DNA of 64,000 bases from positions 434,001 to 498,000 of the forward strand of contig NZ_CAKLCM010000002.1 of assembly GCF_921292975.1 (NCBI RefSeq), in the 5' to 3' direction. Under the pieces are notes generated by a model that was not told where the DNA came from, ran no database searches, and saw nothing but the letters and a program-made list of their open reading frames with translations. Origin of the DNA: Vibrio hippocampi (GTDB taxonomy: Bacteria; Pseudomonadota; Gammaproteobacteria; Enterobacterales; Vibrionaceae). How positions within the stretch are numbered: position 1 is the first letter of the stretch; each line of letters starts with the position of its first letter. The position numbers and the translations under genes are program-made. Below are positions 1 to 64,000 of this stretch, in pieces.

Positions 1-843
1 CCTTGAGCCTTCCTGAGCGATCTGTGCCGTTTCTACTGATGTAGAGTAGGCAACTTCGGACGCTTCAGCCATGGCGCGGTTGCGTTCAACGCGCTCAGTG
101 ATATCAGTGGCCAATTTAACCACTTTGATAACCTTACCGGCTTTATCCATGATTGGGTTATAGGTCGCCTCAATCCAGACACTTGACCCGCTTGAGCTAC
201 AACGTTGAAAGAGTCCTGACTTTACTTGACCTTTTTGTAGATCTTGCCAAAAGTGAGGGTTTTCATTGTAGAAGTTGTCAAAGCAGAACATGCGATGTTG
301 ATAGCCCACGACTTGGCTTGCGCTATAGCCTAATGCATTTAAAAAGTTTGAGTTGGCGGAAAGTATCGTCCCATCAGGTTCAAACTCAATAATGGCTTGA
401 GACTTATCTAGGGCAGAAAATAGATCGTCGTTGGTTTGTTTTTGGTAGGAAAGCTCTGTGATATCGGAAGCAATCTTTGCAACGCTTGTAACATTACCGT
501 GTGAGTCTTTAATAGGGAAATAGGTAGCTTCGAGGATGAGTGTTTCACCCTGCTTATTTTTTCTATCGAAAGTGCCTTCTTTAGAAGCCCCACTGGCAAG
601 ATCTTGCCAAAAACGGTGATAAATCGCAGAGCGAACATAGCTATCATCGCAGAAAATTTTGTGGTGTTTGCCTATCACTTCAGTGAGTGAGTACCCTACA
701 ACATCCAAAAAGAGCTCGCTGGCATCTTGGATGATTCCTTCTGGGTTAAATTCGATCCATGCAACATGTTTTTTTAAGGAGTGATAGACATTATCTGAAT
801 GGCTAGACTTTGTCTCTGGTTTTTGCTTTTTGGTAAAAAACAT
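1..843 (-). CDS. PAS-domain methyl-accepting chemotaxis protein, N-terminal part (runs off window)
   Basis: The reverse strand reads from an ATG at 843 (MFFTKKQKPET) to the window edge without a stop, giving about 281 residues of a longer protein. Two consecutive PAS modules are visible, each with FNPEG/FEPDG-like openings, a GY(S)xxxVxGxxH segment and a following ATYxPIxD...V PAC-type motif; they end in TDITERVERN. Such tandem PAS domains precede the methyl-accepting signalling domain in cytoplasmic, Aer-like chemoreceptors of Vibrio. The signalling domain itself lies outside the window, so the receptor assignment rests on the PAS arrangement and on the start of a helical, Ala/Ser/Glu-rich segment (MAEASEVAYSTSVETAQ). 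No membrane segment is seen in the visible part. A PAS histidine kinase or diguanylate cyclase is less likely but not excluded. Confidence 0.7.
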   Translation of the reverse strand, partial: MFFTKKQKPETKSSHSDNVYHSLKKHVAWIEFNPEGIIQDASELFLDVVGYSLTEVIGKHHKIFCDDSYVRSAIYHRFWQDLASGASKEGTFDRKNKQGETLILEATYFPIKDSHGNVTSVAKIASDITELSYQKQTNDDLFSALDKSQAIIEFEPDGTILSANSNFLNALGYSASQVVGYQHRMFCFDNFYNENPHFWQDLQKGQVKSGLFQRCSSSGSSVWIEATYNPIMDKAGKVIKVVKLATDITERVERNRAMAEASEVAYSTSVETAQIAQEGSR

Positions 844-1110
844 AGCGTGACCCAACGTAAATTGTAACAAAATGTATTAATGTGTTTTTCGCTACCTTAC
901 ACGATCAACGTTAGTTTTTTAACCTAAAAATAAGGTGTTTTATAAAATGTGAGCGGCTTAAATTTTGAATTATCGAGCTATGCGACTAGCTATACACTGT
1001 CACTGTTGTGCATGCAATTGATAATAGGGAGATTTTTGTGGTACAAGGAAATGTTCAGCTTTGAACTGGCGAGATCAGCTTTAAAAGCGTCTAGTTAAAA
1101 AAAATCATAA

Positions 1111-1138
1111 TGCTTCGTCATAAATCGATAACGAAGCA
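1111..1138 (-). terminator. Likely intrinsic terminator of the cysteine desulfhydrase gene
   Basis: TGCTTCGT at 1111-1118 and ACGAAGCA at 1131-1138 form an 8-bp stem. Read on the minus strand it is followed after a few bases by a run of eight T. It lies 116 bases past the stop of the gene ending at 1254. The rest of the 844-1253 gap holds only AT-rich sequence with a short repeat (CAGTGACTATA / CAGTCACTATA near 1197-1223) and no supported gene. Confidence 0.5.
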
Positions 1139-1253
1139 CTATCAATTGAATTGCTGGGCTCAATACACGCACTGAATAGCGAAGATGTGGCACATTCAGT
1201 GACTATATACTCAGTCACTATACATTCATTAATTATATTGATATTTAGCTGCG

Positions 1254-2324
1254 TTACAGTTCCAGTAACCCATGACTCTCAAAGGCTTCAAGTCGATGCA
1301 GCCATGATTGAATATCACCGATGTTGTCTTTAATCCAATCGTCGTTGTAATAGGTATCGAGATAGCGTTCACCACCGTCACATAACAGAGTCACCACAGA
1401 GCCTCGCTCGCCTTTTTGTTGCATTTCGCAGGCAAGCAGCAGGGCACCATAGAGATTAGTGCCGGTAGAAGCGCCGACTTTACGACCTAAGATTTTTTCC
1501 AGCCAATGAATCGTTGCGATACTCGCCGCATCGGGAATGGTCATCATTTTATCGATAACGCTCGGAATAAAGCTAGGCTCTGCTCTAGGTCGTCCAATCC
1601 CTTCAATTTTACTGCCGCAATCCCCTTTCACCGCAACATTGCCAGTGAGGTAATATTGGTGGAACACCGAGTTTTCTGGGTCGACGACACAGAGCTGCGT
1701 ATCGTGCTGCTGATAACGAACAAAGCGTCCTAAGGTCGCCGATGTTCCCCCCGTTCCGGGGCTCATAACCAACCAAGTTGGGATAGGATGCGCTTCAAGC
1801 TTCATCTGATTGTAGATAGAGTTAGCGATGTTGTTATTGCCACGCCAATCGGTGGCACGTTCTGCGTAGGTGAACTGGTCCATATAGTGACCATTGAGTT
1901 CTTGAGCAAGGCGTTTTGACTCGTCATAGATCTGGTCTGAGCGCTCAACAAGGTGAGCCTGACCGCCATAAAATTCAATCTGTTCGATCTTTTTCCGAGC
2001 GGTACATTTCGGCATAACTGCGATAAAAGGCAATCCAAGCAAGCGGGCAAAATAAGCCTCAGAAACCGCGGTACTGCCCGATGAAGATTCAATCACCGTT
2101 GTCTCAGGTCCAATCCAACCATTACTCAAGGCATACAGAAAAAGCGAACGCGCTAATCGATGTTTGAGTGAGCCTGTGGGATGAGTACTTTCGTCTTTTA
2201 AATAAAGGTCGATGTTAGGCAGTGCCGCCAATTCAAGCTTGATCAGATGGGTATCGGCAGAACGTTGAAAATCTGCCTCGATTTTGCGTATAGCGTTGTT
2301 GGTCCACTGGCGATCACGACACAT
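1254..2324 (-). CDS. PLP-dependent cysteine synthase-family protein, probable L-cysteine desulfhydrase
   Basis: This 356-residue protein belongs to fold-type II PLP enzymes (cysteine synthase/CBS family). Visible hallmarks are the PLP lysine in [11 protein letters not shown] near residue 54, the substrate-binding [11 protein letters not shown] loop near residue 81, and the phosphate-binding glycine loop [13 protein letters not shown] near residue 190. The C-terminal [18 protein letters not shown] resembles the GDSGERYLST segment of the family. Cysteine desulfhydrases of this type release pyruvate, ammonia and sulfide from cysteine in the cytoplasm. It is divergently transcribed from decR, a regulator that in E. 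coli answers to cysteine and switches on a (different) cysteine-degrading enzyme; the pairing supports cysteine detoxification over biosynthesis. A cysteine or cystathionine synthase function cannot be excluded by sequence. Confidence 0.75.
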
Positions 2325-2421
2325 ATATTGATTCCCTTATTTTGTTTAGCGATTGGAATAGATAATTTATCGCTCTACTTGGGGAAAAACTTTGCTATTT
2401 TTACTTTAATATTGGCAAAAT

Positions 2422-2438
2422 GGAGAAAAAATTTCTCC
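2422..2438. promoter_or_regulatory. Palindrome in the decR/desulfhydrase divergent promoter
   Basis: GGAGAAA and TTTCTCC (2422-2428, 2432-2438) are perfect inverted arms separated by AAA. The site sits 10 bases before the decR start and about 100 bases from the divergent gene start. Lrp/AsnC proteins bind such AT-centred palindromes, so this is a candidate DecR operator; that is inference. Confidence 0.4.
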
Positions 2439-2447
2439 GAGGATGCG

Positions 2448-2906
2448 ATGGAACTCGATAAAACAGATTTGACCTTGCTCGCGATGCTGCAAAAAGACAG
2501 CACCTTATCACTCAACGAGTTGGCAGAGGCGGTGAATCTCACCACCACACCTTGCTGGAAGCGTCTAAAAAAGCTCGAAGATGAGGGCATTATCAGTCAG
2601 CGTGTGGCGCTGTTATCACCAGAAAAACTGGGGCTTTGCTTTACCGCTTTTGTCTTGGTCAAAACCAGCAATCACTCTCATGAGTGGTATCAGAACTTTG
2701 CCCAAACTGTGTCGGTGTTTCCCGAGGTGATGGAATTTTATCGTATGGCGGGAGAGTACGACTATATGATGAAAGTGCTGGTGAAGGATATGACGAGCTA
2801 TGACAATTTCTATAAGAAACTGGTGAATAGTGTCGATGAACTCTCCAATGTGACCTCAACCTTTGCGATGGAGCCTTTGAAGTACACGACTGCTCTGCCG
2901 ATATAA
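2448..2906 (+). CDS. decR: Lrp/AsnC-family transcriptional regulator DecR
   Basis: The reading frame is open from further upstream, but the ATG at 2448 gives a 152-residue protein, the same length as E. coli DecR (YbaO), and has GAGG just before it. The N-terminal helix-turn-helix is clear ([20 protein letters not shown], residues about 20-40), with the [16 protein letters not shown] recognition and wing segment. The C-terminal effector domain carries the [13 protein letters not shown] motif (here [12 protein letters not shown]) and ends in [14 protein letters not shown], matching my memory of DecR closely. In E. coli DecR senses cysteine and activates a cysteine-degrading operon. Here it is divergent from a probable cysteine desulfhydrase and close to tesB-ybaY-atl-ffs, the same neighbourhood as in E. 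coli, which supports orthology. Confidence 0.88.
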
Positions 2907-2945
2907 GGTTGGAATGCGACAGGGTAGGCAATCGGATAAGGTGAG

Positions 2946-2975
2946 ACTAAGAGGTCAAGCTCGTGACCTCTTAGT
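2946..2975. terminator. Bidirectional hairpin between decR and tesB
   Basis: ACTAAGAGGTCA (2946-2957) pairs perfectly with TGACCTCTTAGT (2964-2975) over a 6-base loop, between two convergent genes. It is followed by a direct repeat TTAGTAAGCTGAC (2971-2983 and 2988-3000), 17 bases apart. There is no strong T-run. Confidence 0.6.
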
Positions 2976-3014
2976 AAGCTGACCTTTTAGTAAGCTGACG
3001 TCTTAGCCATTGAG

Positions 3015-3875
3015 TTATTCCGTCGAGCGCATCACACCTTCTTGAATGGTCGAGGCGACCAGTTGTCCTTGGCGGTTAAATATCTCACCACGAACCAAGC
3101 CGCGAGAGTTACCGGCATTGGTGCTTTCGATAGCATACAGCAACCATTCATCGATTTTCACCGGACGGTGGAACCACATCGAGTGGTCGATGGTGGCGAC
3201 TTGGAACTTAGGCGTCATCAACGAGACCGAATGTGGTTGCAGTGCCGTCGGTAAAAAACGCCAGTCAGAGGCATAACCCAATAAGTATTGGTGAATGAGG
3301 GCATTATCAGGAACTTCACCATTAGCTCGTATCCACAAGTGTTGCTTGGGTTCCTCTTTGTGAGGCTTGAGTGGATTAACAAGTGTCACCGGACGCACTT
3401 CGATGGCTTCTTCTTTACAGAAGATCTCTCTTAGTTTTGGCGGCAATTGATCGGCGATACGTGCAGCCAACTCTGATTCTGGCAGATAGTTTTCTGGTCC
3501 AGGGATATCGGGCATCACACTATGATGCTCAAACCCCGGCGCTTCCCCATGGTAGCTAGCCGTTAGATAGAAAATAGGACGCCCGTTTTGAATCGCTTTG
3601 ACACGGCGGGTACTAAAGCTTCTTCCATCTCTTAAGTTTTCAACATCATAAATAATCGGCTTTTGCGGATTGCCCGGATAGAGAAAGTAGCTATGGAAGG
3701 AGTGAACCGTGCGGTCTTCTTGCACCGTGTATCGGGCCGCGGACAGAGCTTGTCCAATAACTTGACCGCCATAGACTTGAGGCAGACCGAGATCTTCGCT
3801 TTGTCCTCGAAACAGTCCTTGTTCAAGCTGCTCAAGTTGCAGCAGATTCAATAGATCGCTTAACGCTTTACTCAT
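3015..3875 (-). CDS. tesB: Acyl-CoA thioesterase II
   Basis: TesB hydrolyses medium- and long-chain acyl-CoA to free fatty acid and CoA in the cytoplasm. The 286-residue length equals that of E. coli TesB. It is a double hot-dog protein: the first half has [16 protein letters not shown] and [12 protein letters not shown], the second half has [12 protein letters not shown] with the expected catalytic Asp, followed by the ST pair and the STIQEGVMR end carrying the catalytic Gln. The gene is divergent from ybaY, as in E. coli, and convergent with decR. The ATG at 3875 follows GAGAACCC and is consistent with the family N-terminus ([23 protein letters not shown]). Confidence 0.95.
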
Positions 3876-4105
3876 AATGATTGGGTTCTCTTATTGCTCT
3901 TGCTCGTCAAAGTTTGGTGATTTCCAGCGACAACGTCAAGCGTAATAGGTGAGGCTAATATATACTTCAATGGGTTAGATAGCGATGTTAAGCACAATTT
4001 ATCTTTTCGATAGACAAGTTTTCACTTTTTGAAAGTCGATTTTTGTTAAGGTGCTTACTTTGTACTAGACCTAGTTATGCTAAGCGATATCAATCAGGAG
4101 GCGAT

Positions 4106-4540
4106 GTGAAAAAACGTTTTATTCCGGCTACTTTACTTGCTTTGGCGGCTGTTTTAAGCGGCTGTGAGGCTTCAAAAGAATCACAAGTAACAACAGAACA
4201 GGCACAAATGAAATCAGTCACAGGTACGGTTGCGTATCGAGAACGCATAGCGCTCCCACCAAATGCTGTCGTGACGATTAAGTTGCTTGATGTTTCTAAA
4301 CAAGACGTGGCAGCCGATGTGGTTGCTGAACAGACATTCACGACCGATGGCGCGCAAGTTCCGTTTGATTTTGAATTAAGCTATGACACGACAGACATTC
4401 AACCTAAGCACACATACAGCGTCAGTGCTCGTATCGAAGTGGATGGCAAACTAAGATTCATCAGTGATACACGATATGCGGTGATTACCGACAGCAACAA
4501 TACCCAGCATGCGGCACTGATGTTAAAAGGGGTTCGTTAA
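4106..4540 (+). CDS. ybaY: YbaY-like lipoprotein
   Basis: A GTG start at 4106 preceded by AGGAGG (4096-4101 region) gives a 144-residue protein; the frame is open further upstream but has no better start. The N-terminus is a lipoprotein signal (KKRFIPATLLALAAVLSGC), so the mature protein begins at the cysteine of LSGC. The rest is a beta-rich YscW/YbaY-type domain with GTVAYRERIALPPNAVVTIKL near the start and FTTDGAQVPFDFELSYD in the middle. These are envelope lipoproteins of poorly defined role, linked to glycolipoprotein secretion or folding in related families. Its position between tesB and atl matches E. coli. Confidence 0.85.
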   Translation: MKKRFIPATLLALAAVLSGCEASKESQVTTEQAQMKSVTGTVAYRERIALPPNAVVTIKLLDVSKQDVAADVVAEQTFTTDGAQVPFDFELSYDTTDIQPKHTYSVSARIEVDGKLRFISDTRYAVITDSNNTQHAALMLKGVR

Positions 4541-4567
4541 CCTAACTATTATGGTTGCAACCGTTGA

Positions 4568-4870
4568 TCATGGTTGCCATTGATAGTGGCGCAATTTTAT
4601 CTTTCCAGAGGGCGTCAACGTGATTCCCTCTGCCGTTAACTTCTCTTTCTGTCGATGCCAGTCGTCGCCTTTCAGTGATATTTCCCCTTTACTATTGATC
4701 ACCCGAAACCAAGGTAATTTGGAGCCCTCAGGTAAGTTCCCCAATGCTTTACCAACATGGCGCGCATAACCGGGATACCCCGCTAATCGAGCGATTTGAC
4801 CATAGGTGGCGACCTTTCCAGGTGGAATTTGGTGAATTACAGCAAAGATTTGCATTAAAAACTGATCCAT
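4568..4870 (-). CDS. atl: Alkyltransferase-like protein (Atl/YbaZ), DNA base-flipping
   Basis: This 100-residue protein matches the DNA-binding domain of O6-methylguanine methyltransferases: PPGKVATYGQIARLAGYPG, RHVGKALGNLP and PWFRVINSKGEIS. In true methyltransferases the last segment reads PCHRV with the acceptor cysteine; here it is PWFRV, so no alkyl acceptor is present. Atl proteins flip out O6-alkylguanine and flag it for nucleotide excision repair without direct reversal. It is cytoplasmic. The gene is convergent with ybaY, as in E. coli (ybaZ). Confidence 0.92.
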   Translation of the reverse strand: MDQFLMQIFAVIHQIPPGKVATYGQIARLAGYPGYARHVGKALGNLPEGSKLPWFRVINSKGEISLKGDDWHRQKEKLTAEGITLTPSGKIKLRHYQWQP

Positions 4871-4920
4871 ACTGTCACTGTCCTCAGTCGTTTTTTACCA
4901 TCGGGTATAGGGAGTGGCTT

Positions 4921-5676
4921 ATGGTATTTTCTGTGTTTCAGTTTCTAATAACAAGTCTGTTGGCGGTGTTTTGTGTCAACTCTTTAAGCGTTTCTACCAG
5001 TGATGTGCCCGTATTGGCGCTGCTCATTCCTGCGCTTTGGCTGCTGCCACAAGGCGGCATAGCTGGACTTATGCTGCTGGGTTCTATGTTGGTTTACGGT
5101 TTAACGCTGCCCAGTCAACCCGTCGCTTTATCGATCGCCGTTTGGACTTTACTTCCGGTTTTGATGGTGGTGTTTTCTCGCCGCAGTAATATTTGGATTG
5201 TCACCATTGTGGGCGTGATTGTGTCGACACTCAGCTTGGGTATTTTATTTACACAGGCAAGTGGAGGTATGGGCGGTTCTGCCATCATGAGTCTTGTTCA
5301 GGGCGCGGCGGTCTGCACCGCATGGTACGCGGTCAGTCATTGGCGCACTCGCGAAAACCGCAAAGGGGTGAGATATCATAGTTGGTGGGCGTTGCTACTG
5401 GTGATCCCAATGTGGATTGCCGGGTGGGCAACGGCGTCTGCAATTTCGCTGTGCTTAATCGGTATTCTTGCCATGGTCGAGAACTTAACTCGTCTAAAAA
5501 ATCTGCGTTGGAACAAGTTGTTATGCTGGACACTGCCGACGGTGGGTTTTGCCGCATTGGTGGTAAATCCTGCCATTGACGTTCCACAACCTGTGTTTGT
5601 CGTCTGGCTCTGCTTGCTAGGAACGGCATGGATGACGGATTATATCTTACAGGTTGAAGCTCAAACGCAAGATTGA
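4921..5676 (+). CDS. Multi-pass inner-membrane protein of unknown function
   Basis: From ATG 4921 (AGGGAG about 9 bases upstream) the frame encodes 251 residues. The frame extends upstream over atl in antisense, which is not credible coding. About seven to eight hydrophobic segments are visible, for example FSVFQFLITSLLAVFCVNSL, LALLIPALWLLPQGGIAGLM, VALSIAVWTLLPVLMVVF, IWIVTIVGVIVSTLSLGILF and WWALLLVIPMWIAGWATAS. There are no charged catalytic motifs and I recognise no family. It ends with a short polar tail (QVEAQTQD). It sits alone between atl and ffs, so context gives no function. Confidence 0.7.
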   Translation: MVFSVFQFLITSLLAVFCVNSLSVSTSDVPVLALLIPALWLLPQGGIAGLMLLGSMLVYGLTLPSQPVALSIAVWTLLPVLMVVFSRRSNIWIVTIVGVIVSTLSLGILFTQASGGMGGSAIMSLVQGAAVCTAWYAVSHWRTRENRKGVRYHSWWALLLVIPMWIAGWATASAISLCLIGILAMVENLTRLKNLRWNKLLCWTLPTVGFAALVVNPAIDVPQPVFVVWLCLLGTAWMTDYILQVEAQTQD

Positions 5677-5832
5677 TTTTAATCGACGTCTCGCCGAACT
5701 TGTTCACTCTATAAGCAATTAAACGTGAGCGCGGACAAAAAGCCGTATATAAGGTTGCAATCAGTGCAGCGATGCTTGATAATCCTCACACGCTAAAGCA
5801 AGGCAGAAAACTTGCTGAACGCACCAAATCTA

Positions 5833-5943
5833 TGGAGGCTCTGGTCCTCCCGCAACAATAGTTCGTGAACTCGGTCAGGTCCGGAAGGAAGCAGCCGCAG
5901 CGGATGACTTGTGTGCCGGGATGTGGCTGGGGCTTCCACCCAT
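5833..5943 (+). ncRNA. ffs: Signal recognition particle 4.5S RNA
   Basis: The conserved core GGTCAGGTCCGGAAGGAAGC and AGCAGCCGCAGCGGATGA is present around 5872-5907, followed by GTGTGCCGGGATGTGGCTGG. This matches the SRP RNA domain IV hairpin (GGAA tetraloop, asymmetric and symmetric internal loops) that binds Ffh. The ends TGGAGGCTC and GGGGCTTCCACCC pair to close the long hairpin. The exact 5' end is uncertain by one or two bases. Position next to tesB-ybaY-atl agrees with E. coli. Confidence 0.95.
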
Positions 5944-5989
5944 TAAAAAAGCCGCTTTAATTAGCGGCTTTTTGCTATCTGAATAATAT
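5941..5989. repeat. Copy A of a 49-bp imperfect direct repeat (ffs terminator region)
   Basis: Ungapped comparison with 27591-27639 gives 43 of 49 matching bases, covering CATTAAAAAAGCCGCT, the loop, AGCGGCTT and the downstream AATAT. The two copies are in the same orientation 21.65 kb apart and enclose the glucan locus plus the sparse accessory stretch. Confidence 0.75.
5945..5973 (+). terminator. Intrinsic terminator of ffs
   Basis: AAAAAAGCCGCT, loop TTAATT, then AGCGGCTTTTT with a T-run. It lies immediately after the SRP RNA 3' end. A near-copy of this terminator and its flank occurs at 27591-27639. Confidence 0.9.
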
Positions 5990-6512
5990 CGCCAGTGGTT
6001 GGTCTATTGATGTCTTAGAAGTTCGACCAAAAGGATTGACCAGTCATATTTTAAGTCGACCTTGATGACTAAACGTTTCAGTTAATCGGCTGTTTTAATT
6101 AACCTTCTTGTCTATTTTATTACGCCGTCAATACAGGGTGTTGAGTTAAGTAAATCCTCACAATGCTAACCCTGATTAAATGTTTAATAGCTAAGTGTTA
6201 ATTTTATTACTCTGGCGATTATTGAATAGCCACTCAAACCTCTGGTTGCAATTGGACATGATAACCATCTAGGTCTTGCTTTGGGAGAGGGAGGTTCATG
6301 CATTTGTGCCCCTAAATAGGCTTCCACTAGGAAACACGACACTCTGTAGACTTGCTTGAACACGAGCTATATCAATGAAGGGAAATGTTATCAATTGAAG
6401 TCGATGTCGATGGAACTTATTCGTACAACCTGCGAGCTTTATAGAGCAGAATTTAGAGAAAAAAAGGTTGGAGTACAAGGGGGATTTGCCTCCAACCTAG
6501 TTGAATCGGTAG
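5990..6512. other. Gene-free stretch between ffs and the glucan locus
   Basis: No credible gene is seen; a 60-codon minus-strand frame near 6296-6478 has no family resemblance and no clear ribosome site. AT-rich. One AAACGTTT occurs at 6071-6078 inside CTAAACGTTTCAG, resembling the LacI-type sites of the adjacent locus but not placed near a gene start. Confidence 0.5.
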
Positions 6513-8867
6513 TTACAATATGACTAGTTGAACACTGCCTATTGAGAATTGCATGCCTTGCAATGTATCGTCAGCCCCAACCCATTCAGGAAGAATTGAA
6601 ACCGCGGTTTCAATGTTCTTTAAGGCATTGATGTCAATGCTTCCATCTTCATTCGTGAAGAGCTCACGTAGAGGAACTTGAATCTGTTGCCAGCCCAAAC
6701 CAACGTCTAGAAAGTAAGGTTGCGAGTTACCAAACTCTTTGGATTCCATTTGAATTTGAAAACGTTGAGTTGGGTGAGAGCCGTAACTGTCGACGTTGAA
6801 CATAAACTGCAATACTCCGGAGTCTATGTAGTTGGACAGGTCACGGGTACTGTCATCGGTTGTTTTTAAAACTAACCCCCCGTTTTCACCTGCTGGTGCA
6901 TTGTCATATTCAATACGAATGTGATCTCCTCCCCAATGAAGTGTTGAACCTCCTCCTGTCATCCAGTTGGTAATACCCGTAGCCCAACCTTGTACGCCAC
7001 TAGAAACAAAGAATACTTTAGATGCAGAGTATGAATCATTTGGATCATCTCCAGGAAGTGGCGTGCTCGTGTCATCACACTCAAGTACGTTGTTTTGATC
7101 GAGCGAACTCCCTATGACGCGAGCGTTGCTAAATTCAAAATTGAGATTGGTTGAAGATTCCAATGCTAAGGGAGTAATTGTATTCGCAAAATCCATACCT
7201 TCGTCAGAGAAACACGAAAGAGGAACCTTGATGGTTTGTGTTCCCTGATTGTAGTTCGCAAGCAATGAACTGGTTATAGAAACTTTCCCTATATCGACAC
7301 CGATTTCATTTTGAGTCGTGATGTAGATTTCTTGGTCTAATGCCGGTTTACTAATTGCGTTGGTATCAAACTGGAGCGTTGCACTTGATGGGTCAACATC
7401 CAAGTTAATATGACTTGAATCGCTACTTCGCAGCAATATTCGACCTTGTTTATCGTCTGAAATGTTGACGTTAAGAGTGCCTCTTAGCGCACCTAGTGGA
7501 TTCTGAGTTTGGATATTGCCCTGTATCATATTTCCACTTTCATCAACGGTCGCTTCCACACCATCACTATCCATGATGATGACATCAAAGCTTTGATCAT
7601 CACTAGGACTATATAGGTCTATCTCTTTCGTCGGATCGCTCATTGCAATTTGAATATCGCGAATAGAAAAATCTATCCCTTGTAGTGTGTCTGTAGATTC
7701 CACCCATTCAGGGAGAATAGACAGACCCTTATCGATGTTTTTAAGTACGTTAATGTTCACACTGCCATCATCGCGAGTGAAAAGCTCGCTTAAGGGAATC
7801 TTTATCTCCGTCCAGCGGTTCGACGCTGCACTTTCATCTAAGAGATAGGACAGAGAATTACCGAACTCACTCGATTCCATTTGTACTTGGAGACGCTTTG
7901 TTGGGTGTGACGCGTAGCTTGATACATTCAGTGAAAATTGAAGTATGCCTGTGTCGATGTAGTTTGAAATGTCTAGAGTGCTTCCGTCTGCTGTTGCGAA
8001 AACCAGTCCACCATTTTCGCCTGCAGGCGCATCAGTAAATTCAACACGAATGTAATCGCTTGCCCAATGAAGAGTCGATGTGCCAGTTGTCATCCAGTTT
8101 GTAATGCCTGTTGCCCAACCCTCTGTACCAGTGTCGCTTACCTTAAATAAGGTCGATACTTGGTAGCTATCGTTGAGGTCATCAGCTTCGACCATATCAC
8201 TGGTTGATTGGCATTCGAGTACATCATCTTCTTCGATTGAATTGGCAACGATTTGAATATTGCCAAGGGTAAAGTCGAGGCTGCTAGAAGATTCAAGTGC
8301 AAATGGGGCTACAGCTTGAGTGAAATCCATTCCTGCGCTTATAAAGCAAGACAGTGGGACCTTGACTGTTTGCGTTGCTCCGTTGTAGCTAGCCAAAAAA
8401 GTGCTGGTTAAGGGAACATTCCCAAGATCTTGTCCTATCTCTTTTTGGGTAGTCAAGTAGACTTCTTGACCATCAATAGGTTTGCTCTTCATTTGGCTGT
8501 CAAACTGCAAGGTAGCTTCTGATGTATCTATATCTAAAAAGACAGCCTCTTCGTCGTTACTCTCTAGTAGAATACGTCCATTTTCGTCGTTGGTGATTGT
8601 GACATCGAGATCGCCACTAGTACTTTCCGACATACTTTGAGTGTGAATATTACCTTGGCTCACTGAGCCACTACTGTCTACGAACGCTTTTGTTCCTGAG
8701 CTGTCGATGACGGCCATTGAAAATGAACCATCATCACCTGAACCATAGAGCATAATCGAATCAACAGGTTGTTTCGGCTCTTCGTAGGGATCATCTAGGC
8801 ATCCTGCTAGCGTTAAAGTGCAGAGAGATGCAATAAGTGTTTTCTTACTAAATTTAAACTGTTCCAT
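6513..8867 (-). CDS. Surface lipoprotein with tandem ExoP-C-like beta-sandwich modules, candidate glycan-binding protein
   Basis: This 784-residue protein starts with a lipoprotein signal (LCTLTLAGC, Cys23) followed by an acidic DDPYEEPKQ linker. The rest is an internal duplication: residues about 36-408 and 412-784 align along their length. Each half has an N-terminal part with GRILL, a TLQFD segment and a VPLSCF...GMDF...PFALESS stretch, which recalls the ExoP C-terminal galactose-binding-like domain of GH3 exo-glucanases. The second part of each half has GWATGITNWMT, a DAPAGENGGLV motif and a WVxxxDTLQGxxFSI end. There is no catalytic domain, so a binding role at the outer membrane is inferred. 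It is divergent from the glucanase operon with an operator palindrome before its start, so it is probably co-regulated by the locus LacI protein. Confidence 0.7.
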   Translation of the reverse strand: MEQFKFSKKTLIASLCTLTLAGCLDDPYEEPKQPVDSIMLYGSGDDGSFSMAVIDSSGTKAFVDSSGSVSQGNIHTQSMSESTSGDLDVTITNDENGRILLESNDEEAVFLDIDTSEATLQFDSQMKSKPIDGQEVYLTTQKEIGQDLGNVPLTSTFLASYNGATQTVKVPLSCFISAGMDFTQAVAPFALESSSSLDFTLGNIQIVANSIEEDDVLECQSTSDMVEADDLNDSYQVSTLFKVSDTGTEGWATGITNWMTTGTSTLHWASDYIRVEFTDAPAGENGGLVFATADGSTLDISNYIDTGILQFSLNVSSYASHPTKRLQVQMESSEFGNSLSYLLDESAASNRWTEIKIPLSELFTRDDGSVNINVLKNIDKGLSILPEWVESTDTLQGIDFSIRDIQIAMSDPTKEIDLYSPSDDQSFDVIIMDSDGVEATVDESGNMIQGNIQTQNPLGALRGTLNVNISDDKQGRILLRSSDSSHINLDVDPSSATLQFDTNAISKPALDQEIYITTQNEIGVDIGKVSITSSLLANYNQGTQTIKVPLSCFSDEGMDFANTITPLALESSTNLNFEFSNARVIGSSLDQNNVLECDDTSTPLPGDDPNDSYSASKVFFVSSGVQGWATGITNWMTGGGSTLHWGGDHIRIEYDNAPAGENGGLVLKTTDDSTRDLSNYIDSGVLQFMFNVDSYGSHPTQRFQIQMESKEFGNSQPYFLDVGLGWQQIQVPLRELFTNEDGSIDINALKNIETAVSILPEWVGADDTLQGMQFSIGSVQLVIL

Positions 8868-8916
8868 GGCTTTTTCTCAATCCTATGGCTACTTAATAAC
8901 TTATTTCAAAGTTCGC

Positions 8917-8928
8917 TTAAACGTTTAA
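8917..8928. promoter_or_regulatory. LacI-type operator palindrome upstream of the surface lipoprotein gene
   Basis: TTAAACGTTTAA is a perfect 12-bp palindrome with the central CG typical of LacI/GalR operators. It lies 50 bases upstream of the lipoprotein start on the minus strand. The same core recurs at 9206-9217, 13177-13189 and, degenerate, at 17824-17836. Confidence 0.65.
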
Positions 8929-9139
8929 TCAAAACTGAGCATGATGTTTAAATGATAAACAGGCAAGGAAAAATATAAAGTCAATGTGATTTTTGTGAAT
9001 CTCGGCATAAATGGGCTTGGAATGTTAAATTTTATTGGTGTGATTTTGAATTAACTCAGTTAAATGTGCTTTTGTTTTTGCATAACTTTTTGATTTTATT
9101 GGTTTTGTTTGAATTTGTGTTTTATGGAAAGAAAAATAA

Positions 9140-9155
9140 TGAAACTTGGATCACG
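9140..9155. promoter_or_regulatory. Weak CRP-like site in the divergent glucan promoter
   Basis: TGAAACTTGGATCACG resembles the CRP consensus (TGTGA, six bases, TCACA) at 7 of 10 positions, upstream of the operator at 9206. Catabolite control of such a locus is expected, but the match is modest. Confidence 0.25.
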
Positions 9156-9205
9156 TTTGTATAGTACATATTATTGACGATTCTCCTTTTTTGCTTGATG
9201 TTAAT

Positions 9206-9217
9206 ATAAACGTTTAA
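9206..9217. promoter_or_regulatory. LacI-type operator upstream of the first glucanase gene
   Basis: TATAAACGTTTAA shares the AAACGTTT core (9208-9215) with the other sites and lies about 35 bases before the gene start at 9251. An additional outer pair GCTTGAT (9193-9199) and ATCAAGC (9217-9223) surrounds it but is not concentric. Confidence 0.6.
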
Positions 9218-9250
9218 TCAAGCCCCTTTTAATTTTATGATTTGGAATTG

Positions 9251-10594
9251 ATGATGAATAATAAGAAATATGCTTTTGCTACCGCATTGATAGGTTTCAG
9301 TGCGAGCGCCTTTGCCAATGACATTGTTTTAAATGAACTGACGATTAGAGATCATTTGTACCCTGATAACTTTAAGTCTGAACTCAACAACAATCTGAAC
9401 TTTTTCCGCGATGGTGTAGGTGTGGACCCAGTTTCTAAAGTCCCTTTTGACACCGTCTCTATTGTTGATGGTGAAGTTGTCCCTTTTTACTATGTAAACA
9501 CCACCGAGATCGGTTTGTATCTCAACATTTTGGTTGAGGTGGAAAAAGCGGGTAATGCCGATGCACTGACAAGAATTGCCGAAGTGCTTGATGTTCTAGA
9601 AGAAACACCAACCTGGAAAGGGCTGTACTTTTGGCCATACGACATTGTTGATGGAAAACTGCAGCCAACCATAGAAGGTATTGTACCGGCTGTTGATAAT
9701 GCCAATTTAGCATTTTCGCTTGTTGGGGTAGCGGGTGCATATCTTGATTCAACCTCGCCAGAGAAACAAGCTATTGTCGCAAGAATAGAAACCATCCTAG
9801 AAGGGCAAATTGATGGTTGGATTTCTATTTATGACAAAAACCGAGGTCTGTTGAATGCGGGTTGGAGCACTAAAGACGATGCGGCATTACCCTACTTTAT
9901 TGACAGAAAAGCAAATGAAAGCCGTTTGGCTCCGCTATGGGCTGCACTAATTACTCGTGATCAAGGTGCAAACGCAATACCGACTAGTGCCTTCGATGAT
10001 ATGGAGCTATATACGCACTCATATACTTTCAATGGTAAAGAATACAATCCAATGCTGACTTGGAATGGTACTTACTTCCAAGGCATGTTGCCTTCTATTT
10101 GGATGAATGAAAGAGAACTCATGCCTGACTACAGCTTGGTTGAAGACATGACGTTTGCTCAGATGGTCTATGCGGCGAAGCACAATATACCTTTACTTTC
10201 ATCATCGGCAACCGTTGATGATGGGTACTCTGAATTTGGTGTTCCTTATCTTTCAGAGAGTACCGTTATGTTTAACAATGAGATGCCTCCTGGAGATACA
10301 GGAACGCCTCATGCGACGGCACTATCTTATATTGTTAGTCCTGAAACATCGATACAAGCTCTAAAAGCGCTGAAAGCTTACTACCCAAATATTGAAAGCG
10401 AATTTGGTTGGTATGACGCTGTTAATACTGAAGGTCGCATGTCGACCAAAATACTTTCTCTCGATCAGGGCATGTTTGTTGGGGCGTTTGTTGCTGGCGA
10501 GATCAATGCCGATGTGCAAACTTACTTGGAAGCACGTGGCTACATGGATGATGTAAGAGACATGTATCGCAGCTTTGTTCCGAATAACCAGTAA
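9251..10594 (+). CDS. Secreted endo-beta-1,2-glucanase-like protein (GH144-related fold), paralogue 1
   Basis: ATG 9251 (or 9254) gives about 447 residues with a Sec signal peptide cut near SASAFA-ND. The body matches, by motif order, the alpha/alpha-barrel of the glucoamylase-like/GH144 group: a DNANLAFSLVGVAGAYLD helix, RKANESRLAPLWAA (compare ASEARLA), LTWNGTYFQGMLPSIWM, DDGYSEFGVPYLSES, GTPHATALSYIVSPE and the C-terminal EFGWYDAVN...LSLDQGMFVGAF. Those enzymes cut beta-1,2-glucan internally. The protein is about 40 percent alike by eye to the lipoprotein at 11711-13087. The GH94 1,2-beta-oligoglucan phosphorylase and GH3 enzyme in the same locus support a beta-1,2-glucan substrate. Similarity to GH144 itself looks distant, so it may belong to one of the newer related families or to none yet defined. 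Confidence 0.65.
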   Translation: MMNNKKYAFATALIGFSASAFANDIVLNELTIRDHLYPDNFKSELNNNLNFFRDGVGVDPVSKVPFDTVSIVDGEVVPFYYVNTTEIGLYLNILVEVEKAGNADALTRIAEVLDVLEETPTWKGLYFWPYDIVDGKLQPTIEGIVPAVDNANLAFSLVGVAGAYLDSTSPEKQAIVARIETILEGQIDGWISIYDKNRGLLNAGWSTKDDAALPYFIDRKANESRLAPLWAALITRDQGANAIPTSAFDDMELYTHSYTFNGKEYNPMLTWNGTYFQGMLPSIWMNERELMPDYSLVEDMTFAQMVYAAKHNIPLLSSSATVDDGYSEFGVPYLSESTVMFNNEMPPGDTGTPHATALSYIVSPETSIQALKALKAYYPNIESEFGWYDAVNTEGRMSTKILSLDQGMFVGAFVAGEINADVQTYLEARGYMDDVRDMYRSFVPNNQ

Positions 10595-10611
10595 CCGTGG
10601 GGGGTTAGAAC

Positions 10612-11655
10612 ATGAATAAATTCTCTACGGCATTATGGGTCAGCCTAGCTTTATTCTCTACAAATGCGCTCAGTAGTGATGAAACGAAGGCAAAGGTATG
10701 GGATGACATCTCTTTACCGGGATACGGCAGCGTTAAAGCTAAGCCGGGAATGTGGGATGGTATTGAACTACCGGGTCACGGATTAGTGGCTGGTGAGCAA
10801 CTAGAACTTCCGAAACTCGATGAATCTTTGCGAGATATTGGTGGCTTTGGTGAGGTACTTATGGCTTCAGATTCGGGTGGAGCGACTCCCAAACGAACAC
10901 GTATGCTGACCGGGTATGAGTACGAAGAATACGTCTATAAGAATGCGCCAAGCCAGCTTTTTCAGACGTTTATTTTTGCTGATGGTTCAACCAAAATCAG
11001 TGAGCACTTTCGACTTGCCTACGTAATCAAGGAGACGCATCGATACCGAGGAAAAGATAAAGTATCAGAGGGTAACGCGTTACTCACCACTGAGTTTATG
11101 CCTCGTTATGAAAAGTGGGTGAATGAGCATTTCAATTACGCCATCGAGCTAGGCTATGAAAAAGTGTCTGGCTTCCTAGAGAGTAGTCGGTACCAGATCA
11201 CACCAGAACTAAATTTTTCATATGGAAAGCACTTTTTGCACCTCAACCTAGAATCTGGTTACTGGGATGAAGAAAAGTCGATGTTTTATGAAACAGAGCC
11301 TTTGTATGTATATCGCTTTAATGACTGGATCAATGTAGGCGGTAAGTTTTTGTATCATGAGGATAAAACGGATTTTGCTTGGACAGAAATCGCTATAAAA
11401 CCGTTAGTTCAGTTCCGCTTTGATAACAATGTGTACCTTGAGCTTCGTTATGAAAAAGGCGAAACGGAAATCTATGATGGGACGGGCTACGATTACAACA
11501 ATTATGCTTTGTACTCAGAAATCCCCATCAACTCAAGTATGAGTCTATTAGCGGATCTCGCTTATCGAGACCACAAGCAGAGAAACGGTAATGAATACAC
11601 TTGGGGTGATAAAGAAGGTGTGTTTGCCAAAGTTGGCATCATTTGGAACTTCTAA
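10612..11655 (+). CDS. Outer-membrane oligosaccharide porin (OmpG/KdgM-like)
   Basis: This 347-residue protein has a signal peptide (cut near NALSS-DE), an N-terminal extension of about 80 residues and a C-terminal beta-barrel of about 245 residues with alternating aromatic strands, ending in WNF, the terminal aromatic expected for BAM-dependent insertion. The barrel size fits 12-14 strands, as in KdgM or OmpG monomeric porins that pass oligosaccharides. The extension contains a short internal repeat: VWDDISLPGYGSV and MWDGIELPGHGLV. The gene lies 17 bases after the first glucanase-like gene and before the second, so it probably admits beta-1,2-gluco-oligosaccharides to the periplasm. The locus has no TonB-dependent receptor, so this is the only outer-membrane entry route seen. 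Confidence 0.75.
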   Translation: MNKFSTALWVSLALFSTNALSSDETKAKVWDDISLPGYGSVKAKPGMWDGIELPGHGLVAGEQLELPKLDESLRDIGGFGEVLMASDSGGATPKRTRMLTGYEYEEYVYKNAPSQLFQTFIFADGSTKISEHFRLAYVIKETHRYRGKDKVSEGNALLTTEFMPRYEKWVNEHFNYAIELGYEKVSGFLESSRYQITPELNFSYGKHFLHLNLESGYWDEEKSMFYETEPLYVYRFNDWINVGGKFLYHEDKTDFAWTEIAIKPLVQFRFDNNVYLELRYEKGETEIYDGTGYDYNNYALYSEIPINSSMSLLADLAYRDHKQRNGNEYTWGDKEGVFAKVGIIWNF

Positions 11656-11675
11656 ATAATTATCCGAGATATGAC

Positions 11676-11693
11676 AAAGCCCTTCGGGGCTTT
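11676..11693 (+). terminator. Intrinsic terminator inside the glucan operon
   Basis: AAAGCCC, TTCG tetraloop, GGGCTTT followed by T. It lies between the porin and the lipoprotein glucanase gene, so it probably causes partial termination and a drop in downstream expression. Confidence 0.75.
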
Positions 11694-11710
11694 TACTTAG
11701 TGAGGCTCCT

Positions 11711-13087
11711 ATGAATTTTAAACTCTTATCTCTTATCACCTTATCGGCTGCTATCTTGACAGGGTGCAATAGTGGTGGAGGTAGCAATAATGATGACTCG
11801 ACACCCCCAACTGTCCCTGAAGAAGATGTGATCACTCAAATTAGAATCGAATCGAAATACTATCCCACGGGGTTTGAACAGTCGTTGCAAGACAATATGG
11901 ATTACTTTATCGATGGTGTTGGGGTTTCAACTTCTGCCCATATTCCTTTTGATCATGTTTTGGTCAATGATGGTGAGATAACCCCTTCGACTTACACCAA
12001 TATATCGACGATTGCCTTGTATATAAATGTACTGATTCAAATGGTTGAGTTTGGTGATGAGGCTGCTATTACTCGTTTAAGTACCGTACTAAGTACATTA
12101 GAAAACGCCCCAAAATGGAATGGTCTTTTTTACTGGCTATATCAGATAGAGGGGGACGCTCTAACCATTGATGATAGTGCCATCGCATCGGCGGTAGACA
12201 ATGGCATCATGTCTTTTACCTTAGCGGGTCTATACGGTGCGCTCAACAACCATACTGATGAACGCTTGAACCAACTGTCTCTTAGAGCTGAAGCTTTATT
12301 GAATGAACAAGTTACAGGTTGGTCAGTGCTATATGACCCTATCCAAGGTTATCTAAGGGCTGGGTGGGACAAAAATGCCTTTGCGTACCTTCCTTATTAT
12401 TTGGATCGCAAAGCTAATGAAAGCCGGTTAGCCACACTCTGGGCAGTCATGGTGACGAATGGCCAAGTTCCGAGCACCGCTTTTACCGATATGACATTGG
12501 TGAGAGGAGAGGTCTCAAATGCGGGACTCAGTGTCACGCCGATGCTCACTTGGGATGGCTCGTATTTCCAAGCGACTTTACCAGCACTATGGCTTGATGA
12601 GTCGTCATTGATGCCCAGTTATGAAATGGTAGAAGAGTTTACTCAAGTACATCTTCAATATGCCGATGAACACAACATCCCCTTTGTCTCAGCCTCTTCA
12701 ACTATAGATGATGGGTATGCAGCATTTGGACTCGAATCGGTTTCTGAGAGCCATAGAAAATACAGCAACTCAATTGAAACAGGTACCACTGGCACTCCCC
12801 ATGCTTTGGCTCTGTATTATATGCTTTCACCTACCGATGCAATACAACGTTTAAACCAATTGATACTGACTTATCCTCAAATTGAAACGTCGGCTGGTTG
12901 GGCTGATGCTATAGACAGTTCAGGTCAAGTATCAAGTAAAGTGATTGGCTTAGATCAAGGGATGTTTGTGGGAGCATTCTTCGCAGATTCAGTGCGTGAG
13001 CATGTTGCTGCATACATTGATTTTAAAGGGCAAACATCAACATTACAGACCCTTTACTCCACTTTTGTCGCCGATGAAATATTGTAA
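11711..13087 (+). CDS. Endo-beta-1,2-glucanase-like lipoprotein, paralogue 2
   Basis: This 458-residue protein is the lipid-anchored counterpart of 9251-10594. Its signal ends in AAILTGC with lipidated Cys19, followed by a low-complexity NSGGGSNNDDSTPPT linker. The catalytic-type body repeats the same motif series: AVDNGIMSFTLAGLYGALN, DRKANESRLATLWAVM, LTWDGSYFQATLPALWL, DDGYAAFGLESVSES, GTPHALALYYMLSP and the final LDQGMFVGAFFADSV. A surface or periplasmic-face outer-membrane location is expected, giving division of labour with the soluble paralogue. The start ATG at 11711 follows GTGAGG. The acid/base and nucleophile residues cannot be named from sequence alone; conserved carboxylates shared by both paralogues (for example in ANESRLA and DDGY) are candidates. 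Confidence 0.65.
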   Translation: MNFKLLSLITLSAAILTGCNSGGGSNNDDSTPPTVPEEDVITQIRIESKYYPTGFEQSLQDNMDYFIDGVGVSTSAHIPFDHVLVNDGEITPSTYTNISTIALYINVLIQMVEFGDEAAITRLSTVLSTLENAPKWNGLFYWLYQIEGDALTIDDSAIASAVDNGIMSFTLAGLYGALNNHTDERLNQLSLRAEALLNEQVTGWSVLYDPIQGYLRAGWDKNAFAYLPYYLDRKANESRLATLWAVMVTNGQVPSTAFTDMTLVRGEVSNAGLSVTPMLTWDGSYFQATLPALWLDESSLMPSYEMVEEFTQVHLQYADEHNIPFVSASSTIDDGYAAFGLESVSESHRKYSNSIETGTTGTPHALALYYMLSPTDAIQRLNQLILTYPQIETSAGWADAIDSSGQVSSKVIGLDQGMFVGAFFADSVREHVAAYIDFKGQTSTLQTLYSTFVADEIL

Positions 13088-13176
13088 TATTTCATCGTAG
13101 AAGACAGAGATCACGAAACGAAAAACTATCGAAATGAATTCATTGCTTTGAATTATCGGTATCGTTATTATTTTTG

Positions 13177-13189
13177 TTGAAACGTTTAA
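13177..13189. promoter_or_regulatory. LacI-type operator upstream of the ABC ATPase gene
   Basis: TTGAAACGTTTAA, centre CG at 13183-13184, 30 bases before the ATPase start. It suggests a separate regulated promoter for the ATPase-phosphorylase unit. Confidence 0.6.
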
Positions 13190-13218
13190 CCCTCGCTTGA
13201 GATAGGAAGTTATAGCCC

Positions 13219-14334
13219 ATGGCAAAGGTCACTCTAGAAGGCATTAACAAGGTTTACGACAATGGCTATCATGCGATTCATGATGTCAGCTTAGACATTA
13301 AAGATGGTGAGTTTATGGTACTCGTTGGTCCATCTGGTTGTGCCAAATCAACAATGCTAAGAATGGTTGCAGGTCTTGAAAGTATTACAAGCGGTCAACT
13401 ATTTATTGGTGATAAGGTGTGCAATGATTTGCCTCCGAAAGACCGTGGAATCGCAATGGTTTTCCAAAATTATGCGCTTTACCCGCATATGACCACCTAT
13501 GAGAATATGGCCTTTGGCTTAGAAACGGCAAAGAAATCGAAGCAAGAAATCGAACGACGAGTATCAGAAGCCGCCGAGCTATTAGAGATCACTGAGTTGC
13601 TTAACAGCAAACCCAACCAAATGTCGGGTGGGCAATGTCAGCGTGTGGCTTTAGGTCGGGCAATGGTAAGGAAGCCAGAGGTTTTTCTATTTGATGAACC
13701 GCTTTCAAATCTTGATGCCAAATTACGTGTTTCTATGCGTATGCGAATTACTCGCCTACATAAACAGCTTCAAGAGTCTGGCAGCCCTGCGACTATGGTT
13801 TATGTTACCCATGATCAAGTGGAAGCCATGACAATGGGAGACAGGGTGTGCATCTTGAATAAAGGGCATATCATGCAAGTGGATACACCAATGAATGTGT
13901 ACCACAATCCTAAAAATCGCTTTGTCGCTGAGTTTATCGGCTCGCCAGCAATGAACATGTTCGCTGGAAAAGTGAGTAAGTCTGAAGGCACCGTTGGCGT
14001 TGATTTCGGAGGGAAAGTTATTGAATTACCTCAAGAGCGTCATGCCCGTGCGGAGTTATGGGCTGATAAGAAGGTTCACGTAGGTATTCGTCCAGAACAT
14101 ATCGCTGTTCGATTAGAGAAAAGCCCTGCAACCTTGTCTGCGGAAGTAGAGGCTATCGAGGAGCTTGGTTCTGAAGTTTACGTCCACCTAAACGTTCTAG
14201 GGTGTCAGGTTATTTGCAAGCAGTCAGATCGTGAGCAGGTTCCTGCTGTCGGCTCTCGCTGCCATATCGAATTATTCATGGGTAATTGCCATCTGTTCGA
14301 TGATTCAACTGAAAAAAACATTTTCTATTCTTAA
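13219..14334 (+). CDS. MalK/UgpC-type sugar ABC transporter ATP-binding protein
   Basis: This 371-residue protein is the cytoplasmic ATPase for sugar import. The N-terminal nucleotide-binding domain has Walker A GPSGCAKST (37-45), the Q-loop in VFQNYALYPHM, signature SGGQCQRVALGRA (from 136), Walker B FLFDE (156-160) and the H-loop in YVTHDQVEAM. The C-terminal regulatory OB-fold (about 240-371) has the family HVGIRPEHI segment. Two residues depart from consensus: Ala42 replaces the last Walker A glycine and Cys140 replaces the usual Arg of SGGQRQR. It is separated from its permeases by the phosphorylase and lacI genes, but no other ATPase is present in the locus, so it likely energises the importer at 18875-21846. 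Confidence 0.9.
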   Translation: MAKVTLEGINKVYDNGYHAIHDVSLDIKDGEFMVLVGPSGCAKSTMLRMVAGLESITSGQLFIGDKVCNDLPPKDRGIAMVFQNYALYPHMTTYENMAFGLETAKKSKQEIERRVSEAAELLEITELLNSKPNQMSGGQCQRVALGRAMVRKPEVFLFDEPLSNLDAKLRVSMRMRITRLHKQLQESGSPATMVYVTHDQVEAMTMGDRVCILNKGHIMQVDTPMNVYHNPKNRFVAEFIGSPAMNMFAGKVSKSEGTVGVDFGGKVIELPQERHARAELWADKKVHVGIRPEHIAVRLEKSPATLSAEVEAIEELGSEVYVHLNVLGCQVICKQSDREQVPAVGSRCHIELFMGNCHLFDDSTEKNIFYS

Positions 14335-14360
14335 AATTCAGCGCTTGGAGATTTGTCGCG

Positions 14361-17300
14361 ATGCACCAATTTATTAATGAACCGACTTTGATCGTCGGTG
14401 ATAAAAAACTCAATATGACCTTTAGCCCAACGGGCGTGCTGTCTGCGATTCGCAGTGAAAAATTGATGGTATCTCTTTTTGATACACCGCTTAATGAACT
14501 GTCGATCAGCAATATCTATCTACGTACATTCGACCAGGATATTATTTCAGCAACCCCTTTGCTTTTTTTTAATGAAGAAATTGAAACGTTTAAGCAGAAG
14601 GGTGGCTCATTAGCCTGGAAGACCACTACTGATAAATATGAAGCGCTGGTATCGCTAAGAATTGTGGATAGTGCTTTTTTCTATGACGTAACAGTTAGCA
14701 ATATCGGCAGCCACGACCTGAGTTTTGATCTGGTCTATGGGCAAGATCTCGGATTGGCTGACGAGGGTGCAGTTAAAACCAATGAAGCGTACTGTTCGCA
14801 GTACTTAGATCACCAGATTCATCAGCTGGACGATTATGGGTTTACTGTATGTAGTCGGCAAAACCTGCCGCAAAGTGCAGGCAACCCAAGAATTCAGATA
14901 GGTTCGTTTTCTCCGGTTATTGGCTTTAGTACGGATGGTTACCAGTTCTTTGGTCAAGAATACAAAGTCACTGGCGAAGCCATGGCGCTGAAGAAGCACG
15001 AACTCGCGAATGAAAAATATCAGTATGAAATGGGTTATATTGCCCTTCAAACTGAGTCGGTCACACTCGCGCCAAACAATGATAGCGTTCAAACGTTTTA
15101 TGGCGTTGTGGAAAGCCACTGTGAAGAATCTAACCTCAAGCAACACATTGATATTTCGTCTATTCAGTCCATCTATGCTCGCGGTGAACATGCTGTCGAT
15201 TGTGATAATGCTCTGCCTTACAAACCACAAGGAAAAGCGCCTTACATTAAAGGTGAGAATTTAACTGAACATGAATTAAGTGAGCTTTTCGGTACAGAAC
15301 GTCGTTTCTCTGAGTCTAAAGATGGTGAACTGCTTTCATTTTTCTATGGTGATAGCCAATACGTAACGTTGGCCGCAAAAGAGCAACACATGGAGCGTAC
15401 AACAGGTCATGTAATTGCAACAGGCAACAATACCGATTATCAAGACTCAATTATGAGTGCGACCCACCATATCTTTGGTGTGTTTAATTCTCAGTTAACA
15501 CTGGGTAATACGTCATTCAACAAGCTACTTGGTGTATGTCGAAATCCTCTCAATCATTTTTCCAATGGAGGCCAACGTATTTGGATTAAGGAGGGGAATA
15601 CTTACCAAGCTTTAGGAATGCCTTCGGCTTACGAGGTAGGGACGAATTACTCTCGCTGGATTTACAAATACCTTAATGGTTTCATTGATGTCCGCTCATT
15701 TGCTGCTTCAGCTACACCAAATATTCAGCTAGAGATTGAAATTCGTGGTTTAGATACCGCGCTCGATATTGCTGTGTCGCATCAGCTTGTCTTTGGCAAT
15801 AACGAGTCAGATAGCGTTATTAGTGTGGCTCAAGGTGAAGATGGTCTCACCATTAAAGGTCGTAATGAGCTGATTGAAAAGTTTTCACCCGAGCTGAGTT
15901 TTAGCCTGTTACCAAGTTTAGAATTATCTGAGTGGGACATTATCTCTAACCCAGAGACAGGTTCGGTAGATTATCTAGTGCTCAAAGGGCTTGTACACGA
16001 TAAAGCACGGATCACCTTTGGTGGCGAATTGGCCGGGATCAACTCTAAAGGCCAATGTATAGAATTTAATGAAGAGACCGAAAAATGTGAGTCTCAACGC
16101 CTCAAGCTAACCAAGGGCTTTAAACTGCATTTTGAACACGATGAAATTAACAGCCAGCGTTTAAATGAGACAGTTCATTGGTTTACCCACAATGCGCTGG
16201 TTCACTATAGTACGCCGCATGGCTTAGAGCAGTATTCTGGCGCAGCATGGGGAACTCGAGATGTATCTCAGGGTCCATTCGAACTGTTTATGTCAATGCA
16301 AGAATATGGCAAAGCAAGAGACCTGCTCAAAGAGATTTATAGTCATCAGTATCAAGAAACAGGAACCTGGCCTCAGTGGTTCATGTTCGATCAATATGCC
16401 CAGATTCAACAAGAAGATGCCCATGGCGATATCATTGTTTGGCCTTTAAAAGCTCTAGGTGAATACCTAGCAGTCACAAGTGATTTCAGCTTACTTGATG
16501 AGATGCTTCCATATACGTTGGCGAAAGAAGAGTTTGCTAAGAGCGATGATCATTATTCACTCTTCAGTCATGTTGAACGTCAAATTCAGCACATCATTGA
16601 TAATCTCGTTCCGGGGACGTCATTGTCTTGCTATGGAGACGGTGACTGGGATGACACATTGCAACCTGCCAATCAATCTCTGCGTGAAAACATGGTCAGT
16701 GGCTGGACGATCCCTCTTACGCTGCAAGCGTTGAAAGGAATGGCGCGAGTCTTAAAAGATGTGACTAAGTTTAATCATTTCAGTGATGAGTTAACAAAAC
16801 TTGCAACTGATATGGAGCAGGACTATCACCACTACCTCATCAAAGATGAGGTGATTGCTGGTTTCATCCATTTTGCTCGAGATGGGCAAGGTGAAGTTGA
16901 AGAAGTGGAGTACCTTCTTCACCCATCAGACAAAAATACGGGTATTAAATATCGCTTATTACCAGCCAGTCGCTCTATCATTTCCGAAACGTTCACACCA
17001 GAAATGGCACATGAACATATGACGATGATTAAAGAGCATTTAGTGCACCCAGATGGGGTACGACTGATGGATCGAATGGCGGAATACAAAGCAGGCAAAC
17101 AAACCTACTTTAAACGCGCCGAGCTTGCAGCAAACTTAGGCCGTGAGGTTGGGTTGCAATATTGTCACGCTCACATTCGCTTTATTGAAGCGCTGTGTAA
17201 ATTAGGTGATGCGGAAGCCGTATTCGACAACTTGTACAAAATTATCCCTGTGGGGATTCAAGATATTGTGCCTAATGCAGAGATTAGACAGTCGAACGCG

Positions 17301-17735
17301 TATTTCTCAAGCTCTGATGCGAAATTCAATGACCGTTATTCTGCTTACGATAACTTCGACAAAGTTAAAGCAGGCGAAGTCTCGGTGAAAGGAGGCTGGC
17401 GTATTTACTCTAGCGGTCCTGGCATTTACTTAAATCAACTGATCAGCAATGTGTTTGGCTTGCGATTCGAACGTGGAAACTTAGTGCTCGATCCGATTGT
17501 TTCGTCGCGACTCGGTACCGTTTCAATGGACTATGAAGTTGAAGGTAAAGCCGTAAAAGTGGTCATTGAATCAATAGAGGGTCAATACACACCTAAAACC
17601 ATTCAACTGAATGGGGTAGATGTTCCTTTTGAGCTCCAATCGAATCGCTATCGTACGGGTGGCGCGGTGATTGAATCTAACTACCTGAAAAACAAGCTTA
17701 ATGATTCAGGTAATATTCTGAAAGTAACACTATAG
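14361..17735 (+). CDS. GH94 1,2-beta-oligoglucan phosphorylase (sophoro-oligosaccharide phosphorylase)
   Basis: At 1124 residues with no signal peptide, this is a cytoplasmic GH94-type phosphorylase. The length fits the 1,2-beta-oligoglucan phosphorylase branch (about 1100 residues; Listeria innocua enzyme), which is longer than cellobiose phosphorylase (about 800). The GH94-type motif GDGDWDDTLQP lies at residues 759-769, with the general acid among its aspartates. The (alpha/alpha)6 barrel region runs from about 590 (WFTHNALVHYSTPHGLEQYS) to about 980, with GAAWGTRDVSQGP and WPQWFMFDQY. The enzyme splits beta-1,2-glucans with phosphate into glucose-1-phosphate and a shortened oligomer. It follows the ATPase by 26 bases and starts after GGAG. 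A perfect operator-like palindrome lies inside the gene at 14581. Substrate assignment rests on length, motifs and the neighbouring GH3 and ABC genes. Confidence 0.85.
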   Translation: MHQFINEPTLIVGDKKLNMTFSPTGVLSAIRSEKLMVSLFDTPLNELSISNIYLRTFDQDIISATPLLFFNEEIETFKQKGGSLAWKTTTDKYEALVSLRIVDSAFFYDVTVSNIGSHDLSFDLVYGQDLGLADEGAVKTNEAYCSQYLDHQIHQLDDYGFTVCSRQNLPQSAGNPRIQIGSFSPVIGFSTDGYQFFGQEYKVTGEAMALKKHELANEKYQYEMGYIALQTESVTLAPNNDSVQTFYGVVESHCEESNLKQHIDISSIQSIYARGEHAVDCDNALPYKPQGKAPYIKGENLTEHELSELFGTERRFSESKDGELLSFFYGDSQYVTLAAKEQHMERTTGHVIATGNNTDYQDSIMSATHHIFGVFNSQLTLGNTSFNKLLGVCRNPLNHFSNGGQRIWIKEGNTYQALGMPSAYEVGTNYSRWIYKYLNGFIDVRSFAASATPNIQLEIEIRGLDTALDIAVSHQLVFGNNESDSVISVAQGEDGLTIKGRNELIEKFSPELSFSLLPSLELSEWDIISNPETGSVDYLVLKGLVHDKARITFGGELAGINSKGQCIEFNEETEKCESQRLKLTKGFKLHFEHDEINSQRLNETVHWFTHNALVHYSTPHGLEQYSGAAWGTRDVSQGPFELFMSMQEYGKARDLLKEIYSHQYQETGTWPQWFMFDQYAQIQQEDAHGDIIVWPLKALGEYLAVTSDFSLLDEMLPYTLAKEEFAKSDDHYSLFSHVERQIQHIIDNLVPGTSLSCYGDGDWDDTLQPANQSLRENMVSGWTIPLTLQALKGMARVLKDVTKFNHFSDELTKLATDMEQDYHHYLIKDEVIAGFIHFARDGQGEVEEVEYLLHPSDKNTGIKYRLLPASRSIISETFTPEMAHEHMTMIKEHLVHPDGVRLMDRMAEYKAGKQTYFKRAELAANLGREVGLQYCHAHIRFIEALCKLGDAEAVFDNLYKIIPVGIQDIVPNAEIRQSNAYFSSSDAKFNDRYSAYDNFDKVKAGEVSVKGGWRIYSSGPGIYLNQLISNVFGLRFERGNLVLDPIVSSRLGTVSMDYEVEGKAVKVVIESIEGQYTPKTIQLNGVDVPFELQSNRYRTGGAVIESNYLKNKLNDSGNILKVTL
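14581..14593. promoter_or_regulatory. Intragenic operator-like palindrome in the phosphorylase gene
   Basis: TTGAAACGTTTAA is identical over 13 bases to the operator at 13177-13189 but lies about 220 bases inside the phosphorylase coding region (codons for IETFK). A second AAACGTTT is at 15091-15098. LacI-family proteins can loop between or block at such sites; function is inferred. Confidence 0.45.
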
Positions 17736-17740
17736 CCGAA

Positions 17741-17769
17741 GATGTTAACCCGGTAACCGGGTTAACATC
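17741..17769. terminator. Perfect hairpin after the phosphorylase gene
   Basis: GATGTTAACCCGGT (17741-17754) and ACCGGGTTAACATC (17756-17769) are perfect complements around a single base. It begins 6 bases after the stop codon. No T-run follows, so it may act as a 3' stabilising stem or a factor-assisted terminator. Confidence 0.6.
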
Positions 17770-17823
17770 ATGTATTTCAACTTTGGTTGGGTATTAATTG
17801 TTGCTTATTGCACATTCTTGGTA

Positions 17824-17836
17824 GAATCGTTTCAAC
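17824..17836. promoter_or_regulatory. Degenerate LacI-type operator before the regulator gene
   Basis: GAATCGTTTCAAC; on the opposite strand it reads GTTGAAACG then ATTC, sharing nine bases with the site at 13176-13184. It lies about 45 bases before the regulator start and suggests autoregulation. Confidence 0.45.
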
Positions 17837-17879
17837 AAACATGATGGTGAAATCAATTGAAACAAGGGCTCTGTAGAAC

Positions 17880-18866
17880 ATGGCAGTGACAATTAAAGAT
17901 GTAGCAAAGAAAGCAAATGTGTCGATCGCAACGGTATCTTATTCAATAAACGGAAGCCCACGAATTAGTGATGCGACCCGAGAGCATGTATTGAAAATTG
18001 CATCTGAGCTTAATTATGTTGCAAACAATAATGCAAAGCAGCTTAAACAGAAAAAGAGCAATGCGATTGGCCTATTTTTTAACTCGTGGTTTGGACCGAT
18101 CTACAGTGAGTTAGTAAAAGGTATAGAACAAGTTTGTCACCAAAACGGGTACGATCTTGTTGCTTGCAGCGTGTATGGCAATGAAGGTTCTACGGCACAC
18201 AAGTATATCCGAGATCGAATGGTTGACGGAGCGATTATCTTGACTAACTCATTTGATGATGAATTTCTCAAGTCGATAGCGAAGAAAGACTTCCCTGTTG
18301 TTGTGCTAGATAGGGAGGTTTCTGGTCCAAATATCTACAACATTCTTATAGATAACTTTGGTGGTGCGTTCTCAGCAACAAAAGCACTGATTAACTCAGG
18401 ATGTGAAGAGATCTATTACTTTGGAGGTCCTGAAGATTCTTATGATGCTCAGAAGCGCCTTGATGGTTATATCTCAGCGCTGGGCTATTACAAAATCAAC
18501 GTGGATCACTCACTGTTGATCGAATGTGATTTCACCGAGCGATCTGCGTATACCAAAATGCAGGAGCTTATTGAATTAGGTAAACAACCGAAAGCGGTGT
18601 TCGCTTCGAACGATGAAATGGCAATTGGTATTATTCGAGCGGCGAAGGAAAAAGATATCGCAATCCCAGAAGATATGAAACTGGTTGGGTTTGACGATAT
18701 ACAGATGGCAGAACTCATGATTCCAAGACTCTCCACTATCTCCCATCAAAAAATGGGCATGGGTGAGATAGCAGCAAAGACACTGGTCGATGCAATGAAC
18801 AGTAAAGATGATATGGAAGACTTGAGAATTCTACCAACAAAATTAATTTTAAGGGAAACTTTGTAG
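17880..18866 (+). CDS. LacI-family transcriptional regulator of the glucan locus
   Basis: This 328-residue protein has the LacI/GalR layout: N-terminal helix-turn-helix (TIKDVAKKANVSIATVSYSI, residues 4-23), hinge helix near residues 46-60, and a periplasmic-binding-protein-like sensor core with SNDEMAIGIIRAAKEKDI and the VGFDDIQMAELMIPRLSTI segment. It probably represses the locus until an imported sophoro-oligosaccharide binds. Repeated TTRAAACGTTTAA palindromes with a central CG at the promoters match the operator geometry of this family. The gene heads the transporter operon, 8 bases before the solute-binding protein gene. Confidence 0.9.
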   Translation: MAVTIKDVAKKANVSIATVSYSINGSPRISDATREHVLKIASELNYVANNNAKQLKQKKSNAIGLFFNSWFGPIYSELVKGIEQVCHQNGYDLVACSVYGNEGSTAHKYIRDRMVDGAIILTNSFDDEFLKSIAKKDFPVVVLDREVSGPNIYNILIDNFGGAFSATKALINSGCEEIYYFGGPEDSYDAQKRLDGYISALGYYKINVDHSLLIECDFTERSAYTKMQELIELGKQPKAVFASNDEMAIGIIRAAKEKDIAIPEDMKLVGFDDIQMAELMIPRLSTISHQKMGMGEIAAKTLVDAMNSKDDMEDLRILPTKLILRETL

Positions 18867-18874
18867 GGTGGATC

Positions 18875-20122
18875 ATGAAAAAATGGTTAATTGGGTGTGT
18901 GCTTGCTCTAAGTTGTCAGACAGTTACGTTTGCCGCAACTAAGCTAGAAGTCATGACTCCTGCTGGCAACTATATGAATTTTGTTCGTAGTGTCGTTGTA
19001 CCTGAGTTTAATAAGCAATATCCCGATGTTGAAGTTGTCGTTTCAAACGATGAGAATTTAGAAACTCGAATGGCGGCAGGGGATTTACCGAATTTATATG
19101 CGGGCGTGTTTGGCTATCAACCTGCCAAGTATGCAAAAATGGGTAAGCTTGCATATCTTGAACAATTTGATGGATATCAGGAGCTTATAGACAGAATCGA
19201 TCCTGTTTTTCTCCGTAAAAATTTTGGTCGTAGTTACTACATCCCATGGAGTGCGACGACTCAATTAATGATATATAACAAAGAATTATTTATTGAGGCT
19301 GGGCTGGATCCAGATCAGCCCCCACAAACTTGGGAAGAGTTTTTATCCGCAGCAGAGAAAATTAATCAACTGCCACCTCGTGCTGATGGAAGCCCAGTAT
19401 ACGGGACCGTTTTTTGGAATGATGTCTTGTCATCAGGAAGCTGGTATTGGGGTATGTTAGCGCAGCTATATTACAACTTTAACGAGGGGGAATTTACACT
19501 ACTTAATCGCTTTGGAACTCATCCTATTTTCGATAAAGATGAGGCCAATATGACAGAGTTCTTAGAGACGATGCAGCAAGCACAAAAGTTTGCTCCATTG
19601 ACGATGGAAAAGAGCTTCTTCTCTCGTAATATTGGCATGTGGCCACAGTTTGGCTTTGGTTGGAAAGCAAATTTACAAGAGGCTGCACTACGACCAATGG
19701 TTGTGGGAGAAGACGTTGGCCTAGCACCGATACCAACCTTAAATAAAGGCGATACTTCTTATTCAACCCTTGATGGTCGTGCACTGATGATATTCAAGAA
19801 TACGATTGAAGTAGAGAAATTGAGTTGGGCGTTTGTGCAATTGCTCATGGATGATGAACTCAATCATCTTGCTAACGTTGAACTTGGACAGTTGCCAGTA
19901 TTAACCGAATTACAAGGCAGACCTTACTACCAAAGTAAGGAAGCAAAACCATTTGTCGACCAACTTCCCCACACTATTATGAGTGAGCCTTTTTCACAGT
20001 CGGCTGATGTCGCAACCATATTACTGCAACAGTATTCTAGGGTTGTTCTAAAAAATGAAATAACTGCCGAAGTTGCCGTTGAATCAGCGAGTAATCAAGC
20101 AAAGAAAATATTCTCTCATTAA
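18875..20122 (+). CDS. Sugar ABC transporter solute-binding protein
   Basis: This 415-residue protein has a signal peptide (LIGCVLALSCQTVTFA-AT) and the family 1 extracellular solute-binding fold: KLEVMTPAGNYMNF at the start, YIPWSATTQLMIYNKELF for the hinge strand and GLDPDQPPQTWEEF typical of sugar-binding members. The signal has cysteines, but the one at 16 is not in a lipobox, so a soluble periplasmic form is likely. It precedes two MalF/MalG-type permeases. In Listeria innocua a binding protein in the same type of cluster binds sophoro-oligosaccharides of several units; the same ligand is inferred here. Confidence 0.88.
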   Translation: MKKWLIGCVLALSCQTVTFAATKLEVMTPAGNYMNFVRSVVVPEFNKQYPDVEVVVSNDENLETRMAAGDLPNLYAGVFGYQPAKYAKMGKLAYLEQFDGYQELIDRIDPVFLRKNFGRSYYIPWSATTQLMIYNKELFIEAGLDPDQPPQTWEEFLSAAEKINQLPPRADGSPVYGTVFWNDVLSSGSWYWGMLAQLYYNFNEGEFTLLNRFGTHPIFDKDEANMTEFLETMQQAQKFAPLTMEKSFFSRNIGMWPQFGFGWKANLQEAALRPMVVGEDVGLAPIPTLNKGDTSYSTLDGRALMIFKNTIEVEKLSWAFVQLLMDDELNHLANVELGQLPVLTELQGRPYYQSKEAKPFVDQLPHTIMSEPFSQSADVATILLQQYSRVVLKNEITAEVAVESASNQAKKIFSH

Positions 20123-20146
20123 TATATAACTTTTAGTGGTAATAAT

Positions 20147-21022
20147 ATGAAAAAGAACAATCTCATTATGGGGTATATTTTCCTTGCGCCTTGGATAATA
20201 TATTTCACTGTTTTTTTAATGTACCCATTTTTCTTGTCATTTGAAAGTAGCTTTCTAGAGACAAATATTCTACTTCCTGAGAATACGCGGTTTGTTGGAT
20301 TGGCAAACTGGCTATCTGTTGTAACTGACGTCATGTTTTGGAAGTCGTTGTTTAATGTTCTTTTTAATCAAGTGATATTCGTTTTTCTAAGCTTCTTAAT
20401 TGGACTTGGTCTTGCTTTGCTGTTAAATGAAATTAAGTTTATGGCAAGTTTCTTTAGAACGATAATGTTTATTCCTGTCATAACATCTATAACTGTTGCT
20501 ATGGTTATCTTCGATTTTATTTCAGGTCCATCAGGACCAATACAAAGCTCGATGATCAACGCCAATGTTATATCTGAACCTGTTTTCTGGAAGTTTGAAG
20601 AGTGGCTCCCAATGCCTGTAATTGCTGTATTCAGTGCATGGAAATGGTTTGGCGTTCAGATGATCATATTTTTAGGTGGTATCGCGAGTATTAATCGTTC
20701 TCTGTTTGAAGCCGCTGATATCGATGGTGCTTCTTGGTGGAGAAAGACACGGAAAATCACTCTACCTATGATTATGCCTCAGATTGTATTTGTTATGACG
20801 ATGAATATTATCAACGGATTACAGATGTTTATTGAAGTCTTTATGAACTTTGATCTAAGTGGTGGACCTTATCAATCTGCGTTGACCCCAGTTTTATATC
20901 TGTATCAAGTTGGTTTCGAAAAAATGCAAATGGGCGAGGCTTCAACCATAGGATTAATGCTTGCTGCTGTTATTTATCTACTCACGATGATGCAATTAAA
21001 AATCACAAGTAAGGATAACTAA
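20147..21022 (+). CDS. Sugar ABC transporter permease, MalF/UgpA type
   Basis: This 291-residue inner-membrane protein has about six membrane segments beginning with IMGYIFLAPWIIYFTVFLMY. The EAA loop that contacts the ATPase is EAADIDGASWWRKTRKITLP (near residue 190), the standard motif for importers of this class. It starts 24 bases after the binding-protein gene and ends 2 bases before the second permease, so the three are co-transcribed. The partner ATPase is probably the gene at 13219. The reading gives no substrate by itself; context points to beta-1,2-gluco-oligosaccharides. Confidence 0.9.
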   Translation: MKKNNLIMGYIFLAPWIIYFTVFLMYPFFLSFESSFLETNILLPENTRFVGLANWLSVVTDVMFWKSLFNVLFNQVIFVFLSFLIGLGLALLLNEIKFMASFFRTIMFIPVITSITVAMVIFDFISGPSGPIQSSMINANVISEPVFWKFEEWLPMPVIAVFSAWKWFGVQMIIFLGGIASINRSLFEAADIDGASWWRKTRKITLPMIMPQIVFVMTMNIINGLQMFIEVFMNFDLSGGPYQSALTPVLYLYQVGFEKMQMGEASTIGLMLAAVIYLLTMMQLKITSKDN

Positions 21023-21024
21023 GT

Positions 21025-21846
21025 ATGAATAAGAATAAAAATACGATGTTACTCGTTTACGTAACATTAATTGTCGCTTCAATCGTGGTGCTATACCCTT
21101 TCTTTTTTATGTTAATTAACTCATTTAAAACTGGGCCTGAGATCATGCACTCACCTAATAGTCTACCGACAGAGTGGTCATTTAGAGGGTATGTAGAAGT
21201 TTTTGGATCGATAAACTTAGGTCGAGTTTTCTTTAATACGATATTTATTTCTATATCAGTCACGTTTTTGAATGTGTTATTTTCTTCAATGGTCGCATAT
21301 GCCATTGTTAAAACGAACCTACCAGGAAGAGAATTCTGGTTAAAAGTGATTCTAGGGTCCATGATGATCCCTGCTGTATTATTTACCATCCCCACATATA
21401 TGATGATGTATGAGTGGGATTGGATAAATACGTACCGAGTGCTTATTATTCCAGGATCTATCAGCGCTTATAATATATTTCTTCTTGTTCAGTTCATGAA
21501 ACAAATCGATAACGCCTATTTAGAAGCGGCTCGAATTGACGGTGCTAATGAAATTCGTATTTTTAGAAAGATAGTTCTACCTATGTTAAGACCAGCTTTA
21601 GCAACGGTTGGTATCCTAACGTTCATGGGAGCTTGGAATGATTTTATGGGACCACTTTTATATGTCAGAGATGAGTCGCTAATGACACTACAGTTGGCTC
21701 TCTATAATTTCCAAACTGAAGTGCCAGGTACTAATTTAGAGCAGTTGTGGGCGATGACGACCATGATTGCTGTACCTGTGGTTATCGTGTTCTTCTGTTT
21801 ACAGAAAAACTTTATTAAAGCGTTTACCGGTGTTGGGGTGAAGTGA
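21025..21846 (+). CDS. Sugar ABC transporter permease, MalG/UgpE type
   Basis: This 273-residue inner-membrane protein has about six membrane segments, starting with MLLVYVTLIVASIVVLYPFF. Its EAA loop reads EAARIDGANEIRIFRKIVLP (near residue 172). The C-terminal end KAFTGVGVK resembles the GLTAGAVKG tail of MalG-type subunits, which inserts toward the ATPase. The stop overlaps the start of the next gene by one base (TGATG), so translation is coupled. It forms a heterodimer with the upstream permease. Confidence 0.9.
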   Translation: MNKNKNTMLLVYVTLIVASIVVLYPFFFMLINSFKTGPEIMHSPNSLPTEWSFRGYVEVFGSINLGRVFFNTIFISISVTFLNVLFSSMVAYAIVKTNLPGREFWLKVILGSMMIPAVLFTIPTYMMMYEWDWINTYRVLIIPGSISAYNIFLLVQFMKQIDNAYLEAARIDGANEIRIFRKIVLPMLRPALATVGILTFMGAWNDFMGPLLYVRDESLMTLQLALYNFQTEVPGTNLEQLWAMTTMIAVPVVIVFFCLQKNFIKAFTGVGVK

Positions 21847-22331
21847 TGAGCAGTGGAATAAAACTCGGGCTCTTTGCCCTTTTGGTGGCGATCGCGTACG
21901 GTTCTGCATGGCTAAAAACATATCAACTTTCTGAACAATATAATACTTACGCTCACCAACAGCTTGAAGAGCGAGACTTGGTCATTGCTTTGAAAGGGAT
22001 GAACAAACTCGAGTTGCGTCAAGGTGACCTATATTTTGGCGGCTTTCAGCAAGTGCTTGAAACTTGGGAAAACTCAGTGCTTGGACCTAAGCCGTCTTTT
22101 TACGACGACGCTAAAGTTATGCCTGAAAAAATCTTGGCTAAGTTAAATCAGCAACAGCTTGAAATGTTCATTGAAACTTATGTTGAATTGGACGCGCGTT
22201 ATGTACCTGAAGCGGCAGAACGATTGCGAGTACTTGCATTACAAAATGGCGATACTGAAATGGCTGATGAAATGAGTGAGTTTTTAATCGAAGCGTTTCC
22301 TAACTATAAACTTAAGTCAGTTTCGGAGTGA
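21846..22331 (+). CDS. Small membrane-anchored protein of unknown function in the glucan transport operon
   Basis: I recognise no family. ATG 21846 overlaps the permease stop by one base; a GTG three bases upstream is an alternative. The 161-residue product has one N-terminal hydrophobic segment (LGLFALLVAIAYGSAWL, residues 7-23) and a soluble, mostly helical, acidic remainder with heptad-like stretches (LEERDLVIALKGMNKLELRQ; EAAERLRVLALQNGDTEMAD). The topology suggests an inner-membrane anchor with a periplasmic helical domain. Its tight coupling between the permease and the GH3 gene implies a role with the importer, perhaps assembly or substrate hand-over, but that is only inference. Confidence 0.7.
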   Translation: MSSGIKLGLFALLVAIAYGSAWLKTYQLSEQYNTYAHQQLEERDLVIALKGMNKLELRQGDLYFGGFQQVLETWENSVLGPKPSFYDDAKVMPEKILAKLNQQQLEMFIETYVELDARYVPEAAERLRVLALQNGDTEMADEMSEFLIEAFPNYKLKSVSE

Positions 22332-22336
22332 CAATC

Positions 22337-24499
22337 ATGGACAAATATAAAGATTCGTCACTTTCTATTGATACCCGTACGGAAGACTTGCTGTCACGCA
22401 TGACGTTAGTCGAAAAAATGGGTCAGTTATGTCAATCACCAATGCTCGATTATGATTCCCATAAAGCGGATTACTTGAGTAAAGTTCGCGATGGAAAGTG
22501 GGGTTCACGAATTTTGGCAGACACCGCATGGGCAGGTAATGCACCTGGGGAGTCGGTTGACCCAAATCAGCTCAATGAAATTCAAAAAGTAGCGGTAGAA
22601 GAAAGCCGATTAGGCATTCCGATTATTTTTGCTCGAGATGTTATTTATGGACAAAAAACGGTGCTACCGATTCCGCTAGCCCAAGCCTGTTCTTGGAACC
22701 CGTCATTAGTTGAGGAAGCATATCGTGGTATTGCGGCAGAAGCGGCCTCACTAGGCATCAATTGGACCTTTGCCCCGATGCTCGATATTGTGCGCGACCC
22801 TCGCTGGGGACGCGTAATAGAAAGCAATGGTGAAGACCCTCATTTAACCAGTCAAATGGCTAAAGCGGTCGTGCGCGGTTTCCAAGGCGACGACTTAACT
22901 CAACCAGAAAATATTTTGGCCTGTGCTAAGCATTTTGTTGGCTATGGCGCTTCTGAAGGAGGTCGAGACTACGATACAACTGAAATCTCAGAGAACAGTT
23001 TACATAATGTGTATCTCCCCCCCTTTAAGGCAGCGATTGATGCTGATGTTGGTTCATTGATGACTGGATTCAATGATCTTGGTGGCACACCCGTCACAAG
23101 CTCTAAACCATTGGTCCGTGACTGGCTTAAAGGGCAGCAAGGCTTTGATGGCTTGGTGGTAAGTGATTGGGGCTCAATATCTGATCTTGAGTATTTCGGT
23201 GTTGCGCGTGATAGTGTGCATGCTTCCATGCTGGCACTTGAAGCGGGCGTCGATATGGCCATGCCAGACGAAGCCTATGAAGCGAATTTATCGAGAGCGA
23301 TCGAAATGAATCCTTCGCTTATGACATATCTGAATGAAGCGGTGAGCAGAGTGCTTCGAGCTAAATTCCGAATTGGTTTGTTTGAGAACCCGTGTATTGA
23401 TCCAATGCGTCACTTGAGTGTGCTTGGCAAACCCGAGCATGCGAGCAAAGCACTAGCCCTTGCTGAACAAAGCTTGGTGTTGTTAAAAAATGAAAACCAA
23501 ACTTTGCCCTTGATTGATTCAGGCTTAACCATTGCGGTTATTGGTCCGCATGCGGAATCACAGAGACAGCATCTTGGCTCATGGTGTTTGGATGGCAGCA
23601 GTGAAGATGTGGTTTCTATTGCTGACGGACTCAAGGCTTATTCGCAGCAAAATATCACACTGACTGACAGTTCTGCGTTCAGTGACGATATGGTTGAATG
23701 CGCGCATCGTGCTGATGTGGTCGTGTTGTGTATTGGAGAAAGCCATAGAAGAACGGGTGAGGCGCGCAATGTGGCTGAATTGGCATTGCCAGCTGGTCAA
23801 GAGCAACTTATATCAGCGATAGGGCAAACGGGGAAACCGCTAATTGTGGTTCAATGTACAGGGCGTCCGATTCCGTCTCCTGCGATAGAGCAATACGCAG
23901 ATGCACTTGTCTATGCATGGCAAAGCGGTACTCAAACGGGGAACGCGGTTGCGCGAATTCTCTATGGTCTGTCTAATCCATCTGGCAAACTTTCGATGAC
24001 GGTCCCTCGTACTACAGGGCAGGTCCCGATCTACTACGCACGTAAAGAACTCGGAAAAATGCGCGCGTATCAAGATTATCAGCCTTATAAGGATTGCCAA
24101 GATACACCACTGTATCCGTTCGGTTTTGGATTGAGCTATAGCCGTTTTTCATATCGTGATCTGCAATCACGTAAACCTAAAGTCTCTATCGGAGAGGAAG
24201 TCCATGTTTCCGTTGAAGTGACAAATGATTCTGAGATTGATGGGAGTGAAGTGATTCAATGCTATATCTCACAGAAAGGGACTTCAACCACTTGCCCTCG
24301 TAGAGAGCTAAAGGCGTTTAAAAAAGTAGATTTAAAGGCTTTTGAAAGCAAAACGATTGAATTTGTTTTAACCAAAAACGAATTCGCTTTCTATGGCAAG
24401 AAAGTAACGATTGAGCAAGAGCCTGCAAAGGTCACTATCTTTGTCGGTGGTGATTCGAACGCTAGCTTGCAAGTATCCATTGATGTACTTAGCGGATAG
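22337..24499 (+). CDS. Cytoplasmic GH3 beta-glucosidase
   Basis: ATG 22337, with CGGAG 8 bases upstream, gives 720 residues without a signal peptide. The GH3 N-terminal barrel carries IDWTFAP-like NWTFAPMLDIVRDPRWGR, AKHFVGYGASEGGRDY and the nucleophile motif LVVSDWGS with Asp277. The C-terminal alpha/beta sandwich (SLVLLKNENQTLPL, VIGPHAESQR) and the fibronectin III-like tail (YPFGFGLSYSRFSY onwards) complete the three-domain form. Length and lack of signal match the Listeria innocua GH3 enzyme that sits beside a 1,2-beta-oligoglucan phosphorylase and acts on sophorose. Here it likely hydrolyses sophorose and short oligomers left by the phosphorylase. Confidence 0.9.
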   Translation: MDKYKDSSLSIDTRTEDLLSRMTLVEKMGQLCQSPMLDYDSHKADYLSKVRDGKWGSRILADTAWAGNAPGESVDPNQLNEIQKVAVEESRLGIPIIFARDVIYGQKTVLPIPLAQACSWNPSLVEEAYRGIAAEAASLGINWTFAPMLDIVRDPRWGRVIESNGEDPHLTSQMAKAVVRGFQGDDLTQPENILACAKHFVGYGASEGGRDYDTTEISENSLHNVYLPPFKAAIDADVGSLMTGFNDLGGTPVTSSKPLVRDWLKGQQGFDGLVVSDWGSISDLEYFGVARDSVHASMLALEAGVDMAMPDEAYEANLSRAIEMNPSLMTYLNEAVSRVLRAKFRIGLFENPCIDPMRHLSVLGKPEHASKALALAEQSLVLLKNENQTLPLIDSGLTIAVIGPHAESQRQHLGSWCLDGSSEDVVSIADGLKAYSQQNITLTDSSAFSDDMVECAHRADVVVLCIGESHRRTGEARNVAELALPAGQEQLISAIGQTGKPLIVVQCTGRPIPSPAIEQYADALVYAWQSGTQTGNAVARILYGLSNPSGKLSMTVPRTTGQVPIYYARKELGKMRAYQDYQPYKDCQDTPLYPFGFGLSYSRFSYRDLQSRKPKVSIGEEVHVSVEVTNDSEIDGSEVIQCYISQKGTSTTCPRRELKAFKKVDLKAFESKTIEFVLTKNEFAFYGKKVTIEQEPAKVTIFVGGDSNASLQVSIDVLSG

Positions 24500-24824
24500 T
24501 TATTATAAAGTTTGATGACAGCGAACCTAGGCCAACTTTATAGAGCTGATCTGATGAGTGTTAGAGCAGTATCAGAGTTAATCATCGTGGTTGCTGCGGT
24601 GTTCGGTAACTCGCTCTAGCACTCTAATTACTAGAGCGAGAAGTAGAGATAATCGCCTTTGAAGTGCCGAAGTGAAGTTGGGACAGACATAATAAAAAGC
24701 AGTAAGGAGAGAGGGTCTGGTGTGTGTCATCACGTCAATCATATCCTCTAAAGCCCCAATGAGCCTCACTTGATACATCAAGCTAGGCTCATTATCTTCT
24801 AACAATCAATCAAGCGGTGTCATG
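24500..24824. other. Gene-free stretch with two hairpins after the GH3 gene
   Basis: No supported gene. CTCGCTCTAG (24610-24619) pairs with CTAGAGCGAG (24631-24640). An imperfect palindrome AATGAGCCT...AGGCTCATT spans 24758-24793, with inner arms CTTGAT and ATCAAG; it lies just past the end of the minus-strand VF530 gene and may terminate it. Confidence 0.5.
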
Positions 24825-25238
24825 CTATCGACGTGTCGGGCGTCCACGAGGTGAGCGTGTTTTAAATGCAGAGGCTGCTTTAGCTTGTGACTTAAGAATA
24901 GAATCAACAGTTAGCTGCATAGGCTCTTTAGGTTCAAGACCATTAGGGAAAGTACGTGCTCTCGGTGATAAATCATATTCTTCTGCACTCGCTCGTGGCA
25001 TGCGCTTGAATCGGTAAAGGTAAAAGTTTTCTAACTTTTCTCTCGCCCAATCTGTTTTCTTTAAATACTTCACGCTACTCGCAATCGAAGGGTTAGTGTT
25101 AAAGCAGTTAAAGCGCATTGCTGTATCTAGAATATCCCAGCCATAAAAATCCACCAATTCTTGCAACATAGTCTCTAGCTTTAGCCCATGCAGTGGGTTG
25201 TTTCGTTGCAGTTCGATTCTTTCTTCGTCAGTCATCAT
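24825..25238 (-). CDS. VF530-family (DUF2132) protein, putative DNA-binding
   Basis: The ATG at 25238 gives 137 residues; the open frame reaches an upstream TTG at 25268 but that start is less likely. The conserved block NPLHGLKLETMLQELVDFYG, then WDILDTAMRFNCFNTNPS and SVKYLKKTDWAREKLE, is the hallmark of the VF530 family, named after a Vibrio fischeri protein whose structure suggested DNA binding. The tail after residue 85 is basic and Arg/Pro-rich (KTRSPRGRPTRR) and not part of the domain. It is monocistronic. Cellular role is unknown. Confidence 0.8.
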   Translation of the reverse strand: MMTDEERIELQRNNPLHGLKLETMLQELVDFYGWDILDTAMRFNCFNTNPSIASSVKYLKKTDWAREKLENFYLYRFKRMPRASAEEYDLSPRARTFPNGLEPKEPMQLTVDSILKSQAKAASAFKTRSPRGRPTRR

Positions 25239-25540
25239 TTTATCGGTTTCACTAATTAAATTGCGCAATTTGGTGGAGTATACAGTGCAGAGATATCTAA
25301 AGTCACGATGCGATGATTTGAAAAGAAATGTATGGGGTTAAGTCTTGTTATTGAGACCACACGGTAGATCCTTGGGTAGTAGCTTATGCCAGCGATATAG
25401 ATAGGTTTGCATCAATAGACCGGCTCCTGGTGACGCGAATTTGCCCCATCCCGCTTTAGTGGATGTTATCAACAAAATAATGACGAAGGGTCACTATTGT
25501 TCATTATGTCAAAGTTAAAAAACCAAGTTCCTAAAGGTCA

Positions 25541-25564
25541 AAAAGCCGCATTAGCGGCTTTTTG
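25541..25564 (-). terminator. Intrinsic terminator after brnA
   Basis: AAAAAGCCGC, ATTA, GCGGCTTTTT, functional in either direction, 19 bases past the brnA stop. The remaining 25239-25540 gap shows nothing recognisable. Confidence 0.75.
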
Positions 25565-25582
25565 TATCGGCAGTATCTGGTT

Positions 25583-25792
25583 TTATTGCCAATCCATCTT
25601 TAATTCTTTGTGCTTACTAGCACAGTCTTTTAAATATAAGTTGATTAGATTTTGGTAAGGAACCCCGTTTTTGTCAGATAACTCTTTAAAGTAAGTCACA
25701 ACATCTTCATCTAGACGGATAGTGATTTGCTTTTTTGTCTTTTTGACATAAGGGTTAGCGATTGAATTAGAGAAGTCATATTGATCACGCAT
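25583..25792 (-). CDS. brnA: BrnA-family antitoxin
   Basis: This short basic protein (69 residues from ATG 25792; an upstream ATG at 25807 is possible) has a ribbon-helix-helix signature: KKQITIRLDEDVVTYFKEL followed by GVPYQNLINLYLKDCA. BrnA antitoxins bind and neutralise the BrnT ribonuclease and repress the shared promoter. GAGG lies about 10 bases before ATG 25792, which overlaps the end of brnT by 8 bases. The toxin-first order and overlap are standard for BrnTA. The pair sits in a sparse accessory stretch. Confidence 0.85.
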   Translation of the reverse strand: MRDQYDFSNSIANPYVKKTKKQITIRLDEDVVTYFKELSDKNGVPYQNLINLYLKDCASKHKELKMDWQ

Positions 25793-26081
25793 AACGATAG
25801 TCCTCATATTGCTTACGCTCTCGCTTTTCAGCCTTCCTTGCTGAAATTATACGGATCCGTTCATCGCTACCTCGATAGCAATGACAAACCACGAGCGTGT
25901 TGTATTGTTCACTGCGGCCCATGATGATGAAGCGTTCTTCTCCAACTGAACCATCCGGATCAGGAATGACTCGGGCAAACTCATCATAGAAAACCGATTC
26001 TGCTTCATCGAAAGTCACTCCATGCTTTCGCTTGTTACTCGCTGCTTTGTTCGGATCCCATTCAAAGCTTAAATAAGACAT
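25785..26081 (-). CDS. brnT: BrnT-family ribonuclease toxin
   Basis: The product from ATG 26081 (98 residues) has the BrnT hallmarks: FEWDPNKAASNKRKHGVTFD at the N-terminus, EAESVFYDE, then GRSEQYNTLVVCHCYRG and the C-terminal RIISARKAEKRERKQYE. The family has an RelE-like fold and cleaves RNA, halting growth when the antitoxin is lost. The frame extends to a TTG at 26105, but the internal ATG aligns with the family start. It is translated ahead of the overlapping brnA. Confidence 0.88.
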   Translation of the reverse strand: MSYLSFEWDPNKAASNKRKHGVTFDEAESVFYDEFARVIPDPDGSVGEERFIIMGRSEQYNTLVVCHCYRGSDERIRIISARKAEKRERKQYEDYRYA

Positions 26082-26172
26082 CACCACACCATAATTATAT
26101 TGCAATTACAGTGTATGCCAACTTCTCTAGAAGGTCAAACTGATCTCAATTATCGCAGGTGGCGTTGAGTAG

Positions 26173-26232
26173 TTCGTAACTCAGAAATGTCCAGAACTTT
26201 CACCGTTGGCACTTTGTAACTCAGAGGTGCCC
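26173..26232. repeat. Direct repeat in gene-free stretch upstream of brnT
   Basis: GTAACTCAGA occurs at 26176-26185 and 26216-26225, each followed by a related AAATGTCC or GGTGCCCC, 40 bases apart. No transposase gene is near. It could be a remnant of a mobile-element end, but this is unproven. The rest of 26082-26444 shows no gene. Confidence 0.35.
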
Positions 26233-26444
26233 CAAAGCGCGTTTACATAATTACTCAGTGGTGGATCGTGCCACTGAAATCACCGTACTTTTGCTCATGG
26301 TTCGTAGCAGCAAGACCCTGACAGAAAACTCCCATTTTCTATCAAAATAAACATGTGTAGACAAAAAATTTCATCCGCATGACTATCCATTACTACCATA
26401 GTCGTGTTAGCTTTTATCTGAAGATGGTCATAAGGATTATTGAT

Positions 26445-27215
26445 ATGTATTTCAGAAGCTTACACTTTCAACCAGAGCCAGTTTTGATATGTAACGTATG
26501 GGATGTGTCGAGCGCAGTTATAGCGGAGCAGGCTGGTTATCAATGTATCGGTACTTCCAGCGCAGCCATTTCTCGTATGCTTGGGTATTCAGATGGTGAA
26601 GAAATGTCCTTTTCTGAGTTGCACGATCTTGTTGTTAAGATTAAGAGCCGAACAACCATTCCATTAACTGTTGATATTGAGGCTGGTTATGGGGATACAA
26701 TATCTGAAATCTACGAGAATATTAAGGCGCTAGCTGAAATTGGAGTCGCTGGCATTAACATCGAAGATAGTGTAGTCATTGGTGGAAAGAGAGTTCTCAA
26801 AGATCCATATGTAATGGAAAATACCATCTCTGGTTTGGTAGCACTTTTACGTGCATCAGACATATCCATATTCTTGAACTCAAGAACAGATGCTTATTTA
26901 GTTAAAGGCGATACTCCACTTGAGGAAACAAAGCTTCGTATATCCCTGTATCAGAAAGCAGGCGCTGATGGCATTTTTGTACCGTTTTTAGAGGAAAAAG
27001 AGGACATTAAGGTTCTTGTAGAATTCACTGATCTACCTCTGAACGTAATGTGTACCCAACGTTTACCTGATTTCAGGACTCTTTCTAAGTTAGGGGTAAA
27101 ACGTATAAGCATGGGGAATTATGCTTATAGTAGGCTCTATAAAGAACTAGAAAAAGACTTGCTGGAAGTCGCGGCTATTCAATCATTTGCACCATTTTTC
27201 AGTAATACAAATTGA
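26445..27215 (+). CDS. Isocitrate lyase/PEP mutase superfamily enzyme
   Basis: ATG 26445 with AAGGA 8 bases upstream gives 256 residues; the frame continues upstream without a better start. Family hallmarks: CNVWDVSSAVIAEQAGYQCI (start of the barrel), the metal-site DIEAGYGD, GINIEDSV, and NSRTDAYL. Members include methylisocitrate lyase, PEP mutase, oxaloacetate decarboxylase and carboxyphosphonoenolpyruvate mutase; the short, cysteine-loop-free form here lacks the KKCGH motif of the true lyases, so a lyase function is unlikely. No phosphonate genes adjoin. The specific reaction is unknown; the gene stands alone. Confidence 0.75.
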   Translation: MYFRSLHFQPEPVLICNVWDVSSAVIAEQAGYQCIGTSSAAISRMLGYSDGEEMSFSELHDLVVKIKSRTTIPLTVDIEAGYGDTISEIYENIKALAEIGVAGINIEDSVVIGGKRVLKDPYVMENTISGLVALLRASDISIFLNSRTDAYLVKGDTPLEETKLRISLYQKAGADGIFVPFLEEKEDIKVLVEFTDLPLNVMCTQRLPDFRTLSKLGVKRISMGNYAYSRLYKELEKDLLEVAAIQSFAPFFSNTN

Positions 27216-27590
27216 GTTAGAGGGAGGTAAAATATCCCGATGGTGAACAGCTCTGTTAGACAGATGTTTTACTGCATGGTCAATGCAAAATCCTGCATAA
27301 AGTAAATCCACCCCCACACATCTGAGATGAACGATTTTGTCCATTTTCTTCCATCTCAGGCACTGCGTTCAGCGGTGACTGATTGCGTTTTTTGGATACC
27401 TAAAGTTATTCGATGATAGCTAAATTAGAAGAACCACCTGACACGCCTTTGTCCAAAAGCATGCTACAAGTATGCTCATGGTTTTTTCAATGCACACGAC
27501 TTTCTACGGGCATGGGGCAAGATGTAGTAACTTTACAATGCTAGATCTCAAGGTCTATTGAAATATGCAGACTTATCTTGCAACCATCAC
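27216..27590. other. Gene-free stretch before the repeat copy B
   Basis: No supported coding sequence, RNA or repeat was seen in these 375 bases. Confidence 0.5.
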
Positions 27591-27639
27591 CATTAAAAAA
27601 GCCGCTTAAATTAGCGGCTTCTTGTCATCAGAACAATAT
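27591..27639. repeat. Copy B of the 49-bp direct repeat (near-copy of the ffs terminator region)
   Basis: Matches 5941-5989 at 43 of 49 positions without gaps. It contains the hairpin AAGCCGCT (27599-27606) and AGCGGCTT (27613-27620), but the T-run is broken (CTTG), so terminator strength is reduced. It lies at the junction with the agmatine cluster. Confidence 0.7.
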
Positions 27640-27721
27640 TAGTTGACCACACCAAATGTGAGCGGGTCGCGTTCGTCGATGAAAGGCTGGTTAAGCGTCA
27701 CGCTATCATCGACGAGCTTAC

Positions 27722-28813
27722 TTAAACCGCAGGCACTTGCTGGGTAATGCAGTGAATATTGCCACCACCCAACAAAATCTCTCTTGCTTGAACCCCGGTG
27801 ACTACATGATCGGGGAAGGCTTTTTCGAGTACGGCTTTGGCTTGTTGGTCTGATTTTTCATCTAACAAGGGATAGATAACTTGCCCATTGCTGATCAAGA
27901 AGTTGGCGTAAGAGGCGGCGAGTCGTTCGCCGGCTTCTCGTTCCATTCCTTGGCTTTGGATGATTCCAGCGGCTTCTTCCTCATTCATATATAAAGGACC
28001 GGGCATCGGTAGTTTGTGAACCTTGATGGATCGTCCTTTGGCGTCTCGCTGGGTACTTAATGTATCCATCGCTTGACGGCTAATCTCATATTGAGGGTCG
28101 CTCGGGTCGTCACAATAAGTTAATGCGACTTCGCCGGGTTTAACAACGTGCATGATATTGTCAACATGACCGTTGGTTTCGTCATTATATAAACCGCGCG
28201 GCAGCCAGATAACCTTATCAATGCCAAGAAACTGTTTTAGTTGCTGCTCGATGTCTGCTTTGGACAAGTCAGGGTTGCGACTTGGGTGCAGTAAACATTC
28301 CTCGGTGGTGTAAAGAGTACCGTCGCCATCGGTATGAATGGCTCCGCCTTCCAGCACAAATGGCGCGTGATAGACATCATCTCGCGTGAGGTTGAGCATT
28401 TTATTGGCGACGGCATTGTCTAAGTCCCAAGGGAAATAGAGACCATCGACCAGTCCACCCCAAGCATTAAATTGCCAACTGATACCGCGCCGCTCACCTT
28501 GTTCATCAATCACATAAGTAGCACCGATGTCGCGCATCCAGCAGTCGTTATAGGACATTTCAATGACTTGAATATTCGCCGGAAGCTGCGCTCTTGCATA
28601 TTCGAAATGCGCATGCTCAACCAACATCACTACTTGAGTCTGTGACGAAATGGCGATAGCCACATCCATAAACGCCTGTTGAGCGGGCATTCCACTGTAA
28701 CGCCAGTTGTCGCCGCGTGACGGCCAAGCCATCCATACTTCACTTTGCGGTGCATGTTCAGCTGGCATGTAAAAATGATCGGCTCTTGGGTGAGAGGAGA
28801 GAGTTTGACTCAT
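27722..28813 (-). CDS. aguA: Agmatine deiminase
   Basis: AguA converts agmatine to N-carbamoylputrescine and ammonia in the cytoplasm. The 363-residue protein has the guanidine-modifying fold: MPAEHAPQSEVWMAWPSRGD near the start, the WMRDIGATYVID segment, LEGGAIHTDGDGTLYTTEEC, NGHVDNIMHVVKPG with the catalytic His, and the C-terminal LLGGGNIHCITQQVP with nucleophile Cys355. It overlaps the upstream permease gene by four bases, and aguB precedes that gene, so the three form one operon. The pathway feeds putrescine toward GABA and succinate. Confidence 0.95.
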   Translation of the reverse strand: MSQTLSSHPRADHFYMPAEHAPQSEVWMAWPSRGDNWRYSGMPAQQAFMDVAIAISSQTQVVMLVEHAHFEYARAQLPANIQVIEMSYNDCWMRDIGATYVIDEQGERRGISWQFNAWGGLVDGLYFPWDLDNAVANKMLNLTRDDVYHAPFVLEGGAIHTDGDGTLYTTEECLLHPSRNPDLSKADIEQQLKQFLGIDKVIWLPRGLYNDETNGHVDNIMHVVKPGEVALTYCDDPSDPQYEISRQAMDTLSTQRDAKGRSIKVHKLPMPGPLYMNEEEAAGIIQSQGMEREAGERLAASYANFLISNGQVIYPLLDEKSDQQAKAVLEKAFPDHVVTGVQAREILLGGGNIHCITQQVPAV

Positions 28814-30201
28814 GCGACCTCCGTTTTACCGCTTGGCAGTGTTTGTAATTTAGCGCGAAGCAGCAGAAATTCACCGATAGCAATAGTGATAGAGACACCG
28901 ATTAAGATGGGCAGCGTATATTGCCAATCCACAGTCCCAAAAATAATGTCTGGCAGAATAAACAGCACCACCGCTTGTAGAATAACTAGGAAGCAAAGTA
29001 CGGTGAGGGCTTTTTGTACCGCAAGGCTACCGGGCACTTTAAAGGGACGTTCGGTCGCACTATCTTTGATTCTCAATGACAGATAGGCTGGGAACATAAA
29101 TAGGTAAGGCATTAAGAACACGCAGCTAGAAAAGGCAAACATAGACCAGAACAGCTCGTCATTACTACTGGCGAATAGAGCGTAAGTTAAGATCACCGAC
29201 GTAGACACCAATCCAGTAATGATATTTGCTCCAACTGGTGTACCGTGCTTGCTTGACGTTTTCGCGACGATAGCCGGCAATTCTCCCTCTTTAGCGGATT
29301 GTGCGGCGGCACGGCTCGAACCCATGGTCCAACTCACCATATTGCCAACGAAGGTCACCAGCGTGACGATACCTAGGGCATAAATCATAAATTGACCGAA
29401 TGGACCGTCGCCAAATAAAACTTTCAGTGTATCGACGATGCCGGAAACAAGACCGACTTGCTCCACAGGTAAGGCGAGAAGAATACCCAGCGTACCGACA
29501 ATATAAAGCAGCGCAGTGATGCCGATGGCAAGAAAGACCACTTTTGGCATCTGCTTGACGTCTTTCATATCGCGAGTCATCGTGGCGACGAGTTCAAATC
29601 CCATAAGATTGAACACTAATGCGGGTAAAAAGGCAGCGCCAGAGTCGAAAGAGGGCGCCATATTAGCCAGTGAAAACTCATTGGCTACGCCGTTTTGTGC
29701 GGCATAGATAAATCCACCCACACCCAATACAGAAATGACTACAACTTTGAGCACGGCGCAGAAGTTGGTGATCATCACACCAATATCGGTCGAGATATTA
29801 CAGACCCAAACGGTGCCCCACGTTAAAGCAACACAGATCACCACTTGTGCGGCTAGGGAGAGATCAGGAAAAAACAGCTCCGCAAACATGCCGGCAAACA
29901 AGATGTAAACGGCGGGCATCCAGAGACCGACATTAATCCAGTAGAACCAAGTGGTGCGAATCGCCCAACTAGAGCCAAAAGCCCGTTTTACCCAATCGTA
30001 TATGCCACCTTCTCCGGGGTAAGCGGCGCTTAGTTCTGAAGTAATCAGTCCATAAGGGATCACAAAGATAACTAAAATCAGTGCCCACCAACCTAGCGAG
30101 CTGACGCCAATCGAGGCGGAAGCGGTAAGGGTGTCGACCACAAGTACGGCGCAGAGGCTGAAAAGCGCCAATGGGGTGATGCCCATCTTTTTATCTGTCA
30201 T
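28810..30201 (-). CDS. APC-superfamily amino acid/polyamine permease
   Basis: This 463-residue inner-membrane protein has about twelve membrane segments. It carries APC features: the unwound first helix region SASIGVSSLGWWALI and the GEGGIYDWVKRAFG motif of helix 2. It lies between aguB and aguA with gaps or overlaps of a few bases (4-base overlap with aguA, 4-base gap to aguB). The natural inference is that it imports agmatine or exchanges agmatine for putrescine. The substrate is not proven by sequence; glutamate/GABA exchange is another possibility in this family. Confidence 0.88.
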   Translation of the reverse strand: MTDKKMGITPLALFSLCAVLVVDTLTASASIGVSSLGWWALILVIFVIPYGLITSELSAAYPGEGGIYDWVKRAFGSSWAIRTTWFYWINVGLWMPAVYILFAGMFAELFFPDLSLAAQVVICVALTWGTVWVCNISTDIGVMITNFCAVLKVVVISVLGVGGFIYAAQNGVANEFSLANMAPSFDSGAAFLPALVFNLMGFELVATMTRDMKDVKQMPKVVFLAIGITALLYIVGTLGILLALPVEQVGLVSGIVDTLKVLFGDGPFGQFMIYALGIVTLVTFVGNMVSWTMGSSRAAAQSAKEGELPAIVAKTSSKHGTPVGANIITGLVSTSVILTYALFASSNDELFWSMFAFSSCVFLMPYLFMFPAYLSLRIKDSATERPFKVPGSLAVQKALTVLCFLVILQAVVLFILPDIIFGTVDWQYTLPILIGVSITIAIGEFLLLRAKLQTLPSGKTEVA

Positions 30202-30205
30202 AGCA

Positions 30206-31087
30206 TTAATCCTTTAATTGCCCATCAAGTGTCTTTAGGTGTGAATAGTGTTCAGGTCTTCTATCGCGGAATAACCCCCAAGCGCTGCGCTGGAAGCCGA
30301 TTTCATCAAGGTCAAACTCATGCACTAAAATCCCTTCTGTGCTGCGGTCTGCTTTGGCGATGATTTCTCCGGTATAGTCGGCGATAAAGGAAGAGCCGAA
30401 GAAGGTGATCTCAAGATCGCGAGACTTCGCTTGTTCCGTTCCTATACGGTTAGAGGCAATCACAGGAATTTGATTCGCGGCGGCATGACCTTGCATCACA
30501 CATTGCCAATGGGGCTGTGAATCCATCTCAGGCTGGCTAGGCTCACTACCGATAGCCGTTGGGAAGAATAACAGTTCCGCTCCTTGCAATGCCAGACTGC
30601 GTGCTGTCTCAGGGAACCATTGATCCCAGCAAATACCAACACCCACCTTAGCATAACGAGTGTTCCATACCTTAAACCCAGTATCGCCAGGACTAAAATA
30701 GTATTTCTCTAGGTAACCGTCGCTATCAGGAATATGTGTTTTACGGTACACGCCCAACATCGAGCCATCGGCATCGATCATAGCCAGCGAGTTAAATTTA
30801 ACGTTACCCGCTTGTTCAAACCAGCTAAATGGCAGTACCACTTCGAGCTCTTTGGCAAGGGCAGACAGGCGTTGGAACGCTTCATTTTGCTCTAGCACAC
30901 TGGCCAGTTTGTGGTAAGACTCTTCGATTTCGATACAGAAGTATGGGGTTTCAAAAAGTTCTTGAAGAAGAATAATTTGCGCGCCTTTTTCGGCGGCTTG
31001 GCGCACAAGGCGCTCGGCTTTTTCGATATTGTCGTTGATATCCCACGAGCAAGACATTTGCGTTGCTGCAACGGTGACTTTTTTCAT
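30206..31087 (-). CDS. aguB: N-carbamoylputrescine amidase
   Basis: AguB hydrolyses N-carbamoylputrescine to putrescine, CO2 and ammonia. The 293-residue nitrilase-superfamily protein shows the Glu-Lys-Cys triad: Glu in IILLQELFETPYF, Lys in YRKTHIPD and Cys in VGVGICWDQWFPE. The family segment FFPTAIGSEP and the end GLFRDRRPEHY also match. It is the first gene of the aguB-permease-aguA operon and is divergent from a LysR gene that probably controls it. Confidence 0.95.
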   Translation of the reverse strand: MKKVTVAATQMSCSWDINDNIEKAERLVRQAAEKGAQIILLQELFETPYFCIEIEESYHKLASVLEQNEAFQRLSALAKELEVVLPFSWFEQAGNVKFNSLAMIDADGSMLGVYRKTHIPDSDGYLEKYYFSPGDTGFKVWNTRYAKVGVGICWDQWFPETARSLALQGAELLFFPTAIGSEPSQPEMDSQPHWQCVMQGHAAANQIPVIASNRIGTEQAKSRDLEITFFGSSFIADYTGEIIAKADRSTEGILVHEFDLDEIGFQRSAWGLFRDRRPEHYSHLKTLDGQLKD

Positions 31088-31192
31088 CTCAATCCCTATG
31101 AGTTGTGTTTTTCTTTTCCCTATTTTTAATTGGTGTTACGTTATGATGGAAATGTGTTTTTTTTATTTTGATATGAAGGATTTCGATAACCT

Positions 31193-32092
31193 ATGGATAT
31201 GGACATTAACCAACTGAGACTTTTGGTGGTCTTGGAAAGAGAAAGAAACCTTTCCAAAGCTGCGCAAAAACTGTTTATGAGTCAATCCGCAGCCAGTCAT
31301 GTGCTGTCAAAACTTCGTAATCGATTCGATAACCCACTTTTTATCAAAACCAGAACCGGTATGGAGCCGACGCCATTGGTTCAAGTGTTACTTCCAGATA
31401 TTCAAAAGGGTTTGAATGCGATAGATATGGCATTTGAGAAGGTAAAGCCTTTTGACCCAACACAAGATGCTAAAACCTTCTATGTGGGTGCGATAGATTA
31501 TTTTGAGTTTTATGCGCTTCCTAAGCTTGGCAAAAGGTTGGAGGAATCGGCGCCTAACGTCAGGATTGCTATCGATATTCTGTCTGAAAATATGCAGATG
31601 GAGCGGGTGGAGCAGGGGCATATTGACCTTATTCTTGGCGTGGATGAGCTGCAACTGATGCCACGGTATTACAACCGTTACCATTGGCTGACCGACAACT
31701 ATGTGGGGATTGTGGCAGAAAAAACCTCAATAGCGGATCGATTGACGCTAAATGAGTTTGTCCAAGTCCCTCAGGTGCATTTGCCCTTAATCAACTCAGG
31801 CGCTGACCCGATTGACCGCTGGTTGCACGAGCAGCATCAATCACGGCATATCTCGATGATTGTGCAGAGTTTTGCGGTGGGCGGCATGGTTATCGCTCAA
31901 ACAAATAATCTCATGTGTGTGCCGCTGCGTATCGCCAAAGAGCTGCAACAGATGTTACCGATACGCATTGTGCAACTGCCTAAAGGGATCCCAGAACTCT
32001 CTTTGTCGATGTTCACCCACCAGTTGTACGATAGCCAAGATAGTATTCAATGGCTAATCGCTCAGCTGCACGCCTGTATTGAGGCAGAATAA
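31193..32092 (+). CDS. LysR-family transcriptional regulator of the agmatine operon
   Basis: This 299-residue protein has the N-terminal LysR helix-turn-helix (QLRLLVVLERERNLSKAAQK, then FMSQSAASHVLSKLRNRF) and a substrate-binding domain with FYVGAIDYFEFYALPKLG. The ATG at 31193 is used; an in-frame ATG at 31199 is an alternative. It is divergent from aguB with a 105-base gap, the usual LysR arrangement, so regulation of agmatine catabolism is likely. The coinducer may be agmatine or N-carbamoylputrescine; this is inferred. Confidence 0.85.
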   Translation: MDMDINQLRLLVVLERERNLSKAAQKLFMSQSAASHVLSKLRNRFDNPLFIKTRTGMEPTPLVQVLLPDIQKGLNAIDMAFEKVKPFDPTQDAKTFYVGAIDYFEFYALPKLGKRLEESAPNVRIAIDILSENMQMERVEQGHIDLILGVDELQLMPRYYNRYHWLTDNYVGIVAEKTSIADRLTLNEFVQVPQVHLPLINSGADPIDRWLHEQHQSRHISMIVQSFAVGGMVIAQTNNLMCVPLRIAKELQQMLPIRIVQLPKGIPELSLSMFTHQLYDSQDSIQWLIAQLHACIEAE

Positions 32093-32176
32093 CCGAGCGG
32101 GGCGTATATCTCAGACACTAGCCATCGAATCGGATGGCTAACGCTTGATGTTTGAGTGTTGGTGTTCGCGGCTAAC

Positions 32177-33649
32177 TCAGCGATCTAACCCGCCCATACA
32201 GAGATACTTCATCTCCATATAGTCCGCTAGACCATGTCGAGAACCTTCACGTCCATTGCCTGATTGCTTAACGCCACCAAAGGGCGCAGCGGCGTTGGAG
32301 ATGATACCTTCATTGATGCCGACCATGCCAAAATCTAAGCCCTCGGCAACACGCCAGATACGACCGATATCTCGGGTGTAAAAATAGGCGGCTAAACCAT
32401 ATTCTGTGTCATTGGCGAGCGATAACACTTGTTCCTCGCTGGTGAAGGCTATGACGGGGGAAACTGGACCAAAAATCTCGTTTTTGGCGATAGGCATATC
32501 ATTGGTGACTTGGGTTAAAATCGTCGGCAAATAGAAGGCGTCACCAGCGGGGTGGCGTTTTCCGCCTAAGACGAGTTTTGCACCAGCGGCAATCGATTCG
32601 TTCACCAGCGAATCAACTTCGCTAACGGCGTCGCTGTTGATCATCGGCCCGACCTGAGTCTGCTTAGCAAAACCATCGCCTACGTTTAATTCACTGACTG
32701 CCTGAGTCAATTTCTCGGTGAAAGCGGGCAACACACTTTGATGGACAAAAATGCGATTAGTACAAATACAGGTTTGCCCAGCATTACGATATTTTGAAGC
32801 GATAACACCTTCAACGGCGGCGTCTAAGTCTGCATCCTCAAATACGATAAAAGGCGCATTGCCGCCTAATTCCATTGAAACTTTTTTTACACTGGTTGCA
32901 CATTGGCTAATCAGGGATTTTCCGACGGCGGTTGAGCCAGTAAAAGTGAACTTAGCGACATCAGGGTGCTGAGTCAGGACTTTGCCCATACCGCGCGAAT
33001 CTTTACCCACGACAACGTTAAACACGCCTGCTGGGATGCCCGCACGTTCGGCGAGTTCTGCCATAGCGAGCGCAGAGAGCGGGGTTTGCGTGGCAGGACG
33101 GACTACAAAGGTACAACCTGCTGCAAGCGCCGCCGCGGCTTTACGCGCGATCATGGCGTTGGGAAAATTCCAAGGCGTAATCGCAGCGACCACACCAACC
33201 GGTTGTTTGATGACGAGGAGCCTTTTATTACCCGATGGTGATGGGATTGTCTCGCCATAGACGCGCTTTGCTTCTTCGGCAAACCATTCAATATAGGAGG
33301 CGCCATAAGCAATTTCGCCTTTCGCTTCGCTCAATGGTTTACCTTGTTCCAGAGTGAGAATACGCCCCAGATCATCTTGATGTTGGATAAGTAACCTAAA
33401 CCAGTTTTTCAGCAAGGTACTGCGTTCGTTGGCGGTTTTTGAAGACCACAGTTGTAAGGCTTGTTTGGCCGATTTTATCGCCAGTTCAGTTTCGGCAATA
33501 CCGGCATTGCTGACCTTGGCAACGACCTTGCCATTTGAGGGATTGGTCACGGCAAGATCGGACTCGCTGCTGTGCCAACTGCCGTTGATATAAGAAAAAC
33601 GCTTGAGCAACTGCTCGTCGTTGAGAACAAAACCCTGTTCACTTTGCAT
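32177..33649 (-). CDS. gabD: Succinate-semialdehyde dehydrogenase (GabD type)
   Basis: This 490-residue aldehyde dehydrogenase has the NAD(P)-binding [20 protein letters not shown] segment, the catalytic Glu in [13 protein letters not shown], the catalytic Cys in [15 protein letters not shown], and the C-terminal [10 protein letters not shown]. The [10 protein letters not shown] form and [11 protein letters not shown] start fit succinate- or glutarate-semialdehyde dehydrogenases. Together with the agmatine genes it would oxidise the C4 semialdehyde formed from GABA to succinate; the GABA-forming steps are not in this window. It is convergent with the LysR gene at 31193 and divergent from another LysR gene at 33789. 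Confidence 0.85.
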
Positions 33650-33676
33650 GACTCACCTCCATTGTTTGCAGAACTT

Positions 33677-33721
33677 CTATTGAATACAAAGCTATTGAAT
33701 ACAAAGCTATTGAATACAAAA
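33677..33721. repeat. Three tandem 15-bp repeats upstream of gabD
   Basis: CTATTGAATACAAAG is repeated at 33677-33691 and 33692-33706, and with a final A at 33707-33721. It lies in the gabD/LysR divergent promoter region 28 bases from the gabD start. It could be iterated binding sites or a slippage-prone minisatellite. Confidence 0.85.
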
Positions 33722-33788
33722 TAGACATCAGGTTAAATATCAAACTATCAACGTTAAGTTTGAAGTAGTTAAAACTAAAAGGATTTAG

Positions 33789-34718
33789 ATGCGAACTCAT
33801 TCAATCATTCCCCGCCCAGTGACAGAGTATGATCTGCGTTTACTGAGGATTTTTGTGTCAGTGGTCGATCATGGCGGTTTTGCCGCCGCTGAAGGTGCAT
33901 TGGGGATTACCCGTTCGACGATCAGTGTGCATATGACCAATCTTGAAACAAGGATGAATCTTAAACTGTGTCTTCGAGGAAGATCCGGCTTTTCATTAAC
34001 CGAAGAGGGACAAGCGGTTTACCGGGCGGTCATCCAACTATTCGACTCCCTGAATGACTTTTCGCTATTGGTAGGGACGCTAGGGAAAGAGTTGAGTGGA
34101 GAGTTAGTCATTCTCTGCGCCGATCAGCTCGATGAGAAGAAGCAGTTAAAACTGGCACAAACGATAGAGATTGTTCATCAGGCAGCGCCGAATTTACATA
34201 TTGTGCTTGATGGGGATGCCATTTCAAATATTGAAAAGCTATTGCTCAAAGACAAAGCACATATCGGTATTTTTCCAGATTACCAGCCTATCGAGGGGCT
34301 TGACTATCAGCCTTTGTCCTCAGAGCCCATTTATCTCTGCTGTAGCCATCGTCATCCTTTTTTCCACAAGGTGGACCATCAAATCTCAGAGCAAGATTTG
34401 GCACAGGCGTCGACGATTCATCCCGGTGTTGACATACACAAGGACGGCAAAGAGCAATTAAGGAAGCTAAACCTTAATGCACGTTCCTATCAATTTGATA
34501 TGCGCAAAACCATGATTCTATCCGGCCAATACTTAGGCTATATGCCACAAAGTTATATTCAGCAGGAGCTTAACGCAGGGATATTAAGAATTATCCAGCC
34601 GAGCATACTCACTTACCAGTTTGATCTCTCCTTAGTCACTAAAAAGCGCCCAAGAGAAACAAGGAAGTTAGCGTTACTGCAAAAGGCGTTTAAAACGGCT
34701 TTTGATTTACCCGCATAA
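33789..34718 (+). CDS. LysR-family transcriptional regulator divergent from gabD
   Basis: This 309-residue protein has a LysR helix-turn-helix (YDLRLLRIFVSVVDHGGFAA, then LGITRSTISVHMTNLETRM) with RGRSGFSLTEEGQAVY closing the DNA-binding domain. The ligand domain contains IEKLLLKDKAHIGIFPDYQP and YLCCSHRHPFF. AGGA lies about 6 bases before the ATG. It is divergent from the semialdehyde dehydrogenase gene, so it is its probable regulator; the two share the 139-base region that contains the 15-bp tandem repeats. Confidence 0.85.
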   Translation: MRTHSIIPRPVTEYDLRLLRIFVSVVDHGGFAAAEGALGITRSTISVHMTNLETRMNLKLCLRGRSGFSLTEEGQAVYRAVIQLFDSLNDFSLLVGTLGKELSGELVILCADQLDEKKQLKLAQTIEIVHQAAPNLHIVLDGDAISNIEKLLLKDKAHIGIFPDYQPIEGLDYQPLSSEPIYLCCSHRHPFFHKVDHQISEQDLAQASTIHPGVDIHKDGKEQLRKLNLNARSYQFDMRKTMILSGQYLGYMPQSYIQQELNAGILRIIQPSILTYQFDLSLVTKKRPRETRKLALLQKAFKTAFDLPA

Positions 34719-35424
34719 GAGAACGGAAAATAGGCGATATGACGACCTGAAAAGGCCAGCAATAATGAATAATTATTCAATTTAATGGGGGTTTTTTATA
34801 TGAGTTATTTCGTAGTTAAATAGGGAGTTAGGTTATAAATCACATGGTTAGCCTATACCTTGTTAACGTATCTTATTCGCCTAATTGACTCACACTAATA
34901 TCGGATGATCGCATCGTCTATTGCCGTTCAGTTCATCAGTTACATCATACAAAATAATGGTTTTTACCTGTTCTGTTATGCAGATAACTTGAGCGGTGGA
35001 ATCGTCATTGATGAAATTGGTGCAACATAAAGGGGAGGCTTTTTATGGCAAATAACTCTATATTGTCCAACATATAGGTGGTTTGATTCTAGTTTTTGAC
35101 TAATCTATGGAGTTTGGTTAGTTTTTTTATCTAATTATATGCACTGGAAAGCATTAATGTGTTGTTTCTGGTTGTGGTTACTTTTGCACCAAAATAAAGC
35201 GCCAACTCACATCTTTTGTATTATCTAAATATGGTAATAGAACCTAGCTCACACTTGGGAAAATCTTGATTATTTTTTTTAATATTTCGCTGCTACCGTT
35301 ACTTTCGCAACAAATGCTCACAACATTTAATTAACTTCACTCTTGGGCAAGGGTTGATGATAGAACGCATTAAATGTTGGGTTAATGACTAATTAATTAA
35401 TGGAATATTTATTCAGGAGATATC
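34719..35424. other. Long AT-rich leader before the alginate lyase gene
   Basis: 706 bases without a credible frame. It includes a T-rich run near 35272-35280 and ATTAATTAA before the gene. AGGAGA (35416-35421) precedes the lyase start. No operator motif could be assigned. Confidence 0.5.
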
Positions 35425-37128
35425 ATGAAACCGATAATGGTGCGTCCGTTGACGGTCGCGATGATGGCAGTGTTCGGTACACTTGCAACATCCGCTAGCG
35501 CAGCAACTTTTGTGATGGAGAAAAACGGGACCAGCTTTTCTATTGATGGTAATGGTGGTGCACAAGAAGGGCAGCAACTTTATCTATGGGGTACCAACCA
35601 ATCGAATGTGAATCAGCAATGGGTGCAGGTTAATCATGGTGATGGTTATTACTCATATAAGAAAAACGGCACCAACTTATGCTGGGACGGTGGTAGCGGC
35701 GGTGCACAACGTCAAGCGGTGACGCTTGAAGTGTGTGATTCAAGCAACTACGACCAACATTGGCAAAAAGTGAAAGTGGTGAGTGGTAGCGAAATCTATC
35801 GCTTCCAAAAGCGTAATGCGACGGGCTATTCCATCGATGGCAATGGCGGCGCTGTGGAGAGACAGTCGTTGTACTTGTGGGATTCAAGTGACAGCAACGT
35901 CAACCAGCAGTGGGTTCTAACCAATATTGATGATACTTCTGGTAACGCACTGGCTATCGATACGGCATTTGATGATGGTTCCGGTCATGGTAACTATCCG
36001 GCGACCAACGCGATTGATGGCAGCACGGATTGGGCAACTCGCTGGGCGGGTTCATCAACAGAGGCGGTCAACCTAACGATTCAGCTACAAGAAACCAGCA
36101 ATGTGAGTGAAGTCGCGATTGCATGGGGTCAAGGTGATTCACGCGCTTATACCTTTGAAGTTTATGCACGTCCAGGTACCAGTGGCTCGTGGACTAAGGT
36201 TTATGATGATGTGAGCAGCGGCACGACGGATGGATTTGAAGTCTTTGATGTAACGGATATTTCTGCTCAGCAGATCCGTATTAAGACCTTTGAAAACACC
36301 GCAGGGACGGAATGGACCAACATCAACGAAGTTGAGATCTACGGTAGTTCAAGTGATGGCGGCGGTGATCCGGTTGATCCACCTGTCGGCGATGCAGAAT
36401 ATCCTTCTGATTTGATGAGTAACTACAATCAGTGGAAGATCACTTACCCTGACGGCTCGGAAGATAAGACGTTATACCAAGCAAGCAACGAATTCTTCTA
36501 TGTGAATGATGACCGCAACGGTATTGTGTTCTTTGCTCCAGTTCGCTCTGATAACGGTACGACACCGAATTCAAGCTACATTCGTTCTGAGCTTCGTGAG
36601 CGTGAAGCTGACGGCAGTTCAGATATCTACTGGACCACATCTGGCAAGCATGTTGTGTATGCGAAACAGGCGATTACTCACCTGCCTATCGTTAAAGACC
36701 ACTTAGTGGCGACTCAGATTCACGGTAACAAAGAAGAAGGCATTGATGATTCGTTGGTGCTTCGTTTAGAAGGTTCACACCTATTCCTATCGTTCAACGG
36801 CGGCAAACTGCGTGACAACCTAACCATTAAGACCAATTACTCGTTGGGTACGGTTCATGAAGTGATGTTTGAAGTTATCGATGGCAAGCACTATGTCTAC
36901 TACAGTGAAGACGGCAACCTAGGCAGCGCGTATGCTTCGGGTAACGCTGACCAATATCTGGTGAAAGACAATGGTGACACGGTATTGATGGATCTCGATT
37001 ACGGAGAAGCTTACTTCAAGATTGGTAACTATACTCAGAGTAACCCTGAAGAAGAAGGTTCATACACCGATGACCCTGATAACTACGGTGAAGTTGTGGT
37101 TTACGATTTCTGGGTATCTCATGACTAA
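35425..37128 (+). CDS. Modular PL7 alginate lyase with ricin-type and F5/8C binding domains
   Basis: This 567-residue secreted protein has a signal peptide (cut near ATSASA-AT). Residues about 28-172 form a ricin-B-type lectin with repeated FSIDGNGG and SNVNQQWV motifs at both ends. Residues about 180-310 form an F5/8 type C/CBM32-like domain (DWATRWAG, VSEVAIAWGQGD, INEVEIYG). A GGGDPVDPPVG linker leads to a PL7 catalytic domain (about 330-567) with YIRSELRERE, the QIHG strand and YFKIGNYTQSN carrying the catalytic Arg, Gln/His and Tyr. PL7 enzymes cleave alginate by beta-elimination outside the cell. The binding domains probably hold it on the polymer or algal cell wall. Confidence 0.93.
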   Translation: MKPIMVRPLTVAMMAVFGTLATSASAATFVMEKNGTSFSIDGNGGAQEGQQLYLWGTNQSNVNQQWVQVNHGDGYYSYKKNGTNLCWDGGSGGAQRQAVTLEVCDSSNYDQHWQKVKVVSGSEIYRFQKRNATGYSIDGNGGAVERQSLYLWDSSDSNVNQQWVLTNIDDTSGNALAIDTAFDDGSGHGNYPATNAIDGSTDWATRWAGSSTEAVNLTIQLQETSNVSEVAIAWGQGDSRAYTFEVYARPGTSGSWTKVYDDVSSGTTDGFEVFDVTDISAQQIRIKTFENTAGTEWTNINEVEIYGSSSDGGGDPVDPPVGDAEYPSDLMSNYNQWKITYPDGSEDKTLYQASNEFFYVNDDRNGIVFFAPVRSDNGTTPNSSYIRSELREREADGSSDIYWTTSGKHVVYAKQAITHLPIVKDHLVATQIHGNKEEGIDDSLVLRLEGSHLFLSFNGGKLRDNLTIKTNYSLGTVHEVMFEVIDGKHYVYYSEDGNLGSAYASGNADQYLVKDNGDTVLMDLDYGEAYFKIGNYTQSNPEEEGSYTDDPDNYGEVVVYDFWVSHD

Positions 37129-37179
37129 TATGGATTGTATCTAAGCTGTTTAGCGGCGGTTGATACTATTCAAAGTTAA

Positions 37180-37220
37180 AAACTCCATCCTCTGTACTAT
37201 GACGAGTCGGGATGGAGTTT
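37180..37220. terminator. Hairpin terminator after the modular lyase
   Basis: AAACTCCATCC (37180-37190) pairs with GGATGGAGTTT (37210-37220), followed by a T-run. It lies between the lyase and the convergent antiporter gene. Confidence 0.85.
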
Positions 37221-37272
37221 TTTTATGCCAATTTTAATCCATACAATGTCAGCAATTGACCATTGATAACGG

Positions 37273-39000
37273 CTAACTTATCACCATAGCAATATAGCCG
37301 AATATCAGAACTAACACCGATGTCAGCGCATAGGGGACGGGATAACCGATTGCGGGCATATCACTTTGACATGTGTCTTGTGCGCCTTTCATAGCGGGGG
37401 TGCTATTTCGACCACCTGCACATGCTCCGGCAAGAATGGCGGGATTCATTTTCCTGATATATAAGCCGTAGAGCCAAGCGAGGAGTGGAGGAACCAAAGC
37501 CGCGGTCAAACCCAGCAAAGCAATCTTAATCACGACAATACCCTGAAACGATGCGAGAATTTTCGGTCCTACCGTAGCGGCAAGGACAGCGACGAAAAGA
37601 TTCAGCCCGATATCTTGTAAAAAACTACGCGCGCCTTCACTCATCGGCCCACCAAAAGCGGGATTTCGAGTTCGTAAGAATGAGAAAATAATACCGGTTA
37701 ACATGCAACCCGCTGATGTCCCAAGGGCAAAGGGGATGCCGGCAATCGAGACGCTAAAGTGACCCACGACATAACCAATAAGCAGGGCAACGGCGAGGTA
37801 GAAAGTTTCGGTGACCGTGCTTTCAACAATTGGGGCACTGTTGAGCTGTTTTGCCGCTTGTTCAACGCACCATGCCGATCCTGCTACGCGCAATACATCG
37901 CCGACTTCAATTTGGGTTTGTGGCAATAAGGGTTGCTGATGCCCTTGACGGAACAAGGCTTTGAAATGAACACCAAAGCCGATCTCCGAGTGCAGATCTG
38001 CGACGGTTTTACCAGCATGATCGGATTTACCGACATGAATATCGGCGACTTCAAGGTCAACGTTTCTTGCTCTGGGTTCATCAACCTCGTTGCCGACCAC
38101 ATTTGTTCCTTTCTCAATCAGAACTTGGTATTCACCCCGAATACCGACAATGTCATTGAGCTGTAATTTGGGATTGTCCGAGGCATCAATGATTTGCTCA
38201 CCGCGAACCACGCGCAGGATGGCGGCTTGTGGGCATTGATGAAATAGTGCTTGAACCGATTTACCCACCAGTTCTTGGTGCGTCACTTGATACGCGCGTA
38301 TATCAATCGGCAGTTGATCTAAATCGGAAAAGCCAAAGGTACTCGGCAGTTTTTCATTATTCTCTCCATCTGAAAATTGCGCCTCGGCTTCTTGACCCGC
38401 TTTGACTGGATCAATACCAAATAGAGCGGGCAGGTATTTGATTAGCAGAATAATAAACACGGTGGATAGCACATAACTGATGGCATAACCGGCGGCAATG
38501 TTGGCACTGACGGTATCAATACTCATGCCGTCGGGAGGTACAAATGCCCCTGAGCTGACCGCTGATTGGGCAACGCCCATTACTGCTGTCACGGTGTAAC
38601 TGCCTGATATAATGCCAGCAGCATAGCCGGGGGCGAGTCCGAGCAACTTAGCGCCGACCACGACGATAATAAAGTTACTGACAACGACAATCAGACCAAT
38701 AACGACGAAATCGATCCCGCCACGGGCTAAGCCGGAGAAAAACTGCGGACCCACTTTCATTCCGATGGCGTACATAAACATCATTAAGAAAATGTCCGAC
38801 ACCAATCCCGGCTCTTCGATTTTTAGATTGAAGAGGGAAAAAGCAGTGAGTGCCAAAGCAACGCCAACCACAAGCGTTCCTGCTGTGGTGCCGAGGCTGA
38901 CTCCCTTAATCGTCAATTGACCAAGTGGGTAACCAATCGCTAATGAAACAAATAAAAAGACAAAAGAATTGTTTGCTAAATATTCAAAAATGAAAAGCAT
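37273..39000 (-). CDS. AspT/YbjL-family antiporter with TrkA-C domains
   Basis: This 575-residue inner-membrane protein has the duplicated AspT-AspT/YidE-YbjL arrangement: an N-terminal membrane block to about residue 190, a central soluble region with two TrkA-C-like domains (LPIDIRAYQVTHQELVGKSV... and VADIHVGKSDHAGKTVADL), and a second membrane block from about 395. Conserved glycine-rich stretches are GYAAGIISGSYTVTAVMG and the repeat equivalent LAGACAGGRNSTPAM. Family members exchange aspartate for alanine or succinate. It lies between alginate-lyase genes, but no clear link to alginate catabolism can be drawn. Substrate unknown. Confidence 0.85.
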   Translation of the reverse strand: MLFIFEYLANNSFVFLFVSLAIGYPLGQLTIKGVSLGTTAGTLVVGVALALTAFSLFNLKIEEPGLVSDIFLMMFMYAIGMKVGPQFFSGLARGGIDFVVIGLIVVVSNFIIVVVGAKLLGLAPGYAAGIISGSYTVTAVMGVAQSAVSSGAFVPPDGMSIDTVSANIAAGYAISYVLSTVFIILLIKYLPALFGIDPVKAGQEAEAQFSDGENNEKLPSTFGFSDLDQLPIDIRAYQVTHQELVGKSVQALFHQCPQAAILRVVRGEQIIDASDNPKLQLNDIVGIRGEYQVLIEKGTNVVGNEVDEPRARNVDLEVADIHVGKSDHAGKTVADLHSEIGFGVHFKALFRQGHQQPLLPQTQIEVGDVLRVAGSAWCVEQAAKQLNSAPIVESTVTETFYLAVALLIGYVVGHFSVSIAGIPFALGTSAGCMLTGIIFSFLRTRNPAFGGPMSEGARSFLQDIGLNLFVAVLAATVGPKILASFQGIVVIKIALLGLTAALVPPLLAWLYGLYIRKMNPAILAGACAGGRNSTPAMKGAQDTCQSDMPAIGYPVPYALTSVLVLIFGYIAMVIS

Positions 39001-39268
39001 GGATGCTCCTTGTCACAGTGTCATATCTATTATTGTGGGCGGGCTTTGGTAACTATAGTTGCTAAATCGCTGCTGCTGAGTGTAAATGCGGTTTTAACAG
39101 CAAAAGCGGTGTTTGCGTATAGGGTCAAGGAAGCACTATTTAGCGATGAATCACAGGTCGACGATATGTGAGAATCGTTGCAAAATAGATCATCGCGCTA
39201 AGTGGGACTAGGGATAGATCGCTTTTTTGTTCTCCGTTGAGTGGTAATCTCGACCTTCCAATTTTGCA

Positions 39269-41002
39269 ATGAAGATGACTATGAAATTCCATAAATTTCA
39301 GCGAGTGACAACCGTGTTAGCGCCAGTCGCATGGACACTGTTTGTCGTGGGTTGCAGTTCAACACCGCCCGTTGTTATTGCTCCAGATTATTCCCTCACC
39401 GTCTATCCCTTTAGCTATCCGGTGCCAGTGACAGATAACGACGATGCCCCTTTAGTGGCATTAGATCCGAGCAGTGGAAAAGCGATCTATCGCCGTTATG
39501 CCAATCAGGGTCAGCAAGGTGCGGTCAACATTGTTCCGGATTTTTCTTACGCGGGTTATCGGTCTGGCGGTGTTGCCTTACCGAGCTATGACGCATTGCC
39601 GGTGATTAAACAGCTCTCACCGAGTGACAATGACGCTCTACAGTTACAACAAGCGATTGATAAGGTCAGCCAACAGATGCCCGACGAGAATGGGGTACGC
39701 GGTGTCGTTTTGCTCAAAGCGGGTGATTACTATATTGACCGTCCGATTGTTGTCCGTGCCAGTGGTGTGATATTGCGTGGCGAAGGACAAGGCGTGAATG
39801 GGACGACGTTGCATGCCACCAGCGAAGCTCATCGGGATAAGTTTATTCGTGTTCAAGGTAAGGGTAAGAAAAACAAATTCCAACCCGCAGATGCGCCACG
39901 CAATGAACGAATTCAACAAGATTATGTGCCAGTGGGAAGTAATAGCATAGCGATCGCTAATGTCGCGGGCTATTCGGTTGGTGACACGATTGCCGTCGCA
40001 AGAACACCCAATCAAAAGTGGATCGATGTGTTGGCAATGTCGGATTACGGCTGGACACCAAAAAGCTATCGCATTCAATATGAGCGAACCGTGATTGCGA
40101 TTGAAGATAATCGTTTGATTTTAGATATCCCCATCGTTGATGCTATTGATGCTTCCCTTGGAGGTGGAGAAGTTTACCGCACTGATCTCTCCGGTCGCTT
40201 ACAACAAGTCGGCATTGAGAATCTGCGGTTGACAACGCGAACTGACGTCATGGCGAGTAATGAAGATCGCGCGTTTTATGCCATCGATTTCGCAGAAGTA
40301 GAGAATTCATGGATTCGTGATGTAACGGTCGAAGCTTTCTCTCACGGTTTTAACTTTAGGGATGGGTCGCGATTTAATACTGCGCAAGATGTGGCCTACG
40401 TGGAACCAGACTTTGCCGTCGTTGGAGGCAGGCATTACAGCTTTAACTTTGATGGCGGATCTTTAAACCTATTCCAACGCTGCTATGGTGATGAAGGGCG
40501 TCATACCTTTGTGGTTGGCTCTCGAGTTACCGGTCCCAATGTATTTTTAGATTGTGTGGCAGAAAATACCCAGAATGACTCAGGACCGCATCATCGATGG
40601 TCGACAGGGATCCTTTACGACAACACTTACGGCGGCGAATTAAGGACGCAAAATCGCTTGGATTCTGGCTCAGGGCATGGCTGGGCAGGGGCTCAACAGA
40701 TGTATTGGCACACCGAACATGAGAGCTATGTGCTGCAAGCGCCACCGGGTGCCATGAACTGGGCTGTCGCCAACCAAGGTGATTGGGGGCGACCACAATG
40801 GTCACCGAACGAACCTCTCGGGATGATTGAAAACCATCACGAAGACAATAAGCCGATGACACCAATACGAAGTTTGTATCTTCAGCAGTTACAGGATCGT
40901 TTGGGTATTGAAGCCGTTGAACAGGTTACACGACCCGAACAGAGGCAAGGCAGGATTTGGCAGCAGTTAAAACAGTGGAAAGGCGATAATCAATTTCGCT
41001 AG
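39269..41002 (+). CDS. Beta-helix-like lipoprotein of unknown function in the alginate region
   Basis: This 577-residue protein has a lipoprotein signal ending in TLFVVGC (Cys29) and an otherwise unrecognised body. From about residue 120 it has the opening of pectate-lyase-like beta-helices: DALQLQQAIDKVSQQ, GVVLLKAGDYYIDRPIVV, SGVILRGEGQGVNGTTLHA. Later turns include VENSWIRDVTVEAFSHGFNF and HYSFNFDGGSLNLFQRCYG, and a His-rich QNDSGPHHRWSTG segment. Such right-handed helices occur in polysaccharide lyases, epimerases and hydrolases. Flanking PL7 genes suggest action on alginate or another brown-algal glycan at the outer membrane. No catalytic residue can be fixed, and structural or binding roles remain possible. 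Confidence 0.7.
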   Translation: MKMTMKFHKFQRVTTVLAPVAWTLFVVGCSSTPPVVIAPDYSLTVYPFSYPVPVTDNDDAPLVALDPSSGKAIYRRYANQGQQGAVNIVPDFSYAGYRSGGVALPSYDALPVIKQLSPSDNDALQLQQAIDKVSQQMPDENGVRGVVLLKAGDYYIDRPIVVRASGVILRGEGQGVNGTTLHATSEAHRDKFIRVQGKGKKNKFQPADAPRNERIQQDYVPVGSNSIAIANVAGYSVGDTIAVARTPNQKWIDVLAMSDYGWTPKSYRIQYERTVIAIEDNRLILDIPIVDAIDASLGGGEVYRTDLSGRLQQVGIENLRLTTRTDVMASNEDRAFYAIDFAEVENSWIRDVTVEAFSHGFNFRDGSRFNTAQDVAYVEPDFAVVGGRHYSFNFDGGSLNLFQRCYGDEGRHTFVVGSRVTGPNVFLDCVAENTQNDSGPHHRWSTGILYDNTYGGELRTQNRLDSGSGHGWAGAQQMYWHTEHESYVLQAPPGAMNWAVANQGDWGRPQWSPNEPLGMIENHHEDNKPMTPIRSLYLQQLQDRLGIEAVEQVTRPEQRQGRIWQQLKQWKGDNQFR

Positions 41003-41069
41003 TTGGCAGCCGTAAGTGTTTCGGTGTCAATGGTGAGTTATTGGTCGTTAATCGGTAATTGAAGATAAA

Positions 41070-41095
41070 AAAATAGCCCTGTTTAGGGCTATTTT
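41070..41095. terminator. Bidirectional terminator between lipoprotein and PL7 genes
   Basis: AAAATAGCCCT, GTTT loop, AGGGCTATTTT. It lies between two convergent stops (41002 and 41110). Confidence 0.85.
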
Positions 41096-41109
41096 CGGTT
41101 CTATTACTA

Positions 41110-42051
41110 TTAGTGAGTCACTGATAGATCGTAGAAGGTTGCTTGTACGTAGTCATTAGGCTCGCCAGTTTTGTTCTGGTTGTAAACGCCCGCTTTGAAG
41201 TACATGTATTGACCACCTTGGTCGTAACCACTTTCCGACATATCAACCGCTTGAACAAGGTCACGCTTACCTGGACGCATAATTGTCACAGTCAGAGTGT
41301 TACCTTTTACATCAATACGGTAGCTGAACTTCTCGTTAAGCTTAATACCATCTTCTGGTTCTGCTGGCGTTGCATCTTGGTTCCAGTAGTTTGGTAGTGA
41401 GTTACCAATCATGTCGTACCATTGTTCTTTGCCGAAGTCTTTTCTTGGCTCGTGAGCGAAGTAGATTGACCCTTTCTCGTGATTAGGCAGTTTGCGGTAG
41501 TAAAGGCGAATAGGCTCGTCTTTGTTAGCGTGGATCTGACCAATGATCACACGACCTTGTTGCCAGTTTTTACCCGTTGTTGTTACGTGATTTACTGCCA
41601 GTGTCGCTTCAAGCGTGCCATCAACACCACCTGCATTTTTTAGGTCTTCAGCTGGCGCTGTTGAGAATACCCAGTTGTTACCGCCCACACCTTTTGTCTT
41701 GTGAGAAGTATCGCCACGACGCATCATTTCACGTAGCTCTGAGCGCGTATAAGTGGTGTTCTTCGATGTTTTTGCCCCTTTAACTGGAGATTTAAACACC
41801 ATGCCGCCATCTTCTGCTAGGTAGAAGAAGTTAGCATCTGAGTAACCACCCGCCAGTTGTTTTTCTTTAATTTGGTCTGATTTACCGTTGCCATCAGAGT
41901 CAACAGGAACACTAATTGTCCAACCTAATAGATCGAATTTGTCAGCAGGGACACCAGCAGCTTGAACAGGGGCTGTTAAAGTTAGGGCGCTTGCCAGTGT
42001 TGCGATAGCGCCAAATTTAACGCCTTTTTTGTTAAAAGTTTTGCGTAACAT
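41110..42051 (-). CDS. Single-domain PL7 alginate lyase
   Basis: This 313-residue protein has a signal peptide (cut near TAPVQA-AG) and one PL7 jelly-roll. The three family motifs are visible: TYTRSELREMM, VIIGQIHAN and YFKAGVYNQN, carrying the catalytic Arg, Gln/His and Tyr. The QIH form is commonly linked to activity on guluronate-containing blocks or both blocks; the specificity is not certain. Unlike the lyase at 35425 it has no binding modules, so it is probably a periplasmic or freely secreted enzyme. It is read from its own promoter in the long gap after 42051. Confidence 0.93.
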   Translation of the reverse strand: MLRKTFNKKGVKFGAIATLASALTLTAPVQAAGVPADKFDLLGWTISVPVDSDGNGKSDQIKEKQLAGGYSDANFFYLAEDGGMVFKSPVKGAKTSKNTTYTRSELREMMRRGDTSHKTKGVGGNNWVFSTAPAEDLKNAGGVDGTLEATLAVNHVTTTGKNWQQGRVIIGQIHANKDEPIRLYYRKLPNHEKGSIYFAHEPRKDFGKEQWYDMIGNSLPNYWNQDATPAEPEDGIKLNEKFSYRIDVKGNTLTVTIMRPGKRDLVQAVDMSESGYDQGGQYMYFKAGVYNQNKTGEPNDYVQATFYDLSVTH

Positions 42052-42387
42052 GATAGTCTCATATTTATGATATTGTATGACCAGATGTTAGCATTGTTTT
42101 CTTTTTGAAAGCACTAGGCATAGTGAGAGCTAGATCATAAATTGGCATCGAAATAATCATAATTAGGCTTAAAGAAGGTGATGCTAGTTCAAGCCCGAAA
42201 GGAGATTGATTAAACTTTCAGCATTACGGTAACGAAGTAACCCTCATAGTGTCATACAAATTTTAAACAAATCCCTTTTCATAACCTGACCAGACTTTTT
42301 CTGCTTGGCTTAGGTGTTCAATTGCACATCACTCACTCATCTATTCCCACGGTGGTGACTCAGCCGCTTATTAGTCATTTGCCTATT

Positions 42388-42447
42388 AGCATCGGCAAAT
42401 CTAGCACCGGCAAATCTATCATCGGTAAAGTTAGTATCGGCAAATTG
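42388..42447. repeat. Four tandem 15-bp degenerate repeats
   Basis: AGCATCGGCAAATCT, AGCACCGGCAAATCT, ATCATCGGTAAAGTT and AGTATCGGCAAATTG follow one another. The open frame across them has no start codon of note and no ribosome site, so they are not coding. The rest of the 42052-42756 gap shows no other gene or element. Confidence 0.8.
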
Positions 42448-42756
42448 TCACTTGGAACTCGATACTCCTTTGCCACTGGCAAGTAGGCAAAATCAACACA
42501 GACTTCACAGCATTCAACTTGTAACTTTTAACTTAAAAAACAGTTGCTTTAGTACCAATCACACTATTTTGTTCTAAGCTAATTAAGAGCGGGTTTGTGC
42601 CTGTTCGGCAAGTGATGCCGTATCAGAAACAGATCGTTACTCAGAGCAAATATCACGCTTTTGTGCTGCTCTAATAATCAAGCGTTAAGACTTGTTGATT
42701 AGTTCAGATTGTCACGCGGTATATTATTGCTAGGTTGTAGACAGGATGTGTACGCA

Positions 42757-45700
42757 ATGTTGATCAGTTTTGTTTGGCAAAAATTCTTTAAGCTTTTTAA
42801 GTCGTTATCTGCATGGATGTTGATATCCTTATCAATGTTGGTCATGTTTCCCGCCGTTGCAGGCGAAGAGCAGATCGATGATATCCATATCGCCTTATAT
42901 GGTGACCTCACTCCAAATCAAATCAAGAATATCGCCGTTGAGTTGAAGTACTTTGATGATGTGATGACATCATCGGTACTTAGCTATGCTTTTTCTAGCG
43001 ATGAAAAATGGCTCGATCGCTATTATGAGTATGAGCCAAAGTTAACCGAGTTAATCAACGCGTTGTTAGCCAACAAAACCAGTGGTGATGCTGAGGTGGT
43101 TGCCGATCTCGAACAAGTCAATTTAGATCTGGTTGATTTTGAGATGCGAGCGATCGACTTGGTTCAAGCGGGTAGACGTCAAGAGGCCATGGAGTTGATC
43201 AATGGCGAAGACTATTTATTGCGTAAAAACCAATATATGGGGTTGCTGCTCAATCTAGCCAACAAAATTGAGCGACGCATTTTGGATCAACAGAATGGAG
43301 AAGCGTTGCTGCTTTCTGCTGACGAAAAACAGTGGATTGCCAACCATAAGGTACGAGTCGGTATAGAGCATTGGCCACCGATGCTTTTTAAGACTGATGA
43401 TGGATCTATTGGTGGTTTAGCGGGTGCGATTATCAACCAAATCGTCGAAAAAACTGGGCTTCAAGTTGAGTTGGTTGAAGGGGAATGGAGTGAACTGTTA
43501 CAACAGTTTTATGCCGGAGAGATTGATGTCTTGCCCCACAGTTATAAGAATCTTGAGCGTGAGCAATATGGTGAATTTACCACGCCATACTTTTTAGTTC
43601 GTGAACTGTTTTTTGTGCGTAAGAAAGAGACTCAATATAAAACCAGTGCCGATCTGGCTAATGCGAAGGTGGCGATATCTCAAGGCTATACCACGATAGA
43701 TAAAATCAAAACGGTGTTGCCAAATATCCAAGTGGTTGAAGCGGGCAATATCGATCAAGCGATTCAACTGGTGCTTGATGGCAAAGCCGATGCGGTTTTG
43801 GATGCGGAGAGTGTCATCAAGGATTGGTTGGCTCGCAACAAGGTCAATAGCCTGCGTTCTATCAATGAAGATGTGGTTTCTCCATCCACTCTCCATTTAC
43901 TCTCAAGTAACCAATTGCCGCTACTCCACTCAATCTTACAGCGTGGTCTGGACTCGCTGAAGTTACGCGACTTGATCCTTACACAGAATGATTGGTTGAA
44001 GCCGAGTGTCAGTCAGTCTTCGACAGACGAAACTCTCGGCGTAGCTGATTTGGGTTACCTACTACTTGGCGTGGTTGTCATTTTGCTGGTGATTTTCATT
44101 GCGATAGCCAAAGCCCTTAAGGTCAGTGATCAAGAGTTGGCTAATAAGTTTGGCTCTAAGAAATTTAAAAATGGTCTTACGCTGGCTCAAGTCGTGCTAT
44201 GTATTTTCTTAATATTGATCACATTGGTCGTGACTGGCTATGCACATCGTAAAAATCAAGGATGGATTCAAAACAGTCTAGATTCCTTATTGGATTCAAC
44301 TCATGACCGTATGACTGAGTGGGTTGATATAGAAATCAATACCTTGGAACGTCTCGCAAACAATAGGGAACTGGTTGGGATCATTGAGAAACTGGTGACC
44401 TTGCCGAACAATCAGCAGACACTGCTGGCGTCACCGTTGCAAACACAAATTCGACAGTTCTTTGATGAGCGACAAAGCAGCGTAGATGAGTTTGGTTTCT
44501 TCGTCATCTCTCCCGATAAGATCAGTCTTGCTTCCAGTCGCGACTCAAACGTCGGCACCATAAACCTGATTCAACAACAGCGACCGGACTTACTTGAGGC
44601 GGTATTGAGTGGAGATAGTGTCTTTATTCCGCCGATTCGTTCTGATGTTATGTTGGAGAACGTTTTGGATGGCAGTCGCTCGGATACCATGCCACCGACC
44701 ATGTTCTTTGCCGTACCGGCAAAGAATCGACGCGGCGAGATCATTGGGATCTTGACCAAGCGTGTCAATTTCGACGGGTTCTTTTCCAGTATTTTATCGG
44801 CAGGCTTTATTGGTAGTAGCGGGGAAACCTATGCCATCGATCGTTCTGGCTTGCTGTTATCGAATGTGCGCTTTGAGGAACAATTGCATGATATTGGTTT
44901 GATTCCCTCAGATCAAAGCTCGTCATTAAACTTGCGTATTGCGGATCCTGGAGTGGATTTAACCCAAACCGATACGTCGCCGAATCCTGACTGGCCATTG
45001 ACTTTGATGGCACGAGGAATTGCCAATAAAAACTCAGGTAATAATCTGGCAGGTTATCGCGATTACCGGGGCGTTGAAGTTGTGGGTACTTGGGTTTGGG
45101 ACGAAAGGCTGGGCATTGGTATTGCTGCCGAAATTGACCAACGTGATGTGTTTGCGGTGCAGCGAATTTTTGATTTTATCCTTTGGTCAATGTTAGCACT
45201 TGCCATCGTCCTTATGCTGGGTTCCAGTATGTTTACCTTTAGGTTGGGTAGCAGAGCAACCAGAGCGTTAACTCGCCACCAGGCAGAGCTAGAATCATTG
45301 GTTTCAAGTCGTACCGCAGAGCTACGTTTAAATGCCAAGCGTACTCAAACCATCATCGACAATGCCTCAGACGGTATTATTGTTGTCGATGTAAATGGCA
45401 ACATTGCTGTTTTCAGCCCAGCAGCAGAGGCGATTTTTGGCTACGCCCGTGAAGAGGTCATCCAGTCTCCAGTCAGCAATCTAATGAGTGACTCTTTCCA
45501 TCAGCTTTATCTTGATGCTCAAACACAAGGTGAGCAAATTAATGTGGTGGTTGAGCTAACGGGCTATTGCAAGCAAGGAGAAACCATCGATATTGAGGTG
45601 GCAATTGGTCAGGCCGAGTTTGCTGATGACTATTTCTACACCGGCATCGTCCGGGATGCGACCAAGCGTAAAGCGTCCGAACGTGAATTGATGTTGGCGA

Positions 45701-48234
45701 AGCAAAAAGCTGAAGAAGCGACGCAAGCAAAAAGTGACTTCTTAGCCAATATGAGCCATGAAATCCGAACACCGATGAACGCCATTATTGGTATGAGTTA
45801 CTTGGCGATGCAGACGGATTTAAATCGCAAGCAAGCAGAGTACGTTAACAAGATTCAAATCTCGGCGGAGTCGCTGCTTGGGATTATCAATGACATTTTA
45901 GATTTTTCTAAAATTGAGGCTGGCAAACTGGATTTGGAGGCGATTGATTTCAATCTGCATGATTCTATCGACAATTTGGTGCAGGTTATTTCACAAAAAA
46001 GTCAGCAGAGTGGCGTCGAATTGTTGACCGATATTTCGCCAGATCTGCCAGTAGATTTAGTGGGTGACCCATTACGCCTTGGGCAAATTTTGCTTAACTT
46101 GGCTAACAATGCCATCAAGTTCACCGATCACGGTGAAATCATTATTAAGGCAGAGCCAGTTGAGTTGAGCGAGGATAGCGCGGTGGTGCAATTCTCGGTC
46201 AAGGATACGGGGATTGGTATGAGTCCCGAACAAGTATCACGCTTATTCCAGTCCTTTAGCCAAGCCGATGCCTCAACCACTCGTAAGTATGGTGGGACGG
46301 GCTTAGGGTTATCCATCAGCAAAACGCTAACCGAGCTAATGAAGGGAAAGATTTGGGTCGAGAGTGAACAAGGTAAGGGAAGTACGTTCATCTTTACTGC
46401 TCATTTTGGTGTCTCGAAAAACCCAACCCAGTCAAAGCGCACGGCAACACACGATGTTAAAGACTTACCCGTGTTGATTGTCGATGATAGTGTGGCGGCG
46501 CGAGAAATTTTACACAACCTCTGTGTCAGTCTCGGCTTTGACGCAGACGTTGCTTCGACGGGTGCCGAGGCACTAGAAAAACTGGTTAGCGCTGAACAAA
46601 GGGGTATGCCAATACCATTGGTGTTAGCGGATTGGAAGATGCCGCACATGGACGGCGTGGAACTCGCCCGCCGTGTTGGAGAACCCGATTTCTTGCAAGT
46701 GCCACCGCATATGGTCATGGTCACAGCCTATGACCGCGATGAAATGTTAAAAAGTGCTGGTGATATTCGTATCGAGGCTTCGATGACCAAGCCTGTCAGC
46801 GCTTCTACCTTATTAGATACGGTCTTGCGCGTCATGGGCAAGAGGGTCTCGACTCAGGTTGAACAAGGGGGCAAGCTTGATTTCTCAGCGACGCGATCTA
46901 TCGCCGAAGCAAAAGTGTTGCTGGTTGAAGACAATGAGATCAACCAAGAGATAGCGACAGAGTTGCTGACCATGGCGGGACTTGAGGTGGTGTCGGTATG
47001 GAACGGTCAAGAAGCAGTCGAAAGAGTGGCCAGCGAAACGTTTGATGCGGTGTTAATGGATATTCAAATGCCCGTGATGGACGGTTATGAGGCAACCAGA
47101 GCCATCCGTGGCAGCGGTAAATTTGATGACTTGCCGATCATTGCGATGACAGCGAATGCTATGGCGGGAGATAAGGAACGCTGTATAGAAGCGGGAATGA
47201 ATGATCACCTCCCTAAACCTATCGACCCACAACAGGTTTATCGCACCCTTGCCCAATGGATAACATCCAGCGGTGAGAGCACAGTGCTACCAACGAATGT
47301 CAGCCAAGCTGAGCCAGAATTTGTGGTGGCAGGTGTCGATACTAAAACCGCGATTGCACGGATGGCGGGTAATGTTAAAGCGTACAAAAAGACACTAATG
47401 CGTGTCGCCAAGAGTGAAGCTGACATTGTTGAACGGATGAATTCTGCATTAGCGGCCAGTGATCTCGATAGCGCGATTATTGCGATTCACTCACTAAAAG
47501 GTGTAGCGGGTAATATCGGTGCCATGAGTATAGTACCGAGTGCCGAGGCGTTGGAGTTGCGTCTGCTTGATAATAAGAGCGTGCGTAATAATACAATCAA
47601 GGGTCAAAGCGAAGCCGATGATGAAGTGAACAGCCTGATTGCGCAAGTCGGGGAAGAAACCGCTCAGGTCATCGAAGCTATCAATGAGGCGCTTGAGCAA
47701 GATGCGCAGCAAAACGTTGGCGAAATAGAACCCACCGGCTTTAACCGACTGGAATTTAACCGAGTAGAGTTTGAGCGATTGACCCATCAGTTGCTCGCAC
47801 AAGTCGATGATTATGACACTTCTGCTGTCGATACATTTGACACCATCCTAGAAACCATTGGTTCAAGACTTGAACCTTCCTTAAAAAATTCCATCGCAAC
47901 GGCACTGAGTCACTATGACTTTGACTCAGTGCCGCCATTAATAACACAGATGTTGGAACAGGTAGGGAACGCCTCTAAGTCAACAGAAAACGCTCAGTTC
48001 GTTGAGACTGATTTAGAGCCCTATTTAAACCGGTTGAGTCAACAGATAGAACAGTTCGATTCCGCAGCGGTAGAGACACTCGATGAACTGTTTGAACATC
48101 CGCTTCCAGAAACCGTGAAGCCGTTACTGGAGCCATTACGAGATGCTTTAAGCCAATATGATTTTGACCAGGGAGAGGCGCTGTTACCGCAAATTACCCG
48201 CCTTGTTTTAGACCGTAACGACAACAAAGGATAA
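42757..48234 (+). CDS. Giant BvgS-like hybrid sensor histidine kinase
   Basis: ATG 42757 (AGGA about 9 bases upstream) gives 1825 residues; a TTG 48 bases earlier is in frame. Order: N-terminal membrane segment; a small helical periplasmic part; a family-3 solute-binding domain (about 195-430, VRVGIEHWPPMLFKTDDGSIGG); membrane segment (LLLGVVVILLVIFIAIAKAL); a second membrane segment, an extracytoplasmic dCACHE-like sensor and a third segment near 800; a PAS domain (IDNASDGIIVVDVNGNIAVF); HisKA with His1001 in MSHEIRTPMN; HATPase (NLANNAIKFTD, GGTGLGLSIS); receiver 1 (ADWKMPHMDG); receiver 2 (LMDIQMPVMDG); and an HPt domain (AIHSLKGVAGNIG). It can run a full phosphorelay. The HD-GYP regulator gene follows 6 bases later and is the likely output. 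The ligand is unknown. Confidence 0.92.
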   Translation: MLISFVWQKFFKLFKSLSAWMLISLSMLVMFPAVAGEEQIDDIHIALYGDLTPNQIKNIAVELKYFDDVMTSSVLSYAFSSDEKWLDRYYEYEPKLTELINALLANKTSGDAEVVADLEQVNLDLVDFEMRAIDLVQAGRRQEAMELINGEDYLLRKNQYMGLLLNLANKIERRILDQQNGEALLLSADEKQWIANHKVRVGIEHWPPMLFKTDDGSIGGLAGAIINQIVEKTGLQVELVEGEWSELLQQFYAGEIDVLPHSYKNLEREQYGEFTTPYFLVRELFFVRKKETQYKTSADLANAKVAISQGYTTIDKIKTVLPNIQVVEAGNIDQAIQLVLDGKADAVLDAESVIKDWLARNKVNSLRSINEDVVSPSTLHLLSSNQLPLLHSILQRGLDSLKLRDLILTQNDWLKPSVSQSSTDETLGVADLGYLLLGVVVILLVIFIAIAKALKVSDQELANKFGSKKFKNGLTLAQVVLCIFLILITLVVTGYAHRKNQGWIQNSLDSLLDSTHDRMTEWVDIEINTLERLANNRELVGIIEKLVTLPNNQQTLLASPLQTQIRQFFDERQSSVDEFGFFVISPDKISLASSRDSNVGTINLIQQQRPDLLEAVLSGDSVFIPPIRSDVMLENVLDGSRSDTMPPTMFFAVPAKNRRGEIIGILTKRVNFDGFFSSILSAGFIGSSGETYAIDRSGLLLSNVRFEEQLHDIGLIPSDQSSSLNLRIADPGVDLTQTDTSPNPDWPLTLMARGIANKNSGNNLAGYRDYRGVEVVGTWVWDERLGIGIAAEIDQRDVFAVQRIFDFILWSMLALAIVLMLGSSMFTFRLGSRATRALTRHQAELESLVSSRTAELRLNAKRTQTIIDNASDGIIVVDVNGNIAVFSPAAEAIFGYAREEVIQSPVSNLMSDSFHQLYLDAQTQGEQINVVVELTGYCKQGETIDIEVAIGQAEFADDYFYTGIVRDATKRKASERELMLAKQKAEEATQAKSDFLANMSHEIRTPMNAIIGMSYLAMQTDLNRKQAEYVNKIQISAESLLGIINDILDFSKIEAGKLDLEAIDFNLHDSIDNLVQVISQKSQQSGVELLTDISPDLPVDLVGDPLRLGQILLNLANNAIKFTDHGEIIIKAEPVELSEDSAVVQFSVKDTGIGMSPEQVSRLFQSFSQADASTTRKYGGTGLGLSISKTLTELMKGKIWVESEQGKGSTFIFTAHFGVSKNPTQSKRTATHDVKDLPVLIVDDSVAAREILHNLCVSLGFDADVASTGAEALEKLVSAEQRGMPIPLVLADWKMPHMDGVELARRVGEPDFLQVPPHMVMVTAYDRDEMLKSAGDIRIEASMTKPVSASTLLDTVLRVMGKRVSTQVEQGGKLDFSATRSIAEAKVLLVEDNEINQEIATELLTMAGLEVVSVWNGQEAVERVASETFDAVLMDIQMPVMDGYEATRAIRGSGKFDDLPIIAMTANAMAGDKERCIEAGMNDHLPKPIDPQQVYRTLAQWITSSGESTVLPTNVSQAEPEFVVAGVDTKTAIARMAGNVKAYKKTLMRVAKSEADIVERMNSALAASDLDSAIIAIHSLKGVAGNIGAMSIVPSAEALELRLLDNKSVRNNTIKGQSEADDEVNSLIAQVGEETAQVIEAINEALEQDAQQNVGEIEPTGFNRLEFNRVEFERLTHQLLAQVDDYDTSAVDTFDTILETIGSRLEPSLKNSIATALSHYDFDSVPPLITQMLEQVGNASKSTENAQFVETDLEPYLNRLSQQIEQFDSAAVETLDELFEHPLPETVKPLLEPLRDALSQYDFDQGEALLPQITRLVLDRNDNKG

Positions 48235-48240
48235 GTAGAA

Positions 48241-49326
48241 ATGTCGATGACGAAAGCAACCATTTTAACGGTGGATGACACCGTCACCAATATTGAAGTA
48301 GTCAAAGGGGTATTGGCTGATGACTACATGGTTCAAGCAGCATTAAGTGGCGAGGTGGCGCTTAAAATTATTGCGAAACGCAAGCCAGATTTGATTTTAC
48401 TCGATGTCATGATGCCGGAAATGGATGGGTATCAGGTATGCGAAATTCTGAAATCTCAACCAGAGACCAAAGATATTCCAGTGATTTTTTTAACTGCAAA
48501 GTCGCAGGAAGAGGATGAAACCTATGGGTTATCGTTAGGTGCGGTGGACTACATTACCAAGCCAATCAGTCCTCCTATCCTCAAAGAACGAGTCAAAAAT
48601 CACTTGCTGTTAAAACAGTCGAGAGAGATTTTGCAACGACAAAACGAGATCCTAGAAGATAAAGTGGTTCAGCGAACCGAGCAACTCAACGACTTGCAAG
48701 ACGTCGCAATGGTGGCAATGGGAGCGCTGGCGGAGTCGCGTGATCCAGAAACTGGCAATCATATTCGACGCACACAGCGCTACGTGAAAGTATTAGCGGA
48801 CGAACTGGCAAAAACCGAAAAGTACCGCGACTATTTGCAGCCCGATGTGATTACTGCTTTATATAAATCCGCACCTTTGCATGACATTGGCAAGGTTGGT
48901 GTGCCGGATAGTATTTTGCTCAAACCCGGTCGATTAACGGATGAAGAATTTGCAGAGATGAAAAAGCACACTAACTATGGGCGCGATGCGATTGAGGCGG
49001 CGGAAGGCTCCTTGGGGATCGCTGACAATTTCTTATTGTTTGCCAAAGAGATCGCCTATTCACATCAAGAAAAGTGGGACGGCTCGGGCTACCCGGAGGG
49101 TTTGATGGGCGAAGCTATTCCAGTCTCGGCGCGAATTATGGCGATCGCCGATGTTTATGATGCCCTGATCAGTGCACGCGTCTACAAGCCAGCTTTTCCC
49201 CATGAAAAAGCGGTGGATATTATTGTTGAAGGCAAAGGCAGTCACTTTGATCCAACGATGGTCGACAGCTTCGTCAACATTACTGAGAAATTTAGACAGA
49301 TTGCCGTGGAGTTCAGCGATAAATAG
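48241..49326 (+). CDS. Response regulator with HD-GYP cyclic-di-GMP phosphodiesterase domain
   Basis: This 361-residue protein has an N-terminal receiver (ILTVDDTVTNIEVVKGVL, phospho-acceptor Asp in LILLDVMMPEMDG, FLTAKSQEEDE, the Lys in DYITKPISP) and a C-terminal HD-GYP domain (about 150-361) with RDPETGNHIRRTQRYV, HDIGKVGVPDSILLKPGRL and HQEKWDGSGYPEG. All HD and GYP residues are present, so active c-di-GMP hydrolysis is expected. Its start is 6 bases after the hybrid kinase stop, so the two form an operon, with the kinase HPt as a likely phosphodonor. The pair would couple an external signal to motile or sessile behaviour. Confidence 0.93.
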   Translation: MSMTKATILTVDDTVTNIEVVKGVLADDYMVQAALSGEVALKIIAKRKPDLILLDVMMPEMDGYQVCEILKSQPETKDIPVIFLTAKSQEEDETYGLSLGAVDYITKPISPPILKERVKNHLLLKQSREILQRQNEILEDKVVQRTEQLNDLQDVAMVAMGALAESRDPETGNHIRRTQRYVKVLADELAKTEKYRDYLQPDVITALYKSAPLHDIGKVGVPDSILLKPGRLTDEEFAEMKKHTNYGRDAIEAAEGSLGIADNFLLFAKEIAYSHQEKWDGSGYPEGLMGEAIPVSARIMAIADVYDALISARVYKPAFPHEKAVDIIVEGKGSHFDPTMVDSFVNITEKFRQIAVEFSDK

Positions 49327-49460
49327 AGTGTTCGGGTCAAGATAGGTTGGGGACAACTGTCGATGGGTCATGAAGTTTGCTTTTACCTCTTGGCTCCTAT
49401 CTTTTGGTTCGTAAGTCTAAGCTTACGCCTATGTCAAAGTTTGATTAGAATGTGTTTTAT

Positions 49461-49505
49461 ACCCAAGTTATCTCGCTGAACCTCGCATCTTGAGGTAACT
49501 TGGGT
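49461..49505. repeat. REP-like inverted repeat downstream of the HD-GYP gene
   Basis: ACCCAAGTTATCTC (49461-49474) and GAGGTAACTTGGGT (49492-49505) pair with one mismatch around a 17-base loop. Short palindromic elements with this kind of layout are scattered in Vibrio genomes. No coding function; the rest of the 49327-49934 gap shows no gene. Confidence 0.6.
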
Positions 49506-49934
49506 TTAGTATCCAAACTGGGCTTGGATCACGTTTAATTATTTCCATCCATTCCTTTGAGTTGTAGGAATATTCCCTGAATTAAAATTGCTATAGTGCA
49601 ATTTGTTGTAGGAGTTCAGTAGCTCGCCAGATATATATTGCGCACGGAATACGATTGCTAATAATTGCGAGGAAATATTAATTATTTAAAATTCCTTTAT
49701 AAACATAGAATTAACGGTTTATGTCTGTGAGTGAATCTCAAAAATATAGGTCTGTTTATGATTAGAATTTAACACTATCAGGAAGGACACCTTTTTTAAT
49801 GATAATTGTTAATAATAATTCTTGTTGTAGAATGCAAACATCACTTAGAAAATTCTGTTGGTTGATACCGCTTAATGGTTTATTTCAACTGATACACATT
49901 ATGCATGACTATAAATATGAGAGGACGTATGGAT

Positions 49935-50312
49935 ATGGAAAAGTGTTTTATAGCGAGCTGTAACTGCTGCTTAAATGGTGATTACTACACTGAGATTCGT
50001 GGAGCTAAACCTTTGGGTATCATTTCTCGAAATGGTTCTTCGAACTTTCACCAAAGGTTGATATGCCTACTGACCTCTGGTGCAGCAGGAACCGTTTATT
50101 CAACACAGGAAATACGCGACTTTGTCTGGGTAGGCAAGCAAGTCGGTGAGGGCAGCGTTCCTCAATTAGTTCATCATACAAGGAAGTTTTTGCCTGAAGG
50201 GTATGACATTGTGAGTCTGCGTGGTAAAGGCTATTTCCTATTTAACCCTGCGGCGCCAGTTTGTCGTTTAAGTGGTGATAGCGGTTATGAAGCTAATGAA
50301 AGGTTAATTTAG
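49935..50312 (+). CDS. Orphan winged-helix (OmpR-type) DNA-binding protein
   Basis: ATG 49935 has GAGGA 9 bases upstream, giving 125 residues; ATGs at 49905, 49917 and 49929 are in frame. From about residue 36 it resembles the Trans_reg_C winged helix without a receiver domain: HQRLICLLTSGAAGTVYSTQ, EIRDFVWVGKQVGEGSVPQL, VHHTRKFLPEGYDIVSLRGK, then GYFLFNP. The GKGYFL wing matches the OmpR-family VRGVGY. The N-terminus is cysteine-rich (CFIASCNCCLNGD) and has no membrane segment. It may be a standalone regulator such as those with sensory N-termini. Targets unknown; no neighbour within 300 bases on the same strand. Confidence 0.65.
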   Translation: MEKCFIASCNCCLNGDYYTEIRGAKPLGIISRNGSSNFHQRLICLLTSGAAGTVYSTQEIRDFVWVGKQVGEGSVPQLVHHTRKFLPEGYDIVSLRGKGYFLFNPAAPVCRLSGDSGYEANERLI

Positions 50313-50540
50313 TTTTGTAATATTAATCCTAACTAATTGTCGTTATTTTCTTAATTCTTATTTTTCAAAGCATTTTATGTGAACAAGTTTTGGATTGAAT
50401 ATAGCGAGCATAAGGAATATCCGCAGCACTAATTTGTCGTTGTATATTTAATATGATGTTAGTTAGGATTACATTTCGTTTGGGAATTGATATTTGTCAG
50501 CGCTTTTAGCAAAGCACTATTTTTTATCGGCGATGGGCTC

Positions 50541-50582
50541 TAGTAGGCAGTGTTTAGTAGGCAGTGTTTAGTAGACAATGTT
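50541..50582. repeat. Three tandem 14-bp repeats
   Basis: TAGTAGGCAGTGTT occurs twice (50541-50554, 50555-50568), then TAGTAGACAATGTT (50569-50582) and a partial TAGTAGACGAT. It lies in the 50313-50634 gap before the pta terminator, which otherwise shows nothing. Confidence 0.8.
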
Positions 50583-50634
50583 TAGTAGACGATAAATTCT
50601 AGTCGATGATGGTAAATATTAAAATTAACCCAAT

Positions 50635-50660
50635 AAAAAACCTCCCGAAGGAGGTTTTTT
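50635..50660 (-). terminator. Intrinsic terminator of the ackA-pta operon
   Basis: AAAAAACCTCC, CGAA, GGAGGTTTTTT; a strong stem with T-runs in both directions, 21 bases beyond the pta stop. Confidence 0.9.
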
Positions 50661-50680
50661 TAATAGGCGTTCGGTGACAC

Positions 50681-52825
50681 TTATCGTTGCTCTTGGCTAG
50701 ATTGAATAGCCGTTAGCGCGATAGTGTAAACAATATCGTCAACAAGTGCGCCACGAGACAGATCGTTCACCGGCTTACGCATACCTTGAAGCATAGGACC
50801 GATAGACACTAGGTCTGCTGAACGCTGTACCGCTTTGTATGTTGTGTTACCTGTGTTTAGGTCAGGGAATACAAATACGGTCGCTTTACCCGCAACTGGA
50901 GAGTTAGGCGCTTTAGAAGCTGCTACGTTCTCCATGATAGCCGCATCGTACTGTAGCGGACCATCAATGATTAGGTCAGGGCGTTTCTCTTGAGCAAGTT
51001 TGGTTGCTTCACGTACTTTGTCTACGTCTGCACCTTTACCAGATTCACCAGTAGAGTATGAGATCATCGCAACACGTGGATCGATACCAAACGCAGTTGC
51101 AGAGTCAGCAGACTGGATTGCAATCTCAGCCAACTGTTCTGCTGTTGGATCTGGGTTGATTGCACAGTCACCGTATACCAATACTTGATCAGGCAGAAGC
51201 ATGAAGAAGATTGAAGATACGATTGAAGTACCTGGTGCCGTCTTGATGATTTGGAACGGAGGAACGATAGTGTTTGCTGTGGTATGAACCGCACCAGACA
51301 CTAGACCGTCAACTTCGTTGTTCTCAAGCATCATCGTACCCAAGAATACTGAATCTTGTAGCTTCTCACGAGCAACAACTTCAGTCATGCCTTTCGCGCC
51401 ACGTAGCTCAACTAAGCGAGCAACATAGTTTTCACGAACAGCATCAGAGTCGATAATCTGAACACCAGCACCTAGCTCAACACCTTGTTGAGCGGCAACG
51501 CGACGGATTTCTTCTGGGTTACCAAGAAGCACACAGTCAGCGATACCGCGCTCAGCACAGATAGCCGCCGCTTTAACAGTACGTGGCTCATCACCTTCAG
51601 GAAGAACGATACGCTTGCCAGCTTTACGAGCAAGTTCTGTTAACTGGTAACGGAATGCTGGTGGGCTTAGCTTACGAGAACCAGTTGTACCTTCAGTTAG
51701 AGAGTCGATCCAAGGACCATCGATGTGGCTTGCCACGTGTTCATTGATGAACTCGATACGCTCTTTATCGTCTGCTGGAACTTCTAGGCTAAAGCTCTGT
51801 AGGTTTAGAGAAGTCTGCCAAGTGTTACCTTGTGCTTTGAAGATCGGTAGACCCGTCTCAAGCGCAGGCTTGATAAGATCACGAATCTCAGCAGGGATAT
51901 CGTAGCCACCGGTTAGAAGCATTGCACCGATTTCAACGCCGTTCATTGCTGCAAGTGCCGCTGCAACGATAACGTCTGGGCGGTCAGCAGAAGTCACAAG
52001 CAGTGAACCTGGCTTGAAGTGCTCGATCATGTTTGGCAGTGAACGTGCACAGAAAGTAATGCTCTTGATACGACGGTTAAGGATGTCACCTTCGTTAATG
52101 ACGGCAGCATTTAGGTGCTGAGCCATGTCATTGGCACGAGTAGCAATTAGCTCGATGTTCCATGGCACACAACCTAGAACACGAATTGGACTCGTGTTGA
52201 AGATCTGCATCACTTCAAGGTTCGCTTGGTGAGCTGAATCAGCATCGTCGAAGATCTCAGAAAGATCTGGACGAGTACGACCCGCATCATCAACTGGCGC
52301 GTTTAGCTTGTTGATGATAACACCAGAGATGTTCTTGTTCTTGGCACCACCGAAGTTAGATACTGCAACCTCAATACGCTCTTTAAGCTGTGTTGGGTTG
52401 TCTGTACCAGGCGTTGCAACGAATACGATTTCAGCGCCAAGTGTTTTAGCGATTTCATCGTTGATTGCGTTTGCAAACGGGTGCTTACGAGTAGGAACTA
52501 GACCTTCGATCAGCGTTACGTCCGCATCAGAATTGATTTGGTTGTAACGCTCAACGATAGTTTCTAGTAGAACATCTACTTTTTCGCTACCGATAAGAGT
52601 TTCTGCTTCTGACATTGGCATTGGTTTGCCAACTTGCATATCGCTGCTTGCGCTAACGATAGTAGAAGTCAGATCCGGTTGGTCGCCACCATGGCGAGGT
52701 TGTGCGATTGGCTTGTAGAATGAGACATTCACGCCTTTGCGTTCCATTGCACGCAATACACCCATACTAACACTGGTAAGACCGACACCGGCGCTAGTAG
52801 GTACAAGCATAATAGTACGGGACAT
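50681..52825 (-). CDS. pta: Phosphate acetyltransferase
   Basis: Pta interconverts acetyl-CoA and acetyl phosphate in the cytoplasm. The 714-residue length matches the long enterobacterial form. Domains: an N-terminal P-loop-like region ([20 protein letters not shown]), a central DRTGG domain (about 220-330) and the C-terminal catalytic PTA domain (about 390-710) with [27 protein letters not shown] and [16 protein letters not shown]. It lies downstream of ackA with a 123-base gap that holds a hairpin. Pta and AckA make ATP and acetate in overflow metabolism and set acetyl-phosphate levels. Confidence 0.97.
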
Positions 52826-52910
52826 TCTCTAAGTACCTCAGACTATATGTTGGGGAAAAGAGACCAAGATAGCGATTGGGGTAACGCTATTAATCGGCTC
52901 CAATAAGAAA

Positions 52911-52941
52911 ACTGGCTAACCCATAAAATGAGTTAGCCAGT
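52911..52941 (-). terminator. Intercistronic hairpin between ackA and pta
   Basis: ACTGGCTAAC (52911-52920) pairs with GTTAGCCAGT (52932-52941). Read on the minus strand it is followed by TTTTCTT, so it may attenuate transcription from ackA into pta. Confidence 0.75.
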
Positions 52942-52948
52942 TAAATCT

Positions 52949-54145
52949 TTAAAGACCTGCTAGGCGCGCAGTGTCTTCGGCAATGACTAGCTCTTCGTTA
53001 GTAGAGATAACCATTGCAGGGATGCGGCTTGCTTCAGCTGTGATAGTACCTTCACCACCGAAACGTGCTTTTAGGTTTGCTTCGCTATCAACTTCGATAC
53101 CGAATACACCTAGACGGTTAAGAACCATTTCACGGATAGGTGCAGAGTTTTCACCGATACCACCAGTGAATACGATCGCATCTAGGCGGCCGTCAAGAGT
53201 GGCAGTATAACCCGCAACGTATTTCGCTAGACGGTGACAGAACACGTCCATTGCACGAGTTGCTTCTTCTTTTTCACCGTAGTTTTCTTCAACAAAACGG
53301 CAGTCAGAAGTCACTTGAGTTAGACCTTGTAGACCAGACTCTTTGGTTAGCATAGTGTTGATTTGGTCAACAGAGTAGCCAAGCGTGTCGTGTAGGTGGA
53401 AGATGATCGCTGGATCGATATCGCCACAACGCGTACCCATAACGAGACCTTCAAGTGGTGTTAGACCCATTGAAGTATCGACAGACTCACCGTTTTTGAT
53501 TGCACAAACAGAAGCACCGTTGCCTAGGTGGCAGTTAATGATGTTTACTTCGTTTGCTGGCTTGCCAAGTTGCTCTGCAACTTCGCGAGCGATAAATAGG
53601 TGAGAAGTACCGTGCATGCCGTAACGACGGATGCCGTGCTCTTCATATAGGTTGTATGGTAGAGCGTATAGGTAAGCTTCTTTAGGCATTGTTTGGTGGA
53701 ATGCAGTGTCAAATACTGCAGACATTGGCAGGCTTGGGAAAGCTTTTTGCGCCGCTTTAATACCGATGATTGCCGCAGGGTTGTGAAGCGGTGCAAGTGC
53801 TGCACAGTCTTCGATGCCTTTAACAACAGTGTCATCAATCAGTACAGATTGCGTGAACTGCTCACCACCGTGAACAACGCGGTGACCCACAGCAGCAAGT
53901 GCTTGAGAAAGTTCTGGCTTAGAAGCAAGAATAGTTTCAACGATGAAAGATAGAGCTTCATCGTGAGCTGCACCTTCACCAAGTTGTGCTTCATGCTTAC
54001 CATCCAATTTCCACTTAATACGTGCTTCTGGAAGGTTAAGACATTCTGCAAGACCAGTTAGGTGCTCATCACCATTTTCTGCATCAACGATGGCAAATTT
54101 TAGAGAAGAACTACCGCAGTTTAAAACTAAAACCAGCTTAGACAT
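52949..54145 (-). CDS. ackA: Acetate kinase
   Basis: AckA transfers phosphate from acetyl phosphate to ADP, giving ATP and acetate. The 398-residue protein has the ASKHA fold with the start [17 protein letters not shown], the HRVVHGGE loop, [20 protein letters not shown] with the catalytic Asp, RYGMHGTSH and GTRCGDIDP, and ends with the ADENTE-like [14 protein letters not shown]. It is the first gene of ackA-pta and is divergent from yfbV as in other enterics and vibrios. The 54146-54479 region between them carries the promoters; no clear operator was assigned. Confidence 0.97.
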
Positions 54146-54479
54146 TCGAGGTTACCTGTAATTAATTTGATCCGAGATCAAGGGTATAAACGTATCTCAA
54201 CACTGAGATGTAATAATTGATTACGATTCAGTATTTATAAAAAAGTCGTCAATCGCCGTATAATGATATGCGATTTTGTCGATAAAATCATATTAGCTTC
54301 CTTGCGAGACACATATCTTGTTGCCTTAATGCGAAATTAAGTCAACAATGGGATTGAGGGCTCGCAAAGAATAACGATAATGGCAGAAGATAACAAAAAA
54401 AATTTGAGAGAACATTAACTTCAGTCAATATTTTGCGAATTTAGTTGAATAGTTCAACTTTTTTTTAGTGAGGTGACCA

Positions 54480-54932
54480 ATGAGTGAACATATCAGTCTG
54501 ACTCAGAGTATAAAAAACGGTCAAAAGTATATGGAACTATGGCCGATGAGAAAGGAACTCACCCCCTTATTTCCCGAGCAGCGTATCATCAAAGCCACCA
54601 AGTTTGGCGTTAAAGTGATGCCTGCGGTTGCCGCGATCAGTGTTCTTACTCAAATGGCATTCAGTAATGCTCAGGCGATGCCGCAAGCGATTATCATCGC
54701 GCTATTTGCTATAAGCTTGCCGATTCAAGGTATGTGGTGGCTCGGCAATCGTTCCAATACACGGCTTCCGCCTGCACTCGCTACTTGGTATCGAGAGCTG
54801 CATCAAAAAGTATTGGAAACAGGTTATGCTTTAGAGCCTGCTAAATCCAAACCCCGCTACAAAGAGCTTGCCATGTTGTTAAATCGTGCATTCCGTCAGC
54901 TTGATAAGAGTGCGTTTGAGCGCTGGTTCTAA
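54480..54932 (+). CDS. yfbV: UPF0208 membrane protein YfbV
   Basis: This 150-residue protein has two membrane segments ([18 protein letters not shown] and [20 protein letters not shown]). The family signature [20 protein letters not shown] precedes the first. It is divergent from ackA, the conserved position. In E. coli YfbV was linked to Ter macrodomain organisation; a definite biochemical role is lacking. GTGAGGTG precedes the ATG. Confidence 0.92.
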
Positions 54933-55020
54933 CTCATTCAACAAGAACTTATTCAATAAGAACTCAATCAACAAAAAACTTAACTCACATTCGCCCTCAC
55001 ATCAGGGGCTCGCAATTTCT

Positions 55021-55048
55021 AAACCAGAGTCGATATCGACTCTGGTTT
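55021..55048 (+). terminator. Intrinsic terminator of yfbV
   Basis: AAACCAGAGTCGAT directly followed by ATCGACTCTGGTTT, a perfect 28-bp palindrome, then a T-run. It lies 88 bases after the yfbV stop. Confidence 0.9.
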
Positions 55049-55116
55049 TTTTTATCTTTATAGCAAATCCTACCTCTACTTTGTGACAGACTCCTTAAGC
55101 CAATGTGATGCTTTGA

Positions 55117-55134
55117 TGTATACAAAAATATACA
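55117..55134. promoter_or_regulatory. TyrR-box-like palindrome upstream of the ABC importer
   Basis: TGTATA, six bases, TATACA is a perfect inverted repeat. It matches the TyrR box (TGTAAA, six bases, TTTACA) at five of six positions in each arm, keeping the invariant G and C. A TTGACA lies at 55169-55174 downstream. Also near are ACAGCTTG (55132-55139) and CAAGCTGT (55162-55169) as a second inverted pair. Confidence 0.5.
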
Positions 55135-55325
55135 GCTTGTTTGAGATCTAAATCGCGAAATCAAGCTGTTGACACGTTTTCGTTTTGTATTGTTAAGAAA
55201 TTCTTTCGATTTGGTTGCGTCTCTGGTAAATATAAAGCCTATTGCACGAGAAGCATTTTCTTGTGTCAGATGCGTAAAATAATAAATACACTTATTAATA
55301 AACATTGCTAAATCAAGGAGTCGAG

Positions 55326-56291
55326 ATGAAAGCAAACAAATTTCTTGCCACTACCGTCCTCGCCGGAGCGGCGTTACTGTCAGCCCATACAGCGCTGGCA
55401 GATACAGTGAAAGTGGCGGTATCGCAAATCGTAGAACATCCCGCTTTGGATGCCACGCGCGAAGGTCTAGTCGATGGTTTAAAAGCAAAAGGTTATGTGC
55501 AAGGAGAGAACCTGGAGTTTGACTATAAAACGGCGCAGGGTAATCCAGCGATAGCGGTACAGATTGCAAGACAATATGTAGGTGAGCGCCCTGATGTCTT
55601 AGTCGGTATCGCAACGCCAACGGCGCAGGCATTGGTGTCTGCGACTCGTGATATTCCAGTGGTCTTTACTGCCGTGACGGATCCGGTTGGTGCTAAGTTG
55701 GTTAAGACACTTGAGCAACCGGGTAAAAATGTCACGGGTCTTTCTGATTTGTCGCCAGTTGAGCAACATGTTGAGTTGATTAAAGAGATCATGCCAAACG
55801 TGAAAAGTATCGGCGTGGTGTATAACCCTGGTGAGGCGAATGCGGTAAGCCTGATGAAACTGCTGAAGCAAAGCACCGACAAACACGGTATCACTTTAGT
55901 TGAAGCAACGGCGCTGAAAAGTGCTGATGTACAGACAGCGACTCAAGCGATTGCCGCTAAATCTGACATTATTTATGCCCTGATCGACAACACGGTTGCA
56001 AGTGCGATTGAAGGAATGATTGTTTCCGCTAACCAAGCGAAAACCCCCGTCTTTGGTGCTGCCACCTCTTATGTTGAACGTGGTGCTGTCGCGAGCTTGG
56101 GCTTCGACTACTACCAAATCGGTGTTCAAACTGCGGATTACGTTGCACAAATTCTTGACGGTAAAGCGCCGGGTGATATCGATGTCAAAGTGGCTAAAGG
56201 CTCTGACCTTGTCATTAACGCGACGGCTGCTAAAAAGCTTGGTCTAACTATCCCAAAAACCGTTGTTGATCGTGCAACAAGCGTCAAGTAA
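55326..56291 (+). CDS. ABC transporter substrate-binding protein (TrpX-like family)
   Basis: ATG 55326 with AAGGAG 7-12 bases upstream gives 321 residues with a signal peptide (cut near AHTALA-DT). The body is the ABC_sub_bind family: VKVAVSQIVEHPALDATREG, DVLVGIATPTAQALVSAT, IPVVFTAVTDPVGAKLV, IGVVYNPGEANAVSLMK and GFDYYQIGVQTADYV. Such proteins in streptococci bind tryptophan or tyrosine, and other members bind unrelated small ligands. With the permease and ATPase genes just downstream it forms a complete importer. A TyrR-box-like site upstream favours an aromatic amino acid as ligand. Confidence 0.88.
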   Translation: MKANKFLATTVLAGAALLSAHTALADTVKVAVSQIVEHPALDATREGLVDGLKAKGYVQGENLEFDYKTAQGNPAIAVQIARQYVGERPDVLVGIATPTAQALVSATRDIPVVFTAVTDPVGAKLVKTLEQPGKNVTGLSDLSPVEQHVELIKEIMPNVKSIGVVYNPGEANAVSLMKLLKQSTDKHGITLVEATALKSADVQTATQAIAAKSDIIYALIDNTVASAIEGMIVSANQAKTPVFGAATSYVERGAVASLGFDYYQIGVQTADYVAQILDGKAPGDIDVKVAKGSDLVINATAAKKLGLTIPKTVVDRATSVK

Positions 56292-56325
56292 CTCGTTTTG
56301 TAATGAGACAAGTTCCGAATGAGAT

Positions 56326-56350
56326 AAGCTGGACGTTTAACGTCCAGCTT
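56326..56350 (+). terminator. Intercistronic hairpin after the binding-protein gene
   Basis: AAGCTGGACGT, TTA, ACGTCCAGCTT followed by TTT. It probably lowers expression of the permease and ATPase relative to the binding protein, a common feature of ABC importers. Confidence 0.75.
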
Positions 56351-56376
56351 TTTGTGTAAGCAGTAAAGGAGTAGTT

Positions 56377-57309
56377 ATGTCTGCTTTTGCATTTTTTGGC
56401 GCGTTAGAGATCGGTCTAATCTATGGCTTGGTTGCGCTTGGTGTTTATCTTACTTTCCGAGTGTTAGATTTCCCAGACCTGAGTGTTGATGGCAGTTTCC
56501 CTATGGGAGCAGCCGTGGCGGCGACGGCAATCGTTGCTGGGATCAATCCGTGGGTAGCCACTGGATTGGCTATTTTGGCGGGGGCTGCCACTGGTTGGGT
56601 GACCGCTTTTCTTGCGGTACGTTGCGGCATATTGCATCTGTTGGCCTCGATTCTGACCATGATTGCGGCGTTCTCCATCAATATTCGTATTATGGGTCGT
56701 CCAAACATGGCATTGCTCGGTGAAGAGACGATTTTGACCCCATTTGAGATGATGGGTGACGCTGTTTATATACGTCCGCTTGTTGTGGGTGTGTTGGTCG
56801 TGTTCTCAGCCTGGTTTGTCGTTCGTCTGTTAAACAGTGATTTTGGCTTAGGCTTAAGAGCGACGGGTGTCAATGCACGAATGGTCGCTGCGCAAGGCGC
56901 AAGTACGGCATTTTATACCTATTTTTGTTTGGCTCTGTCTAACGGATTTGTTGGTTTTGCGGGCGCGTTATTTGCCCAGACAAACAGCTTTGCCGATGTC
57001 ACCTCTGGTGTGGGCACGATCGTAGTTGGTTTGGCCGCGGTGATTCTGGGGCAGACGATTATTCCCGGTAAGAAAATCTGGGTCGCGGTGATTGCGGTAA
57101 TTGCAGGCTCTGTACTTTATCGCTTGGCTGTGGCGTTTGCGCTGAGTTCGGGCATGTTTGGCTTGCAAGCCTCGGATCTAAATTTAGTCACCGCCGTTTT
57201 GGTCGCATTGGCGCTTATCGCCCCCAAAATAAAAGGCAACTTTAAATCAAAGCAGCGAGTCGCCTCCAAGGCAGCCGATAAAAACAACAAGGCGGGGAAA
57301 GCAGTATGA
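56377..57309 (+). CDS. ABC transporter permease (TrpY-like)
   Basis: This 310-residue inner-membrane protein has about eight to nine membrane segments beginning with GALEIGLIYGLVALGVYLTF and the family motif FRVLDFPDLSVDGSFPMGAA. It belongs to the branched-chain-amino-acid-type permease fold. It ends with a lysine-rich tail (KSKQRVASKAADKNNKAGKA) and overlaps the ATPase gene by 4 bases, so the two are translationally coupled. It serves the binding protein encoded upstream. Confidence 0.9.
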   Translation: MSAFAFFGALEIGLIYGLVALGVYLTFRVLDFPDLSVDGSFPMGAAVAATAIVAGINPWVATGLAILAGAATGWVTAFLAVRCGILHLLASILTMIAAFSINIRIMGRPNMALLGEETILTPFEMMGDAVYIRPLVVGVLVVFSAWFVVRLLNSDFGLGLRATGVNARMVAAQGASTAFYTYFCLALSNGFVGFAGALFAQTNSFADVTSGVGTIVVGLAAVILGQTIIPGKKIWVAVIAVIAGSVLYRLAVAFALSSGMFGLQASDLNLVTAVLVALALIAPKIKGNFKSKQRVASKAADKNNKAGKAV

Positions 57310-58100
57310 TTCGTCTCGAAGATATCCAAGTGACTTTTAATCCAGGCACCATATTAGAAAATCAGGCACTAAGAGGGATTAACCTCGAAGTACCAGAACA
57401 TCAGTTTCTCACGGTGATTGGTTCAAACGGTGCCGGTAAGTCCACCTTGCTGGGCGCGGTGACGGGTGAGACGCCAATGATTGGTGGTCGAGTCATCATT
57501 GATGAGCTTGATGTCACCCAACAGAGTGTCGATAAACGAGCATCACAGTGCGCGAGGGTGTTTCAAGATCCATTAGCAGGAACTTGTGGCGATCTGACCA
57601 TTGAAGAGAATATGACCTTGGCTTATATGCGTGGCAAATCCCGGGGTTGGAACCTGTCCCTTTCATCAAAGAGACGTAAGCTGTTTCAAGAGCGCATTAG
57701 CATCTTGGGGTTAGGTCTTGAGGACAGACTGGGTGACAGCATCGGCTTATTGTCTGGTGGTCAACGTCAAGCAGTGAGTTTGGTGATGGCAACCCTTTCC
57801 GACAGTAAGTTGCTGCTACTTGATGAGCATACCGCCGCTCTCGATCCGCGAATGGCGGCTTTTATCATTGATCTCACGAAGAAGATCGTCAAAGAGTTTA
57901 ATTTGACGGTGATGATGGTCACGCACTCGATGAAGGATGCGCTGGCATGCGGTGATCGGACGGTGATGTTGCACCAAGGCGAGATTGTTCTCGATGTTGC
58001 TGGTGAGCAGCGTGCCAATATGCAAGTGGCCGATTTGCTTGAGATGTTTACTAAGGTTAGGGGTGAAGAATTGGCGGACGACAGTTTGCTTCTTGGCTAG
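57306..58100 (+). CDS. ABC transporter ATP-binding protein (TrpZ-like)
   Basis: This 264-residue ATPase has Walker A GSNGAGKST (from about residue 39), the Q-loop VFQDPLAGTCGDLTIEEN, signature LSGGQRQAVSL, Walker B LLLLDEHTAALDP and the H-loop VTHSMKDAL. The EHTAALDP form (His in place of Pro after the Glu) is common in this subfamily. It is the last gene of the three-gene importer operon. The substrate is not set by this subunit. Confidence 0.92.
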   Translation: MIRLEDIQVTFNPGTILENQALRGINLEVPEHQFLTVIGSNGAGKSTLLGAVTGETPMIGGRVIIDELDVTQQSVDKRASQCARVFQDPLAGTCGDLTIEENMTLAYMRGKSRGWNLSLSSKRRKLFQERISILGLGLEDRLGDSIGLLSGGQRQAVSLVMATLSDSKLLLLDEHTAALDPRMAAFIIDLTKKIVKEFNLTVMMVTHSMKDALACGDRTVMLHQGEIVLDVAGEQRANMQVADLLEMFTKVRGEELADDSLLLG

Positions 58101-58176
58101 CCTCGCTTTTGGTTGCGGCAAGTTGTGTCGACAGTCCGTTACGAAAAAACGAGTGACGACAACGAGTCACAAAAAT

Positions 58177-58211
58177 ATCGCCCGTGGTAAGTCTGCCTTA
58201 TCACGGGCGAT
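58177..58211. terminator. Bidirectional hairpin between ABC ATPase and dusC
   Basis: ATCGCCCGTG (58177-58186) pairs with CACGGGCGAT (58202-58211), extended by TAAG and CTTA. It lies between convergent genes and has short T/A runs on both sides. Confidence 0.75.
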
Positions 58212-58219
58212 TTGTTTCA

Positions 58220-59179
58220 TTAACAGGTCGATGCAAGCAATTCAGAGCGATATTGCTCGATGCGCTCCACAATCGGTGCCGCTTTATTAAAGGTACGGAT
58301 CTCTCGGAACAGTGCGTTAGCCTCGGGGTATTGTTGACGCAAGTAGGCGAACCATTGTTTGACTCTGTTCGGATAATATAGCCCTTTGTCTCCCTCGATT
58401 TCATAAGTGGAATACTTAACAAGTAAATCAACCACCTCTGACCAAGGCATGACGGATGCATTGTGTTTGACCACGTTGCCAAGGTTCGGCACGTTAAACG
58501 CACCTCTACAGATCATAAGCGAGTCAATCCCCGTGGTTTCGATACAGCGCTGTCCATCTTCATAGTTCCAAATTTCACCATTGGCGATGATGGGAATAGC
58601 AAATTTTTCACGAATTTGATTGATGTACTGCCACTTAATTTCACTGGCGCGGTAACCATCCATTTTTGTTCTCGCGTGAACGGTTAACTCATTGGCTCCG
58701 GCACTTTGGATAGCGTCAACAATCTCAAAGCAGTCTGATGGATTCTCCCAACCTAGACGGATTTTTGCGCTTACAGGAATGGCGGGATCAACGGCATCGC
58801 GGCACGCTTTCACCACTGAGTGAATAAGCTCTGGGTGTTGCAATAGAGCAGCGCCACCTTTGCTTTTATTTACCATCTTCGCAGGACAGCCAAAGTTAAG
58901 GTCAATCCCTTTAGCGCCTAACGATTGCGCCATCACGGCATTTTCTGCCATCCAATGAGGATCTTGCCCCAGCAGTTGGATATGTACTGGCGTTCCCGCT
59001 TTTGTCTGTGAGCCTTGAGCCAACTCAGGGCAGAGTCGATAGAATACGTGTTCGGGTAGACGCTGATCGACCACGCGCACGAACTCAGTGACACAGAGAT
59101 CATAGTCGTTAATATCCGTTAGGATCTCTCGCATCAGGTGGTCAAGTACGCCCTGCATTGGACCTAAGACAACACGCAT
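58220..59179 (-). CDS. dusC: tRNA-dihydrouridine(16) synthase
   Basis: DusC reduces U16 of tRNA to dihydrouridine using FMN and NADPH. The 319-residue protein starts MRVVLGPMQGVLDHLMREIL, close to E. coli DusC (MRVLLAPMEGVLD), and keeps NDYDLCVTEFVRVVDQRLP. The catalytic Cys is in DLNFGCPAKMVNKSKGGAAL, and FMN contacts are in LTVHART and PIIANGEIWNYED. The DusC-specific spacing and the CVTEFVRV segment separate it from DusA and DusB. Transcribed alone, convergent with the ABC ATPase. Confidence 0.93.
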   Translation of the reverse strand: MRVVLGPMQGVLDHLMREILTDINDYDLCVTEFVRVVDQRLPEHVFYRLCPELAQGSQTKAGTPVHIQLLGQDPHWMAENAVMAQSLGAKGIDLNFGCPAKMVNKSKGGAALLQHPELIHSVVKACRDAVDPAIPVSAKIRLGWENPSDCFEIVDAIQSAGANELTVHARTKMDGYRASEIKWQYINQIREKFAIPIIANGEIWNYEDGQRCIETTGIDSLMICRGAFNVPNLGNVVKHNASVMPWSEVVDLLVKYSTYEIEGDKGLYYPNRVKQWFAYLRQQYPEANALFREIRTFNKAAPIVERIEQYRSELLASTC

Positions 59180-59344
59180 AATATTTTACTCAATAACAAT
59201 CGGGGCGCTGATTCTATACTCATTGGCAACAATAATCGACCCTTAGACTGGGCAATCACTCATTTCTGAGCGCTTGTTTTGTTGTCTGTGGGGTATATAA
59301 TTCGGCGCGACAATGAAAGCGACAACAGACAATAGAGAGCAACG

Positions 59345-59950
59345 ATGAAACTCATTGAATTGGCAGATGACCCGAAACTGGAGTCGAGCTATTTTTACGA
59401 AGGTATGGTTTTGGCGGCAAATATGGCAGTCAAACCGACTCAACCCGAGTCATGGTTGCCAGAGGTGTTACCCGACGCAGATAGCCAACTGCACACTCAG
59501 ATCGTTGAGCAAATCCATACTCAGTATGCTGCGCTAAAAGCAAACCATTATTCGGTGAGTGAGCTGCTTGAAAATGACGTTGAGCTTGCCGAATTTGCCG
59601 AGGGCTTTATGGCGCTTTGGCCGGTGATTGAACAGCAGTGGCAAGAACAGTCGCCGAGTGATGGCACCATGAGAATGCTACATGCTTGGCTAACGAGCTT
59701 GATGTTGATCATTGATACTGAGCAAACGCATGCGCAGATGAAACAAGCTGGCTTTGAGCAGTTACCACAATTGGACGATTTTTTACCTCAGCTCGATATG
59801 ATGATTAATGAAATCGCCATGGCTGCGGATGAGATGATGCAGGGTCACCAGAGCCAAACGGTGAATCCCTATAAGCAGATTGGACGTAACGATACCTGTC
59901 CGTGTGGCAGTGGAGTTAAGTTTAAAAAATGTTGTGGTCAGAATCGCTAA
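59345..59950 (+). CDS. YecA/UPF0149-family protein with SEC-C zinc motif
   Basis: This 201-residue cytoplasmic protein has a helical UPF0149-like N-terminus ([20 protein letters not shown], then [20 protein letters not shown]) and a C-terminal SEC-C motif [20 protein letters not shown] that binds zinc through the CxC and CC pairs. In SecA the same motif contacts ribosome and SecB; YecA in E. coli also binds ribosomes through it. Role uncertain. It is divergent from dusC and monocistronic. The ATG has AGAGAGCA upstream. Confidence 0.85.
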
Positions 59951-59978
59951 GGAAGTTGCGAAACCATGGTGTGAATAC

Positions 59979-60009
59979 CAATCACCGTTAAGAGCAATCA
60001 CCGTTAAGA
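59979..60009. repeat. Tandem 16-bp duplication after the YecA-like gene
   Basis: CAATCACCGTTAAGA occurs at 59979-59993 and 59995-60009 with one base between. It is non-coding. Confidence 0.8.
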
Positions 60010-60030
60010 CCAACAACATTAGCTCACTAA

Positions 60031-60071
60031 AACAACGCCGCAATGATTGATTCAATCATTGCGGCGTTGTT
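60031..60071. terminator. 41-base perfect palindrome between YecA-like and dsbB genes
   Basis: AACAACGCCGCAATGATTGA (60031-60050) is the exact complement of TCAATCATTGCGGCGTTGTT (60052-60071), with one central base. It lies between convergent genes, so it probably terminates both, although the T-runs are weak. Confidence 0.75.
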
Positions 60072-60095
60072 GATTATGTCGGTCTCGCTAGGGTG

Positions 60096-60638
60096 TTACT
60101 TAAATCCGTAGCGTTGTGCGCCAGACGGCTTACTAAATTGAGCCAAGATGATAATCGCCAGCGCGACGAGATTACCAGCAAAAATGATCACCAACCATTG
60201 CGGCATCGAAAGCCCAACAAATTGCCACACAATTTCTGAACAATCCCCATAGGCTTCAAACAGCCAAGGTGCCCATTGATTAAGCGGAGCCCAATCAGGG
60301 AAGGTGACAAAAATGTCACAGGTATTGAATGGCGATGAATTAAATTGGTAGCTCACATGCTCCAGTGACAGCAATAGACCTTTGAGTGCTGACGCGCCCC
60401 AAGCCAATAAACCTATCCAACGCAATAAGCCGTTACTTGGGTTAATAAAACCCACGGCAGCGGCGGCAAGAATACCAAACATGGCGACACGCTCGTAGAT
60501 ACACATGACGCACGGAGGTAGCAGCATCACGTGCTGAAAAAACAGGGCGCTGAGTTCAAAAAACAGCGTACAGGCTATCAATAGCCCCCAAGCTAAACGT
60601 GTTTTAGAAAAAGTTTTCACGTTGTACAAAACAGTCAC
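60096..60638 (-). CDS. dsbB: Disulfide bond formation protein B
   Basis: DsbB reoxidises DsbA and passes electrons to quinones in the inner membrane. A GTG at 60638 with AAGGA 6-7 bases upstream gives 180 residues; TTG 60644 is too close to that site. Four membrane segments are visible. The first periplasmic loop has the active CxxC in PPCVMCIYERVAM (Cys43, Cys46) and the second loop has the other pair in NTCDIFVTFPDW and EAYGDCSEIVWQF. MPQWLVIIFAGNLVALAIII is the last segment. Next to nhaB as in related genomes. Confidence 0.93.
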   Translation of the reverse strand: MTVLYNVKTFSKTRLAWGLLIACTLFFELSALFFQHVMLLPPCVMCIYERVAMFGILAAAAVGFINPSNGLLRWIGLLAWGASALKGLLLSLEHVSYQFNSSPFNTCDIFVTFPDWAPLNQWAPWLFEAYGDCSEIVWQFVGLSMPQWLVIIFAGNLVALAIIILAQFSKPSGAQRYGFK

Positions 60639-60650
60639 TGACAATTCCTT

Positions 60651-60684
60651 GTTAAAAAGCTCTGATAACTCAGAGCTTTTTAAC
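60651..60684 (-). terminator. Intrinsic terminator of nhaB just before dsbB
   Basis: GTTAAAAAGCTCTGA (60651-60665), TAAC, TCAGAGCTTTTTAAC (60670-60684), a perfect 15-bp stem. The distal arm ends where the dsbB ribosome site begins. Confidence 0.85.
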
Positions 60685-60715
60685 GTGTAATAGTTTCACA
60701 TTCAACTAAAAAAAA

Positions 60716-62305
60716 TTAGTGCCCCGATGAAACTGCCGATTCTGTGATACCTGTATGCATAGAAATCCATCCCATGTCGTACATCCATGCCGTCATTGGC
60801 TCAAGGAAGAAAACGATGCCCATAAGACCGACAACCGATAAAACAACAGTGTAAGGCAGTGCCATCCATACCATGCGACCATAAGAAAGGCGAATTAGGG
60901 GAGCCAATGCAGAGGTCAATAGGAACAGGAATGCTGCCTGACCATTAGGCGTTGCCACTGAAGGTAGGTTAGTACCGGTATTAATGGCGACGCTGAGTAA
61001 GTCAAACTGGTTGCGGTCAATGATGCCATTGATTAGCGCATCTTTGACTTCAAGGATATAAACAGTACCAACGAATACGTTGTCTGACACCATCGACAGT
61101 AAGCCGTTTGCAAGGTAGAACAGAGCCAGTTGAGTCCCTTTGTCTTCGATATGCAGTACAGAATCAATGATCGGCTTAAATAGTTCTTGATCGATGATAA
61201 CCGCGACGACCGAGAAGAATACCGCGAGTAAGGCGGTGAATGGTAACGCTTCTTCAAACGCTTTACCCATTGAGTGTTCTTCAATCACGCCAGTGAATGC
61301 GGTGGCAAGAATTATGACCGATAGACCAATAAGACCAACAGCCGCCAAGTGCATCGCCAAGCCAACGATTAACCAAACGGCAATCGCGCCTTGAACCCAT
61401 AGTTTAGCGACATCTTGTTTAGTCCGGTTTTTTGTCTCTTCACTGTCGAAGTCAATCAGGATTTGACGCACGTTGCTAGGTAATTTAGCTCCGTAGCCAA
61501 ACACTTTGAATTTTTCGACTAAAGCGCACGTCAATAAACCCATTATCAACACGGGAACGGTAACAGGGAGCATACGCAGAATAAATTCGATAAACATCCA
61601 ACCAGCTTGGTCTGCGATGATAAGGTTTTGTGGTTCGCCCACCATTGTCGTAACGCCACCCAGAGCGGTACCCACACCAGCATGCATTAACAATGAACGC
61701 AAAAATGCACGATAGCCTTCAAGGTCGTCACGAGTTAGCTCTGGAATATAGTCATCTTGAGTATGGTCATGAGAAGAACCAATGTTTGAGCCAGAGGCGA
61801 CTTTGTGATAAATCGAATAGAAACCAACCGCAACACTGATGACAACGGCGATGACCGTTAGCGCATCAAGAAAGGCTGAAAGGAACGCGGCGGTAAAGCA
61901 GAACGCGACCGACAAAAGTACCTTAGAACGGATGCCAAGTAATATCTTGGTAAAGATAAACAGCAACAACTGTTTCATGAAGTAGATACCGGCTACCATG
62001 AAAATCAATAGCAGCAGTACCTCGATGTTGTTGACGATTTCATGTTTGACCATGGCAGGGCTGGTCATGCCTATCGCAATGGCTTCGATGGCCAGTAAAC
62101 CACCCGGTTGCAGTGGGTAACACTTTAATGCCATTGCAAGGGTGAAAATAAATTCAATGACAAGTAACCAACCAGCAACAAATGGGTCAATTAAAAAGAA
62201 AACGATAGGGTTAATAATTAAGAAAGCAATAATGGCGACTTTGTACCAATCGGGTGCCTTACCAAGAAAGTTCTTGAGAAACGCATGTCCTAATGTCTTT
62301 GGCAT
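60716..62305 (-). CDS. nhaB: Na+/H+ antiporter NhaB
   Basis: NhaB exports sodium in exchange for protons in the inner membrane. The 529-residue protein has about twelve hydrophobic segments and the family start [18 protein letters not shown]. Other family stretches are [40 protein letters not shown] and [20 protein letters not shown], where conserved polar residues in membrane segments are expected to carry the cation. It is divergent from fadR with a 772-base gap, and dsbB follows in the same direction. Confidence 0.96.
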
Positions 62306-63077
62306 AATATACTCTTGCGTGTTTAAACAGATTCGATAAATAGAAGTTACGCGACACAGAAATGGTTAACGACATAACTCTTCACTTTGACTAATACTGG
62401 CTTGAGAATTTAGCGAACTGTATTCCCAAAATAACAAAGAGTTACGCCTAAAAGTAGGTGGCTCCATCGGAAGCCAAGTAGTGTCAACGGTTAGAACGAT
62501 ACTGACCTTTCCGACAGTTTTAGTCAATAAAAGTTACAAATCAAAACAAAAAGAAAGTTGATTTATCAGCGCTTTGCTGAGTTAGGCGATAGAATGTTCT
62601 CTTGACAGAAGTAAAAAGCCTATTTGTATTATTTTAATATGATTTGTCTCACTATTGTTACGTTTGGCTAGTTTTTGCTATTTAAAGTTAAAGTTAATTT
62701 ATAAATTTCATTTAGTTAAGAATAATAACCACATTGTTTATGTCGTTTAATTATAATCAACTCATCTTATATAAAATAAGTCCGTTATTTGTTCAATGGT
62801 CAAACCTGGTGGTGAGTTATTTTAAAATGGTTTTTTGCAATCTTACATTGAGTAAATAGTGCGAAGGTAACATCGCTGAATACTCTATTTTATGGAGTGC
62901 CATACGTTATGTTGATGTGATGCTTACACACCATGTTGATGATTCCGCGCTGGCTTTGGCTGTAGTGTTACCTCTCATTAATTCAGCTGAATAGTCCTAC
63001 AGATGTACCAAATTCTTAAAGGAGTGGTATGATGAGTGCCAAATAGGATTTAACACAGTGATCGGAAACACCCCAAC
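62306..63077. other. Long nhaB/fadR divergent intergenic region
   Basis: 772 AT-rich bases without a credible frame on either strand. It must hold both promoters. No FadR operator (TGGNNNNNCCA) of good quality was recognised by eye, and no RNA motif was seen. Confidence 0.5.
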
Positions 63078-63917
63078 ATGGTAATCAAGGCAAAAAGCCC
63101 AGCAGGTTTTGCTGAAAAATATATTATAGAGAGCATCTGGAATGGACGTTTTGCTCCAGGCTCTATTCTCCCAGCCGAACGTGAGCTATCAGAGTTAATA
63201 GGGGTAACACGAACCACTTTACGCGAAGTATTGCAGCGCTTAGCCAGAGACGGTTGGCTCACTATTCAACATGGTAAACCAACGAAAGTGAATCAGTTTA
63301 TGGAGACTTCCGGTCTGCATATCCTTGATACCTTGATGACCCTCGATGCAGACAATGCAACGTCTATTGTTGAAGACTTACTTGCAGCACGGACCAACAT
63401 CAGCCCTATCTTTATGCGTTATGCATTTAAAGTAAATAAAGAGAACTCGGAGCGCACGATCGAGAATGTCATCGATTCTTGCGAAAGCTTATTGCGAGCC
63501 AGTTCTTGGGATGTTTTTGTCGAATCCTCACCTTATGCTGAGAAAATTCGCCAAAATGTCAAAGATGACGGCGAAAAGAACGAGGAACTGAGACAGTCGA
63601 TCTTAGTCGCTCGTACCTTTAACTTTTACGACTACATGTTGTTTCAACGTCTAGCATTTCATTCTGGCAACCAGATTTATGGTCTGATCTTTAACGGTTT
63701 GCGTAAGTTGTATGATCGTGTAGGGAGTTATTATTTCTCTAACCCAGAAGCAAGATCGTTAGCGCTTAACTTTTATAAAGAGTTGCTACACATTTGCCAA
63801 ACTGGTGAGAGAGAGCAGTTGCCAAATGCAATTCGTCAATATGGTTTGGCGAGTAGTCATCTCTGGAACGAGATGAAAACGACACTGCCAACGAACTTCA
63901 CTGAAGACGACAGCTAA
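63078..63917 (+). CDS. fadR: Fatty acid metabolism regulator FadR
   Basis: FadR represses fatty-acid degradation and activates unsaturated fatty-acid synthesis genes; long-chain acyl-CoA releases it from DNA. The 279-residue protein has the GntR winged helix at the N-terminus ([20 protein letters not shown], then [34 protein letters not shown]) and the all-helical acyl-CoA-binding domain. It is longer than the 239-residue E. coli FadR by about 40 residues, in line with the insertion known in Vibrio FadR that adds a second ligand site; residues about 135-180 ([19 protein letters not shown] onwards) are the likely insertion. Confidence 0.95.
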
Positions 63918-63951
63918 TCTTGTTGTCTCGCTAGCTAAGTGATTAAAATAG

Positions 63952-63982
63952 AAAGGGATACGGAGTGAATTCGTATCCCTTT
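63952..63982 (+). terminator. Intrinsic terminator of fadR
   Basis: AAAGGGATACG (63952-63962) pairs with CGTATCCCTTT (63972-63982) around a 9-base loop, 35 bases after the fadR stop. Confidence 0.8.
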
Positions 63983-64000
63983 ATGTATCTCAAGACGAAT

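Follow-up and report, generated by a model that had tools for sequence, protein, structure and literature searches.

Beta-1,2-glucan is known above all as a factor in symbiosis and virulence and for its role as an osmolyte, and its turnover in the sea has been little studied. The locus described here, from Vibrio hippocampi, raises the question of whether a Gram-negative bacterium can live on this polymer when it comes from outside the cell, with which proteins it would do so, and whose glucan it would consume. The locus lies in a stretch of 64,000 nucleotides (the window), part of contig 2 in a genome assembly of 4.59 Mb and five contigs, and very probably encodes the LacI-controlled catabolism of external beta-1,2-glucan.

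Gene content of the locus

The first-pass annotation of the window had described a self-contained gene set for beta-1,2-glucan utilisation, and every gene that it claimed was found where it had been placed. Twelve genes lie between 6513 and 24499 (Table 1; open reading frame coordinates of the window), in the order divergent lipoprotein gene, SGLa-POR-SGLb, ATPase-SOGP, and LacI-binding protein-two permeases-sm162-GH3, with larger intergenic gaps before SGLa (383 bp), the ATPase gene (131 bp) and LacI (144 bp). Pfam profiles recovered the GH94/SOGP and Glyco_hydro_3 domains in the expected proteins, as well as a LacI regulator and a complete sugar ABC importer (SBP_bac_1, ABC_tran/OB_MalK and two BPD_transp_1), and detected no SusC/SusD or TonB receptor among the 12 genes, in agreement with the claim that the system works without them. 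The 162-aa gene sm162 had been overlooked. We prefer 9251 to 9242 as the probable start of SGLa, and the inverted repeat between SOGP and LacI is a possible attenuator or terminator. Two genes with alginate-lyase domains are also present in the window.

Table 1. Genes and sequence elements of the locus (positions in the window).
Feature	Position	Strand	Evidence
Lipoprotein, tandem halves, probable outer-membrane glucan-binding protein, divergently transcribed	6513..8867	-	Exop_C, CBM30-like, lipobox
SGLa, GH192 endo-beta-1,2-glucanase by sequence, Sec-type signal	9251..10594	+	match to 8xuj EeSGL1, 9e-172; PMC12102758
POR, predicted 14-strand outer-membrane barrel, candidate beta-1,2-glucan porin	10612..11655	+	structure model
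SGLb, second GH192 endo-beta-1,2-glucanase by sequence, lipoprotein	11711..13087	+	match to EeSGL1; lipobox
MalK/UgpC-type ABC ATPase	13219..14334	+	Pfam ABC_tran/OB_MalK; NF008653 above cut-off
SOGP, GH94 1,2-beta-oligoglucan phosphorylase by sequence, signal peptide not seen, catalytic acid D765	14361..17735	+	Pfam; LpSOGP match; PMC5309861
LacI-family regulator	17880..18866	+	Pfam LacI
Solute-binding protein of sugar ABC importer	18875..20122	+	Pfam SBP_bac_1
ABC permease 1	20147..21022	+	Pfam BPD_transp_1
ABC permease 2	21025..21846	+	Pfam BPD_transp_1
sm162, membrane-anchored helical protein, 162 aa	21843..22331	+	position conserved; without Pfam/NCBIfam family
GH3 beta-glucosidase, signal peptide not seen, probable sophorose hydrolase	22328..24499	+	Pfam Glyco_hydro_3 and Fn3-like
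Operator-like site AAACGTTTAATC, 5' of lipoprotein gene	8919..8930	+	pattern search
Operator-like site AAACGTTTAATC, 5' of SGLa	9208..9219	+	pattern search
Operator-like site AAACGTTTAACC, 5' of ATPase gene	13180..13191	+	pattern search
Perfect 14-bp inverted repeat between SOGP and LacI; weak T-tract	17741..17769	+	

Phosphorylase and glucanases

Domains and pairwise matches agree in making the phosphorylase one of SOGP type, as had been proposed, and not of the cellobiose or laminaribiose type. The 1124-aa protein, on which no signal peptide was seen by eye, carries the Pfam domains SOGP_N, SOGP_2nd, Glyco_hydro_94 and SOGP_4th, all above cut-off (PF21958 239 bits, PF21250 182, PF17167 48, PF21270 38), and matches LpSOGP (5h3z) at 740 bits over residues 11-1115, compared with partial matches of at most 34 bits to cellobiose phosphorylases. 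In the alignment, all 13 LpSOGP active-site residues that were compared are conserved: N138, Y141, Q621, R630, D631, W758, the catalytic D760, R907, R916, E917, Y922, Y1004 and S1005, named and numbered as in PMC5309861 (the PDB chain number is one higher). Judged by its sequence, the window phosphorylase belongs to the GH94 1,2-beta-oligoglucan phosphorylases. A second GH94 gene, on contig C3, was considered as a SOGP and rejected, because PF17167 matches over its full length, at 423 bits, in the 806-aa frame.

The two putative alpha/alpha-barrel proteins of the earlier description, SGLa and SGLb, match EeSGL1 of family GH192 (PDB 8xuj) at 575 bits (E 9e-172) and 389 bits (E 3e-115), respectively; the next solved chain is 8wy1 (GH189) at 3e-5 for SGLa, and there is none for SGLb. 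They are 42% identical to each other, and the residues aligned with E221 and D149 of EeSGL1 are the general acid E223 and the general base candidate D149 in SGLa, and E237 and D163 in SGLb. These matches place both in GH192, as predicted endo-beta-1,2-glucanases. By eye, SGLa has a Sec-type signal with cleavage between AFA and ND, and SGLb has the lipobox LTGC with N at +2; therefore SGLa is probably soluble in the periplasm and SGLb membrane-anchored. The +2 residue of a lipoprotein sets the membrane to which it is sorted, and that of SGLb points to the outer membrane, where the protein is probably anchored.

Family GH192, published in 2025, is represented by EeSGL1 from Endozoicomonas and by PgSGL1 and PgSGL2 from Photobacterium gaetbulicola, and the tested enzymes act on beta-1,2-glucan, yielding Sop3-7 (PMC12102758). 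According to Table 1 of that paper they are inactive on 12 further polysaccharides (PgSGL2 showed less than 0.3% on starch, and xylan was assayed with PgSGL2 only). Membership in a demonstrated beta-1,2-glucanase family upholds the view of the two barrels as depolymerases, and these enzymes are less novel than had been implied, since GH192, including two Vibrionaceae enzymes, had already been published.

Outer-membrane proteins, importer and glucosidase

The claim that the locus encodes a porin is supported by the fold, as the model of POR is a 14-strand barrel, and finds no counterpart in the families: POR matched none in Pfam or NCBIfam, and 4 of 21 relatives carry PF13557. The model has block means of pLDDT of 89-96 from residue 101 on, whereas the N-terminal part as far as residue 91 is of low confidence. 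Its closest structures are CymA and OmpG, on both of which the barrel superposes, and the signal, by eye, is of Sec type. POR is thus by predicted fold a CymA/OmpG-like porin, and a candidate beta-1,2-glucan porin. The divergently transcribed lipoprotein consists of two halves that are 55% identical, an internal duplication, and has Pfam matches to Exop_C (galactose-binding-like) at 2e-34 in two stretches and to CBM30 at 6e-8; with a lipobox LAGC and L at +2 (by eye), it is probably an outer-membrane glucan-binding protein.

The best solved chain for the binding protein of the importer is 5ci5 at 59 bits, and the 53 structure matches contain no chain named Lin1841, the sophorooligosaccharide-binding protein of Listeria (PMC12369401). 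The sm162 gene overlaps both neighbours by 4 bp, lies between permease 2 and GH3 in all 20 other SOGP loci of the genus and encodes a protein for which no Pfam or NCBIfam family was found; perhaps it helps ABC import.

The GH3 protein has Glyco_hydro_3 and Fn3-like domains and, as had been stated, no signal peptide visible by eye. The sophorose preference suggested for it is only partly supported. Its sequence matches Lin1840 at 493 bits, with three other PDB GH3 sequences scoring higher, and scores 600 on the BglX model of NCBIfam, below the cut-off of 666. Lin1840 is a sophorose-preferring Listeria glucosidase that also cleaves laminaribiose at comparable rates, and its W271, R572 and Y583 hold glucose at subsite +1 (PMC12369401). 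The nucleophile Asp and W271 are kept in the window protein; R572 is aligned with Lys and Y583 falls in a five-residue gap, in a part where the alignment is ambiguous. That the enzyme may hydrolyse sophorose is suggested mostly by its context and by the absent signal peptide.

Operator-like sites

The shared operators first noticed by inspection proved to be a real feature of the locus: the pattern AAACGTTTAAYC has six exact sites in the 4.59-Mb genome, against none for the reversed-pattern control, and three of them lie here, at the promoters of the lipoprotein, SGLa and ATPase genes, the other three being inside open reading frames of unrelated genes. With one mismatch allowed, the window has seven sites where 0.92 are expected, a number reached by none of 100 shuffles. 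In related loci, each of the 12 full-length SGLa genes has a AAACGTTT-like site at most 160 bp upstream, and the ATPase gene is preceded by one in 8 of 18 loci. Of the ten ATPase genes without a site, nine come after a glucanase or porin gene of the same orientation (L053-L061), and the remaining one is that of L067. Across 39 stretches, some of which are the same genome twice, 61 of 136 AAACGTTT sites fall in the 4.3% of bases that lie outside matched genes and within 300 bp upstream of a matched gene, an 18-fold density. Each of the eight control 8-mers, with 4 to 37 sites, had 0 to 6 in such positions, and the maximum belonged to AAAGCTTT (6 of 37). A LacI gene and palindromic operator-like sites at the promoters of the locus are thus found together, as in a LacI-type regulon, and we infer that LacI binds the three sites and would be released by a sugar inducer.

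Distribution of the locus

Fifty of 227 genomes of the genus give a SOGP hit, 29 of them as short matches only. The remaining 21 comprise 20 full-length genes, one with an internal stop, and a decayed gene in G209. GH192 is found in 17 genomes, all among these 21, and in none of the 206 others (Fisher p 3.5e-22 over the 227 genomes, relatedness not corrected); the SOGP-positive genomes without a GH192 match are G036, G075, G076 and G030, and G029 and G089 have their GH192 genes at a greater distance from the SOGP locus. When the 20 loci other than that of the window were searched (tblastn, at least 50 bits, within about 20 kb), the eight-gene core was matched in all 20 (one decayed), in line with the claim that the genes form one block, the porin in 16, SGLa in 14, and SGLb and the lipoprotein in 6 each. 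Many loci have one GH192 gene and the porin, and neither SGLb nor the lipoprotein. Since SGLb and the lipoprotein occur in only 6 of the 20, the surface step is not universal.

The named loci most similar to this one belong to Vibrio breoganii, at 91% for SGLa and 92% for SOGP, and to V. maritimus, at 88% and 86%. A rearranged set of core, SGLa and porin occurs in Yersinia similis, in two Proteus genomes and in Photobacterium sp. DA100, where no annotated feature overlaps the stretch. A plasmid search found SOGP homologues in 136 records, 126 of them from Rhizobium; the record taken further was that of Photobacterium sp. DA100.

Proposed pathway and its substrate

Polymeric or cyclic glucan would be bound by the tandem binding-type lipoprotein and cut at the outer membrane by the lipoprotein SGLb. 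The oligosaccharides would then cross the CymA/OmpG-like porin and be trimmed by soluble periplasmic SGLa to about DP 3-7, and the binding protein and ABC importer, perhaps aided by sm162, would carry them into the cytoplasm. There, phosphorolysis by SOGP would yield alpha-glucose 1-phosphate and sophorose, and GH3 would hydrolyse the latter to glucose, while a sugar inducer would free the three operators of LacI.

The locus could instead recycle the osmoregulated periplasmic glucans of the cell itself, given that SGLa and the ABC importer would, by their signals as read by eye, act in the periplasm. However, the OpgG/OpgD family (PF04349) was not found in this genome, and OpgG occurs in 7 of the 227 genomes, none of them with SOGP (p = 1, not significant alone); the porin and the binding lipoprotein point outwards, and PF10091 has no match in the genome beyond SGLa (SGLb stays just under the cut-off, at 26.1 against 27 bits). 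We have rejected recycling as very improbable, with the OpgG family absent here and from all SOGP genomes. A cyclic-glucan synthase of the organism's own was likewise rejected, SGLa being the only PF10091 match. Because both the OpgG family and a further PF10091 match are absent, the food is probably external; that it comes from other bacteria, as the first-pass annotation had suggested, would fit the same absences. It is just as hard to believe that the locus degrades another beta-glucan, such as laminarin or cello-oligosaccharides, and that its beta-1,2 labels reflect family drift. The BglX-like GH3, the comparable activity of Lin1840 on laminaribiose (PMC12369401) and the alginate-lyase-domain genes of the window would suit such a reading, but the locus combines two independent families that are specific for beta-1,2 linkages, SOGP and GH192, both with their active-site residues kept, and GH192 enzymes are inactive on the other polysaccharides assayed (PMC12102758).

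If external beta-1,2-glucan is the substrate, cyclic glucan made by other bacteria suggests itself as a candidate. It is conceivable, and we lean against it without dismissing it, that cyclic glucan of DP around 20 is imported whole through the CymA-like porin and opened by periplasmic SGLa, instead of linear glucan being cut at the surface. CymA, the closest porin structure, is a monomeric cyclodextrin channel (PMC5768706), and the loci with a single GH192 gene and a porin would accord with such an order of events.

Relation to known systems

The lin1839-lin1841 locus of Listeria innocua likewise has SOGP, GH3 and a sophorooligosaccharide ABC importer (PMC12369401), to which the Vibrio locus adds a porin, two GH192 enzymes and a lipoprotein; the two also differ in that our binding protein has no Lin1841-named match and two of the three +1-site residues of Lin1840 are not clearly kept. 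EeSGL1, PgSGL1 and PgSGL2 share family and catalytic residues with SGLa and SGLb, and PgSGL1 and PgSGL2 come from the same bacterial family, whereas the main text of PMC12102758 treats single enzymes and does not use the words porin, ABC transporter or Vibrio. The ycj-ompG locus of E. coli similarly combines phosphorylases, an ABC importer, a LacI-type repressor and the porin OmpG, but is described in PMC11543891 with kojibiose and keto-glucoside chemistry and no polymer-cutting enzyme among its listed parts. POR has no Pfam match and hence none to the OmpG family. The barrel of the Vibrio chitoporin ChiP has 16 strands. ChiP is a substrate-specific porin for oligosaccharide uptake (PMC5768706), as is proposed here for POR, and a trimer, whereas POR models as one 14-strand barrel. 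Bacteroidetes also break down beta-1,2-glucan as Gram-negatives, with GH144 and SusCD instead of GH192, porin and ABC importer, and their marine GH144 systems lie beside sulfatases (PMC6499787, PMC8072126), unlike the window locus, in which Pfam found no sulfatase gene.

The system can be described as a Gram-negative version of the Listeria-type SOGP pathway that relies on a porin and an ABC importer and has two glucanases outside the cytoplasm. Searches of the open-licence literature, in which long result lists were judged from titles and abstract starts, brought up no publication about this Vibrio locus. The enzyme families SOGP, GH192 and GH3 are known; the Gram-negative arrangement, the porin family and the sm162 helper appear to be new.

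A possible sulfated substrate

A sulfated marine beta-1,2-glucan was proposed in 2019 from loci of marine Bacteroidetes with GH144 and sulfatase genes (PMC6499787), of which Maribacter provides a case (PMC8072126). Photobacterium lutimaris and P. rosenbergii have genes for a 440-aa protein, a CQPSR sulfatase and a GH192 enzyme, which follow one another in this order. The 440-aa protein has the length of PgSGL3 (GH194) and Asp/Glu at positions 148 and 214, as is catalytic in PgSGL3, and by length and residue positions we take it for a GH194 enzyme. The locus tags of PgSGL3 and PgSGL1, 1c0222 and 1c0224 (PMC12102758), agree with this gene order and leave room for a single gene. With E 1e-150 as the limit, three copies of the L065 sulfatase were found, in 2 of 227 genomes, and every copy has GH194-like, SOGP-cluster or GH192 genes as neighbours.

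Some of these genes share the operator-like site. All four GH194-like genes have AAACGTTT upstream, at 64-114 bp, as do three of five radical-SAM genes, at 120-133 bp. Of eight near-complete CQPSR-type sulfatase genes, four have it within 300 bp upstream (at 132-165 bp); of the other four, two follow a site-bearing GH194-like gene, one has a site at 417 bp and one is at the stretch edge. Within the same 300 bp, the site was found for none of three near-complete sulfatases of L012:2439 type, one of four of L006:989 type (L077 repeats L006) and one of two of L067:13249 type, and nowhere in the L067 stretch. In V. methylphosphonaticus two CGPSR sulfatase genes flank the GH192 cluster, with no AAACGTTT site near. 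Proximity to a sulfatase gene alone is a weak argument, because some genomes hold many candidates (27 in G029 and 24 in G075, in a first look, 5 scored).

We suggest tentatively, and at somewhat less than even confidence, that Vibrionaceae have a beta-1,2-glucan regulon with a CymA-like porin family of its own, of which the locus is one branch; that in other branches the same operator governs formylglycine-type sulfatases, GH194-like glucanases and radical-SAM proteins resembling sulfatase maturases; and that these bacteria and the marine Bacteroidetes with GH144 loci (PMC6499787) eat one sulfated marine beta-1,2-glucan.

The locus offers a complete and testable Gram-negative route for beta-1,2-glucan; it also supplies a candidate porin for the glucan and an ABC-linked protein that is conserved but has no annotation. 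The sulfatase link drawn here concerns a different phylum and different glucanase families, includes an operator-like site in common, and would be independent support for the 2019 proposal. If it is true, two bacterial groups that are unrelated and differ in their enzymes and uptake systems consume one as yet unseen sulfated beta-1,2-glucan.

Sulfatases and genes sharing the operator-like site

In a set of related loci from other genomes, sulfatase genes adjoin GH192 endo-β-1,2-glucanase, GH194-like and GH94 1,2-β-oligoglucan phosphorylase (SOGP) genes, and a sulfated β-1,2-glucan may be involved. The CxPSR motif occurs in the sulfatases of L006, L012, L013, L065 and L066 for which motifs were listed, and the operator-like site AAACGTTT lies upstream of some, though not all, of the sulfatase genes of the six loci. 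The same site is found 120-133 bp upstream of three radical-SAM genes, in genomes that also carry the SOGP locus.

Features in the window and in stretches around related loci (L-numbers)
Stretch	Positions	Feature	Remark
L006	989-2653, 16787-18451	sulfatase gene(s)	
L012	2439-9748	sulfatase gene(s)	
L013	4412-9805	sulfatase gene(s)	
L065	1338-7040	sulfatase gene(s)	
L066	16111-19307	sulfatase gene(s)	
L072	84-3180, 9427-11136	sulfatase gene(s)	
L064	12248-13549	radical-SAM gene	SPASM domain
L065	1-1028	radical-SAM gene	
L074	2461-3759	radical-SAM gene	
L004	12536-14821	autotransporter-domain gene	downstream of SGLa-porin
L008	12475-14748	autotransporter-domain gene	downstream of SGLa-porin
Window	35425-37128	Alginate_lyase2-domain gene	domain match
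Window	39269-41002	577-aa gene	between the alginate-lyase-domain genes
Window	41110-42051	Alginate_lyase2-domain gene	domain match

Variant loci and plasmid homologues

In Yersinia similis and Proteus (L004, L008), the glucanase SGLa and the porin are followed by a gene of 757-761 aa with an autotransporter domain. The entire locus is present in G209, a genome of the window's genus, but it is decayed, its SOGP, SGLa and SGLb matches (L068) containing many stops. On one contig of Vibrio sp. CAU 1672 (L005 and L014), a full SOGP locus is near a second lipoprotein-SGLa-porin-SGLb module, after which comes a LacI gene.

A plasmid record search found 126 Rhizobium records with SOGP homologues (identity about 34% among the rows listed); "cellobiose phosphorylase", the annotation on four of the eight Rhizobium rows listed, may be a misnomer.

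Region with alginate-lyase-domain genes

One of the window's two Alginate_lyase2-domain genes also has F5/8 and ricin-B domains, and a Pfam search of the 577-aa protein encoded between them gave no matches. The two Alginate_lyase2-domain genes suggest that the organism lives on algae.
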